A DNA stretch of 38,617 nucleotides from a virus: positions 1 through 38,617 of IMG/VR virus record IMGVR_UViG_3300042731_009261; one strand, given 5' to 3'. Under the pieces are notes generated by a model that saw nothing but the letters and a program-made list of their open reading frames with translations, was not told the DNA's origin and made no database searches. Positions 1-38,617 of the stretch are shown in pieces. Position 1 is the first letter of the stretch, and the number at the start of each line of letters is the position of its first letter. The translations under genes were made by a program, and so were the position numbers.

Positions 1-2
1 AT

Positions 3-254
3 CAAGGCCCAAGGGTTATCATTGAAGCTATGGCATGTGGATTACCTTGTATTGGTGATAATAGCTATGGTGCTAAAGATCGGATTACTGAAGATACTGG
101 ATGGTTATGTGAAGATGTAAGTGATTATATTGAGGTTATAAAAGAAATAAATAGCGATATAGCAGTCTTGAAAGAAAAGGGTAGGAATGCAAGAGCAAGA
201 GCAAAGGCTGAATTTGTTCCTACTAAATGGGCCGATTATATCATAGGAGAATAA
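3..254 (+). CDS. Glycosyltransferase family 4, C-terminal part (5' truncated by window)
   Basis: The reading frame is already open at base 3 and ends with TAA at 254, leaving 83 residues. It begins QGPRVIIEAMACGLPCIGDN, which is the conserved donor-binding segment of GT4/GT-B retaining glycosyltransferases (the E-x7-E region followed by a GxP turn). The rest is the C-terminal helical tail. The ATG at 30 lies inside this motif and is not the start. Known family role: transfer of a sugar from a nucleotide-sugar donor. The acceptor cannot be told. It leads a run of sugar- and methyl-transfer genes, so a role in glycan or virion decoration is inferred. Confidence 0.8.
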   Translation, partial: QGPRVIIEAMACGLPCIGDNSYGAKDRITEDTGWLCEDVSDYIEVIKEINSDIAVLKEKGRNARARAKAEFVPTKWADYIIGE

Positions 255-256
255 AT

Positions 257-460
257 ATGTTATCCAAAGATGAAAGGAAAGTAAAAAGATTAATCGGTAA
301 AACTGTTTATCTTGATCTAGGTCAAATAGGAACGTCAGTATTGGATGTTCTTGGTTATGATAAAAATACAAAAGAAGTTTCTTTGGAATATTATAATGGT
401 CACAAAATTGAACTAGACCTTAAGACTTTTATTAGTCAAGGGGGATTTGATGAGAAGTAG
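257..460 (+). CDS. Small hypothetical protein
   Basis: A 67-residue protein starting at the ATG at 257, preceded by AGGAG at 246-250. The frame is also open upstream to 227, but that part overlaps the glycosyltransferase and lacks a ribosome site. It has a charged N-terminus (MLSKDERKVKRLIGKTVYLD) and then an alternating beta-rich pattern, suggesting a small beta-barrel fold. No family is recognised. Its end overlaps the next gene by 11 bases, so the two are likely translationally coupled. Confidence 0.6.
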   Translation: MLSKDERKVKRLIGKTVYLDLGQIGTSVLDVLGYDKNTKEVSLEYYNGHKIELDLKTFISQGGFDEK

Positions 461-1031
461 TTATAAAGAAAATAATTATGGTAATGTGTTTAGAGCATTG
501 ATATTAGCTCATCAACCAAAGATTGTTGTTGAATGTGGGGTTCTTGATGGGTATTCAACATCGCATATTGCTCATGCTTTAAGGTTCAATCATGCAAGAG
601 GATTGCCTATGGCAGAGTTTTATGCTTATGATCTTTGGGAAGAATATGAATATAAGCATGGTGATCTTGAAGAAGTTGAGAAAATGCTCAAATCTAAAGA
701 TTTATTGGATTATGTAATGTTGTATGAGGGTGATGCATTTGAAGTAGCTGAAGTATTTGAACCTGCTACAGTTGATTTCCTTCATATTGATATTTCAAAT
801 CATGGGGAGAAGGTTGTTGATGCAGTTAGAGCTTGGGGGGATAAAATATCACCTACAGGAATGATTGTTTTTGAAGGTGGTTCGGAAGAAAGGGATAAAG
901 TTGAATGGATGATAAAATATAAATTTCCATCAATCCGATATGAGCTTTTCAATAATCCAATTATAACCAAAAAGTGGCATATGCAGATATTTACAACATT
1001 TCCATCAATGACATTAATGTGGCGTAAATAA
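450..1031 (+). CDS. Class I SAM-dependent methyltransferase-like protein
   Basis: A 193-residue protein. The ATG at 450 has a GGGGG ribosome site at 440-444; a TTG three bases earlier is less likely. Residues 26-37 (VVVECGVLDGYS) are a SAM motif I (E-x-G-x-x-x-G) after a beta strand, and VDFLHIDISNHG near residue 110 matches motif II/IV of the Methyltransf_24 type. These folds methylate small molecules or sugars using S-adenosylmethionine. The glycine loop is looser than usual and the substrate is unknown. It sits with three other Rossmann methyltransferase-like genes within 5 kb, suggesting a shared pathway, probably sugar O-methylation (inference). Confidence 0.65.
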   Translation: MRSSYKENNYGNVFRALILAHQPKIVVECGVLDGYSTSHIAHALRFNHARGLPMAEFYAYDLWEEYEYKHGDLEEVEKMLKSKDLLDYVMLYEGDAFEVAEVFEPATVDFLHIDISNHGEKVVDAVRAWGDKISPTGMIVFEGGSEERDKVEWMIKYKFPSIRYELFNNPIITKKWHMQIFTTFPSMTLMWRK

Positions 1032-1085
1032 AATTAAAATGAATCCAAGAATAGATAATATATTATATAAAATGGATATAAATAA

Positions 1086-1730
1086 ATGGACTACATAGAT
1101 AGGTATCATATACTATATGAAAAGGCTAAAATTTGGGAAAAGAATTCATGGTTTGGTATTCCTGCATGGAAGTTACCAATGGATATGATGATAATACAAG
1201 AGTTAATTGTTAGGATTAAACCAAGATATATAATTGAGACAGGAACAGGGCATGGTGGTTCTGCTATGTTTTATGCATCAATTTGTGAGTTATTAGGTGA
1301 AGGAGAAATAATTACCGTTGATATTGATCTTACTAAAAGGGTATCCAATAAATGGGGAAATTTTGAATGGGAAGATAGAATTAATTTTGTTCATGGTGGT
1401 AGTACTAATCCAAGAGTATTCGATAAAATAAAAAAGATTATAGGAAAAGCAAAAAGAAATATGGTTATTCTTGATTCATATCATACCAAAGAACATGTTA
1501 AAAAGGAAATGGCTTTATATTCTCCACTTGTTAGTGTTGGTAGTTATATGATAGTTGAGGATACACATGCTAATGGACACCCTGTTCCTTGGGAGTATGA
1601 TAATGATGGGCCTTATGAAGCAGTTGAAGATTGGTTAAAATTTCACGGTGAATATTGGGAAGCTGATTATGAATGTGAGAAGCATTTGTTAACATTTAAT
1701 CCCATTGGCTATTTAAAAAGGATTAAGTAA
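1086..1730 (+). CDS. CmcI-like (cephalosporin hydroxylase/rhamnosyl O-methyltransferase family) protein
   Basis: A 214-residue protein. Residues 49-60 (IIETGTGHGGSA) are SAM motif I, VDID at 78-81 follows strand 2, and the family signatures HGGST (103-107), ILDSYHTKEHV (128-138) and VEDTHANGHPV (157-167) follow. This pattern is characteristic of the CmcI/rhamnosyl O-methyltransferase family, where Asp and His near the ED-x-H segment bind a metal. The likely reaction is SAM-dependent O-methylation of a sugar or small metabolite. The start lacks a visible ribosome site, but the N-terminus (SWFGIPAWKLPMD) matches the family's usual beginning, so the ATG at 1086 is kept. TATAAATA occurs one base upstream (see rejected items). 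Confidence 0.82.
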   Translation: MDYIDRYHILYEKAKIWEKNSWFGIPAWKLPMDMMIIQELIVRIKPRYIIETGTGHGGSAMFYASICELLGEGEIITVDIDLTKRVSNKWGNFEWEDRINFVHGGSTNPRVFDKIKKIIGKAKRNMVILDSYHTKEHVKKEMALYSPLVSVGSYMIVEDTHANGHPVPWEYDNDGPYEAVEDWLKFHGEYWEADYECEKHLLTFNPIGYLKRIK

Positions 1731-1742
1731 GGAGTTATTGTT

Positions 1743-1913
1743 ATGAGAGATAAATATAATTTTGCAGAGGTAAAGATTGGATTTGCTTGTACTGAAGAAC
1801 TTGATGAAAAAATAATAAGTGAATGTAGACGTTTATGTGATACTAAAAGTGGTGTTATTAGACGTGCATTGTTATATTATTTTGAAAATCTTAAAACAAA
1901 GGGGGAATTTTAA
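1743..1913 (+). CDS. Ribbon-helix-helix-like small protein
   Basis: A 56-residue protein with GGAG at 1732-1735 ahead of the ATG at 1743. It runs MRDKYNFAEVKIGFACTEEL, then two helices, with SGVIRRALLYYFE near the end. A beta strand (VKIGFACTEEL), a first helix, then S-x-V-I-R-R-A-L as the start of a second helix is the layout of Arc/MetJ/CopG-type DNA-binding proteins, which bind DNA as dimers. A transcription regulator role is inferred. It ends one base before the next ATG and lies between biosynthesis genes. Short length and lack of a family match keep confidence moderate. Confidence 0.6.
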   Translation: MRDKYNFAEVKIGFACTEELDEKIISECRRLCDTKSGVIRRALLYYFENLKTKGEF

Positions 1914-1914
1914 A

Positions 1915-2112
1915 ATGAGAAATTTTACAGTTATGATGTTTCCAAATCCAGAAAGAAAAGTATTGAAATATACTGTTAATGCTGATTATCTTGAGATTGA
2001 TCCAAGAGGTAATGCAGTATTTAAAACTGATGGTAGAATAGTTGGTATTGTGTCAAATCCTGCTTATCAAATTATTAAAGAAATAGTTGAAGTAGAAATA
2101 GTTAAGAAATAG
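1915..2112 (+). CDS. Small hypothetical protein
   Basis: A 65-residue protein starting at the ATG at 1915, with GGGGG at 1901-1905 as ribosome site. The frame is open further upstream but only across the previous gene. The protein (MRNFTVMMFPNPERKVLKYT onward) looks beta-rich, with NADYLEIDPRGNAVFKTDG suggesting a small barrel with turns. No catalytic motif and no family are recognised. It is tightly packed between the ribbon-helix-helix-like gene and the deoxyribosyltransferase-like gene in the same operon. Confidence 0.6.
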   Translation: MRNFTVMMFPNPERKVLKYTVNADYLEIDPRGNAVFKTDGRIVGIVSNPAYQIIKEIVEVEIVKK

Positions 2113-2123
2113 GAGTAAAGATT

Positions 2124-2612
2124 ATGATTAGAAAAAAATTGTGTTATCTTGTAGGACAGATATCTCCAAAGTTTGAAGTAACCTATAGATGGAGAACTGA
2201 TGTGATTACAGAGATGGTAAATTTTCCTGAAATAGGATTTATTAATCCATGTGCAAATCCATTTAATCAGAAGGTGTTAAAGGAATCTAGATATGCTGTT
2301 GATGTGAAAAATCATAAGAGAAGTTTTGGTGTTGATGTTCTTCCACATAAAGATTATACGTTTGTTCTTGATTCTGATATAGCACTTGTTAATTTAAATC
2401 AATATGATCCTGATAAACCATTATTAGGGTCTTTTTTTGAATTAGCATGGTACTTTGCTCATCCTGAAAAAACTGTTATTGGATTTGCAGATGATCTTAA
2501 TAGTTATATTTGTCAACATCCATTTGTTCAAGGTTCTGTAAGTACATGGTGTAATGATGTTGATGATTCTATTTATTTATTGAAGAAATATTTTACTACT
2601 TATGGTGGATAA
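2124..2612 (+). CDS. Nucleoside 2-deoxyribosyltransferase-like protein
   Basis: A 162-residue protein with AGGAG at 2111-2115 ahead of the ATG at 2124. It starts YLVGQISPKFEVTYRWRTDV (residues 8-27), the opening strand and aromatic/Arg segment of nucleoside 2-deoxyribosyltransferases. LDSDIALVNLN (82-92) follows, then GSFFELAWYFAHPEKTVIGF (102-121), where E106 matches the catalytic Glu that attacks the deoxyribose. Members swap or hydrolyse the base of 2'-deoxynucleosides. In phages such proteins may feed base modification, salvage or NAD/nucleotide defence chemistry. Its place among sugar-transfer genes instead allows a sugar-nucleotide role. Which applies is not visible. Confidence 0.65.
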   Translation: MIRKKLCYLVGQISPKFEVTYRWRTDVITEMVNFPEIGFINPCANPFNQKVLKESRYAVDVKNHKRSFGVDVLPHKDYTFVLDSDIALVNLNQYDPDKPLLGSFFELAWYFAHPEKTVIGFADDLNSYICQHPFVQGSVSTWCNDVDDSIYLLKKYFTTYGG

Positions 2613-2614
2613 AA

Positions 2615-3721
2615 ATGAGAAATATTCCATTATTTAAAGTTGCTATGAGTCCACATGTGGATGAGCACATTTTAAAGGTGATTCACTCAGGATGGATTGG
2701 TCAAGGAGAAGTTGTAAAAAGGTTTGAAACTGCTTTAGAACGTCATTTTGATAATCCAAGAGTTTTAACCTTATCGGCAGGTACACATGGATTGTCTCTT
2801 GCTTTGAGACTTGCAGGTGTACAGAAAGGGGATTCTGTTATTTCGAGTGCTTTGACTTGTACTGCTAGTAATATGCCTATTTTGATGGCAGGAGCAGATA
2901 TTTCTTGGGCTGATATTGGTAAAGACTTGAATATTGATGCAAAGTCAATAGAAAATTTAATAACTGAAAAAACCAAAGCTATAATGGTTGTTCATTGGGG
3001 TGGATTTCCTTGTGATATGAATGAGATTGCAAGGATAGCACATGAAGCGGGTGATATTCCTGTAATAGAAGATTGTGCTCATGTGTGGAATGCTACATAT
3101 AAAAATCATAAAATAGGAGATTGTTTTTATTCCGATTTTGCAATGTTTTCATTTCAGGCAATTAAACATTTGACTGCTGTTGATGGTGGTGCTTTATGTG
3201 TTAGATTGGATGATGATTATGATAGAGGTAAATTATTGAGATGGTATGGAATTGATAGGGAAAATAAAAGAACTGATTTTCGGTGTGAAGAAGATATTAA
3301 GGAATGGGGATATAAATATCATATGAATGATGTTAATGCAACAATTGGTTTGCATAATATGACACTTGCACATGAAAATAATAAGAAAGCAAAGGATAAT
3401 GCAAGATATTATGAAAGCGAATTAATATCATTTGATGGAATTGAGATACCTCAGATTGCAGATGATAGAGAATCCTCATATTGGTTATTTACAATGCTTG
3501 TAGAAAACAGGTCTGAATTTTGTTATATGATGGGAAGTAAAGGTATTTCTGTATCAAGGGTTCATGAGAGAAATGATAAACATACTTGTTTTAAGAAGTT
3601 TAAAAGAGAATTACCTATTCTTGATTCTATCATAGATAAAATGATTTGTATACCTGTTGGATGGTGGGTTTCACAAGAAGATCGTTCTTATATAGTAGAT
3701 TGTATAAAGGAAGGATGGTAA
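2615..3721 (+). CDS. DegT/DnrJ/EryC1/StrS family PLP-dependent sugar aminotransferase
   Basis: A 368-residue protein, the usual family size. Residues 26-30 (GWIGQ), 54-58 (SAGTH), 126-136 (VHWGGFPCDMN) and 151-158 (IEDCAHVW) form the expected cofactor-pocket series. FSFQAIKHLTAVDGGAL (179-194) contains the Schiff-base lysine K184. Family enzymes transaminate keto-sugars bound to nucleotides (for example 3- or 4-keto sugars) in making amino sugars for surface glycans. The C-terminal SRVHERNDKHTCF segment fits the substrate lid. It starts 2 bases after the previous stop and ends in a TAATG overlap with the next gene. It is the clearest sign that the island makes or alters a sugar. Confidence 0.9.
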   Translation: MRNIPLFKVAMSPHVDEHILKVIHSGWIGQGEVVKRFETALERHFDNPRVLTLSAGTHGLSLALRLAGVQKGDSVISSALTCTASNMPILMAGADISWADIGKDLNIDAKSIENLITEKTKAIMVVHWGGFPCDMNEIARIAHEAGDIPVIEDCAHVWNATYKNHKIGDCFYSDFAMFSFQAIKHLTAVDGGALCVRLDDDYDRGKLLRWYGIDRENKRTDFRCEEDIKEWGYKYHMNDVNATIGLHNMTLAHENNKKAKDNARYYESELISFDGIEIPQIADDRESSYWLFTMLVENRSEFCYMMGSKGISVSRVHERNDKHTCFKKFKRELPILDSIIDKMICIPVGWWVSQEDRSYIVDCIKEGW

Positions 3722-4392
3722 TGTATATAATAACAGGATTAGGTAGATGTGGAACAAGTATATTAACTAAATATTTAGGTGAATGTGGCTATGGATTAGG
3801 GGTTAATAAAAACTGGCATAGTGAAGTAAGAGCAGGATATGAATTAACAACATTTTATTCTTTAATCCATGATCTTTATCATAGATTTTGTAAATTAAAT
3901 AAACCTATAGATTTAGATGTTGAATGTTGGGGGGATTATTGGAAACCTTTGACTTATAGGGAAGCTTTAATTAAAGTTGATAAAGATGAAAGACAAATAA
4001 ACAAGGATGGTAAAAATGTTGAAGTTGCTAAAGACCCAAGATTAACTTGGCATCCTGATTTGATTGAAGCTGTATGGACAGTTAGAAAAGATATTAAGCT
4101 TATTATATGCCATAGAAAAGTAGAATCTGTAATGAAGTCAAGAGAATCATTGCCTATTCAATATGGAGACCCGAAACCAAGAAAGAAACTTTCAGAATAT
4201 AAAATTGATTTTGCTAATTTTATAGAAAGGGTTTGGGAGTTGGATATTCCTTTTATTAATTTATATTTTCCTAATTTTCTTATTAATCCCGAAAAAACAT
4301 GTACAAGATTGATTAATTTTGGATTACATGAACTTAATTTAAAACCATTGACAGATTTGATAGATGGGAATCTAATACATGGCAGAACATGA
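3721..4392 (+). CDS. Sulfotransferase-like P-loop protein
   Basis: A 223-residue protein starting at the ATG overlapping the previous stop (TAATG, 3719-3723); AAGGA lies just upstream. The N-terminal MYIITGLGRCGTSILTKYLG carries the R-x-G-T-S loop (9-13) typical of the 5'-phosphosulfate-binding loop of PAPS-dependent sulfotransferases. LIICHRKVESVMKSRESL resembles the 3'-phosphate-binding R...S stretch. A role adding sulfate to a glycan or other acceptor fits the neighbourhood. A nucleotide kinase-like P-loop protein is the alternative. It overlaps the next gene by 14 bases and ends with TGA. Confidence 0.6.
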   Translation: MYIITGLGRCGTSILTKYLGECGYGLGVNKNWHSEVRAGYELTTFYSLIHDLYHRFCKLNKPIDLDVECWGDYWKPLTYREALIKVDKDERQINKDGKNVEVAKDPRLTWHPDLIEAVWTVRKDIKLIICHRKVESVMKSRESLPIQYGDPKPRKKLSEYKIDFANFIERVWELDIPFINLYFPNFLINPEKTCTRLINFGLHELNLKPLTDLIDGNLIHGRT

Positions 4393-4981
4393 AGGATTAA
4401 AAAATTTATATAATCAAGTAGTTAGTGGAAGTTTTGGATGGGAAAGATGGGGTTTGCTAAGTGTTCTATCTGATTATGTTCTTTACTATACAGAAGGAGA
4501 TATACTTGAGATAGGATGTGGTGAGTCTTCAATAATTCTTTCAAAGTTAGCAGAAAAATATAATAGGATATGTTACCATTGTGAGTTTTCAAAAAGTGGT
4601 GTACAGAATATGAAGAATACCAAAGGTTATTTTGGTAAGAATTCTAAAGTATTCAATATGAAATCAGATGAATTTTTTAGTTCATTAAAAAATGCTGATA
4701 TTGGATATACAAAATTGGCTTTAGCATTTATTGATGGAGATCATTCTTACAGTCAAGTACAAAAAGACTTCTATAATACATTCGAATATGTAGTGAAGGA
4801 TGGTTATATATTCCTTCATGATACATACCCACCTAACGAATCATGGACTTCCCTTAATAGATGTGGAACTGTTTATAAACTAAGAGAAGATTTAGAAAAA
4901 CGGTCTGATATTGAGATTTTCACATTTACCAAGTCTGCTTTTGATGTTGGTCTCACAATGCTACAAAAAAATCATGGATAA
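4379..4981 (+). CDS. Class I SAM-dependent methyltransferase (Methyltransf_24 type)
   Basis: A 200-residue protein starting inside the end of the preceding gene. DILEIGCGESSIILSKLA (about residues 41-58) is SAM motif I with E-I-G-C-G. ALAFIDGDHSYSQVQKDF (about 113-130) is the conserved D-G-D-H-S-Y block of this family, followed by GYIFLHDTYPP. These enzymes methylate sugars or small molecules, and the D-x-D-H block binds a metal or the substrate. It belongs to the same tightly coupled operon as the aminotransferase and sulfotransferase-like genes. Confidence 0.75.
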   Translation: MAEHEGLKNLYNQVVSGSFGWERWGLLSVLSDYVLYYTEGDILEIGCGESSIILSKLAEKYNRICYHCEFSKSGVQNMKNTKGYFGKNSKVFNMKSDEFFSSLKNADIGYTKLALAFIDGDHSYSQVQKDFYNTFEYVVKDGYIFLHDTYPPNESWTSLNRCGTVYKLREDLEKRSDIEIFTFTKSAFDVGLTMLQKNHG

Positions 4982-5525
4982 AAAAGTTATTTCGGATTTT
5001 TTACATTATATATCTAATACTCCATTTGATGGAAATCAAGAATCATGTGGTGTTGGTGATAATTATTGGAATGCTGATATGTGGACGATAGAAGTTGCTA
5101 AATGTTTATATTTTGGTAGTAGTTATTCTATGTCTTCATTCTTTAAAAATAATGGTAATTATAATATTAAAGAAATTATAAAAGATGCTAATATAAAAAT
5201 ATCTTTATATAAAAATCTAAAGTTAAAGAGTAATACTGATTCTATTTTGATTTGTGAAGTTGGTAGAGGATTAGATATTGTTATAGCTAATATGGTTAGA
5301 AAGTGGAATAAAATTTATTGTTATGATCAAGTTAACTATAATGAATATCTTAAATATTTTGGAAATAATATAAGATTTTTTCATGTTACTACTAGTGGAT
5401 TTAGAAATAATATTCAAAAATATTTATCGGAAGATGTTACAATGATTTGTAATCATTCAATATATAAACCATTAAAACATGAAAAAATAATTCATACTAT
5501 TATAGATGGTGAATTAAGGTGGTGA
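4974..5525 (+). CDS. Hypothetical protein, possibly a degenerate Rossmann/methyltransferase fold
   Basis: A 183-residue protein. The ATG at 4974 overlaps the previous gene by 8 bases; the frame is open upstream but without a start that has a ribosome site. SILICEVGRGLDIVIANMVR resembles SAM motif I (E-V-G-x-G) and is followed by KIYCYDQVNY, as expected for strand 2 with an acidic end. The remaining motifs are weak and the N-terminal 80 residues match nothing I know. It may be a diverged methyltransferase or a non-catalytic relative. It ends with TGA three bases before the next ATG. Confidence 0.5.
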   Translation: MDKKVISDFLHYISNTPFDGNQESCGVGDNYWNADMWTIEVAKCLYFGSSYSMSSFFKNNGNYNIKEIIKDANIKISLYKNLKLKSNTDSILICEVGRGLDIVIANMVRKWNKIYCYDQVNYNEYLKYFGNNIRFFHVTTSGFRNNIQKYLSEDVTMICNHSIYKPLKHEKIIHTIIDGELRW

Positions 5526-5528
5526 ATT

Positions 5529-6587
5529 ATGGTACAGAAAAGTGAAAACTTTCAAAAGAACAATCCATTTTTAAATACTAATATGATTATTATTGTGACT
5601 TCTTGGAATGGTCATAGAAGTTTTTTGAAATATGCCTTACAGAGATATATGGAGACAGGTAAGTATGTTATTGTCTCTTATGATTCTCATGGTTCTCTTG
5701 ATATTCCAAAGGATATATTTAAGATACCTCATGCATGGACTTTTAAGCATAAAACATATGGAGCAGGTAAAAGAAATGGATGGTTATGGGATATTATTTA
5801 TGCATCAGGAATAGTTGATCATTTCGAAAATATTGATTATGTGTTTACAACTAATAGTGATTGTATATGGGATAAACCGCAAAATATTGATAAGATGTTG
5901 GAATTATTAGGTGATGCTGAAATTATGAGTTCATCCTCATATGGGGGAACAATCCATACATGTAATATGTTATGGAAATCATTACCTTTTTTGACATTTG
6001 TAGATCATATAAAAAAGAAATTAAACAAAAATATTCCAGAATCATATTCACCTGAAGTTTTATTAAGGGATTGGTGTAAGAAGATGGGAACTAAAGTCAA
6101 GGACGCTCCTAAACAACCTATATATCCTAAAGGACATTTTTATGAAGGTGCTATTGATCATTATAGTGCATATCATCAGGATTGTACTTGGAAGGAAATT
6201 TTAGGATATAGAAATCTTGGTGGTGAGCATAAAGCGGCTTGTCTTGAGCATCTTGAACCCGTTCCTGTTAAATATGTTGATATTCGTAATAATGGTGAAT
6301 TTTTTAATCAACATGAGAGAAATACCTTGATTAAATATTATGTTTCGGGTGATAGAAGATGGTTATATAAATATTGGGCTGAAGGAGAAGATTCTTATTG
6401 GAATAGAAGATATTATCCACTTGAATATTATGGAAAAGAAGCTTTACCGAATGATACAAGACGAAAGGAGTTAGGCCCACCATCAGAAAGGTTAGGTCAT
6501 TTCGATAGATGGAAATTTAATTCATTTATTTTAAAAGATAATGATTATTACAGTAAATGGAAATCTGTAATAGAAGGGAGTAAATAA
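5529..6587 (+). CDS. Glycosyltransferase-like protein, GT-A type (paralogue 1)
   Basis: A 352-residue protein. MIIIVTSWNGHRSFLKYALQ is a first beta strand and helix as in nucleotide-diphospho-sugar transferases. YVFTTNSDCIWDKPQNIDKM contains an acidic S-D-C motif where the family's D-x-D metal site usually lies. GDAEIMSSSS, a central W-rich part and ILGYRNLGGEHKAA follow. It aligns over these blocks with the next gene, so the two are ancient duplicates. The likely role is sugar transfer in the same pathway as the upstream aminotransferase (inference). The C-terminal 100 residues, rich in Trp, Tyr and Arg, are specific to this copy. Confidence 0.55.
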   Translation: MVQKSENFQKNNPFLNTNMIIIVTSWNGHRSFLKYALQRYMETGKYVIVSYDSHGSLDIPKDIFKIPHAWTFKHKTYGAGKRNGWLWDIIYASGIVDHFENIDYVFTTNSDCIWDKPQNIDKMLELLGDAEIMSSSSYGGTIHTCNMLWKSLPFLTFVDHIKKKLNKNIPESYSPEVLLRDWCKKMGTKVKDAPKQPIYPKGHFYEGAIDHYSAYHQDCTWKEILGYRNLGGEHKAACLEHLEPVPVKYVDIRNNGEFFNQHERNTLIKYYVSGDRRWLYKYWAEGEDSYWNRRYYPLEYYGKEALPNDTRRKELGPPSERLGHFDRWKFNSFILKDNDYYSKWKSVIEGSK

Positions 6588-6591
6588 AATC

Positions 6592-7533
6592 ATGACAGTC
6601 ACTAGGGATTTCGTAAATAGTTTACCTAAAGGTTCAAAAAAAGATCATTATGCCTATATTCTTAAAGATATGATGAGAAATGATGAATGGGCAATGAAAG
6701 CTTTTAAAAATGTTGGAGTTTTATTGACTTCACATCCCGGAAACAGACCATTTCTTAAAGCATCATTAGAGACACATAAAAAGCTTGGTTTTTGGACAAC
6801 GGTTGTGTATGATAATTATTTTGATCCAAAAAATAAATCTATAACTTATGAACAATGTATGCCGAAAAGAGATGTATTTGATTTAGCAGATACTTTTTTG
6901 ATACCACATCATCAAACATGGGGGGGAGTTTTATATCCTTATTTTTGGCTTTTATATTTTGGTCTCAATACAATGGGAGCATTTCCTTATATTTTTTGTT
7001 CTAATGGTGATTGTGTTCTTGAAAAACCTGAAGGTTTTTCTAAAATAATGGAAATGTTGGGGGATGCTGATATTATGGGGTGTGGTTATGAAGTTAATGC
7101 TCATGGTAGACATATTTTTAATACTACATCTTTTATTGCTAAATCAGAAGCTATTCGAGCAATTATGATACATTTCAGAGATCATTTAATAGGTATAGAT
7201 ACATATGAAAAACATGCTGAAAGGTTAGGGAATACTGAAGGAAGATTTGCTATTGCAATCCAAGAGTTAGGATTAAAAGTTAATAAAGTACCTATCAATC
7301 CTGTGTCAACTCAGATACATGCTCCCGGTGGAACTTGGTATGATATTCTTGGATTTAGACATATCCATGCTGAATGGAATTATGCTCATAGGCATAAATT
7401 AGCTCCACCTGAACCTAAATATATGGATGATAGATATTTAAAAGCAAAGGTTCAGTTAGCAAAAAATTATCATAATGAGAAAGATGAGGTTAAAAAGAAG
7501 CAATTATTAGAAAAGTGGTGGAAAGCTAGATAA
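6592..7533 (+). CDS. Glycosyltransferase-like protein, GT-A type (paralogue 2)
   Basis: A 313-residue protein starting at 6592, with GGGAG at 6575-6579 as a somewhat distant ribosome site. VGVLLTSHPGNRPFLKASLE, YIFCSNGDCVLEKPEGFSKI, LGDADIMGCG and ILGFRHIHAEWNYAHRHK match the same blocks in the preceding gene, including an acidic N-G-D-C motif in place of D-x-D. The paralogues differ at the N-terminus (this one has an extra 40 residues) and at the C-terminus, which is a short Lys-rich helix. It is the last gene of the island, followed by a 56-base spacer with a late promoter. Confidence 0.55.
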   Translation: MTVTRDFVNSLPKGSKKDHYAYILKDMMRNDEWAMKAFKNVGVLLTSHPGNRPFLKASLETHKKLGFWTTVVYDNYFDPKNKSITYEQCMPKRDVFDLADTFLIPHHQTWGGVLYPYFWLLYFGLNTMGAFPYIFCSNGDCVLEKPEGFSKIMEMLGDADIMGCGYEVNAHGRHIFNTTSFIAKSEAIRAIMIHFRDHLIGIDTYEKHAERLGNTEGRFAIAIQELGLKVNKVPINPVSTQIHAPGGTWYDILGFRHIHAEWNYAHRHKLAPPEPKYMDDRYLKAKVQLAKNYHNEKDEVKKKQLLEKWWKAR

Positions 7534-7547
7534 AAAAATAAAAAAAA

Positions 7548-7555
7548 TATAAATA
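7548..7555 (+). promoter_or_regulatory. T4-type late promoter (TATAAATA)
   Basis: TATAAATA lies in the AT-rich spacer between the glycosyltransferase-like operon and the gene at 7590. It is the -10 element of T4 late promoters, read by host RNA polymerase carrying phage sigma and clamp. It sits 34 bases before the downstream ATG and is followed by a GGGAG ribosome site. It would drive the block of leader-bearing genes to about 10151. Confidence 0.65.
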
Positions 7556-7589
7556 TATATGAATAATTAGATTAAATAGGGAGATCATT

Positions 7590-8231
7590 ATGGAACTTAA
7601 AATAAACGAATCAAAAGTCCTTGAATTTAATACGGTTATTGAAGGTGGAAATGCTGATGATCTTTCTGCTAAATTGAGACTTACCATAGACGAAATGGAA
7701 TATGGGTTCCCTGTCAATATTGATGGCAAGAAAATTCAGGTAAAAATTCCACCACTTAAAGATTATATTAAAGAAGGCAAGCTTAAAAGTAAGAATGCAA
7801 ATGCAAGATTGGATATTATTGCAAAGGGAAAAATATTTACACCTTGGAAAGAAAATATTGAAATAGAAATTCCACTTGAAGTCAAGGCAGAGATGACAGA
7901 CATGAAAGGATTTCTTGAGGAAGCTGATAATTTTATTAAAGTTTCTAAGGTTAAAGATGAAGCTGTTAAGGCATCTAAGACGAAAGATCAAGGCAAAGAA
8001 ACAAATGAGAATGTAAAATTCGATGCTGAAAAAATGAAAAAATTGATTGCTAAAGATTTATTTTTAAAGAAACAAAAAGGTGATCTTAAGGTTATTTTTA
8101 ATACATATGTTCTTGGTGATTCAGCAATGGAAAAGAAATACATGTCAGAGGGAATTAAAAAAGGTTCAGCTAAAAAATCAAAATTCTCTATTATGCTTGA
8201 GGAAAAATGTCCTGAAGGTCAAAAGTATTGA
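7590..8231 (+). CDS. Conserved phage protein with IPPL domain, cut short by an in-frame UGA
   Basis: A 213-residue protein with GGGAG before the ATG at 7590. The first 115 residues (MELKINESKVLEF, GFPVNIDGKKIQVKIPPLKD, IFTPWKENIEIEIPLEVKAE) match the protein at 22063, so they are paralogues of a beta-rich phage family of unknown role. The middle is Lys-rich; the end reads EEKCPEGQKY then TGA (8229-8231). Past the TGA the same frame continues 22 codons, PIKKQCVPVGDGEKKRMRKG, to a TAA at 8298-8300 that overlaps the next ATG exactly as TAATG. CP-x-G-x-x-Y-x-x-IKK-x-CVP also occurs intact in the protein at 8593. So the gene seems originally to have ended at 8300 (236 residues), and the UGA is a nonsense change, a readthrough site or a sequence error. 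Confidence 0.75.
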   Translation: MELKINESKVLEFNTVIEGGNADDLSAKLRLTIDEMEYGFPVNIDGKKIQVKIPPLKDYIKEGKLKSKNANARLDIIAKGKIFTPWKENIEIEIPLEVKAEMTDMKGFLEEADNFIKVSKVKDEAVKASKTKDQGKETNENVKFDAEKMKKLIAKDLFLKKQKGDLKVIFNTYVLGDSAMEKKYMSEGIKKGSAKKSKFSIMLEEKCPEGQKY

Positions 8232-8299
8232 CCTATTAAAAAACAATGCGTTCCTGTAGGGGATGGAGAAAAAAAGAGAATGAGAAAGGGGGATGAATA

Positions 8300-8602
8300 A
8301 TGTCTGTCATAGATAAAATTGATAAAATTTTGGATGAGAAGAAAATGTCCTTTAAAGAGGCTCTTGATAAGCTTAAGAAAGAAAAAGATTTATCAACGGC
8401 TATGTTAGAACCATTGGGAATTGGAATGGATAGCTTTTTAAGATTTGCTCAATTACCTGATGCTCAACGTAAAAAACTTGTTGATAAGATGATAAAAGGG
8501 TTTAGTATGTATACAGATAAGGACATGATGAGCAAAAGCTCAAAAGAAAGAGTTGCAATGTGGAAGAAGATAAAAAATGAGAGTAAAGAATTATGGATAT
8601 AG
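8300..8602 (+). CDS. Leader-bearing internal protein candidate
   Basis: A 100-residue protein with GGGGG at 8288-8292 before the ATG. The N-terminus, MSVIDKIDKILDEK, is the leader shared by many small proteins in this window; I read it as a capsid-targeting peptide with a possible cut after ILDE. The rest is an all-helical, Lys-rich body (SFKEALDKLKKEKDLS, then LIKG-like helices) without a known fold. It shares TAATG with the upstream gene and overlaps the next by 10 bases, so it is made together with other leader proteins. Packaging inside the head is an inference from the leader. Confidence 0.65.
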   Translation: MSVIDKIDKILDEKKMSFKEALDKLKKEKDLSTAMLEPLGIGMDSFLRFAQLPDAQRKKLVDKMIKGFSMYTDKDMMSKSSKERVAMWKKIKNESKELWI

Positions 8603-9084
8603 TAGATAGAATAGATAAATTTCTCACTGATACCACAGTAGCGGCAGATGTAGCAACTAATACGGCTAAAGGTAAAATAGATGTTATTGGTGGTGAATGT
8701 CCTAAAGGAACTGTTTATGATAAAATTAAAAAGGTTTGTGTTCCTATAAATAATGAAGGATATGTTTATGTTTATAATAGTAAGAAAAATAAGAGAATTC
8801 GAATTTCTGATGATCCTGAAATAATAGAAAAATATAAGAAAAAGGGATTTGTTGTTGAAGCTTCTGTAGTTGGTGCAACTTATGTTTCTGGTAATTCTAA
8901 TATAGCAGGTTCAGGACAAACTAGGATTTGGGGGGAGAGATTTGGATGGATGGTTGATCTTAATAGAAAAGAACCTGTTAATATAGAAATGGATGATAAA
9001 GCTCAACAGAATATTATCGGCAGATTGGGATTAAAGTTTAGTGAATTTTTAGGTGCTTATGTTCCTAAAGGAGAAACAGGATGA
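8593..9084 (+). CDS. Leader-bearing protein with CP-x-G...CVP motif
   Basis: A 163-residue protein starting MDIVDRIDKFLTDTT, the shared leader but without a clear L-x-E end. Residues 35-51 hold CPKGTVYDKIKKVCVP, the same two-Cys motif as the interrupted end of the protein at 7590. It could form a small disulfide or metal-bound hairpin. The remainder (YVYVYNSKKNKRIRISDDPE and RIWGERFGWMVDLNR) is beta-rich and unrecognised. The start overlaps the previous gene and the stop overlaps the next ATG (ATGA), so translation is coupled. The function beyond likely virion association is unknown. Confidence 0.65.
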   Translation: MDIVDRIDKFLTDTTVAADVATNTAKGKIDVIGGECPKGTVYDKIKKVCVPINNEGYVYVYNSKKNKRIRISDDPEIIEKYKKKGFVVEASVVGATYVSGNSNIAGSGQTRIWGERFGWMVDLNRKEPVNIEMDDKAQQNIIGRLGLKFSEFLGAYVPKGETG

Positions 9085-9632
9085 GTAGAATAGATAAATA
9101 TTTAAATAATGGTAAGGTTAAGACAGGAGATGTTACTGTTTTAGAAAAATTAGAAGTTGAGGAAAAACTTCAAGAAACACTTGAATATCTTTATGATGAT
9201 GAGTTGAGTGAAAAGGCAATTGAAGCGGCAGGATGGGGAAAGGATTCAGTTGAAAAATTTGGGAAGACCATCGGAAAGAGTCCTTCAGAGGAAGGATTTT
9301 TTGATGCTTGTGTTTCTAGAATGTCACCTAAGAAAGGATGGGGAAAAGAAAAGGCTAAAGGATTTTGTGCGAGATTGATTGATACTGCAAAGGGAACAAC
9401 TGAATGGAGAGGTAAAAAAGTCCATGAGGTAAGAATTATACAACCAAATGAAAAAGCAAAAGATGAAGATGGTAGACTCATAAGACCGGGAGATATAGTT
9501 ACTCATCCAAGATTTGGAAAAGGTCAGATTTATTCTATAGATACAAAAACATATTCTATTCCAATGGTAACTGTAGAATTTGGAAAAGATAAAATAGTAA
9601 GACCATCAAATGAATTAAGAAAAAGAGGATAA
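9081..9632 (+). CDS. Leader-bearing protein with C-terminal Tudor-like/CarD-like domain
   Basis: A 183-residue protein starting MSRIDKYLNNGK (short form of the shared leader). The middle part has an acidic helix and then FFDACVSRMSPKKGWGKEKA and GFCARLIDTAKGTTEWRGK, a Cys/Trp block I have seen described only in uncharacterised phage proteins. Residues about 135-180, GDIVTHPRFGKGQIYSIDTK and VTVEFGKDKIVRPSNEL, match the small barrel found at the UvrD/PcrA C-terminus and in CarD, which contacts RNA polymerase. A role in binding host polymerase or DNA early in infection is possible if the protein is injected (inference). Confidence 0.6.
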   Translation: MSRIDKYLNNGKVKTGDVTVLEKLEVEEKLQETLEYLYDDELSEKAIEAAGWGKDSVEKFGKTIGKSPSEEGFFDACVSRMSPKKGWGKEKAKGFCARLIDTAKGTTEWRGKKVHEVRIIQPNEKAKDEDGRLIRPGDIVTHPRFGKGQIYSIDTKTYSIPMVTVEFGKDKIVRPSNELRKRG

Positions 9633-10151
9633 ATGAAAAAAACTTTATTAGAAGCACTTGAGTTAATGCCTGAAGCTACTGTAAGTAGGGGATATCCTGA
9701 TGATGGAACAGGTGTTGCGGGTGACGATGATAGACCACCAGGAAATATTGTCTATGGTGAGAAGTATAAAAGGACTCCTTATTTCAATAAATTAACTAGT
9801 TTTCAGAAAAATTGGGAAGTTGATTTAGGTGATTGGTCATGGGATGAGTTTGAACATTCTCAAGGAATGGAAGATTTTGCTAACTATTCAAATACTATCA
9901 ATAGTATGAGAGATTTGTTTCCTGAAAAGACATGGAATAATATGTGGAAACGTATGAAACATGTTCCTGATGATTTGACAACATTAAGATTTAAACAAGC
10001 AGGACAACCTTGGAGAAAAGGTGGTAAAGATCAATTAGGTGTGGATAAAGAGACCCATGTTGATGTTGAGACTGATAAAGACGGTGATTTTAAAGATGCT
10101 AAAATTAAGAATGAGGAATTGTTAAAGAAAATTGATGATTTCACCCTTTAA
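9633..10151 (+). CDS. Leader-bearing protein, unknown body
   Basis: A 172-residue protein that starts one base after the previous stop. The N-terminus MKKTLLEALELMPEATVSRG has two (L/I)-x-E-like sites (TLLE/A and ELMPE/A). The sequence after the second, ATVSRGYPDDGTG, resembles TIAANDYPDNPSK after the possible site in the protein at 36776, so mature N-termini may be related. The body has W-rich segments (KNWEVDLGDWSWDEFEHSQG, KTWNNMWKRMKHV) and an acidic C-terminus. No known domain is recognised. It overlaps the following Cys-rich protein by 17 bases. Confidence 0.6.
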   Translation: MKKTLLEALELMPEATVSRGYPDDGTGVAGDDDRPPGNIVYGEKYKRTPYFNKLTSFQKNWEVDLGDWSWDEFEHSQGMEDFANYSNTINSMRDLFPEKTWNNMWKRMKHVPDDLTTLRFKQAGQPWRKGGKDQLGVDKETHVDVETDKDGDFKDAKIKNEELLKKIDDFTL

Positions 10152-10323
10152 CTGTATTAAATGTAAAAATTATTGGGAAGATTTAAAGCTTTGTAAAAAA
10201 TTCGATATATACATTTTTGAAAAAAAATTTGAAAAAATACAAACAGATGAATGTTTGAGTGAAATAGAAGAAGAATATAATAATTTGTGGGATAATATAA
10301 CTAGGAGGAATATGTATGAATAA
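10135..10323 (+). CDS. Small Cys-rich protein, possible zinc knuckle
   Basis: A 62-residue protein starting at the ATG at 10135 (a TTG one codon earlier is less likely). The N-terminal NCIKCKNYWEDLKLCKKFD has C-x2-C-x8-C and a later Cys at KIQTDECLSE, so a zinc site is plausible. The remainder is helical and acidic. Such short Cys proteins are common between phage genes and often bind nucleic acid or protein partners. No family is recognised. It overlaps the end of the previous gene and the start of the metallophosphoesterase gene, which has its own AGGAGG ribosome site at 10304-10309 inside this one. Confidence 0.5.
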   Translation: MISPFNCIKCKNYWEDLKLCKKFDIYIFEKKFEKIQTDECLSEIEEEYNNLWDNITRRNMYE

Positions 10324-11620
10324 AGCGGAAATAATTAGAGAGTCATATTATGATAATCCCGATTTTGATAGAAAAAAATTAGCAAATAAGCTTGATGTGG
10401 ATCAAGCATATATTAGAAAAGTTTTAAGACCTTTAAAGAAGAACATTATAGATCAAGGATATAAACCTTTAGAAGAAACAATAAGTTTTAATAAAACCTC
10501 AAAGAATAATGCCAAGTTAGACCTTCAATCATTAACAATCACAACATTAGAACAAGCTTTGCAAGTTGCTGAAGTTGATTTGACTCAATGGAAAGTTGAT
10601 AGATATCAAATCGGTTCATGGCAAGTTACGTTAAAGCTTAAAGAACCTACAGGAGAACAAGACTCTAAAGGAAATGAGATATATTTAAATAAACCAAAGA
10701 CGGTTACAATGTATAAGATTCAAGTTTGGTTGAAGAAATTACATAATATGGAGTGGGTGGAAGCTATTAGGTTATTGATTGATGATATACCGAAGCTTGA
10801 GACACCTAAGAAAAATTTTAATTTAGATGGAAACTATCTCTTAGAAGTTGCTTTGATGGACGTTCACTTTGGAATGTTGGCATGGGATAAAGAGACAGGT
10901 ATGGATTATGATATTGATATAGCTGAAGATTTATTTCTTTATGCTGTGCAAGACCTTTTAAGTAAGGCAGTTGGATATAAACCATCAAAAATTCTATTTC
11001 CATTCGGTAATGATTTCTTGCATATTGATGACCCAACAAATCAGACTCCAATGAACAGAAATCTATTAGATGCTGATTCAAGATTGATTAAAATTTATCA
11101 GAAGGCTAAAAAATCTGTAATTAAAGCAATTAATTATTGTAGAGAAGTTTCTCCTGTTCATGTGACATGGGTTCCCGGTAATCATGATCCAAATGTATCA
11201 TATTATATGTGTGATGCACTATCCGAAATATTTTCAGATGATAAGGATGTTTCAGTTGATATATCTCCTAAATGGAGAAAATATTATCCATTTGGTAAAT
11301 GTTTGGTTGCATATACTCATGGAATAGAAGAACCAATGAGAGACCTTCCATCTATTGTAGCAACGGAAGAACCTGAACTTTGGGGAAAATCGAAATATAG
11401 AGAAATACATATTGGTCATAAGCATAGAAAAATGCAAATGCATTGGGTTAATGTAGATACCATGCCTGGAACGGTAGTTAGAATGATACCTTCTATTGCA
11501 GGTACAGATCAATGGCATTATAAGAAGGGATATATAAAGTCTTATCATGCGGCTGAAGCTTATGTTTGGGATGCAAATCATGGTGTAATTGGTCAATTTA
11601 CATCATATGTTGATTATTAA
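10316..11620 (+). CDS. Calcineurin-like metallophosphoesterase with N-terminal helix-turn-helix
   Basis: A 434-residue protein with AGGAGG at 10304-10309. Residues 1-45 (NPDFDRKKLANKLDVDQAYI) look like a helix-turn-helix. Residues 180-370 carry the whole metallophosphoesterase series: D182-x-H184 (MDVHFG), G231-N-D233, G288-N-H-D291, H335 (AYTHG) and G367-H-K-H370. These bind two metal ions that hydrolyse phosphodiesters or phosphomonoesters. The order and spacing resemble SbcD/Mre11-like and phage-specific branches. Substrate candidates are DNA, RNA or nucleotides. An end-processing nuclease is possible but the capping domain is not evident. It is followed by a late promoter at 11624. Confidence 0.85.
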   Translation: MNKAEIIRESYYDNPDFDRKKLANKLDVDQAYIRKVLRPLKKNIIDQGYKPLEETISFNKTSKNNAKLDLQSLTITTLEQALQVAEVDLTQWKVDRYQIGSWQVTLKLKEPTGEQDSKGNEIYLNKPKTVTMYKIQVWLKKLHNMEWVEAIRLLIDDIPKLETPKKNFNLDGNYLLEVALMDVHFGMLAWDKETGMDYDIDIAEDLFLYAVQDLLSKAVGYKPSKILFPFGNDFLHIDDPTNQTPMNRNLLDADSRLIKIYQKAKKSVIKAINYCREVSPVHVTWVPGNHDPNVSYYMCDALSEIFSDDKDVSVDISPKWRKYYPFGKCLVAYTHGIEEPMRDLPSIVATEEPELWGKSKYREIHIGHKHRKMQMHWVNVDTMPGTVVRMIPSIAGTDQWHYKKGYIKSYHAAEAYVWDANHGVIGQFTSYVDY

Positions 11621-11623
11621 AAA

Positions 11624-11631
11624 TATAAATA
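11624..11631 (+). promoter_or_regulatory. T4-type late promoter (TATAAATA)
   Basis: TATAAATA begins three bases after the metallophosphoesterase stop and lies 17 bases before the next ATG (11649), with AGGAGAG at 11638-11644 as ribosome site. It is the same octamer as at four other plus-strand spacers. It would serve the genes from 11649 onward. Confidence 0.6.
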
Positions 11632-11648
11632 TGTTATAGGAGAGAATT

Positions 11649-12020
11649 ATGCCAAAAAATCAATTAGAAGTTTTTAGACAGAGATTAGAGCAACTTAAAG
11701 AACAAGGTGTTGATATTGATCCTGATAAGGTAACAGAGGAAATTATAAATCCTCAAATTCCTGAAGATACAAGTGATGAGGAAAGAAGGGAGAAGTTATA
11801 TAATTTAACAGTTCAAAAAGTTATTCAACTTCTTGATGATTTTAAAAATCATTATCAACCAAAGGGAAGAACTCTAAAGGTTATTATAAGAATTGAAAAG
11901 GAAAATTCTGCTGATGCATTTGGTGAAAAGTTTGTTTATGATGAAGACATAGAAGTTATTTCTATGATTGAAATAGGAACAAAAGGAAAATATGAAAAAG
12001 TAATACAGGGGGATAAATGA
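11649..12020 (+). CDS. Hypothetical protein
   Basis: A 123-residue protein with AGGAGAG before the ATG. The first half is helical and charged (NQLEVFRQRLEQLKEQGVDI), with a coiled-coil-like register. The second half, RTLKVIIRIEKEN and DIEVISMIEIGTKGKYEKV, is beta-rich. No known motif is seen. It ends in an ATGA overlap with the exported protein, so the two are translated together. The late promoter upstream suggests a virion or late-stage role. Confidence 0.6.
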   Translation: MPKNQLEVFRQRLEQLKEQGVDIDPDKVTEEIINPQIPEDTSDEERREKLYNLTVQKVIQLLDDFKNHYQPKGRTLKVIIRIEKENSADAFGEKFVYDEDIEVISMIEIGTKGKYEKVIQGDK

Positions 12021-12382
12021 AAAAAATAATACTACTTGTGGTTATAGTAATTTTTTTTATGAGTAGTATAGCTTTAGCAAAAAATCCTATTAAATGTACA
12101 ATGCCTAAAGATACTGTATTTGTTATGGTCAATATATATTATGGGCCTGTTGGTGTCATTGCTGCTGAAGATACTATAATTACAGTATTAGAGATAAAGG
12201 AAGGTATTGAAAATCCTGAAGACTCTACTAAAGTAAAGGATGTTGTTAGATTTTCTTTATCTTATGATAAACCGTCTATACAATGTTCAGATCATGGTAA
12301 AGATACATTTGAAATGTATGCACCTTATCTTGCTAGTGATGATGGATTGGTTTTTAAGGATAATTTAATAAATTGTAAATAA
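12017..12382 (+). CDS. Exported protein with signal peptide
   Basis: A 121-residue protein. MKKIILLVVIVIFFMSSIAL, then AK, is a classical Sec signal peptide: two Lys, a 16-residue hydrophobic core and a likely cut after ALA at about residue 21. The mature part has three cysteines (KCTM, QCSD, NCK) and a beta-rich pattern (TVFVMVNIYYGPVGVI, DVVRFSLSY), suggesting a small disulfide-bearing domain outside the cytoplasmic membrane. Phage exported proteins of this size often act in superinfection exclusion or lysis, but nothing here decides this. Confidence 0.65.
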   Translation: MKKIILLVVIVIFFMSSIALAKNPIKCTMPKDTVFVMVNIYYGPVGVIAAEDTIITVLEIKEGIENPEDSTKVKDVVRFSLSYDKPSIQCSDHGKDTFEMYAPYLASDDGLVFKDNLINCK

Positions 12383-12383
12383 T

Positions 12384-13475
12384 ATGGTTATAAAATCTAA
12401 ATATACGAAAAAAGAAATAAGAGATGAGTTAGTTTATATATCTGAAAGCAATCAGAATAAAGTATCTAATCAAATAATAGAAATAATATTATATCTTGAA
12501 GCACTATATTTGAATATTTTTATGGAAGATATAAGAAAAAGACAAGCAAGATTAGATAAATTATGGGTTGATGAAACAGGATTTTTAGCTATATGGAATG
12601 GTGATTTTTCATCATTATCAATGGGTTGTCAATCATGTCTAACTGATAAAGTTGACCATATAAGAAGTTCAACAAAATGTGATCAAAATTGCGTTTTTTG
12701 TTATTATTATCAGGGAGCTAGGATAGTAAGAGGATTAACAACGATTCATTATAACTTGGCAGGTGGTACATTAACTAAGGAAGAAGTTAAGTTAGCTATA
12801 AAGAGACAGACAGATAATATAAAAGCTATTGGATGGTTACAAAAAGAACCTCTAAATGATATACAAAAAATACCTGAAGTAATGAGTGCTGTAGCTGAAC
12901 AGGGTTTACATCAGTATTTATATACCAATGGGATTCATGCTACAGAAGAAAATTTGAAAATATTATCAGATAGTGGATTAAATGAGATTAGATTTAATTT
13001 ACAAGCAACAGATTTTTCAGAGAGAGTATTGAGACATTTGGAGATTGCTAGAGAATATATTTCAAAAGTTTGTATTGAAACTCCAATGTTTTCAAATACA
13101 TTTGAAAATTATAAGAAACATAAAAATAGAATACTTGATAGTGGTGTAGATCAAATAAATAGTCCTGAATTACAGTTAAATCTAACCAATTATCATTTTT
13201 TTACACAAGAAGGAATGTTATATAGACATAGAAAAGGATATGCATCTCCTGTATCTAGTAGACATTTGACATATGATTTAATGGAACTTGCTGAAAAGGA
13301 AGGATGGGATTTAATTATACATGATTGTTCGAATGATACAAAATTTTATAGAGGTACAAGACCTTCATTAGGATTTGGTGAAGTGGCTTATCAAACTTTT
13401 GGATTATTACCTATTCCTTCTTATATTTATTTACTTGATAATATATTTGATCAAGATGAATTTGAGGTTTTTTAA
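12384..13475 (+). CDS. Radical SAM enzyme
   Basis: A 363-residue protein starting one base after the previous stop. C99-x3-C103-x2-C106 (KCDQNCVFCYYYQ) is the radical SAM motif that binds a 4Fe-4S cluster and cleaves S-adenosylmethionine. C82 and C85 (GCQSC), upstream, could bind another metal. The following 150 residues (IGWLQKEPLNDIQKIPEVMS, QYLYTNGIHAT, GLNEIRFNLQA) look like the radical SAM barrel. The substrate is unknown. The gene shares TAATG with a protein that may be SPOUT-like, so RNA modification is one hypothesis. It is not a clear match to QueE, NrdG or other usual phage radical SAM enzymes. Confidence 0.85.
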   Translation: MVIKSKYTKKEIRDELVYISESNQNKVSNQIIEIILYLEALYLNIFMEDIRKRQARLDKLWVDETGFLAIWNGDFSSLSMGCQSCLTDKVDHIRSSTKCDQNCVFCYYYQGARIVRGLTTIHYNLAGGTLTKEEVKLAIKRQTDNIKAIGWLQKEPLNDIQKIPEVMSAVAEQGLHQYLYTNGIHATEENLKILSDSGLNEIRFNLQATDFSERVLRHLEIAREYISKVCIETPMFSNTFENYKKHKNRILDSGVDQINSPELQLNLTNYHFFTQEGMLYRHRKGYASPVSSRHLTYDLMELAEKEGWDLIIHDCSNDTKFYRGTRPSLGFGEVAYQTFGLLPIPSYIYLLDNIFDQDEFEVF

Positions 13476-13903
13476 TGTTAAAAATTGCGGGAATGTGGGA
13501 GTTAGGATGGAATACTCCTATAAAAGAAATTGATCTTTGGGAGATGATTTTAGGAGAATTTGAAATTGATCAATTTTATATGACACCAATATCAGGAATT
13601 TTAAATAAGTATGTTACAGAAAGAGAACATTTAAGAGAAATTATTGATGAAAATAAGAATATAACTAAAGTGTTTGTTGATATAACAGGAGAAGAAGAAT
13701 TACAAAATTTTATTCATCCTAAAAATGTTTTATATATCTTTGGAAAAGTTGGGCCTAGTGCAATTGCTTATAAACAAAAGGGAGATAAATCTCTTAGAGT
13801 AAATACTCCTACAATGAAATCAATGCTTTGGCCCCATCAAGTTTGTAGTATAATTTTATATGATAGGTATATAAAACAACATGGCAGTAACAGTAACAGA
13901 TAA
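13475..13903 (+). CDS. Radical-SAM partner protein, possibly SPOUT methyltransferase-like
   Basis: A 142-residue protein whose ATG overlaps the radical SAM stop (TAATG). The C-terminal half, NVLYIFGKVGPSAI then LRVNTPTMKSMLWPHQVCSI and ILYDRYIK, resembles the knotted SAM-binding end of SPOUT RNA methyltransferases (a glycine-rich turn after a strand, then a helix of the type S-x-x-ILYDR). The N-terminal half (MWELGWNTPIKEIDLWEMIL) is unassigned. The SPOUT reading is by pattern only. The 23-base overlap with the next large gene is unusual here. Confidence 0.45.
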   Translation: MLKIAGMWELGWNTPIKEIDLWEMILGEFEIDQFYMTPISGILNKYVTEREHLREIIDENKNITKVFVDITGEEELQNFIHPKNVLYIFGKVGPSAIAYKQKGDKSLRVNTPTMKSMLWPHQVCSIILYDRYIKQHGSNSNR

Positions 13904-15980
13904 TCGGACAATATATCATAATGAAGCTGATGTAGATAGTGGTTATACATCTTCATCAGGTAAGACTCAGTTATATACGGCAGACCCCCCACCTGTTGAA
14001 TTAACAGGAAGTATTGGTCATACAGTTTCAAATACGACTGAAGATATGTATGCTGCTCCGGGTGGAACAGTTGATCTAACTAGTGGTTTGGTATATGTAT
14101 GGACACTTGCTAATGGTATTATGGATACTACTCAAAATGGTGGTATTACTTTGGTATTAGGAGATGGAACTAATAGAATAGGTTATCATTTAGCAGGTTC
14201 AGATAGTGCGGCATTTAGATATGATGGTATTTCAGTTTCATGGCAATGTTTATTAGTTGATACAAGTTTATTGCCTACTACTTATTTTACAGCATATGCA
14301 GGGTCAGAAGCAAGTTTAGCTTTAAATTCTATATCACAAATAGGAGTAGGACATAAAACACTTGCTAAAGCAGTTGGTGGTGTGGAAAATTGTTTCCTTG
14401 ATATTATTAGATATTCTGCTAGTAAAGGTTATAATCAATCTGCATTGGAAATTACAGGTGGAACTACAGGTGATAGAGGTAATTTTAATGATATATATCT
14501 ATATGATAGAAGTAATGCAAGTCAAAGAGCACTTGGGGTAGTTAGAGAGCTTGCTTCAGGTGTTTATGGTATTCAAGGGATGCTTTCATTTGGTACAAGT
14601 GGAACAGGGGATAGTTGGTTTCATGATATAGGTTCTACTGTTATTTTTGAAGATAGATTTGTAGATGATGATGTATATAAATTAAGAGTAATTAAGAATT
14701 TAGGAGATGATTTTTATTTTAATGGATATAATGTTGGAACAGCTTGGCCTACAGACCCCGGAAATATGGTTGATGGGAGTACAGCTAGTATTGCTCAAGC
14801 TAATGCGGCAAATTATACTCAATTAAATAATACTAATAATTCAAGTGGTTCTGGTACTATATATAAAGTAGAAATTAGAGCATATGCTAGAAGGGGGGGA
14901 ACTCCAACAGAATTTTATTTAATGCCTGTATTTAGTGGAACTACATCAGGAGCAAAATATGATTTAATACCTTCAACAAACAATAGTATAGGATGGTCTG
15001 ATTACTTTGATATAACAAATGACTCTAGTGCTCCTAGTACTTGGTCATGGACAGATATAGCTAATTTGGATTGTAGAATAACATTTAAAAATAATGCAAG
15101 TGATGGGCCTAATGATTTTGTTCAATGTGCTCAAATAGATATAAGGGTAGTATCAGGTAATACACATTTTATACTTGATGGTGTTTCTATTCAGTCTGCA
15201 AGACCCGGTGTTCTAATAGATTTTTCTGATCTTAGTAATCTTGATGAATTATATATATTATCATGTCAATTTAAAGGGATTACTCAAGGTATATTTTTCC
15301 CAACTAACGATGATTCTTCAAATCATAGTCTTTTAAATTCAATTTTTTCTGGATGTGGGGCAGTTTGGCCCGGTTCTGTTCCTACACAAGGTTGTACTTT
15401 TTCTGAAGTTTCTAGTGCTGTTGGTGTATCAGGTGGATATTTACCTGCATTTGTTTGGAATCAAAATATAGCTATTTCTGGTTCACAATTTATTAATAAT
15501 GATATCTCACCTAGTGCTTGTGGTATTTTACATCCTCAAGATGGAGAATATGATTATTACGATTTGGTATTTGATGGAAATTCTTATGATATTATATTTC
15601 TAGGAACAGGGAATTTAATTATAAATAATATAGGAACAAGTGATACTCAAACATATGCTGCTCCAAATGGTGGAACAGTAACAATAAATCAAGCTGTTCA
15701 ATGGACATTTTCAGGCATTGTTTCTGGTTCTGAATTAAGAATTCAACAAGCAAGAGGGGCAAATCCATCAGGAGCAGAGTTATATCATGTTGAAACTACA
15801 GATGGTAATAATGTCACATGGACATATAATTATTCAGATTATGGAGTAGGATACACAGTTGATGTTATTGTACATAATGTCTTTTATGAACATTTGAGAA
15901 TTGATAATGTGGTTTTACCTGCAAATGATTCTATATTACCTATTCAGCAAGAATTGGATAGATGGTATTCAAATCCATAA
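13881..15980 (+). CDS. Virion protein, probable tail fibre/tailspike-like
   Basis: A 699-residue protein rich in Gly, Ser, Thr and Asn and poor in Lys, as in phage fibres. The N-terminal part, DNRTIYHNEADVDSGY onward, looks like a jelly-roll or attachment region. LYILSCQFKGITQGIFFPTN, SLLNSIFSGCGAVWPGS and NIAISGSQFINNDISPSACG (about 430-560) have the repeating short strands of a right-handed beta-helix. The C-terminus, IQQELDRWYSNP, resembles the end of the protein at 16322 (LVAALERNYSNPT), so both may share an assembly or capping tail. It overlaps the preceding gene, with only a weak GATAGG upstream of the ATG. Confidence 0.65.
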   Translation: MAVTVTDNRTIYHNEADVDSGYTSSSGKTQLYTADPPPVELTGSIGHTVSNTTEDMYAAPGGTVDLTSGLVYVWTLANGIMDTTQNGGITLVLGDGTNRIGYHLAGSDSAAFRYDGISVSWQCLLVDTSLLPTTYFTAYAGSEASLALNSISQIGVGHKTLAKAVGGVENCFLDIIRYSASKGYNQSALEITGGTTGDRGNFNDIYLYDRSNASQRALGVVRELASGVYGIQGMLSFGTSGTGDSWFHDIGSTVIFEDRFVDDDVYKLRVIKNLGDDFYFNGYNVGTAWPTDPGNMVDGSTASIAQANAANYTQLNNTNNSSGSGTIYKVEIRAYARRGGTPTEFYLMPVFSGTTSGAKYDLIPSTNNSIGWSDYFDITNDSSAPSTWSWTDIANLDCRITFKNNASDGPNDFVQCAQIDIRVVSGNTHFILDGVSIQSARPGVLIDFSDLSNLDELYILSCQFKGITQGIFFPTNDDSSNHSLLNSIFSGCGAVWPGSVPTQGCTFSEVSSAVGVSGGYLPAFVWNQNIAISGSQFINNDISPSACGILHPQDGEYDYYDLVFDGNSYDIIFLGTGNLIINNIGTSDTQTYAAPNGGTVTINQAVQWTFSGIVSGSELRIQQARGANPSGAELYHVETTDGNNVTWTYNYSDYGVGYTVDVIVHNVFYEHLRIDNVVLPANDSILPIQQELDRWYSNP

Positions 15981-15985
15981 AAAAA

Positions 15986-15993
15986 TATAAATA
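15986..15993 (+). promoter_or_regulatory. T4-type late promoter (TATAAATA)
   Basis: TATAAATA starts six bases after the end of the fibre-like gene and 40 bases before the ATG at 16026, in a 45-base spacer that also holds a TAGGAG ribosome site. Confidence 0.65.
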
Positions 15994-16025
15994 ATAATAG
16001 AATGTTTTGTGTGTAGGAGATAAAT

Positions 16026-16283
16026 ATGATTACAATATATGATTGCACACAAAAATCATTTATAGGTTATAAAGTGTATCTTAATTTGGATAAAAAACAA
16101 GTAAGATTTGTGGATAATAATAATGATATTAAAAAAGTAATTTTTGATACTATAATTTTAATTGGACTTAAAAAGTTTATTATAAAAAACTCAAATATGT
16201 CGATTTTTTGTAAATCAGACGAAAAAATATCTGAATTTGCTATTGATAGATCATTTGTGATTAGAAGGAATAAGAAAATATAA
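16026..16283 (+). CDS. Small hypothetical protein between two late promoters
   Basis: An 85-residue protein with TAGGAG at 16014-16019. It is Lys/Ile/Asn-rich with alternating strands (KVYLNLDKKQVRFVDNNNDI, KVIFDTIILIG). It has no cysteine motif or membrane segment and no family is recognised. Its last bases overlap a second TATAAATA (16279-16286), so it is effectively a single-gene unit inside the structural region. Confidence 0.55.
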   Translation: MITIYDCTQKSFIGYKVYLNLDKKQVRFVDNNNDIKKVIFDTIILIGLKKFIIKNSNMSIFCKSDEKISEFAIDRSFVIRRNKKI

Positions 16284-16286
16284 ATA
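16279..16286 (+). promoter_or_regulatory. T4-type late promoter (TATAAATA)
   Basis: The octamer overlaps the end of the small gene and precedes the ATG at 16322 by 35 bases; AGGAGG at 16309-16314 is the ribosome site. Two late promoters within 300 bases suggest that the protein at 16322 needs high expression, as expected for an abundant virion part. Confidence 0.65.
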
Positions 16287-16321
16287 TATGAAGAGTATAT
16301 GAAATCTAGGAGGATTCGAAT

Positions 16322-17713
16322 ATGGCTAAATTAGTTGATCCTGATGATCTAAATCAAGGAACTGAGATTACAATTACACCGGGTGTCAGTGGTACTATTC
16401 AACTTAATCCGGGGTCGGGTAATTTAATATATGCAGATGGAGTAACAGGGCAATGTGTTTATTCTTTTTTGAAAGAAGAATGGAAAACAGATGATAATTT
16501 GATTAAATTTCCTTTTCCATTAATTGCTATTACGGAAGAACAGTTTGAATTAATTGATGAATGGAATTGGGCCGATCAAACAACAAAAAATACAATTAGG
16601 GATGCAGGATGGGCTTTAAAGAATTCGGCAGGTGATTCAAGAGAAGAATGGATGAATGTTACTACTCTTGGTTCATTTCTTGATTCTAATAATGACAGAG
16701 CATACTATGTTCAGTCAACTCCTGCTTCTGCTGCAACTCCTGTTGATACAGTTTTTGCAGGTGAAGTCAATCAAGCTGTTCAAATTTATGGTGGAGTAAA
16801 TTATGGAAATTTTGATTACAGAGACCTTTTCATTATTTACTTGAGAGAATATGCAAAGACATATGATAAATATGATCTTTTGACTGAACAGAATTTGACA
16901 GCATTGACATATAAAAAGTATGCATTGCCTTTGGCTAATGCTTCTGATGCTGTTAAAATTACACATACTGATGCTCAAATTGCTTCAGGTGCAAATTATC
17001 AAGATATTATTGTACAGTACTATACAACTAAACAATTTAGAACAATTGGAGCAGGTTCTTATGCTTTTCATGTTATTATTGATGGTGATGATAAAGCGGC
17101 TGAACTTATCTATGAAAAAGTTCAATATTTATTGAGACAAACAGGAAATATTAATTCTAATCCTGCTACAAGTGCTGGATATCCAATAAGAGGGGATATT
17201 GCTGATGAAATGTTAGAATTTATTGGTGATACATTGAGAACTCTTTATGTTCCAGGATGGGGTGGAGTTTTTATTGATAATTATAATTTACAGGATATCA
17301 ATAGACTTGAATTTACAGATGATACTCAAACAATTAGAACATTTCCATATACAGCAACAGGTACATTAGAATTTAATTCATATCTTGTTGATGATAATGA
17401 TGCTGAATATTGGATGTTTTTTACAAGTATTGGAACTTCAGCTTATGGTACTTCTGCTGCAATTCTTGTTAAAGATGCTAATGGACAGACAATTACAGGT
17501 TTTGCTTCTGCGGCAAGTATTGGATGGTCATTTGACTATGATGGAAATACTCAAGGTGGTAGGACACCACAGACTAATGCAGATGTTACGGTTGTTGCTA
17601 TCGGTCTACAGACTGCTCAGTATGTTAGAACAACATCTACAATAACAAGAGCAGTTAACCAAACAATTTCATTGGTTGCGGCACTTGAAAGAAACTATAG
17701 TAATCCTACTTAA
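16322..17713 (+). CDS. Virion structural protein, probably abundant
   Basis: A 463-residue protein with strong AGGAGG and its own late promoter upstream and a hairpin terminator right after it. This is the layout of a highly made structural protein. The composition is Ala, Thr, Asp and Gly-rich. IQLNPGSGNLIYADGVTGQC near the N-terminus, YGNFDYRDLFIIYLREYAKT in the middle and the end ITRAVNQTISLVAALERNYS are not a family I can name. The C-terminal motif is shared with the protein at 13881. A tail, fibre or head decoration protein is possible. It is not recognisable as a T4-type major capsid protein. Confidence 0.6.
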   Translation: MAKLVDPDDLNQGTEITITPGVSGTIQLNPGSGNLIYADGVTGQCVYSFLKEEWKTDDNLIKFPFPLIAITEEQFELIDEWNWADQTTKNTIRDAGWALKNSAGDSREEWMNVTTLGSFLDSNNDRAYYVQSTPASAATPVDTVFAGEVNQAVQIYGGVNYGNFDYRDLFIIYLREYAKTYDKYDLLTEQNLTALTYKKYALPLANASDAVKITHTDAQIASGANYQDIIVQYYTTKQFRTIGAGSYAFHVIIDGDDKAAELIYEKVQYLLRQTGNINSNPATSAGYPIRGDIADEMLEFIGDTLRTLYVPGWGGVFIDNYNLQDINRLEFTDDTQTIRTFPYTATGTLEFNSYLVDDNDAEYWMFFTSIGTSAYGTSAAILVKDANGQTITGFASAASIGWSFDYDGNTQGGRTPQTNADVTVVAIGLQTAQYVRTTSTITRAVNQTISLVAALERNYSNPT

Positions 17714-17730
17714 TTAGGATTACTATCTTT
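17697..17730 (+). terminator. Rho-independent terminator overlapping the stop codon
   Basis: A perfect 12-bp inverted repeat, ATAGTAATCCTA (17697-17708) and TAGGATTACTAT (17715-17726), has a 6-base loop (CTTAAT) that contains part of the TAA stop of the preceding gene, followed by CTTT. The stem is AT-rich, and the poly-T tract is short, so efficiency is uncertain. Confidence 0.7.
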
Positions 17731-17740
17731 GGTTTATATT

Positions 17741-17860
17741 GGGGAGTCTTAAATGACTTCCCATTTGTGAATATCAGATTGTAAATAAACTGAAGAAAAG
17801 GAGCACATCTATGCTCCCAAATTGTATATATCAGAATGTAAAAATCTAAAAAAAGGAGCA
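17741..17860 (+). repeat. Leader with two hairpins and a duplicated ribosome-site segment
   Basis: This stretch upstream of the gene at 17868 has no good ORF. Hairpin 1 is GGGGAGTC (17741-17748) pairing with GACTTCCC (17755-17762), with one G-T pair. Hairpin 2 is GGAGCA (17800-17805) with TGCTCC (17812-17817). A segment of about 47 bases is present twice, 55-56 bases apart: CCCATTTG...ATATCAGATTGTAAA...AAAAGGAGCA (ending 17805) and CCCAAATTG...ATATCAGAATGTAAA...AAAAGGAGCA (ending 17860). The second copy supplies the real ribosome site; in the first copy the same GGAGCA is locked in hairpin 2. A translation- or stability-control leader is inferred. Confidence 0.6.
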
Positions 17861-17867
17861 AAATAAT

Positions 17868-19292
17868 ATGGCACAAGATGGATTTATAAGAGTTCCACCT
17901 GATAGTACTGGTAAGAAAGTTTATCATACAATAGTTGATACTGATAAGTATTTAAATGCATCTACTATTAGGGATTCTGATAGTAATAATCATTGGAAGG
18001 TAGATGCTAAAGGGCAAGCATATATGAGATTTGCTGAAGGTGAGCAGATGATTTCTCAATATGGTCACGTTGCCCATGATCAAAGATGGACTGATACAAA
18101 TTTCTTTTTTCCTTTTGATACTCAAAATTATTATTATACTGATAGTGCTATTAATGGTGGTTCTATATCTAAACATCCTGTAAGACCTGAAGTTATTCTT
18201 CAGTGTGATACTAGTACAAATGCTGTTGCTAGAAGAACTACAGATAAATATCATAGATTATTTCAAGGTACTGTTGGTATTTGTGGAATTATGGTATCTG
18301 TTGGTGATGGTGGTAAGGAAAATGTAATTAGAAGATGGGGATTATTTGACGATTATAATGGTTACTTTTTTCATGTTGATGAAGATGGATTAAAATTAGG
18401 TTATAAATCATATTTAACTGGCTCATTAGTAACTACTCTTATAGCACCTTCTGGATGGACAGGTGATAAATTAGATGGAACAGGCGATTCAGGTATTACA
18501 ATTGATGTTTCAAAACCGAATATTTATTTTATAGAATATATTGGTAATTATGGTTCTGTAAGATTTTTTATCCAAGACCCAACTCAAGGAGAATCAAATG
18601 GTAGAATATTACTTCATCAGACAATAGGATGGAATGAAGTAGTTGGTGCTCAAGTATCTACTGTTATATTACCAGTTAGATTTGAACAATATAATACTGA
18701 TACTCCTGTATCACTATCACAGATGTTTATTGGTGCTCATGGTGTTGGATATTATGGTGAAAAAACAGTTATTCCAAGTAGAGTATTTACTACTCATACA
18801 CCCTCTGCTGCTCCTGTTCCTTCTGGTGGAACTGAAATTGCTATGGGTTCTATTCGTTTGAATCCTTTAATTGGTGGAGCTACTCCTAATAGGAAAGAAT
18901 TAATACCTCTTACTTTTGCTGTTTATAATGGTGGATTAGACCCCGTTTTGGTTAGAATAAGAAGAGATGCTACATTAACAGGTGCAACTTGGAATACAGA
19001 AATGCCTAGTGGTAGTACTGCTCAAATAGATAGAAGTGCTATTATTGCTACGGGTGGTGATGAAATATTTTCTTATATAATACCACCACAGTCACAAAAA
19101 GACATGGATGATACTATGCCATTGTTATTTGGTGATTTTGGAGTTAACCAATTAAGAGTTTTGGCTGATTTGACTCCACAAACATTAACTATAACAGGGC
19201 AAATGATATCTGGAATAGCTGGATTAGGTGATAATCCAAATGCTGCTATTGCTCCTGTTACATATAGTTGGAGTTGGAAAGAGAGAATATAA
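17868..19292 (+). CDS. Virion protein, fibre/adhesin-like
   Basis: A 474-residue protein with AGGAG at 17854-17858. Long beta-rich regions include RRWGLFDDYNGYFFHVDEDG, a pattern (WGxFDxxNGxFF) that recurs in phage fibre and capsid-decoration proteins where a strand pair contacts ligand. IYFIEYIGNYGSVRFFIQDP and a C-terminal ITGQMISGIAGLGDNPN are typical of beta-sandwich folds. It starts a run of four closely spaced genes to 21875, together probably fibre or baseplate-edge parts. Assignment is from composition and motif only. Confidence 0.6.
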   Translation: MAQDGFIRVPPDSTGKKVYHTIVDTDKYLNASTIRDSDSNNHWKVDAKGQAYMRFAEGEQMISQYGHVAHDQRWTDTNFFFPFDTQNYYYTDSAINGGSISKHPVRPEVILQCDTSTNAVARRTTDKYHRLFQGTVGICGIMVSVGDGGKENVIRRWGLFDDYNGYFFHVDEDGLKLGYKSYLTGSLVTTLIAPSGWTGDKLDGTGDSGITIDVSKPNIYFIEYIGNYGSVRFFIQDPTQGESNGRILLHQTIGWNEVVGAQVSTVILPVRFEQYNTDTPVSLSQMFIGAHGVGYYGEKTVIPSRVFTTHTPSAAPVPSGGTEIAMGSIRLNPLIGGATPNRKELIPLTFAVYNGGLDPVLVRIRRDATLTGATWNTEMPSGSTAQIDRSAIIATGGDEIFSYIIPPQSQKDMDDTMPLLFGDFGVNQLRVLADLTPQTLTITGQMISGIAGLGDNPNAAIAPVTYSWSWKERI

Positions 19293-19871
19293 ATGTATTC
19301 TGGATTATATGCAGGTTATTGGGAGTATTGGAATCTCTATCATAAAGTTACTTTTGATGGGCCTAATAAGATTATTTATGTTAATGATGGAGTTACAGAA
19401 TTAGATGTTAGAGAAGACTTATATTCTGATTGGAAAGAGTGGTTATTTGGTTATGATGGAATTGTAGATTCTAAATATCTTGAAGCTTTAGAAGGAATTG
19501 GTGGTCAACCATTACCGGGGGATAGATTTCTTGGCTCTACTTTTTTTCTTGTAAATGGATGGAGAATTAAACCATATGCAGGAAGTTATAAGTTAGCTAT
19601 TAATGGTAATCTATATACAACAGAAGGTGATACTCCATTTTTAGATGCTTCTGTAGTTGAAGGGCAATCAAATAATATTAGAATTGAATCTACAGTTTCA
19701 ACATTGGTTGAAACTATAGGTGTAACAGAAGTTGAATCTGCTCAAAGTTTAGTAGATATTTCAAATGCAGTATGGACAGAGACATTATCACAAATAGCAT
19801 CAGGGGATAATGCTGCGGAAACAATAGAAGCAATTAAGAGATTAACTGCTTTAATACCTGCGGCATTGTAA
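19293..19871 (+). CDS. Virion-associated protein of fibre module
   Basis: A 192-residue protein starting directly after the previous stop. KVTFDGPNKIIYVNDGVTEL and RFLGSTFFLVNGWRIKPYAG form a beta-rich N-terminal domain; the latter motif recurs in unnamed proteins of tailed phages. The C-terminal part, SNAVWTETLSQIASGDNAAE, has a V-W-x-E-x-L segment that occurs three more times in the protein at 20241, and it ends in a helix. I infer that it is part of the same fibre or baseplate assembly. No enzymatic motif is seen. Confidence 0.6.
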   Translation: MYSGLYAGYWEYWNLYHKVTFDGPNKIIYVNDGVTELDVREDLYSDWKEWLFGYDGIVDSKYLEALEGIGGQPLPGDRFLGSTFFLVNGWRIKPYAGSYKLAINGNLYTTEGDTPFLDASVVEGQSNNIRIESTVSTLVETIGVTEVESAQSLVDISNAVWTETLSQIASGDNAAETIEAIKRLTALIPAAL

Positions 19872-19881
19872 AGGATTATGA

Positions 19882-20241
19882 ATGGGTGTTATAGTTACAA
19901 GACATACAGGTTCGGCAGGTGGAAGTGGTAGTGGTGGTGTTTATACTCAATCTGAAAAGCTTTCTCTTGAAATGGAGATGGAGTTTAAAGCGGCTCAACT
20001 TTACAACTATAAAGAATTCGGTTATAATGCACAAAAATTATTAAGTACTTTAAATATTTGGGTAGATGAAACTAAAGCTGTTCAATTATTTTCTAAAACT
20101 TTTACTTATAACAATCAGAAATTACTTATTCAGACATACCTTACTAGAATTTCAGATGGTGAAGCTTTGGTGAGGTTTTTTAGTTATGATGTACAGAAAA
20201 ATTTAACTTCAGTTGAAACAAGTGGTAGTGGGCCTTACTAA
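19882..20241 (+). CDS. Small virion-associated protein
   Basis: A 119-residue protein starting at the ATG at 19882, with AAAGGA at 19870-19875 as ribosome site. TGSAGGSGSGGVYTQSEKLS is a flexible Gly/Ser linker, followed by a helical segment (LEMEMEFKAAQLYNYKEFGY) and a beta-rich end. It ends in TAATG with the next gene. No family is recognised; its context implies a structural connector. Confidence 0.55.
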   Translation: MGVIVTRHTGSAGGSGSGGVYTQSEKLSLEMEMEFKAAQLYNYKEFGYNAQKLLSTLNIWVDETKAVQLFSKTFTYNNQKLLIQTYLTRISDGEALVRFFSYDVQKNLTSVETSGSGPY

Positions 20242-21875
20242 TGAAAATAGCTGCATTTTTTACATCTAATGGAATACCTTCTATAGGTTTAACACCTACC
20301 ATAAGGATAAGAGATTTATCTAATGATTCTCTTTTGGTTAATGATGCATCCATGTCTGAATCAGGTGATGGATGGTATAAATATGAATTTAATTTTTATG
20401 ATAAAGATAAAGAATATGCAATTAGATGTGATGGTGGAGTTACTTTAAATGATTCTGATAGATATACCTATGCAGGAAATGAAAACTATATTGATGATAT
20501 TGATGAAACTGTAAGTCAAAATGTTTCAGGTTCTAATGCTGAAATTACAAATATTTCTACACAAATAACAAGTCTATCGGCAGATATAGCTAATATTCCA
20601 AGTGAAGTTTGGTCTGAATCATTATCAGGAAGTTATTTATATGCAACGGCAGGTGCAATTCAACAATGTATATTATATTCAAATACAGTAACTTATGATG
20701 TTAGTGGTGGTTCGACAGGAACAGATTTCCCAATAGGTACACATAGATATCCTGTAAATAATATTGATGATCTTTTAGTTATAAAGAATTCAAGAAATCT
20801 TGATATGGTTCATGTACATTCTGATTTAACAATACCTACAGGATATGATTTAAGTAAGGTTGTGTTTGAATCTCCCGGTTTTATGGGAACAGATATAACT
20901 ATAGAAACGAATGCAAATGTTAGTAATTCAGCTTTTAGATATGTTAATATGCATGGTGCATTATCAAATGGCAATATTGTTCTTTTTGAATCATGTACAG
21001 TTTATTCATTTGAGAATTTTAGAGGGGTTATGAATAATGTTTCTTTCGGTCAAGGTTCTGAAATATCTTTTAATGGATGGGCAACGGTTATTCAAGGTAC
21101 TGTTGGTGGACAGGTAAATAATGAAGCAGAATTTACCCTTAATGATGCAGATGTGAATATGTCTCATATGACAGGAACTATTAAATTAAAAGGCAAGACA
21201 GGAAATAATAGAACGGTTATTAATTGTGATTCTGCAAATATTATAATAGATTCTACTTGTGTTTCGGGTTCTATTCAATTATTGGGTGTTGGTTTTGTTG
21301 AGCAAGATAATTCAGGCCCAAATTGTACAGTAGATATTGATGGATTCATTTCAAACGAATATATTGCAGATCATGTTTGGGATGAAGAATTAAATGCTCA
21401 TTTGAATAGTGGTTCAACAGGAGAAAAATTAGCTGAAACTGCTACCAATACAAAGATAGATAGTCTTTCAGCTTCAAATGAAGCAAACTTTACTGATATT
21501 GATAACAGCTTAGTTAGTATAGAAAATAAGATTGATGGAATATCAGTTTCGGCAGGTGCGGCAACTCCACAACAGATAGCTCAAGCTGTATGGTCTGAAA
21601 ATCCATCAGGGTATAGCGGCATAAATAACTTTGGTGGGTTAATGAGAGAGATGAGTGAGGACTTGAAACGTCTATTGGGTCTTACACATGAAAATATATT
21701 TATAGATAATCCAACATATGATGCTGATGGTAACTTGACTGCGGCAAGAGTTAGGATTTATTCTAATCCTGCTTCAGTAGGCACAAGTAATAATATTATA
21801 GGAACTTATCAAATAACTGCTCCATCAAATGCACCGGGGCAATTTATAAATTGGCAACAAGTGAGGACAAGCTAA
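20241..21875 (+). CDS. Modular fibre protein with beta-helix-like core and V-W-x-E repeats
   Basis: A 544-residue protein. The N-terminus MKIAAFFTSNGIPSIGLTPT and then GDGWYKYEFNFYDKDKEYAI form a beta-sandwich seen at the start of many phage fibre proteins. SEVWSESLSGSY, DHVWDEELNAHLNSGSTGEK and QAVWSENPSG are three copies of a V-W-x-E-x-L segment. Between them, residues about 190-340 have beta-helix-like short strands (HVHSDLTIPTGYDLSKVVFE, NIVLFESCTVYSF). The C-terminus, NPTYDADGNLTAARVRIYSN, is another common fibre end module. Coiled-coil helices near DIDNSLVSIENKIDG suggest a trimer. Confidence 0.7.
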   Translation: MKIAAFFTSNGIPSIGLTPTIRIRDLSNDSLLVNDASMSESGDGWYKYEFNFYDKDKEYAIRCDGGVTLNDSDRYTYAGNENYIDDIDETVSQNVSGSNAEITNISTQITSLSADIANIPSEVWSESLSGSYLYATAGAIQQCILYSNTVTYDVSGGSTGTDFPIGTHRYPVNNIDDLLVIKNSRNLDMVHVHSDLTIPTGYDLSKVVFESPGFMGTDITIETNANVSNSAFRYVNMHGALSNGNIVLFESCTVYSFENFRGVMNNVSFGQGSEISFNGWATVIQGTVGGQVNNEAEFTLNDADVNMSHMTGTIKLKGKTGNNRTVINCDSANIIIDSTCVSGSIQLLGVGFVEQDNSGPNCTVDIDGFISNEYIADHVWDEELNAHLNSGSTGEKLAETATNTKIDSLSASNEANFTDIDNSLVSIENKIDGISVSAGAATPQQIAQAVWSENPSGYSGINNFGGLMREMSEDLKRLLGLTHENIFIDNPTYDADGNLTAARVRIYSNPASVGTSNNIIGTYQITAPSNAPGQFINWQQVRTS

Positions 21876-22072
21876 TGAGTGTAGCTATAGCCACAATGGG
21901 AAAGTTTATTCCAAGATTTGTTGAAGAAGTTCCTGTTGATGTTCAGGTAGCAGGTGGTGGTGGTTCATCTTATGGATGGGAAAGGAAAAAACCACAAATA
22001 ATTGTTAATAATGTATTTGATGAGGAAGATACAATAAGAATTAGAGTAACAAAGGTCACAGAATGGAGTTAG
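21875..22072 (+). CDS. Small structural-like protein
   Basis: A 65-residue protein; the ATG overlaps the fibre stop (TAATG). MSVAIATMGKFIPRFVEEVP, then a GGGGSS linker, then ERKKPQIIVNNVF and TIRIRVTKVTEWS. Beta-rich ends joined by a flexible glycine stretch suggest a connector. No family can be named. It overlaps the next gene by 10 bases. Confidence 0.55.
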   Translation: MSVAIATMGKFIPRFVEEVPVDVQVAGGGGSSYGWERKKPQIIVNNVFDEEDTIRIRVTKVTEWS

Positions 22073-22428
22073 ATATTACAAAATCAAGGAAATTGGTATT
22101 TAGTATTTCAATTGCCAATGTGGATGTTACTAATGTAAAAGGAACCTTGATGATTTATTTTACAGATTCATTTAAATTGGGATTTTCAACAAATGTTGAA
22201 AACGGTAAATTGTCTGTAATAATTCCACCTTTGAATATGTTTAACTTTGATGATAATAAGAAATATAAGGCTGAATTGTGGGTAGTTGCAAATAGAGACT
22301 ATTTCACAATTCCTTGGAAAAAGGATTTTATAATAAAAAGACCTATAGATATAAAGACTTCTATAAAAGAGGAAAAAGGACAAGACCCTTATATACTAGT
22401 GACAAAACCAATTGTTATAAAGGAGTGA
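22063..22428 (+). CDS. Conserved phage protein with IPPL domain (paralogue of 7590)
   Basis: A 121-residue protein. MELDITKSRKLVFSISIANV, LGFSTNVENGKLSVIIPPLN and YFTIPWKKDFIIKRPIDIKT align with the first 115 residues of the protein at 7590 (same start MEL, same IPPL, same PWK-x-x-I). It lacks the Lys-rich and Cys-motif tail of that copy. The conserved single domain is beta-rich, of unknown role. It sits with virion genes, so a structural or assembly role is likely. Its end TGA is 3 bases before the next ATG. Confidence 0.65.
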   Translation: MELDITKSRKLVFSISIANVDVTNVKGTLMIYFTDSFKLGFSTNVENGKLSVIIPPLNMFNFDDNKKYKAELWVVANRDYFTIPWKKDFIIKRPIDIKTSIKEEKGQDPYILVTKPIVIKE

Positions 22429-22430
22429 TT

Positions 22431-22703
22431 ATGGAAATAGAAATGGTGAAAGACCCATTTGAATATAGAATGTTTTGGCATGTATTAAAATATAATGCTA
22501 AAAAATTAGATAATAATGATGCTGAAGTCATAGGACAAAAAATTTGTAATATATTATCTGAAAAAACAAAGATAAAATGGAGAGTGAAAAGTTGTGTTGG
22601 TGGTAAATGTACTATAAAAACTACTATGATTGGTAATAGAAATAAAAGAAAAAAGTTAAAGGGTAAGATTATTAAGTTAAAAAATTTTCCACATTTTAAC
22701 TAG
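22431..22703 (+). CDS. Small basic hypothetical protein
   Basis: A 90-residue protein starting at the ATG at 22431, with AAGGAG at 22420-22425. The frame is open upstream, but only inside the previous gene. A helical first half (DPFEYRMFWHVLKYNAKKLD) is followed by KWRVKSCVGGKCTIKTTMIG and a Lys/Arg-rich end. Two Cys in SCVGGKC could pair. No family is recognised. Confidence 0.55.
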   Translation: MEIEMVKDPFEYRMFWHVLKYNAKKLDNNDAEVIGQKICNILSEKTKIKWRVKSCVGGKCTIKTTMIGNRNKRKKLKGKIIKLKNFPHFN

Positions 22704-22711
22704 GAGGGAAT

Positions 22712-23173
22712 ATGAAGTTTAAGGATTGGACAGAAAAAAAAGAATTAGATGAAGGTATGGGGTTTGTTCAACAACTTGATACAAAGAAATCAAAACCATC
22801 ATCACAAAATACAAGAAAAGTTAATGAACCAAAAAACATAGAGAAAGCTTTAAAAAAATATGTTAAAGGTATTCAAGATATAGTTAATCAAGATTACAAG
22901 AAGAATTATACTAATTTGACTCCACCTGATATAATTTATAAGAAAGGTGGTAGATATTATAAAGTTATAAGAAAGGAAACATTTGGTTCTGGTCAAAGTG
23001 TTCATTCTTTCATTGATGCCAAAGAAGGGCCTGAATTTGGAAATATATATAAGGCAGCTTCATGGAGAGCACCTGCAAAAGGAGCAAGAGGAAATGTTTT
23101 TAGTCCTTCAAATGGAATGGAAGCTATAGGTCATAGGGGTTCTGTGTGGTATGCTAAAACTGGTAGAAGGTAA
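22712..23173 (+). CDS. Leader-bearing protein with conserved RGN motif domain
   Basis: A 153-residue protein with TAGGAGGG at 22701-22708. The N-terminus MKFKDWTEKKELDEG is a variant of the shared leader. The C-terminal domain, IIYKKGGRYYKVIRKETFGS then VHSFIDAKEG and ASWRAPAKGARGNVF, carries a motif (SW-x-APAK-x-ARGN) that recurs in small proteins of many large phages but has no known function to me. The gene ends at 23173; the next leader-bearing frame begins at that same base with ATT. Confidence 0.65.
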   Translation: MKFKDWTEKKELDEGMGFVQQLDTKKSKPSSQNTRKVNEPKNIEKALKKYVKGIQDIVNQDYKKNYTNLTPPDIIYKKGGRYYKVIRKETFGSGQSVHSFIDAKEGPEFGNIYKAASWRAPAKGARGNVFSPSNGMEAIGHRGSVWYAKTGRR

Positions 23174-23358
23174 TTAAATTTAAAGAATACTTATTAGAAG
23201 AAAAATATTCAGGTAGAGATTATTATTCTAAAAAATGGACTCATGATTGGTTAGTAATAAAAGCTGATACATGTGGAAATACAAAGGGTGAATATACCAT
23301 AAAAACAGATGATCAAGCTAAACAAGCGGCAATTGCATTTGCTAAAGATGTAGCATGA
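23173..23358 (+). CDS. Leader-bearing protein with apparent ATT start
   Basis: An open frame of 61 codons with no ATG, GTG or TTG. It begins ATT AAA TTT AAA GAA, giving (M)KFKEYLLEEKYSG. This matches the leaders MKFKKYLTEEN at 30570 and MKFKDWTEKKE at 22712. The ATT sits exactly where TAATG overlaps put the next start (TAA 23171-23173, ATT 23173-23175). The body WTHDWLVIKADTCGNTKGEY and TDDQAKQAAIAFAKDVA looks like a compact alpha/beta domain. Its 3' end overlaps the convergent uvsW-like gene by 46 bases. Either AUU is used as start, or an ATG has been lost, making it a pseudogene. Confidence 0.5.
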   Translation: MKFKEYLLEEKYSGRDYYSKKWTHDWLVIKADTCGNTKGEYTIKTDDQAKQAAIAFAKDVA

Positions 23359-24764
23359 AATTCTATAAATTCTATATCAAATCCTTCAGATTCATAGAAA
23401 TTTATTCTTTTTTGTCCATGTCTTCCTAAAAATTTTACTTCATCAATTAAATCAAATATTACTGCATAATCTTTATCTTCATGAGTTCTTAATGTTCTAC
23501 CTACACTTTGTAGGGTTCTTATTTTGCTTTTTGTAGGAGAAGCAAGCATAGCATATTGAAGGTTCGGTATATTGATACCCTGTTGAAAAATTCCATAGGT
23601 TGCAATAAGGGCAATATTGTTTTCTTTTTTCATTCTGTTTCTCCATTCTTCCCTTATTTCAGTTTTATCTTTTCCTGATAGAAATACAACTTCTCTTTTG
23701 GTTCTTCTATTTAATAGTTTGACAAGCTTATCCCCTTCAGCAATTTGAGATACCAATAATAATACATTATGATCTAATCTCTTGACTATTTCAGCTATGA
23801 TCTTTAATCTATAATTAGAATGAAAAACTTCCTCTTTGAGTGCATGATAAGTTTCTGATTCAATTCCCATTGGGTGATTTATTATTAAAGCTTTTACTTT
23901 GCATTTTGCAATATATCCTTGTTCTGCAAGTAGACCTGAAGGATATTCTTTGATGACAGGCCCAAGGTAGGATTTTATATTCATTAGATCGGTCTCATGG
24001 TTCGGTAATGTTCCTGTAAATCCAAGTCTGTATCTTGCTTTTGATTTTGATAGTATTTTTTTGAGTTCATGCGCTTTTGCTTGATGTACTTCATCAATTG
24101 TAATAAAGTCATATATAGGTAATCTATCATGATTATTTTTTAATGTTTGCCAAGTAGATATGACAATAGCGTTATCCCATTCTTTGTATCCTGTATAGAC
24201 TCTACCTATGAACCTATCATCTATACCATATTCCATCATATCAGTCCTGAATTGTTCAACAAGTTGTGTGGATGGAACAACAATTAAAGACCTTCCAACT
24301 TTGGTTATTTGTCTATTATCAAGTAGGTTCTTTATTATATAAGATATAGCAAGAGATTTTCCTGATGCTGTTGCAGACCTTATGATACCTTTACTGTATC
24401 TTATAGTAGATTCAATGGTTTCTTTTTGGTATGGTCTTGGGTATAGGGATAAATCATATTTTATTGGTATGGATACTCCCTTGAATAAATTCTTGACACC
24501 TAAATCAGGTTCAAGTGGCATATAGGGAAATAGTTTCTTATGTTTTCTAAGAAAATCTAATAGAAGACCAAAGGGCATAAAATTAGCATCAGTAATGAAA
24601 TGTACTTTTCCATCCCACATACCTGCTTTATATTTGCCACTCCAAAAATAGTTCTTTGCTTTGAGGGCAAATTCCTTTTTCATAGTTTTCATATATTCAT
24701 CACTATTGGTTCTTATTTTTATTTTGTAATTATTGTTTAATAATAACTGTACTTTATGATACAT
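23313..24764 (-). CDS. uvsW: UvsW-like SF2 DNA helicase
   Basis: A 483-residue protein starting at the ATG 24764-24762 that overlaps the upstream gene's stop (TAATG); a longer frame to 24809 lacks a ribosome site. An N-terminal DNA-binding part (1-100) precedes SF2 motifs: Q-like YPRPYQKETI (108-117), Walker A ATASGKS (131-137), DEVH (224-227), GFTGT, and the C-terminal QGINIPNLQY and QSVGRTLR. In T4, UvsW is a branch-migrating helicase that unwinds R-loops and recombination junctions, ending origin-dependent and favouring recombination-dependent replication. The pairing with a UvsY-like gene supports this. It converges on, and overlaps, the ATT-start frame. Confidence 0.85.
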   Translation of the reverse strand: MYHKVQLLLNNNYKIKIRTNSDEYMKTMKKEFALKAKNYFWSGKYKAGMWDGKVHFITDANFMPFGLLLDFLRKHKKLFPYMPLEPDLGVKNLFKGVSIPIKYDLSLYPRPYQKETIESTIRYSKGIIRSATASGKSLAISYIIKNLLDNRQITKVGRSLIVVPSTQLVEQFRTDMMEYGIDDRFIGRVYTGYKEWDNAIVISTWQTLKNNHDRLPIYDFITIDEVHQAKAHELKKILSKSKARYRLGFTGTLPNHETDLMNIKSYLGPVIKEYPSGLLAEQGYIAKCKVKALIINHPMGIESETYHALKEEVFHSNYRLKIIAEIVKRLDHNVLLLVSQIAEGDKLVKLLNRRTKREVVFLSGKDKTEIREEWRNRMKKENNIALIATYGIFQQGINIPNLQYAMLASPTKSKIRTLQSVGRTLRTHEDKDYAVIFDLIDEVKFLGRHGQKRINFYESEGFDIEFIEFHATSLANAIAACLA

Positions 24765-25186
24765 TATATACCTTTTTTTTCTCTGTCTGTAAAAACTTTC
24801 ATATTCCATCCCATTGAATTAAATGCCTTCCAACACATATCAAAAAATTTTACTTTAACCATTTGCTTTGCCATAATTTTTTTCATTTTTATTATTTTAT
24901 CATCAGATGGAAGACAGTATTCTTCTATTTCTTTTTTTTGCCATTCATTATCGTCATTGAATCTATAATGTTTATATCTAATACCCTTTAAAGCATCCAT
25001 TTTACGTTCAAGAATTTCGTATTTTCTTAGTTCAGTTTGCCAAAGATCATGATATTTTATCTTCATTAATTCATTTTTTCTAAGTTTTTCGGCTATATCA
25101 AGGTCTGAAAATTGAGCTTCATTTTCTATATCATATTTTTCTTTCAATTCATCATAAATTTGTTGTAATTCTTGTTCTTCATTCAT
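24764..25186 (-). CDS. uvsY: UvsY-like recombination mediator
   Basis: A 140-residue protein, close to T4 UvsY in size (about 137). It is mostly helical and highly charged: an N-terminal acidic helix, then LWQTELRKYEILERKMDALK, a basic GIRYKHYRF turn, a middle acidic stretch with LPSDDKIIKMKK, and a C-terminal FFDMCWKAFNSMGWNMKVFT. The same order (charged helix, YY/H turn, short acidic part, long C-terminal helix) is seen in T4 UvsY. UvsY loads the UvsX recombinase onto single-stranded DNA covered by gp32. Its coupling to the uvsW-like gene matches T4. AGAGGAT precedes the ATG. Confidence 0.7.
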   Translation of the reverse strand: MNEEQELQQIYDELKEKYDIENEAQFSDLDIAEKLRKNELMKIKYHDLWQTELRKYEILERKMDALKGIRYKHYRFNDDNEWQKKEIEEYCLPSDDKIIKMKKIMAKQMVKVKFFDMCWKAFNSMGWNMKVFTDREKKGI

Positions 25187-25215
25187 AACTATCCTCTATT
25201 ATTTATTTTCTGAAT

Positions 25216-25282
25216 ATTATACCATAAAACATGAAAATACTTTACATTTTTTGTAAAGTATTTAGTGAAAATAGTGTATAAT
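25216..25282. promoter_or_regulatory. Symmetric divergent promoter with shared 11-bp inverted repeat
   Basis: Between the uvsY-like gene (minus) and the helicase gene (plus) lies an inverted repeat AAATACTTTAC (25235-25245) and GTAAAGTATTT (25253-25263), with 7 bases between. On each strand GTAAAGTATTT is followed by exactly 13 bases and then a perfect TATAAT (plus 25277-25282; minus 25221-25216). No good -35 is present at 17 bp, but the repeat sits where the MotA box of T4 middle promoters sits (about -30). I infer a two-way middle promoter turned on by an activator, or an operator shared by both. The plus TATAAT lies only 6 bases before the helicase ATG. Confidence 0.65.
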
Positions 25283-25288
25283 GCTTGT

Positions 25289-26677
25289 ATGGATAGATTA
25301 AATTCTGATTTCATTGAAAAGATCATACTTAAGGGTATGCTTTCTGATAAGGATTTTCTCGTTCTAACATCAAGTGTTTTTGAAAGTGAATATTTTGATG
25401 ATCCAAGTATAGGTCACATTTTTAATTTTTGTAAAGAATATTCTGATGAGTATAATAGTATACCATCAAGAGATTCTATTATAAATTCTACTGAAACTCC
25501 TGATGAAATTCGTGAAATACTTGATCAAGTAGATCAAGTTGATTTTAATATTGCAGAGAGTTATGAATTTTTATTAAATCAATCCAATGATTATTTAAAA
25601 GAAAAGGCACTTAAACAAGCAATTATTAATTCCATAGATGATGTTGATATTGCTGATAGACGAAATTTAGTTCAAAAACGGATTGAACAAGCATTAATTA
25701 AAGATATTAAGATTGATTTGGGTCTTAAATATTTTGAGGAAATTGGTGTTAGATTAAGACGTATCTTTACGGCAAGTGAAAATAGAATTCCAACATATTT
25801 TTCCGTATTTGATGAATATATTAATGGTGGATTTCCACCTTTGACGTTTAATGTTTTTACGGCAAAGATACATGGTGGTAAATCAAATTTAATGGCGAAT
25901 TTTGCTTCAAGGCAGGTTGTCAATGGTAAAAATGTTGTTATTCTTACCTTAGAGATGAGTCAAGATGCTTTTGCACAACGGTTTGATGGTATATATTCAA
26001 GGCTTGATGTTAATAGGATTTATATTTCAAGGACATATAAAAGACGATTATTCGAAAGTTTGAGAAATATTAAGAGGGAAACTGAGGAAACAAGAGGGGA
26101 ATTATTCATAAAAGAATACCCAACAGGTGAAGCTTCAGTTCTTGATTTTAGAGGTTATTTAAGAGAATTGATGCTTAGAGATATAAATATTGATATTATT
26201 TATGTGGATTATATAAATTTAATGAAATCAGCTTACAAGGTTGAGAATAACATGTATTCATCAGTCAAGAGGGTAGCAGAGGAATTAAGAGCACTTTCTT
26301 TTGAGTTTAAATGTCCTATTGTTTCGGTCTCTCAAGTAAACAGAGAAGGATTCTTTGTTAATTTCAATGAATTGGATTTCAGTTATACGGCAGAATCAAT
26401 GGGAATACCTGCAACGGCAGATTTCATGTGTCTTCTTGGAACGGATGAGGAACAAATGGTTTATGAGTCTGAAATCCTTTATAGAATAACCAAATCAAGA
26501 ATTGGTTTACCGAATCAACAGAATAAATTTTTTCTTGACAAAAGAAGCTTAAAGATGTATGACAGTTCAGAGGAAGATGTTTGGATAGAGGATGCAACTA
26601 TTTCAGGTGATAATAGAAGACAAGTGGTTATAGATGAAGAAAGGAATAATAGACGTAATAGAAGGAGAAGGGATTAA
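25289..26677 (+). CDS. DnaB-family replicative helicase (T4 gp41-like)
   Basis: A 462-residue protein starting at the ATG at 25289. A GTG at 25265 in the same frame lies within the promoter and is rejected. An N-terminal helical domain (1-140) precedes a RecA-like motor: Walker A AKIHGGKSN (193-201; K198), VVILTLEMSQDAFAQRF (216-232), Walker B INIDIIYVDYINLM, the VKRVAEELRALSFEF helix, and SVSQVNREG. The C-terminus is Arg/Asn-rich. This is the ring helicase that unwinds DNA at the fork, similar in size to T4 gp41. No SD is visible and the -10 box is only 6 bases upstream, so the message may be leaderless or start further upstream. It shares TAATG with the glycosylase gene. Confidence 0.85.
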   Translation: MDRLNSDFIEKIILKGMLSDKDFLVLTSSVFESEYFDDPSIGHIFNFCKEYSDEYNSIPSRDSIINSTETPDEIREILDQVDQVDFNIAESYEFLLNQSNDYLKEKALKQAIINSIDDVDIADRRNLVQKRIEQALIKDIKIDLGLKYFEEIGVRLRRIFTASENRIPTYFSVFDEYINGGFPPLTFNVFTAKIHGGKSNLMANFASRQVVNGKNVVILTLEMSQDAFAQRFDGIYSRLDVNRIYISRTYKRRLFESLRNIKRETEETRGELFIKEYPTGEASVLDFRGYLRELMLRDINIDIIYVDYINLMKSAYKVENNMYSSVKRVAEELRALSFEFKCPIVSVSQVNREGFFVNFNELDFSYTAESMGIPATADFMCLLGTDEEQMVYESEILYRITKSRIGLPNQQNKFFLDKRSLKMYDSSEEDVWIEDATISGDNRRQVVIDEERNNRRNRRRRD

Positions 26678-27303
26678 TGTTAAGCAATAGACAGGTTAGA
26701 ATGCTTGAGTTATTGGATAAGAAGGTAAGTACCTGTCAAAAATGTAAATTATGTCATAATGGAACAGCAATCCCTATATGGACACCACATGCAAAATATG
26801 TAATGATAGGCGAAGCACCGGGCTTAAATGAGGTTAGACAAGGTACACCATTTGTTGGTAAGGCAGGTGTGATTTTAAGAGATGCAATGCATGATCTTGG
26901 GTTTAAGTCTATTGATTTTCTTATAATAAATTCAGTACAATGTAGACCTGTTGTTGGTAATAGGAATGGGAAACCAACTGAAAGACAACTTGATAAATGT
27001 CAAGAATATGTGAGAAAATATATAAAGGTTGTTAATCCTGAAAAGATTTTATGTTTAGGTAATTATTCTAAATATATATTTAATGGAACAACAACAGGAA
27101 TATTAGGTCAAAGAGGAACATTTACTAAATATTCATTTGATAATGATAGAGAATATCCTGTATTATTTACTGTTCATCCTGCTTATTGTATATATCAAGA
27201 GGAAGGTATTCCATTGTTAAAACAAGACCTTGAATTGTTTAGAGAAACAAAAATTGAAAGACATACAGATTGGTTACTTAGTGAAGATGATTTTAAAATT
27301 TAA
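26677..27303 (+). CDS. Uracil-DNA glycosylase, family 4 (4Fe-4S)
   Basis: A 208-residue protein. C20-x2-C23 (TCQKCKLC), C89 (NSVQCRP) and C108 (DKCQEYV) match the four cluster cysteines of family 4 uracil-DNA glycosylases. IGEAPGLNEVRQGTPFVGKA (44-63) is the active-site motif, and HPAY (167-170) the second. Family enzymes remove uracil from DNA. In phages they could act in repair, in replication complexes, or in host DNA damage. The TAATG overlap with the helicase gene indicates a replication role. AGAAGG precedes the ATG. Confidence 0.88.
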   Translation: MLSNRQVRMLELLDKKVSTCQKCKLCHNGTAIPIWTPHAKYVMIGEAPGLNEVRQGTPFVGKAGVILRDAMHDLGFKSIDFLIINSVQCRPVVGNRNGKPTERQLDKCQEYVRKYIKVVNPEKILCLGNYSKYIFNGTTTGILGQRGTFTKYSFDNDREYPVLFTVHPAYCIYQEEGIPLLKQDLELFRETKIERHTDWLLSEDDFKI

Positions 27304-27335
27304 GGAGTAAAAAATATCAAGAGATAGTAAATTTT

Positions 27336-27411
27336 AGGGGAGTGGTGGAACGGCATACACGTTGGTCTTAGGAACCAAATTTTGGGGGTTCGAATCCCCC
27401 TTCCCCTACCA
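27336..27411 (+). tRNA. tRNA-Leu (anticodon UAG), short variable loop
   Basis: 76 bases with encoded CCA. The acceptor AGGGGAG pairs with TTCCCCT (one G-T pair). The D arm is GTG...CAC. The anticodon stem is TTGGT/ACCAA with loop CTTAGGA, giving anticodon TAG (Leu, CUA codons). The T arm is GGGGG-TTCGAAT-CCCCC. The D loop looks Leu-like (GGAACGGCATA), but between the anticodon and T arms there are only five bases (ATTTT). Bacterial tRNA-Leu normally has a long variable arm, so this is atypical. It is followed 11 bases later by a second tRNA. Confidence 0.88.
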
Positions 27412-27422
27412 AGGAATGTATA

Positions 27423-27500
27423 GGGGGAGTAGTCCAATTTGGCAGAGACAATAGGTTTAAGCCCTATCAAGTGAAGGTTCGAATCCTTCTTCCCCCACCA
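27423..27500 (+). tRNA. tRNA-Leu (anticodon UAA), short variable loop
   Basis: 78 bases with encoded CCA. The acceptor GGGGGAG pairs with TTCCCCC (one G-T pair). The D stem is GTC/GAC, with GG in the loop. The anticodon stem is ATAGG/CCTAT with loop TTTAAGC, giving anticodon TAA (Leu, UUA, a codon heavily used by this AT-rich phage). The T arm is GAAGG-TTCGAAT-CCTTC. The variable loop is only CAAGT. Like its neighbour it lacks the long class II variable arm. It lies in the same transcript as the glycosylase and DNA polymerase genes. Confidence 0.88.
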
Positions 27501-27510
27501 AATAAACTAA

Positions 27511-27551
27511 GACTGATGGACATGAAAAGATTGTCATAAAGTCGGGGAAGG
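27511..27551 (+). promoter_or_regulatory. Hairpin next to the DNA polymerase ribosome site
   Basis: GACT (27511-27514) pairs with AGTC (27540-27543) and GACA (27519-27522) with TGTC (27532-27535), separated by a GATG/ATAA internal loop. The GGGGAAGG ribosome site (27544-27551) follows at once. T4 and RB69 DNA polymerases repress their own translation by binding a hairpin at their ribosome site (established). A comparable operator is inferred here; the short stems make it tentative. Confidence 0.4.
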
Positions 27552-27557
27552 TGTAAT

Positions 27558-30221
27558 ATTTTTAAGAATGTATATTATAATACAAGAGAATCAAAAATTT
27601 ATTTATGGGAGCAGATTAATGGAGAAAATCTTTTTGATAGAATAGATTGGACACCTTATGTTTTTACTCCATCAATTCCGCAAGAGTCTGATGCAAAGAC
27701 GATATTTAATGATCATGTCAGCAAACGTAAGTTCAATTCATATTATGATTATAAAAATTTTTTAAAAGATCATAAAAGTCCTAAAATTTTCGAGAATAAT
27801 GTAAGAAATGAAATTCAATTTTTAGCTGAAAGGTATTATGGTATTCCTGATGATGAGATGTATGTACCTAATCTTAAGGTTTATTATTTGGATATTGAAG
27901 TAATGCCTGATGAAGGGTTTCCTGATTTTAAAAAACCACAAGACCCTGTAATTCTTGCATCTATTAGAGATGGATTGACAGGTAAAACGATAACATTTGG
28001 ATATGATGTATTGAAAATGAGAGAATATTCAGGTGATATGGAAAATATGAGGTATATTCATTGTAAAAGTGAAGAAGACCTTCTAAGATACCTGTTCAAT
28101 TACATTCATAAATATCCTTGTGATGTTCTAAGTGGTTATAATATTTGGGCTTTTGATATACCTTATTTGGTTAATAGAGCTATAGTTTTGTGGGGTGAAG
28201 AAGAAGGTAGAAAAATGTATTCAAAAATGAGTCCTATCAATATTGTAAGTGTTTGGAAACAAAAACAATCTGATGATTTAAATATTGATATGGGTGGATT
28301 GACTATATTAGATTATTATAATGTATATAAATGGTATGGTAAGAATCTTGAAAGATATACTCTTGAATATGTTTCTCAGAAAGAATTGAAGAAAGGTAAA
28401 AAGAAGAATCCTTATGAATCTATGCAAGAGCAAGTTGAAAAAGATTGGAATGGATTTGTAGATTATAATGTTATTGACTGTGAATTAGTTAATGATCTTG
28501 AAAATACACTTGGGTATATTCGAATGATTCAGGCATTGAGTCTTTTATGTAAATCTCCTATGAAATACTATAATGCTCAGACACAACTTATTGAGGGATT
28601 GATGTTAACGTATTATAGGAGAAATGGTTTATGTGCTCCACATTTTTCAGGTGGTGAACAGAAACCTTTTACTGCGGCACATGTAAAACAACCTCAAAAA
28701 GGTTTACATGAATGGGTTGTTGATGTTGATATCACATCAAGTTATCCATCTCATATTATCACAATGAATATGTCTAATGAAACTTTCTTTGGTAAAATTA
28801 TAGTTTTAGATGAGAAGGAAATTATTGCATATACAAGGAAAAGAGAATTTCCACCATTTAAAATGTATAGGGAAATTAATGGAGAATGGGAAATTGTTTA
28901 TTTTGATAAAGATAAACTTAGTAAATTTAATCTTGCTTTGAGTAAAGGATTATTTGCAATAGCTCCATGTGGCTCTATTTTCACAACAAATAAACCGGGT
29001 GTTGTAGCATTAGTTGAAAAAAATGTATTTTTTAAAAGAAAAGAAGTTAAGGGTAAAAGATATGAAATGGGAATGAAGTCTAATGAATATGAGGAAAATA
29101 CTCCTGAACATAGGAAATATAAGGAGAGAGAAAGAGAACTTGATTCTTTACAGCTTGCTTTGAAAATTATGATGAATGCTTTTTTTGGAATATTATCAGT
29201 ACCTTATTCGAGATATTTCAATACATACATTGCAGAAGCTATAACGGCAGGTGGAAGACATACTATTAAATCAGGACAAAAATTTTGTAATGATCTATTG
29301 AATGATCCATCTCAAGATATTTTAGCTTTATTTGCAGGAGATGGAAAGAAATTTACTCATAGAAAGGATTATGTTAAATACATTGATACGGATTCATTGT
29401 TTGTTGGTTTGGGAGAATGGATTCAAGATCAAGGATTTCAGGCTGAATGGGAAAAGTTACCTGATGAGGATAAGATTGAGTGGATTAAAAAGATATCAGG
29501 TATAATGGAAAAATACATTGATGATAGAATTTTCAAAGAGGTTCAGTTAGGGGATTATAACTCCCAAATTCATGATTTTAAGATAGGGTTCAAACAGGAA
29601 ATTATTGCCAAGACAGCTTTATTTGTCAAAAAGAAAAAATATGCCTATTGGTTACTTGATAAAGAGGGTGTTCCAAAGGATGAGATTAAAGTTACTGGTC
29701 TTGAAATTGTTCGTTCTGAATCTGCTGAAGCTATCAGACCAAGATTGAAAAATATCATGGAAATGATCATGAAGCAACGAAGTGATGAAAACATAAGCAA
29801 GACCATTAGGATATATAAAAAAGAGCTAAGTAAGCTAACTCCTGAAGAATTAGCGGCTAATATAGGGGTTAATGGTATTAAAAAATATCTTAGAACAGGT
29901 ACACCCCTAAAAGGTACACCTTGGCATGTTAAAGGTGTTTATAATTATAGACTTTTATTAAAAGAACTTGGTATACAGGATAAATATGAGGATATTCATG
30001 AAGGGCTGAAGGCAAAGGTTGTTTATGTAAAAAAGAATCCTTATAATGTGGAAACGATAACATTTCATGAATGGCCTAGTGAGTTTAATGATATAGTTCA
30101 ATTTGATTCACATCAAATGATTGATAAATTTTTTATAAAGAAGGTTCGATTGTTACTTGAACCTATTAATAAAGAAAGCATTATTGATAGTGACATGAGT
30201 GCTGTTAAAGCTTTCTTCTAA
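27558..30221 (+). CDS. Family-B DNA polymerase (T4 gp43-like), apparent ATT start
   Basis: The frame is open from 27540 with no ATG, GTG or TTG until 27858, yet the stretch before 27858 is clearly polymerase N-terminus (NVYYNTRESKIYLWEQINGE, DWTPYVFTPS). ATT at 27558, 6 bases after GGGGAAGG, gives 887 residues (T4 gp43 is 898). From this start, exo I YYLDIEV has D112 and E114, the T4 numbers. Exo II is GYNIWAFDIPYL, exo III DYNVIDCELV, polymerase motif A DITSSYPS (D391), motif B KIMMNAFFGI, motif C YIDTDSLF. Both proofreading and polymerase sites are intact. It replicates the phage genome. Its 3' end overlaps the convergent gene at 30205 by 17 bases. Confidence 0.9.
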   Translation: MFKNVYYNTRESKIYLWEQINGENLFDRIDWTPYVFTPSIPQESDAKTIFNDHVSKRKFNSYYDYKNFLKDHKSPKIFENNVRNEIQFLAERYYGIPDDEMYVPNLKVYYLDIEVMPDEGFPDFKKPQDPVILASIRDGLTGKTITFGYDVLKMREYSGDMENMRYIHCKSEEDLLRYLFNYIHKYPCDVLSGYNIWAFDIPYLVNRAIVLWGEEEGRKMYSKMSPINIVSVWKQKQSDDLNIDMGGLTILDYYNVYKWYGKNLERYTLEYVSQKELKKGKKKNPYESMQEQVEKDWNGFVDYNVIDCELVNDLENTLGYIRMIQALSLLCKSPMKYYNAQTQLIEGLMLTYYRRNGLCAPHFSGGEQKPFTAAHVKQPQKGLHEWVVDVDITSSYPSHIITMNMSNETFFGKIIVLDEKEIIAYTRKREFPPFKMYREINGEWEIVYFDKDKLSKFNLALSKGLFAIAPCGSIFTTNKPGVVALVEKNVFFKRKEVKGKRYEMGMKSNEYEENTPEHRKYKERERELDSLQLALKIMMNAFFGILSVPYSRYFNTYIAEAITAGGRHTIKSGQKFCNDLLNDPSQDILALFAGDGKKFTHRKDYVKYIDTDSLFVGLGEWIQDQGFQAEWEKLPDEDKIEWIKKISGIMEKYIDDRIFKEVQLGDYNSQIHDFKIGFKQEIIAKTALFVKKKKYAYWLLDKEGVPKDEIKVTGLEIVRSESAEAIRPRLKNIMEMIMKQRSDENISKTIRIYKKELSKLTPEELAANIGVNGIKKYLRTGTPLKGTPWHVKGVYNYRLLLKELGIQDKYEDIHEGLKAKVVYVKKNPYNVETITFHEWPSEFNDIVQFDSHQMIDKFFIKKVRLLLEPINKESIIDSDMSAVKAFF

Positions 30222-30570
30222 AATAATTTACGAGTTTACTTTCTTTTTGTGCTTCATCATCTTTAGGTGGTGGAGCACTTTCAGGTGGTGGTTCTTCCTG
30301 TTGTTCAGGTGGTGGTTCATATTTTGTTTTTGTTGGTTTAGTTTCTTTATCAACATTACTCCATTTCTTTTTCTTATCTCTTAAATCTTGAACTATAGCA
30401 TCATTAGTTTCATTTTCTTCTTTATTTTTCATTGCTTCAAGAGCTTTGTTGATTAATTCAAGATATCTTTTTACCTTTTCAGGTGGATATTCTCCACCTA
30501 CTTCTGGTTCTGGTAAGGCCAATGCTTTAGATATAACATTTTCTTCTGTAAGATATTTTTTAAATTTCAT
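30205..30570 (-). CDS. Leader-bearing protein with Pro/Glu-rich tail
   Basis: A 121-residue protein starting MKFKKYLTEENVIS (leader, possible cut after YLTE/E). The middle has PPEKVKRYLELINKALEAMK, and the C-terminal half is low-complexity, KYEPPPEQQEEPPPESAPPP, ending LVNYFRRKL. The proline repeats show as CAGGTGGTGGTTC direct repeats in the plus strand (30284-30315). The unstructured tail fits a packaged scaffold or core-type protein (inference). It is last in the minus-strand transcript and ends inside the polymerase gene's 3' end. Confidence 0.6.
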   Translation of the reverse strand: MKFKKYLTEENVISKALALPEPEVGGEYPPEKVKRYLELINKALEAMKNKEENETNDAIVQDLRDKKKKWSNVDKETKPTKTKYEPPPEQQEEPPPESAPPPKDDEAQKESKLVNYFRRKL

Positions 30571-30792
30571 TTAATTTTTTTTCCTAATTTCAAGAGTAGC
30601 ATGATAGTCTTTATATTGTTTGTTATAGAAATCAATTGCATCCTTAACAAACTTAAAATTTTTGAAATCTTTCATTGTTTCCATAAATTTTTTAGTATCT
30701 AAAGTAGTGATTGTTTTTCCTGTTTTTTTATCTATTACTTTTACAAAATCCTCTAATTTTGCTTCACCTAAATATTTATCTATTAAAGTCAT
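30571..30792 (-). CDS. Leader-bearing small protein
   Basis: A 73-residue protein starting MTLIDKYLGEAKLEDFVKVI, with the (L)-G-E/A site typical of the leader family. The body is a Lys/Phe-rich helical region (FMETMKDFKNFKFVKDAIDF) and a short strand at the end. It starts ten bases after the stop of the zinc-ribbon leader gene, with AGGAGAAATTAA upstream of the ATG, and ends just before the next gene. No family is recognised. Confidence 0.6.
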   Translation of the reverse strand: MTLIDKYLGEAKLEDFVKVIDKKTGKTITTLDTKKFMETMKDFKNFKFVKDAIDFYNKQYKDYHATLEIRKKN

Positions 30793-30802
30793 TTAATTTC
30801 TC

Positions 30803-30988
30803 CTAAACTGGTTCTGTATCATATCCTTTACATTTCGGGCATTTGACCTCAAAGGTATTTTTACCTAATTTCTTTTTGAATTTATGACCACACTCCATGC
30901 ATTCCATTTGGGTTGAGGATGAGTGTTTTCTTGTCATTGCTCCCCCCCAAGATTTTGCTTCACCTAAATATTTTTTTATTAAATCCAT
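30803..30988 (-). CDS. Leader-bearing zinc-ribbon protein
   Basis: A 61-residue protein. MDLIKKYLGEAKSWGGA is a leader with L-G-E/A, followed by MECMECGHKFKKKLG and EVKCPKCKGYDTEPV, two C-x2-C pairs that form a zinc ribbon. If cut after LGE the mature protein is about 50 residues, almost only the ribbon. It could bind nucleic acid or a host protein after injection (inference). GGGGGAAAA lies upstream of the ATG. Confidence 0.65.
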   Translation of the reverse strand: MDLIKKYLGEAKSWGGAMTRKHSSSTQMECMECGHKFKKKLGKNTFEVKCPKCKGYDTEPV

Positions 30989-30999
30989 TTTTCCCCCAT

Positions 31000-31395
31000 T
31001 TATTTTTTCTTTTTTTGTTTTAATAGGAAAACTACTTCTTCAATTTTTGAGTCAATTAGATCATCAATATTATTGGCAACTTTATTTAAAGTTTTTTGAG
31101 TTGCTTTTGGTATTTGATTTTTTATATCATTGAATACTATTTGTTTTATTTTTATAGCTTCTTCTTCTGTAATTTTACCATCTGCTCCAAATTTTTTAAA
31201 TGCTTGTTCTGCTCTAACAACGGCAGATTTAGATATGTTATTAAGTGAATTAAATGCAACATTGACAATTTCAGAATTAGTTTTAGATTTTATCCATCTT
31301 CTCAATTCATTTAATCCCCAAGTTACAATAATTCCTATGGCAGTCACTATGGCGGGGCCTATGATTGCCATTATTTCTGCAATAATAGCTTCCAT
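31000..31395 (-). CDS. Holin-like protein (LLH superfamily type)
   Basis: A 131-residue protein. Residues 4-28 (IIAEIMAIIGPAIVTAIGII) form one N-terminal membrane helix, followed by W-G-L-N-E-L-R-R-W. A helical region with SAVVRAEQAFKKFGADGKIT and KIKQIVFNDI comes next, then a Lys-rich C-terminus (LLKQKKKK). The single N-terminal membrane segment, A-x-x-x-E-Q-x-F and a basic tail are the pattern of LLH-type holins, which open the inner membrane at lysis. It has AGGAGAAAT before the ATG and is next to two lipoproteins and a peptidase. Confidence 0.65.
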   Translation of the reverse strand: MEAIIAEIMAIIGPAIVTAIGIIVTWGLNELRRWIKSKTNSEIVNVAFNSLNNISKSAVVRAEQAFKKFGADGKITEEEAIKIKQIVFNDIKNQIPKATQKTLNKVANNIDDLIDSKIEEVVFLLKQKKKK

Positions 31396-31407
31396 TTTAT
31401 TTCTCCT

Positions 31408-31722
31408 TTATGGTAAACCTAATAATGAATTTTGTAATGGTGTCAGTTTAGCTTCTGCTTGTGTTTCTATGTGTTTTGGCACTTCAGCTTGAATATAAAT
31501 TGTCAAGTTTCCTGAACCTTCAGGTATATTTATTACTTTTTCTTCATTAGTTAAATTTTCTTCATTAGCTTTAGCAACTTCCTCTTTATATTTTTCATAA
31601 TCATCGAATGTTATATCTGAAGTGCCATTATTACCTACATAATAGTTAAATGTTAAATTATAGCTTCTAAATGTACATGAAACTATAAATAAACAAAAAA
31701 ATAACAATATTATATTTTTCAT
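31408..31722 (-). CDS. Lipoprotein
   Basis: A 104-residue protein starting at the ATG at 31722, with AGGA upstream; a TTG at 31740 within the previous gene is less likely. MKNIILLFFCLFIVSCTFRS is a lipoprotein signal, with lipobox IVSC and Cys 16 as the lipid site. The mature part is hydrophilic, with helix EKYKEEVAKANEENLTNEEK and a Gly/Thr-rich end. Position next to a holin suggests an outer spanin-like or other lysis role, but it is longer than typical Rz1 and lacks its Pro-rich body. Confidence 0.6.
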   Translation of the reverse strand: MKNIILLFFCLFIVSCTFRSYNLTFNYYVGNNGTSDITFDDYEKYKEEVAKANEENLTNEEKVINIPEGSGNLTIYIQAEVPKHIETQAEAKLTPLQNSLLGLP

Positions 31723-31727
31723 TTTTC

Positions 31728-32303
31728 TTATCCTTTCCAAGAATATATTTTTATTCTTGGTTCATATACTCCTATATTATCAAATTCTCCGGGTCTCAGG
31801 GCTTTCTCTAAAGGTGGATATAAAATTTTAGAGGATTGTAATGCCCATTGAGCAAATTCTGAACAAAAGCTGTTTTTCTTTACATCTACACTAACTTTTG
31901 TCCACATATTTCTGAATAAGCTTAGATAATCATATCTTATTTCATCAGTTCGACCTTCAGCTAAAAGACAAATACTTGCTACCTCATCCCTTAAGTGATG
32001 GTATTTTTCTTTTAGTGGATACCAATAAACTTCACCCTTGTAGTCTTTTAAGCGACAAGACATTAGATTCAGTTCAATGCCTAAATCTAATGCTTCCATT
32101 ATAAATTTTCTGTCTCTAATTTTCTTAAATTGATCTACATGCCACAATATAGCAGTATGATTAACATCTTTTTTTGTGAAGAATCGAATTGCATTTCCAA
32201 TGAAACCATGAGAAGCGAATTCCATAAGGTCACCACTTCCCATTTGTGGTCTCAATTCATAATACATATCCAAAAGGTCTGTTGACCATTTTATTCTAGC
32301 CAT
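31728..32303 (-). CDS. Permuted papain-like (NlpC/P60-type, C92-like) hydrolase
   Basis: A 191-residue protein. GSGDLMEFASHGFIGNAIRF (22-41) and NHTAILWHV (48-56; H49), then NSFCSEFAQWAL (144-155; C147), give the His-before-Cys order of the permuted papain-like family (YiiX/peptidase C92, LRAT-like). RYDYLSLFRNMW is the typical segment ahead of the Cys. Family members cleave peptides, amides or lipid links. Here, in a lysis-like cluster, a cell-wall or lipid substrate is plausible. No cell-wall binding domain or signal is present. It overlaps the lipoprotein gene upstream by 13 bases. Confidence 0.7.
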   Translation of the reverse strand: MARIKWSTDLLDMYYELRPQMGSGDLMEFASHGFIGNAIRFFTKKDVNHTAILWHVDQFKKIRDRKFIMEALDLGIELNLMSCRLKDYKGEVYWYPLKEKYHHLRDEVASICLLAEGRTDEIRYDYLSLFRNMWTKVSVDVKKNSFCSEFAQWALQSSKILYPPLEKALRPGEFDNIGVYEPRIKIYSWKG

Positions 32304-32839
32304 ATACTTAAAGTTTTAACCTCTTGTTTTAAGTCTTCTATTGATGATATAACCATAATTATATCACCCATTGGGATTAATTCATCTTGTGGTAGCTCAA
32401 GAAACATATCACCCAAAATTAGAACTTGTGCTCCAAGCATTTTATTTATCTTGGTAAATTGAGCAAGGACTAAATTTTTTAGAAGTCCATAGGTAATTCC
32501 ATTTTCTATCTTAACTATTACTTCATTTGCCCATTCTTCAAATTCTTCATATGTATATCCTTCAAGAACAAGTCCTTCTTGAGAAATTACTTCCATTGCT
32601 CTATGTAGATAACAAGCATCAAGATTGTTTTCATTTCTTAGATTACATATTAGACTTACTTTTCCTTCTTCTGCAAATTTATCGCATAATTCATTAAATT
32701 CGATTTGTTGTACTGTACCGTCATCTTGTGGTACATCTACGATACATGGTTGAACAGGTTTTATTCCAATTTCTGTACCTGTACATCCCATTAAAGCAAC
32801 AACAGTAACTAACAATACACTTACAATTATTTTTTCCAT
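32291..32839 (-). CDS. Lipoprotein
   Basis: A 182-residue protein. MEKIIVSVLLVTVVALMGCT is a lipoprotein signal with lipobox ALMGC (Cys 19). The mature part has several Cys (QPCIVDV, ELCDKF, LICNL, DACYLH) and acidic helices (GYTYEEFEEWANEVIVKIEN). No enzyme motif is seen. A GGGGGAAG ribosome site lies just upstream (about 32849-32842). A second lipoprotein within the same operon suggests an envelope function during lysis or exclusion. Confidence 0.6.
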   Translation of the reverse strand: MEKIIVSVLLVTVVALMGCTGTEIGIKPVQPCIVDVPQDDGTVQQIEFNELCDKFAEEGKVSLICNLRNENNLDACYLHRAMEVISQEGLVLEGYTYEEFEEWANEVIVKIENGITYGLLKNLVLAQFTKINKMLGAQVLILGDMFLELPQDELIPMGDIIMVISSIEDLKQEVKTLSIWLE

Positions 32840-32869
32840 TTTTAAACTTCCCCCTTTGGTTTTATTTTC

Positions 32870-33400
32870 CTACATATTTAATGTAGGTTGACACGTTTTT
32901 TTATCTTCATCATTTATTATGGTATCTTTCATAGATTCAATCATGGTTCTATCATATTCTATAATATCTTTATAATAGTCTCTGATTGAGTCCATAGTTA
33001 CCATAATTGGATTACGGTCTTTTCGTAATCCAAAACTGAAAGACCAATTGTATTCACTATTTATATGGGAGTTAAACCAATGAACCATAATAGGTTCTCC
33101 CATCATTGGTTTTATATGATTTCTAAATTCTTTATATTTAGTCCAATCTTCTTCTCCATCAGCTATCTTTTTATGGACAATTTTAACAGTTTTTATTTCA
33201 TCTTCTATTAAAAAATCAATCCAGCACCGTCCAATAATATCTTTATAAGTTAGAAATCCAAGAGTTTTTGCTAAACTATTGTTTGTATATTTAATTATCA
33301 TTTCTTCATTTAAAACAAGTACAAACATATTTGCATAATTTAGCATATTGAATATTGTTCTTCTTAATTTTCTATTTTCATTTTTTAATGATTCTGACAT
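32870..33400 (-). CDS. PAS-domain protein
   Basis: A 176-residue protein starting at the ATG at 33400 (MSESLKNENRKLRR), with AGGAGT upstream; the frame is open to 33493 but only inside the previous gene. Residues about 20-125 have the PAS pattern: MLNYANMFVLVLNEEMIIKY, TNNSLAKTLGF, DIIGRCWIDFLIEDE and WSFSFGLRK at the end of the sheet. PAS domains sense redox, light or ligands or mediate dimer contacts. No kinase, GGDEF or DNA-binding output is attached. A PAS domain in a phage lysis-like operon is unusual and could be a timing sensor (inference). Confidence 0.65.
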   Translation of the reverse strand: MSESLKNENRKLRRTIFNMLNYANMFVLVLNEEMIIKYTNNSLAKTLGFLTYKDIIGRCWIDFLIEDEIKTVKIVHKKIADGEEDWTKYKEFRNHIKPMMGEPIMVHWFNSHINSEYNWSFSFGLRKDRNPIMVTMDSIRDYYKDIIEYDRTMIESMKDTIINDEDKKTCQPTLNM

Positions 33401-33411
33401 AATTTTTACTC

Positions 33412-33798
33412 CTATGGTATTATTGGCAATTGAGTTATTAGAGCTACAACAATTGCTATTATTCCCACAATTATACTTCCCATTCCTACCCATCCAACAT
33501 GGATTTTATTTGCTAATTTTCCATGTGTTTTTATAGATTCAATATTATGATCATGGAGTTCTTTATGATGATCAGCACTTGATCCAATAACTGAATCTAA
33601 TTTATTTGTTATAGATTTTAAATGTATACATGTGGAATTTTGTTTGGTTGATATTATATCTTGTTTAGTCGTTATACTATCTAATTTTTCAATTGTTTTA
33701 GTACTTTGTTCTAGTATTGTTTGATGGTATTCTATCATATTTCTATAGCTTTCCATTAGCAACATTAGATCATCTTTTGTTAAATTATCTTCAGGCAT
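33412..33798 (-). CDS. XhlA-like coiled-coil membrane protein
   Basis: A 128-residue protein starting with MPEDNLTKDD and AGGATTTATTC upstream of the ATG. Residues 10-85 are a long coiled-coil-like helix (YHQTILEQSTKTIEKLDSIT onward). Residues 103-124 (WVGMGSIIVGIIAIVVALIT) are one membrane helix near the C-terminus. A coiled coil followed by a C-terminal membrane anchor is the layout of XhlA-type lysis proteins. It is the first gene after the minus-strand late promoter, so the operon starts here. Confidence 0.6.
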   Translation of the reverse strand: MPEDNLTKDDLMLLMESYRNMIEYHQTILEQSTKTIEKLDSITTKQDIISTKQNSTCIHLKSITNKLDSVIGSSADHHKELHDHNIESIKTHGKLANKIHVGWVGMGSIIVGIIAIVVALITQLPIIP

Positions 33799-33834
33799 GA
33801 ATAAATCCTCATTTATTGAAAAAGTTTCTAATAG

Positions 33835-33842
33835 TATTTATA
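33835..33842 (-). promoter_or_regulatory. T4-type late promoter, minus strand
   Basis: Reading the minus strand, TATAAATACTATT occupies 33842 to 33830, a close match to the T4 late consensus, 36 bases before the ATG at 33798 and with AGGA ahead of it. It serves the lysis-like cassette. It faces the plus-strand element at 33861 in a 78-base spacer. Confidence 0.75.
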
Positions 33843-33860
33843 AAAATTTATCTAAAAAAA

Positions 33861-33868
33861 TATAAATA
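33861..33868 (+). promoter_or_regulatory. T4-type late promoter, plus strand
   Basis: TATAAATA precedes the ATG at 33877 by only 8 bases, so a transcript starting at the usual distance would begin within a base or two of the ATG. It would serve the leader-protein and virion genes to the right. Paired with the minus-strand element 19 bases to the left, it forms a divergent late promoter. Confidence 0.65.
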
Positions 33869-33876
33869 TTAGTGAT

Positions 33877-34083
33877 ATGAAACAACTTTTAGGAAAAATA
33901 GATGAATATTTAAGAATACAGGAAGAAAAAGATGCTATTGATGTATCTTTATATTCCAAAAAAGAGTTAACAGATATTATTGAATTAGTTAGAAATTCAG
34001 ATGATATTGAAAAAACTCTTTCTTTTTTCAATTCTGAAGTTAAAGAACAGATTAAAAAATTAATTGAGGGTGGAATAATATGA
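33877..34083 (+). CDS. Leader-bearing small protein
   Basis: A 68-residue protein. MKQLLGKIDEYLRIQEEKDA is a leader variant (K-I-D-E-Y-L-x-x-Q-E). The body is acidic and helical (KKELTDIIELVRNSDDIEKT, EQIKKLIEGGII). No SD is visible, and the late -10 box ends 8 bases before the ATG, so the message may be leaderless. Its stop TGA overlaps the next ATG (ATGA). Confidence 0.6.
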   Translation: MKQLLGKIDEYLRIQEEKDAIDVSLYSKKELTDIIELVRNSDDIEKTLSFFNSEVKEQIKKLIEGGII

Positions 34084-34568
34084 ATAAAAGAAAATTAAGA
34101 CAACATTTATTAGAGGGGAAGACACCAAAAAAGAAAAATAGTAAAATGTTAGGAAAACTTCATGAGCTTGATGATAAAATTGAAGATTTTATTGATAACT
34201 TAGAAGAAGAAATTATGAAAACAGAAGATAATCCTATGTTCATTAAGAAGGCTACACAACTTTTAGCTGATATGAGCAAAGAATATTCTGAATTTATTGT
34301 TGCTTTGAGAGCAATAGTCAATGCAGTTGATCGAAAAGAAAGGATTCTTCCTATGTTTGATAAAACAGAAAGCAGAGTTCGAGATGTTAGAGATGGAGCA
34401 GGAAATGGCTCACCGGGTTCAGAAGAAGCTCCACCTGAAGAAGAAGCTCCACCTGAAGAAGAAGCTCCACCTGAAGAAGAAGATGAGGATGAGAACAATG
34501 TTGATGTTGAATTAAAAGTTAAAGGTGGAAACAAGAAAAAGAAACCTTCTAAGAAAAAAAAGGGTTAA
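34080..34568 (+). CDS. Core/scaffold-like protein with acidic repeat and basic tail
   Basis: A 162-residue protein with GAGGGTGGAA upstream. MNKRKLRQHLLEGKTPKKK is a leader-like basic start with LLEG. The helical middle (MLGKLHELDDKIEDFIDNLE to IVNAVDRKERILPMFDKTES) precedes three EEAPPE repeats, an EEDEDENN acidic stretch and a Lys-rich end. The charge layout (helix, acid, base) resembles prohead core or scaffold proteins of T4-like phages, but I cannot assign a gene number. It shares ATGA with the preceding gene. Confidence 0.6.
   Translation: MNKRKLRQHLLEGKTPKKKNSKMLGKLHELDDKIEDFIDNLEEEIMKTEDNPMFIKKATQLLADMSKEYSEFIVALRAIVNAVDRKERILPMFDKTESRVRDVRDGAGNGSPGSEEAPPEEEAPPEEEAPPEEEDEDENNVDVELKVKGGNKKKKPSKKKKG
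34422..34475 (+). repeat. Three tandem 18-base repeats encoding EEAPPE
   Basis: GAAGAAGCTCCACCTGAA occurs three times without a break (34422-34439, 34440-34457, 34458-34475), identical at every base. Perfect identity suggests recent slippage expansion. The repeat codes for an acidic proline linker. Confidence 0.9.
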
Positions 34569-34574
34569 GGAAGT

Positions 34575-35021
34575 ATGGAATTATTTGATAAAATAAATGA
34601 AATTCTTGAACAAGAAGATAAGGTATTACCTAAAGATACAACTAAGGTAAAGGCTGAATGGACTTTTGACGAAAAGTTATTCAATAAAATGGCTAACTTT
34701 ATTATCAATTTAGACCCTGATAAATTAACTGATTCTCAATTAGAAGGAGTTATAAATATGATTGATAATCTTGAAATGGAAATCCAAGAACTTCAGGAAA
34801 AAAGACTTGCCCAAAAGACAAAGCTTTCTAAGAATCAATATTCGAAAAAATGGTATAGGGCAAATAAAACTGAAATTAAAAGGCGTAAAGAAAAATTTAA
34901 AAGAAGCTCAGAAGGTAGAAAAAGAATTAAAATGAAAAAAAGAAATGATAGAATTGGAAGGACTGCTACAGGCAGATCAAAATTGGAATATAATAAGAGA
35001 GTAAGGAGTGATAGAAAATGA
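34575..35021 (+). CDS. Leader-bearing protein with basic C-terminus (pair member 1)
   Basis: A 148-residue protein with AAGGAAG upstream. MELFDKINEILEQEDKV is a leader (possible cut near ILEQE). The acidic helix block LFNKMANFIINLDPDKLTDS and VINMIDNLEMEIQEL matches the protein at 35299 (LMSRMFDFIMNLKSENLSED, TEIIEDLADEDISEI). Both then have a strongly basic tail: here KWYRANKTEIKRRKEKFKRS and GRTATGRSKLEYN. Such a tail should bind DNA. A packaged DNA-associated protein is inferred. The end overlaps the next start (ATGA). Confidence 0.65.
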   Translation: MELFDKINEILEQEDKVLPKDTTKVKAEWTFDEKLFNKMANFIINLDPDKLTDSQLEGVINMIDNLEMEIQELQEKRLAQKTKLSKNQYSKKWYRANKTEIKRRKEKFKRSSEGRKRIKMKKRNDRIGRTATGRSKLEYNKRVRSDRK

Positions 35022-35287
35022 AAATTTTAAATAAAATTGATACTCTATTGGATAAATTAAATGATAAGCTTTCCGAAAAAATTAGACTCCATGAAGCTAA
35101 AATGGGGGGGAAGGAATATGATGATTTTTTTAAAGAGATGTTAAAAAAATGGAAAGTTAAATCTTATAAAGATTTACCAAAAGATAAACAAAAGAAGTTC
35201 TTTGATGAGGTTGATAGGGAATGGGATTCTAAAGTTGAAAAAGGTGGTACAAGTAAGAAATATAAAAAGGGTTCAAGTAGTATATAA
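35018..35287 (+). CDS. Leader-bearing small protein with FF-x-x-V-D-x-x-W domain
   Basis: An 89-residue protein. MKILNKIDTLLDKLNDKLSE, then KIRLHEAKMGG, is an extended leader (LSE/K or LHEA). The body KEYDDFFKEMLKKWKVKSYK and KDKQKKFFDEVDREWDS is a two-helix motif (FF...W-x-V...L...KK-x-FF-x-x-V-D-x-x-W) that recurs in small proteins of T4-like phages without known role, in my recollection. The C-terminus is Lys/Ser-rich. It is coupled to the previous gene by ATGA. Confidence 0.6.
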   Translation: MKILNKIDTLLDKLNDKLSEKIRLHEAKMGGKEYDDFFKEMLKKWKVKSYKDLPKDKQKKFFDEVDREWDSKVEKGGTSKKYKKGSSSI

Positions 35288-35298
35288 AGGAGTAGGTT

Positions 35299-35733
35299 AT
35301 GAATATTACTGAAAAGTTAGATGATTATTTAAGTGAGAATGAAAAACTTGATGAGTTTCTACCTGATAAAGATATTGATCTTATGAGTAGAATGTTTGAT
35401 TTCATTATGAATCTTAAGTCAGAAAATCTTTCTGAGGATGAAATTGATGAGGTTACTGAAATAATAGAAGATTTGGCTGATGAGGATATTAGTGAGATTT
35501 TTGATGATGAAGATGAAGATGTTGATGAAGCTATATCAGCTAAGAAAGTTAAGATTAAGCCTTCTGATAAGCGTAAAAGACGTTTGGAATATAGGAGAAA
35601 TAGAGCAGCAATTAAGCTAAAAGCTAAAAAATTCAGAAGAACAACAAAGTACAAACAATGGAAAAGGATGAAAAAACGTAAAGCTACTTCTGGTAAAACA
35701 GCAAGAGGTAAGAGAATTAGGAAATTTTTATAA
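35299..35733 (+). CDS. Leader-bearing protein with basic C-terminus (pair member 2)
   Basis: A 144-residue protein with AAGGAG upstream. MNITEKLDDYLSENEKLDEF is a leader with YLSE/N. The acidic region continues to EDEDVDEAIS, followed by a basic tail RRLEYRRNRAAIKLKAKKFR and SGKTARGKRIRKFL. It is paralogous to the protein at 34575 along the whole length, although the leaders differ. A DNA-binding role in the head is inferred from the charge and leader. Its TAA overlaps an ATG (35733) that begins a short six-codon frame. Confidence 0.65.
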   Translation: MNITEKLDDYLSENEKLDEFLPDKDIDLMSRMFDFIMNLKSENLSEDEIDEVTEIIEDLADEDISEIFDDEDEDVDEAISAKKVKIKPSDKRKRRLEYRRNRAAIKLKAKKFRRTTKYKQWKRMKKRKATSGKTARGKRIRKFL

Positions 35734-35760
35734 TGGGGCCGAAACCTTTTTGATAAAGAC

Positions 35761-36207
35761 GTGATAAAAAAACACAAGCTAAACAGGAAGGATAAAGAAT
35801 ATATTCCTATGAACCCACATAAATATTGTGGGAGTTATCCTATTATTTGCAGATCAACTTGGGAACAAAGGATGTGTGGATGGTTTGACTTTAACAAAGA
35901 TGTTCTTGAATGGTCTAGTGAAGGTCACAGGATTAGATATATTGATCCAACGACAGGTAAAAACAGAATATATTATCCAGATTTTTATGTGATGTTTAAG
36001 AATCGCAAGAAATTCATTGTTGAAGTTAAACCACTTAAAGATATTCGAATGCCTAAGAGGGGAAAGAAAAGCCAACGGACTCTTATGATATATGAACAAA
36101 CTATTTCAATAAATCAGGCTAAGTTTAAAGCTGCGAAACAATATTGTAAAAAACTTGGTATGGAGTTTATTGTTTTAACGGAAAAAGATTTATTTAGGGG
36201 GAATTAA
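35761..36207 (+). CDS. Head completion protein (T4 gp4-like)
   Basis: A 148-residue protein from GTG 35761 (T4 gp4 is about 150). IPMNPHKYCGSYPIICRSTW, then E, then VLEWSSEGHRIRYIDPTTGK, IYYPDFYVMF, KKFIVEVKPLKDI and QAKFKAAKQYCKKLGMEFIV, LTEKDL. This is the gp4 family layout, with an endonuclease-like core (E...PDF...EVK) similar to TnsA-type nucleases. In T4 it acts after packaging to ready heads for tail joining. No ribosome site fits the GTG. An ATG at 35733, coupled as TAATG, reads MGPKPF then TGA, and a +1 shift on TTT-TGA-T joins it to this frame. So the real start may be 35733 (157 residues). Confidence 0.82.
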   Translation: MIKKHKLNRKDKEYIPMNPHKYCGSYPIICRSTWEQRMCGWFDFNKDVLEWSSEGHRIRYIDPTTGKNRIYYPDFYVMFKNRKKFIVEVKPLKDIRMPKRGKKSQRTLMIYEQTISINQAKFKAAKQYCKKLGMEFIVLTEKDLFRGN

Positions 36208-36208
36208 A

Positions 36209-36478
36209 ATGGATTTAGTTGATAAGTATTTAAATGAAGCTGAATTTATTGATTTGGATGATGCTAAGAAAAATATAGATGTGGCATTGAATTCCATTAC
36301 TACAATGGAAGATTGGTTGAACATGGTTAGAACTTTAATTATAAATGGAAAAAGAAATGATGCTATAAAAGTAGCATTGGCAATAAATAAAAAATCTGTT
36401 GTCTTTGCTAATACTGTAAAGAAAATACCTAATAGAAAAATAACTGATTTAAAATACAGAAGAACTAAAATGATATAG
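36209..36478 (+). CDS. Leader-bearing small protein
   Basis: An 89-residue protein with AGGGGG at 36196-36201 and the typical leader MDLVDKYLNEAEFID (L-N-E/A site). Residues 16-75 are helical (DAKKNIDVALNSITTMEDWL, NMVRTLIINGKRNDAIKVAL, AINKKSVVFANTVKKIP), ending in a basic patch KYRRTKMI. Its leader and that of the next gene share MDLVDKYL, so the leader may have spread by duplication while the bodies diverged. No fold is recognised. Confidence 0.65.
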   Translation: MDLVDKYLNEAEFIDLDDAKKNIDVALNSITTMEDWLNMVRTLIINGKRNDAIKVALAINKKSVVFANTVKKIPNRKITDLKYRRTKMI

Positions 36479-36488
36479 GAGAAATAAA

Positions 36489-36764
36489 ATGGATTTAGTA
36501 GATAAATATCTTGGGGAAAGTAGTATTAAACCTATAGGTAAACCACAACAAGTTATATATAATTATTTGGAAGCATTGGATAAAAATTATGGTCATCCCT
36601 ATAACATGGAAATAGATTTGAATCAAATTGCTAAACATCCTGATGCTAGGGGAATTCATTATGGAAAACTTCAAAATGCAGCAAAAGCTTTAGCTAAGAA
36701 AGGTTATATTGAATTTGATGGGTTTAATAAGATTATAGCATTTTTAAATCCAAAGTATAAATAA
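36489..36764 (+). CDS. Leader-bearing protein with winged-helix-like body
   Basis: A 91-residue protein with AGGAGAAAT upstream of the ATG. The leader is MDLVDKYLGESS (L-G-E/S). After it, QQVIYNYLEALDKNYGHPYN, IDLNQIAKHPDARGIHYGKL, QNAAKALAKKGYIEFDGFNK and IIAFLNP suggest helix-helix-helix-wing, as in small winged-helix DNA-binding domains. If injected it could act on host or phage promoters (inference). The TATAAATA at its last codons is probably chance. Confidence 0.6.
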   Translation: MDLVDKYLGESSIKPIGKPQQVIYNYLEALDKNYGHPYNMEIDLNQIAKHPDARGIHYGKLQNAAKALAKKGYIEFDGFNKIIAFLNPKYK

Positions 36765-36775
36765 GGAGAAAAAAG

Positions 36776-37072
36776 ATGGGAGATGAAATTTTAAAAAAAT
36801 TAGAATTATTTACCGAAACTATAGCTGCAAATGATTATCCTGATAATCCATCTAAATATGAAGGAATGAGACCTATTCAATTTATGACATGGTGGGGGGA
36901 TTTTCGACCAGGGGATAGAGTTGATGTAATGTTCGGTGAAGATTATATAAGTTTTGCAGGTACAAATGCTGAAGGTCACTTTGCAGGTGTGAAAAAAGAA
37001 GATGATCTTGAAGACCCTGATGAAATAGCAAGTTTTAAAAGTAGTGAAGGTAGAATTTGGAATTTTGTTTAA
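36776..37072 (+). CDS. Small protein, possible weak leader
   Basis: A 98-residue protein with AAGGAGAAAAAAG upstream. MGDEILKKLELFTETIAAND resembles the leader less closely (LELFTE/T). The next part, TIAANDYPDNPSKYEGMRPI, is like the region after the possible cut in the protein at 9633. The body (FMTWWGDFRPGDRVDVMFGE) has a small barrel pattern with GDRVDV. No family is recognised. Leader membership is uncertain. Confidence 0.5.
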   Translation: MGDEILKKLELFTETIAANDYPDNPSKYEGMRPIQFMTWWGDFRPGDRVDVMFGEDYISFAGTNAEGHFAGVKKEDDLEDPDEIASFKSSEGRIWNFV

Positions 37073-37083
37073 GAGGTTAATAT

Positions 37084-37605
37084 ATGGCTTTAAGACGTGT
37101 GTATAAAAAGAGGTTCAAAGGTGTAACTTTAAAATCAGGCCATTTTTATACTTTTAAATATCAAGCATGGGAGCATGATCCAAAACCAACAATCATATTC
37201 ATGCATAGCATAGAGGGTATTCATCCTAATACAGGACACCAATGGAGAATTCTTCAAGCATTAAACTTTACATATATACCAAGAGCAGTTAGATCAAGGT
37301 TTTTGAAGATTTGGTTGAAGGAAATGCAAAAATCAGGTCAACCAAAATTCCATTGGCAGAAAGTTCAAGCTAAATATCCTTATTTGGAAAGGGCAATTAG
37401 GAGATATTTTTTCAAACCTAATTATTATATAAGAAATCTTAAAGAAGTTCCTTTTGAGGATATAGAAAAAGTTGTTGTTTCTACATACTCTAAAGATTTT
37501 TCAAAGAAAGTTACAACAGCTTTGAGAGCTAAATTTAGGAAAGCTTTGAGTTTTAGATTTGGTAAAAAGAAAAGACAAAAAGTTAAGAAGAAAAGGAAGA
37601 AATAA
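37084..37605 (+). CDS. Conserved phage protein with basic tail
   Basis: A 173-residue protein with AAGAGGTTA upstream. LKSGHFYTFKYQAWEHDPKP, TIIFMHSIEGIH, WRILQALNFTYIPRAVRSRF and LKIWLKEM form a pattern (FYTF...P-x-x-x-x...LN-x-x-Y-[IL]-P-x-x-x-R) known from many large phages, but I cannot name its role. The tail is Lys/Arg-rich (RFGKKKRQKVKKKRKK). It lies after the head completion gene among virion genes, so a packaging- or neck-linked role is possible. The end shares TAATG with the next gene. Confidence 0.6.
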   Translation: MALRRVYKKRFKGVTLKSGHFYTFKYQAWEHDPKPTIIFMHSIEGIHPNTGHQWRILQALNFTYIPRAVRSRFLKIWLKEMQKSGQPKFHWQKVQAKYPYLERAIRRYFFKPNYYIRNLKEVPFEDIEKVVVSTYSKDFSKKVTTALRAKFRKALSFRFGKKKRQKVKKKRKK

Positions 37606-37922
37606 TGAGCGAAAAAACTTATTTGGAATTATGCAAGAATGATAAAAAAACTGTTCAAATTAGTGTATGGAGAGATACGGGAGAAAAAATAACTCCTTCA
37701 GGTGCATATTATACTGTTAAGGGTTCTGAAAAAGATAATATTGTTGTAGCAAGGTCTCAAGCTCAAATAGCAAATCCACCTAATTATAATCAAGTATATA
37801 CTAAAATAACTCAAACTGTTACTGCTAGTGCGGCTGAATATGATATTTATTGGGAAATATTTACCAATGATGGTGATAAAGCAAATCATTGTACTAAACT
37901 ATTGGTAATAGATACATGCTAA
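37605..37922 (+). CDS. Hypothetical virion-type protein
   Basis: A 105-residue protein; the ATG overlaps the previous stop (TAATG), with AAGGAAG upstream. KTVQISVWRDTGEKITPSGA, YYTVKGSEKD and YDIYWEIFTNDGDKANHCTK give a beta-sandwich impression. It may be a small fibre or connector protein linked to the following poly-serine protein. No family is recognised. Confidence 0.5.
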   Translation: MSEKTYLELCKNDKKTVQISVWRDTGEKITPSGAYYTVKGSEKDNIVVARSQAQIANPPNYNQVYTKITQTVTASAAEYDIYWEIFTNDGDKANHCTKLLVIDTC

Positions 37923-37933
37923 GAAGCTAAGAG

Positions 37934-38617
37934 ATGAAGATTTATGATGGTTCTAATAGATTTTATTTTGAAGTTGAGGTCTTATCTACTGATTCATATA
38001 ATGAGACTGATAGCTTCTATTTTTCTGCGGAATTTCGTTCAAGCTCAAGCAGTTCAAGTTCTGTATCAAGTAGTTCATCTTCAAGCTCAAGTAGTTTAAG
38101 CTCAAGTTCATCTTCAAGTTCAGTGAGTTCAAGCTCAAGTTCATCTTCAAGCTCAAGTAGTTTAAGCTCAAGTTCATCTTCAAGTTCTGAATCTTCATCC
38201 TCAAGTTCGAGTTCATCTTCAAGTTCGAGTTCTCTAAGCAGTTCTTCAAGTTCGAGTTCTCTAAGCAGTTCTTCAAGCTCAAGTTCGAGTTCTGTGAGTT
38301 CATCAAGCTCAAGTAGCTCAAGTTCCAGTTCAAGCTCAAGTTCTCTAAGCAGTTCTTCAAGCTCAAGTTCTCTAAGCAGTTCTTCAAGCTCAAGTTCTTC
38401 AAGTGAATCTTCAAGCTCAAGTTCAAGTTCGAGTTCTGAATCATCAAGTTCTAGTTCTTCAAGTGAATCTTCAAGTTCTGAATCTTTACTTAGTTCTAGT
38501 TCTGAATCTTCAAGCTCAAGTTCAAGTTCGAGTTCTCTAAGCAGTTCTTCAAGCTCAAGTTCTGAATCTTCAAGTTCAAGCTCAAGTTCTGAATCTTCAA
38601 GTTCAAGCTCAAGTTCT
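37934..38617 (+). CDS. Poly-serine protein, 3' end beyond window
   Basis: The frame is open from ATG 37934 to the last base (228 codons). The first 35 residues, MKIYDGSNRFYFEVEV to FYFSAEFR, look like a small beta domain. From residue 36 (38039) nearly every codon is Ser (TCA, TCT, AGC, AGT, TCG mixed), with single Leu, Val or Glu breaking runs of about 6-13 Ser. Mixed codons but repeated blocks (such as TCAAGCTCAAG) mean the tract is both old and repeat-prone. Poly-Ser linkers in bacteria join domains of surface enzymes; in a phage a long flexible fibre linker is likely (inference). The C-terminal domain is not in the window. Confidence 0.75.
   Translation, partial: MKIYDGSNRFYFEVEVLSTDSYNETDSFYFSAEFRSSSSSSSSVSSSSSSSSSSLSSSSSSSSVSSSSSSSSSSSSLSSSSSSSSESSSSSSSSSSSSSSLSSSSSSSSLSSSSSSSSSSVSSSSSSSSSSSSSSSSLSSSSSSSSLSSSSSSSSSSESSSSSSSSSSESSSSSSSSESSSSESLLSSSSESSSSSSSSSSLSSSSSSSSESSSSSSSSESSSSSSSS
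38039..38617 (+). repeat. Low-complexity TCA/AGC serine-codon repeat
   Basis: 579 bases made of imperfect short repeats (TCAAGCTCAAGT, TCTTCAAGTTCGAGT, TCTCTAAGCAGT and similar), all in one frame, coding poly-Ser with occasional Leu, Glu or Val. Such DNA is prone to expansion and to misassembly, so the tract length may be unreliable. Confidence 0.85.

Follow-up and report, generated by a model that had tools for sequence, protein, structure and literature searches.

Leader genes of the window

The window, that is, the whole stretch of DNA analysed (38,617 nucleotides of virus record IMGVR_UViG_3300042731_009261), is a fragment with neither a protease nor a capsid gene within it. It encodes a set of small proteins that the preliminary description had considered a family with one shared N-terminal leader, ending in a T4-type prohead protease site. 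All 17 proteins so listed (16 plus a weak one at 36776) were found to be real open reading frames at their coordinates. They are presented below with an arrow at the predicted cut, and with the score given to the N-terminus by a position weight matrix (PWM) trained on 41 leaders from related contigs only, none of them from the window.

Four of the genes lie on the plus strand between 8300 and 10151. They encode a 100-residue protein with no known domain at 8300..8602 (MSVIDKIDKILDE↓KK; PWM 13.8, shuffle p = 0.0005), a 163-residue protein at 8593..9084 (MDIVDRIDKFLTD↓TT; PWM 14.5) with Asp at P1, the residue preceding the cut, a 183-residue protein of two domains at 9081..9632 (MSRIDKYLNN↓GK; PWM 17.7) with Asn at P1, and a 172-residue protein with a weak leader at 9633..10151 (MKKTLLEALELMPE↓AT). 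The Asp of 8593 is retained in three orthologues and is Glu in a fourth. The two domains of 9081 are found separately behind leaders in relatives, in a domain swap with L036 3051 and G001. The C-terminal tail of 9633, LLKKIDDFTL, is likewise similar to the leader core.

On the same strand, 22712..23173 encodes a DUF7717 protein of 153 residues (E = 4.8e-16) with a doubtful leader (MKFKDWTEKKELDE↓GM; PWM 7.1, p = 0.0065), and 23173..23358 a leader protein of 61 residues. The latter frame lacks ATG, GTG and TTG; it starts at an ATT that overlaps the stop of 22712 (TAATT), and its translation IKFKEYLLE↓EKYSG... would read (M)KFKEYLLE↓EK. The C-terminal part of this protein is 79-82% identical to longer proteins of G001 and G022. 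Three genes on the minus strand encode a 121-residue protein with a Pro-rich tail at 30205..30570 (MKFKKYLTE↓EN; PWM 17.5), its leader being retained in five orthologues, a 73-residue protein at 30571..30792 (MTLIDKYLGE↓AK; PWM 25.5), and a 61-residue protein with a zinc-ribbon-like body at 30803..30988 (MDLIKKYLGE↓AK; PWM 24.1), a ribbon that occurs in four architectures behind a leader.

The remaining genes, on the plus strand, encode a leader-like protein of 68 residues at 33877..34083 (MKQLLGKIDEYLRIQE↓EK; orthologues MEQLLGKIDNYLEVQE↓KK and MKLLLEKIDGYLSIQE↓KK), a leader protein of 162 residues at 34080..34568, Pro/Glu-rich and then with a basic tail (MNKRKLRQHLLE↓GK; PWM 12.6; orthologue MSHKFKDYLVE↓GK in G024, a related contig of 120 kb), and two related paralogues with basic tails, namely 34575..35021 (148 residues; leader-like MELFDKINEILE↓QE; orthologues MDLFDKIDDILE↓QE and MYDVLEQVDNFLSE↓PI) and 35299..35733 (144 residues; MNITEKLDDYLSE↓NE; PWM 8.3 plus a match to a T4-position regular expression). 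Between the paralogues lies 35018..35287 (89 residues; leader-like MKILNKIDTLLDKLNDKLSEKIRLHE↓AK; orthologue MRILEKIDNYLSE↓ET), and beyond them 36209..36478 (89 residues; MDLVDKYLNE↓AE; PWM 19.2), 36489..36764 (91 residues; MDLVDKYLGE↓SS; PWM 20.5) and 36776..37072 (98 residues; weak leader MGDEILKKLELFTE↓TI; orthologues KLDMFVSE↓TY and KIGSFLDE↓TT). A head-closure protein of the T4 gp4/gp50 type (35761..36207, plus strand; phrog_218, E = 2.2e-43) is encoded amid these genes, and a DNA end protector of the T4 gp2 type (37084..37605, plus strand; phrog_429, E = 1.8e-8) directly 3′ of them.

Eleven window proteins scored above 7 (30571, 30803 and 30205 on the minus strand, and 36489, 36209, 9081, 8593, 8300, 34080, 35299 and 22712); the expectation with shuffled N-termini was 0.45. 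Nine of them, all except 35299 and 22712, reached individually p = 0.0005, which is the floor of the test. Elsewhere in the whole window only two start codons scored above 7, neither with a Shine-Dalgarno match and both lying inside other genes. A DNA pattern derived from T4 matched the window five times (0.53 in shuffles), four of the matches being at leader starts. Proteins 9633, 33877, 34575, 35018 and 36776 were individually non-significant with the PWM; they are nevertheless supported, because their body orthologues have clear leaders, e.g., FDKYLSE↓S (that of 9633, in G024), KIDNYLEVQE↓K, VDNFLSE↓P, RILEKIDNYLSE↓E and KIGSFLDE↓T. The leader of 22712 is borderline, with no orthologue within the compared set, and it is kept as doubtful because the DUF7717 homologues found in two other phages have no leader. 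Both the matrix and the gene caller were simple, which counts against the reading proposed below. So, the shared leader held, with eleven members by profile, five more by orthologues and 22712 in doubt; the cleavage-site end claimed for all of them held only in part, as the motif needs Glu and 8593 and 9081 have Asp and Asn.

The leader motif and its constraint

The leader was far above chance in both the window and its relatives, and 205 leader proteins were found in total, with leaders of 9-15 residues and the consensus [FLIV]-x-x-[YF]-[LI]-x-E↓(A/G). Of the 205, 195 had Glu at P1 and 196 had Leu or Ile at P3, both residues having been partly selected for. In 155 orthologue pairs chosen by their bodies, P7, P4, P3 and P1 were constrained (P1 was identical in 88%), while P6, P5 and P2 were not. 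As 103 of the 155 pairs come from one family, it should be added that the pattern persisted, but weaker, under family weighting. What is conserved is the amino-acid class at fixed spacing, with codons differing.

The constrained positions coincide with residues of the T4 capsid-targeting sequence (CTS) mapped by mutagenesis (PMC9026906), i.e., residues 4 and 7 for targeting and 8 and 10 for processing. The leaders are like the gp21-cut CTS of T4 IPI, IPII, IPIII and Alt in being propeptides of about 10 residues, with hydrophobic/aromatic targeting positions and an L/I-x-E end. When the clade profile, trained without T4, was applied to the 295 T4 open reading frames, ipIII ranked 5th and ipII 8th. 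The claim of a T4-type capsid-targeting leader is thus supported by length, by the spacing of the constrained residues and by the L/I-x-E end. The giant phages SPN3US and phiKZ, with gp245/gp175-type proteases, also have several packaged proteins matured after Glu by a gp21-like protease, but their propeptides are mostly much longer and end in A-x-E or S-x-E (PMC5694885), which is not the case of the present leaders, with 9-15 residues and Leu/Ile at P3.

Bodies behind the leader and head genes of the relatives

The 16 window proteins with an ATG start fell into 15 body families, a wider set of 76 bodies into 61, and the 205 leader proteins into 115. Among the bodies are NUDIX, C39-type protease, RimK ligase, kinase-like and DnaJ domains, and a CCA tRNA nucleotidyltransferase with a leader is common to much of the clade. 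Known enzyme domains begin immediately past the leader; leaderless homologues also exist, and the homologues outside the clade lack it. The claim of unlike bodies behind one leader therefore held, domain swaps included. Of the body labels in the preliminary description, the sequence itself clearly bears out the basic and Pro-rich tails. The zinc ribbon is likely, though with only weak Pfam matches, and the Tudor-like and winged-helix labels remain unconfirmed. For 9633 and 9081, AlphaFold models reached a mean pLDDT of only 45 and 58, respectively, too low for a fold search. An RNA ligase starting MLVQEYLKD was dropped as a cargo candidate, its orthologue reading MKTIAYLKS. A 510-residue HExxH protein of L036 gave a weak toxin-family match (E = 0.0096), below the cut-off.

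The gp21 protease (PF03420) was not found in the window or its closest contigs. A capsid contig, G019, was reached via the leader DNA pattern; it encodes an S77 protease with 38% identity to T4 gp21 together with portal, gp22-like scaffold and gp23, and has leader genes inside this operon, two of their products lying between gp21 and gp22. Many other leader genes sit away from the core operon. The gp21-type S77 protease was also present in G024, G025, G026 and G030, protease, gp22 and gp23 all occurring in G019, and G024 carries it alongside orthologues of eight window leader families. The refuting condition of the earlier proposal, absence of a prohead protease gene, is answered by these relatives. 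Near-complete relatives have about 20 leader genes, and several leader families are retained across the clade. Apart from a distant match, a search for the host gave just two short contigs, which had been assigned to a Thermoplasmata MAG, perhaps by mis-binning. The late promoter TATAAATA is in excess near genes, but it was not counted as support because leader genes were no different from other genes.

Alternative explanations and proposed role

The data show a shared leader with a defined pattern of constraint, modular bodies and, in relatives, the linked genes for protease, scaffold and capsid. Among the alternatives, the one that survives best accepts the leader as a capsid-targeting propeptide but takes most carriers for parts of the prohead core or scaffold (like T4 gp67/gp68), which shape the head and are then cut up rather than delivered. 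The two leader proteins between gp21 and gp22 and the families conserved clade-wide speak for it; however, bodies vary greatly among relatives, enzymes included, and many leader genes are outside the core operon, so it is considered unlikely. Even less probable is a single duplicated family, with N-termini similar by descent, diverged bodies and no targeting role for the leader. Some leader genes are adjacent, and 34575 and 35299 are paralogues, but leaders ahead of unrelated known domains (NUDIX, C39, RimK, PolyA_pol, DnaJ) already contradict it, and against it are also the leaderless homologues outside the clade and the four positions that hold while the residues between them turn over fast. 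A nucleotide-level translation signal, or chance in an AT-rich genome rich in Lys, Ile, Leu and Glu codons, which inflates matches and may explain single weak members such as 22712, is practically ruled out by the far fewer matches of residue- and dinucleotide-shuffled nulls and by the fact that it is the class of amino acid, at fixed spacing, that is conserved although the codons differ.

The preferred reading is, then, that the shared N-terminus is probably a T4-type capsid-targeting propeptide, in a strongly expanded, modular system that loads cargo into the head, probably for delivery at infection; targeting and cleavage are inferred, and injection and host-directed functions are inferred with less certainty. 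During head assembly, the leader would dock its carrier onto the gp22-type scaffold core via the hydrophobic/aromatic P7 and P4. The gp21-type protease would next cut after (L/I)-x-E, leaving the mature protein free inside the head. Each genome has some 20 leader genes with unrelated bodies, small basic proteins at one extreme and enzymes at the other. The cargo would most likely travel in the head next to the DNA and enter the host at infection, where some of it would probably counter host defences or repair RNA. Packaging and trimming, as first proposed, are well supported by inference; no proteomics is available, and neither presence in the virion nor trimming has been observed. Injection and anti-host action are plausible, though untested, and for the enzyme cargoes of relatives host take-over or repair fits as well as anti-defence.

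A bolder reading, which taken as a whole could as well prove wrong as right, is that of a "starter kit" preloaded in the head. It would consist of a couple of dozen different proteins, among them some for tRNA 3′-end repair (the CCA tRNA nucleotidyltransferase), nucleotide clean-up (NUDIX), RimK protein modification, proteolysis and chaperone action, with cargo exchanged through the fusion of domains to a single leader, and with Asp-ended leaders packaged but uncut, as with Asp at position 10 in T4.

The E. coli phage T4 packages three internal proteins plus Alt, and that Ip1-3 block restriction enzymes has been shown only recently (PMC12373910). The clade shares with T4 the unrelated bodies, the gp21-type protease and the gp22-type scaffold. 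It differs in being a separate, uncultivated lineage in which near-complete genomes have about 20 leader genes, where T4 has a handful; enzyme bodies are many, P4 holds Tyr, leader lengths fall into classes from 9 to 15 residues, and some members end in Asp. If the whole T4-like clade tags some 20 proteins per genome, the leader would be a searchable signature by which proteins of unknown function that are packaged in the head, and probably injected, could be found by the hundreds, and its natural variants would be usable for protein loading. That some phages may bring repair enzymes in the virion, instead of waiting for their expression, would then be a testable idea.

Leader proteins and their genomic setting

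The preliminary description had proposed about 16 window proteins that share an N-terminal leader ending in a T4-type prohead protease site. Each of the starts it listed heads an open frame, and that part held. The profile of N-termini it had suggested was run with a weight matrix trained on 41 leaders, all from the related contigs G001, G019 and G020; when the window was then scored, 11 proteins exceeded the threshold, as compared with 0.45 for shuffled N-termini. A scan of every start codon in the window with at least 19 open codons behind it gave only two extra matches, both of which fall inside other genes and have no Shine-Dalgarno match. The five weak members (starting at 9633, 33877, 34575, 35018 and 36776) are supported because their body orthologues have a plainer leader, while the protein at 22712 stays doubtful. 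The frame at 23173–23358 (61 residues, IKFKEYLLE/EKYSG, the slash marking the predicted cut) has no ATG, GTG or TTG. It opens on ATT, within a TAATT overlap that stands in place of the common, ATG-giving TAATG; either ATT is an uncommon start codon here or sequencing introduced an error.

The window, a complete IMG/VR contig of 38,617 bases, is a piece of a T4-like phage genome. It encodes a PolB (nearest record, Pelagibacter phage HTVC008M, 29% identity), a DnaB-like helicase, a DNA end protector of T4 gp2 type, a gp47-like exonuclease, a head-closure protein of T4 gp4/gp50 type and what we take, by inference from sequence, to be a UvsW-like helicase. Other genes were also observed. Methyltransferase-like genes, with DegT-like aminotransferase and further transferase-like genes, follow one another at 1086–7533 and could serve surface glycan or virion modification; a protein with a CxxxCxxC-type cluster (CDQNCVFCYYY; 12384–13475), surrounded by structural genes, is possibly a radical SAM enzyme; and predicted virion proteins with long Ser-rich (Ser/Leu) repeats occur at 37944–38617, running off the window end, and in a related record (L046:7362–8369).

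The absence of any prohead protease gene had been named as grounds for refuting the proposal. A family search of the 38,617-base contig gave no capsid or protease match, but a gp21-type protease is present in the relatives G019 and G024. The search of phage genomes for the leader, also suggested earlier, was run by scanning for leader DNA and located further related contigs. Among them, G019 carries genes for portal, gp21 protease, gp22-like scaffold and gp23 capsid. Its protease shares 38% identity with T4 gp21 and retains both GELxHP and SSRG, the motifs that hold the catalytic His and Ser. Leader genes lie within this core operon (MKIKKYLKE/A and MRFKEHLDE/A) and also between genes inferred to be terminase, neck and tail genes. 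The relatives' capsid protein keeps L-M-E in the N-terminal region matching the part removed in T4 gp23, and a core protein contains an internal YLNE/AK, a string identical to a leader end. On the 120-kb contig G024 the protease occurs together with orthologues of eight of the window's leader families (8593, 9081, 9633, 30205, 34080, 34575, 35018 and 35299), so that in this clade the protease and these families are parts of a single genome.

Two observations concern other contigs. In L039–L045 (G003, G004, G008–G010, G014 and G016), a short gp23-like piece of about 60 residues, possibly a capsid gene fragment, adjoins DNA polymerase genes, at a distance from the capsid module. The short contigs L174 and L175, binned in a Thermoplasmata archaeon MAG and carrying helicase relatives (52–54% identity), are likely mis-binned phage contigs.

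Constraint on the leader and its abundance

Clade-wide, the leader is carried by 205 non-identical proteins of 115 body families. Counting back from the predicted cut, P1 is Glu in 195/205, P3 is Leu/Ile in 196/205, P4 is Tyr/Phe in 192/205, and P7 is hydrophobic nearly always. As these residues were partly selected for, a less biased test was made with 155 orthologue pairs picked by body only (mean body identity 70%). P1 was identical in 88%, and conservative matches reached 95% at P7, 94% at P4 and 88% at P3, as against identities of just 26% at P6, 27% at P5 and 22% at P2. One family contributes 103 of the 155 pairs; with each family counted once, the pattern stays but is weaker.

Where a clade leader has 10 residues, positions P7, P4, P3 and P1 are exactly residues 4, 7, 8 and 10 of the T4 capsid-targeting sequence. 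Mutagenesis of the T4 internal protein IPIII assigned targeting to residues 4 and 7 and processing to residues 8 and 10, Asp at 10 blocking processing but not targeting (PMC9026906). A clade profile blind to T4 ranked ipIII 5th and ipII 8th among 295 T4 ORFs. In the 8593 family the window protein and three orthologues have Asp at P1; a fourth orthologue, read from an internal Met, has Glu.

Leader ORFs exceeded the shuffled null in the related contigs G024 (22 vs 2.3), G023 (23 vs 2.0), G022 (11 vs 1.2) and G025 (11 vs 0.6), and the 107-kb relative G001 has the same leaders on about 17–21 proteins. With a regular expression for the T4 positions, reference phages gave 5 vs 0.8 (T4), 0 vs 0.75 (HTVC008M), 3 vs 1.7 (KVP40) and 6 vs 0.65 (Campylobacter phage CP81). 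In 11 reference T4-like genomes the 10-residue DNA pattern matched about once per 100 kb, versus about 10 times per 100 kb here, a figure that includes relatives partly picked for having the leader; leaders of other clades may also escape this profile.

Modular bodies and probable cargo

The bodies of the window proteins are small, and for most of them no relatives are known. Those of the relatives include a CCA tRNA nucleotidyltransferase (Pfam PolyA_pol, E=5e-32; the best NCBIfam model is CCA-adding, but under its cut-off), a RimK-like ligase with a protease-like domain, a C39-like cysteine protease, NUDIX, a deoxynucleotidase, kinase-like P-loop proteins and DnaJ; several of these Pfam domains start no more than a few residues past the predicted cut. 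The leader is present on nearly all clade copies of the nucleotidyltransferase and absent from the copies compared from Tunturi_5, Aeh1 and eugene 12A10.

Bodies are exchanged behind the leader. The 30803 zinc-ribbon body occurs in four architectures that all begin with a leader, with the middle swapped or absent. The first domain of 9081 is found elsewhere without its second, and in the related record L036 (protein 3051) the leader is fused straight to the C-terminal domain of 9081. Longer proteins of two relatives match the C-terminal part of the 23173 protein at 79–82% identity, the one in G001 starting without a clear leader. Inside a 510-residue protein of L036 lies another leader-like stretch, the trace that a fusion of two leader genes should leave. 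Separately, the 9633 family shows a conserved C-terminal LLxKID tail resembling the leader core (window 10110–10148; related record L147:15545–16387), followed in the G024 member by another domain; it might be left over from a gene fusion or serve as an additional docking peptide at the C-terminus.

Proposed loading into the head

The principle of leader-based loading is already known from T4, and the capsid-targeting sequence was proposed earlier as a general loading device (PMC9026906); at least 10 internal proteins are reported in all for T4-related phages (PMC12373910). In the open-access literature searched, nothing was found that describes about 20 leader genes per genome, this clade, such a breadth of enzyme cargo or a natural Asp-ended leader class.

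While the sequence pattern, its constraint, the modularity and the linked genes are shown, the mechanism is inferred. The leader would dock each carrier protein onto the scaffold core, and the docked proteins would then be trimmed in the prohead by the gp21-type protease; this much is very likely. The trimmed cargo would remain in the head and probably enter the host with the DNA, and its injection and action on the host are an inference of moderate strength. In T4, Ip1–3 block type IV restriction enzymes (PMC12373910). Because much of the clade has a tagged tRNA nucleotidyltransferase, virion-borne tRNA repair is suggested as a possible hypothesis.
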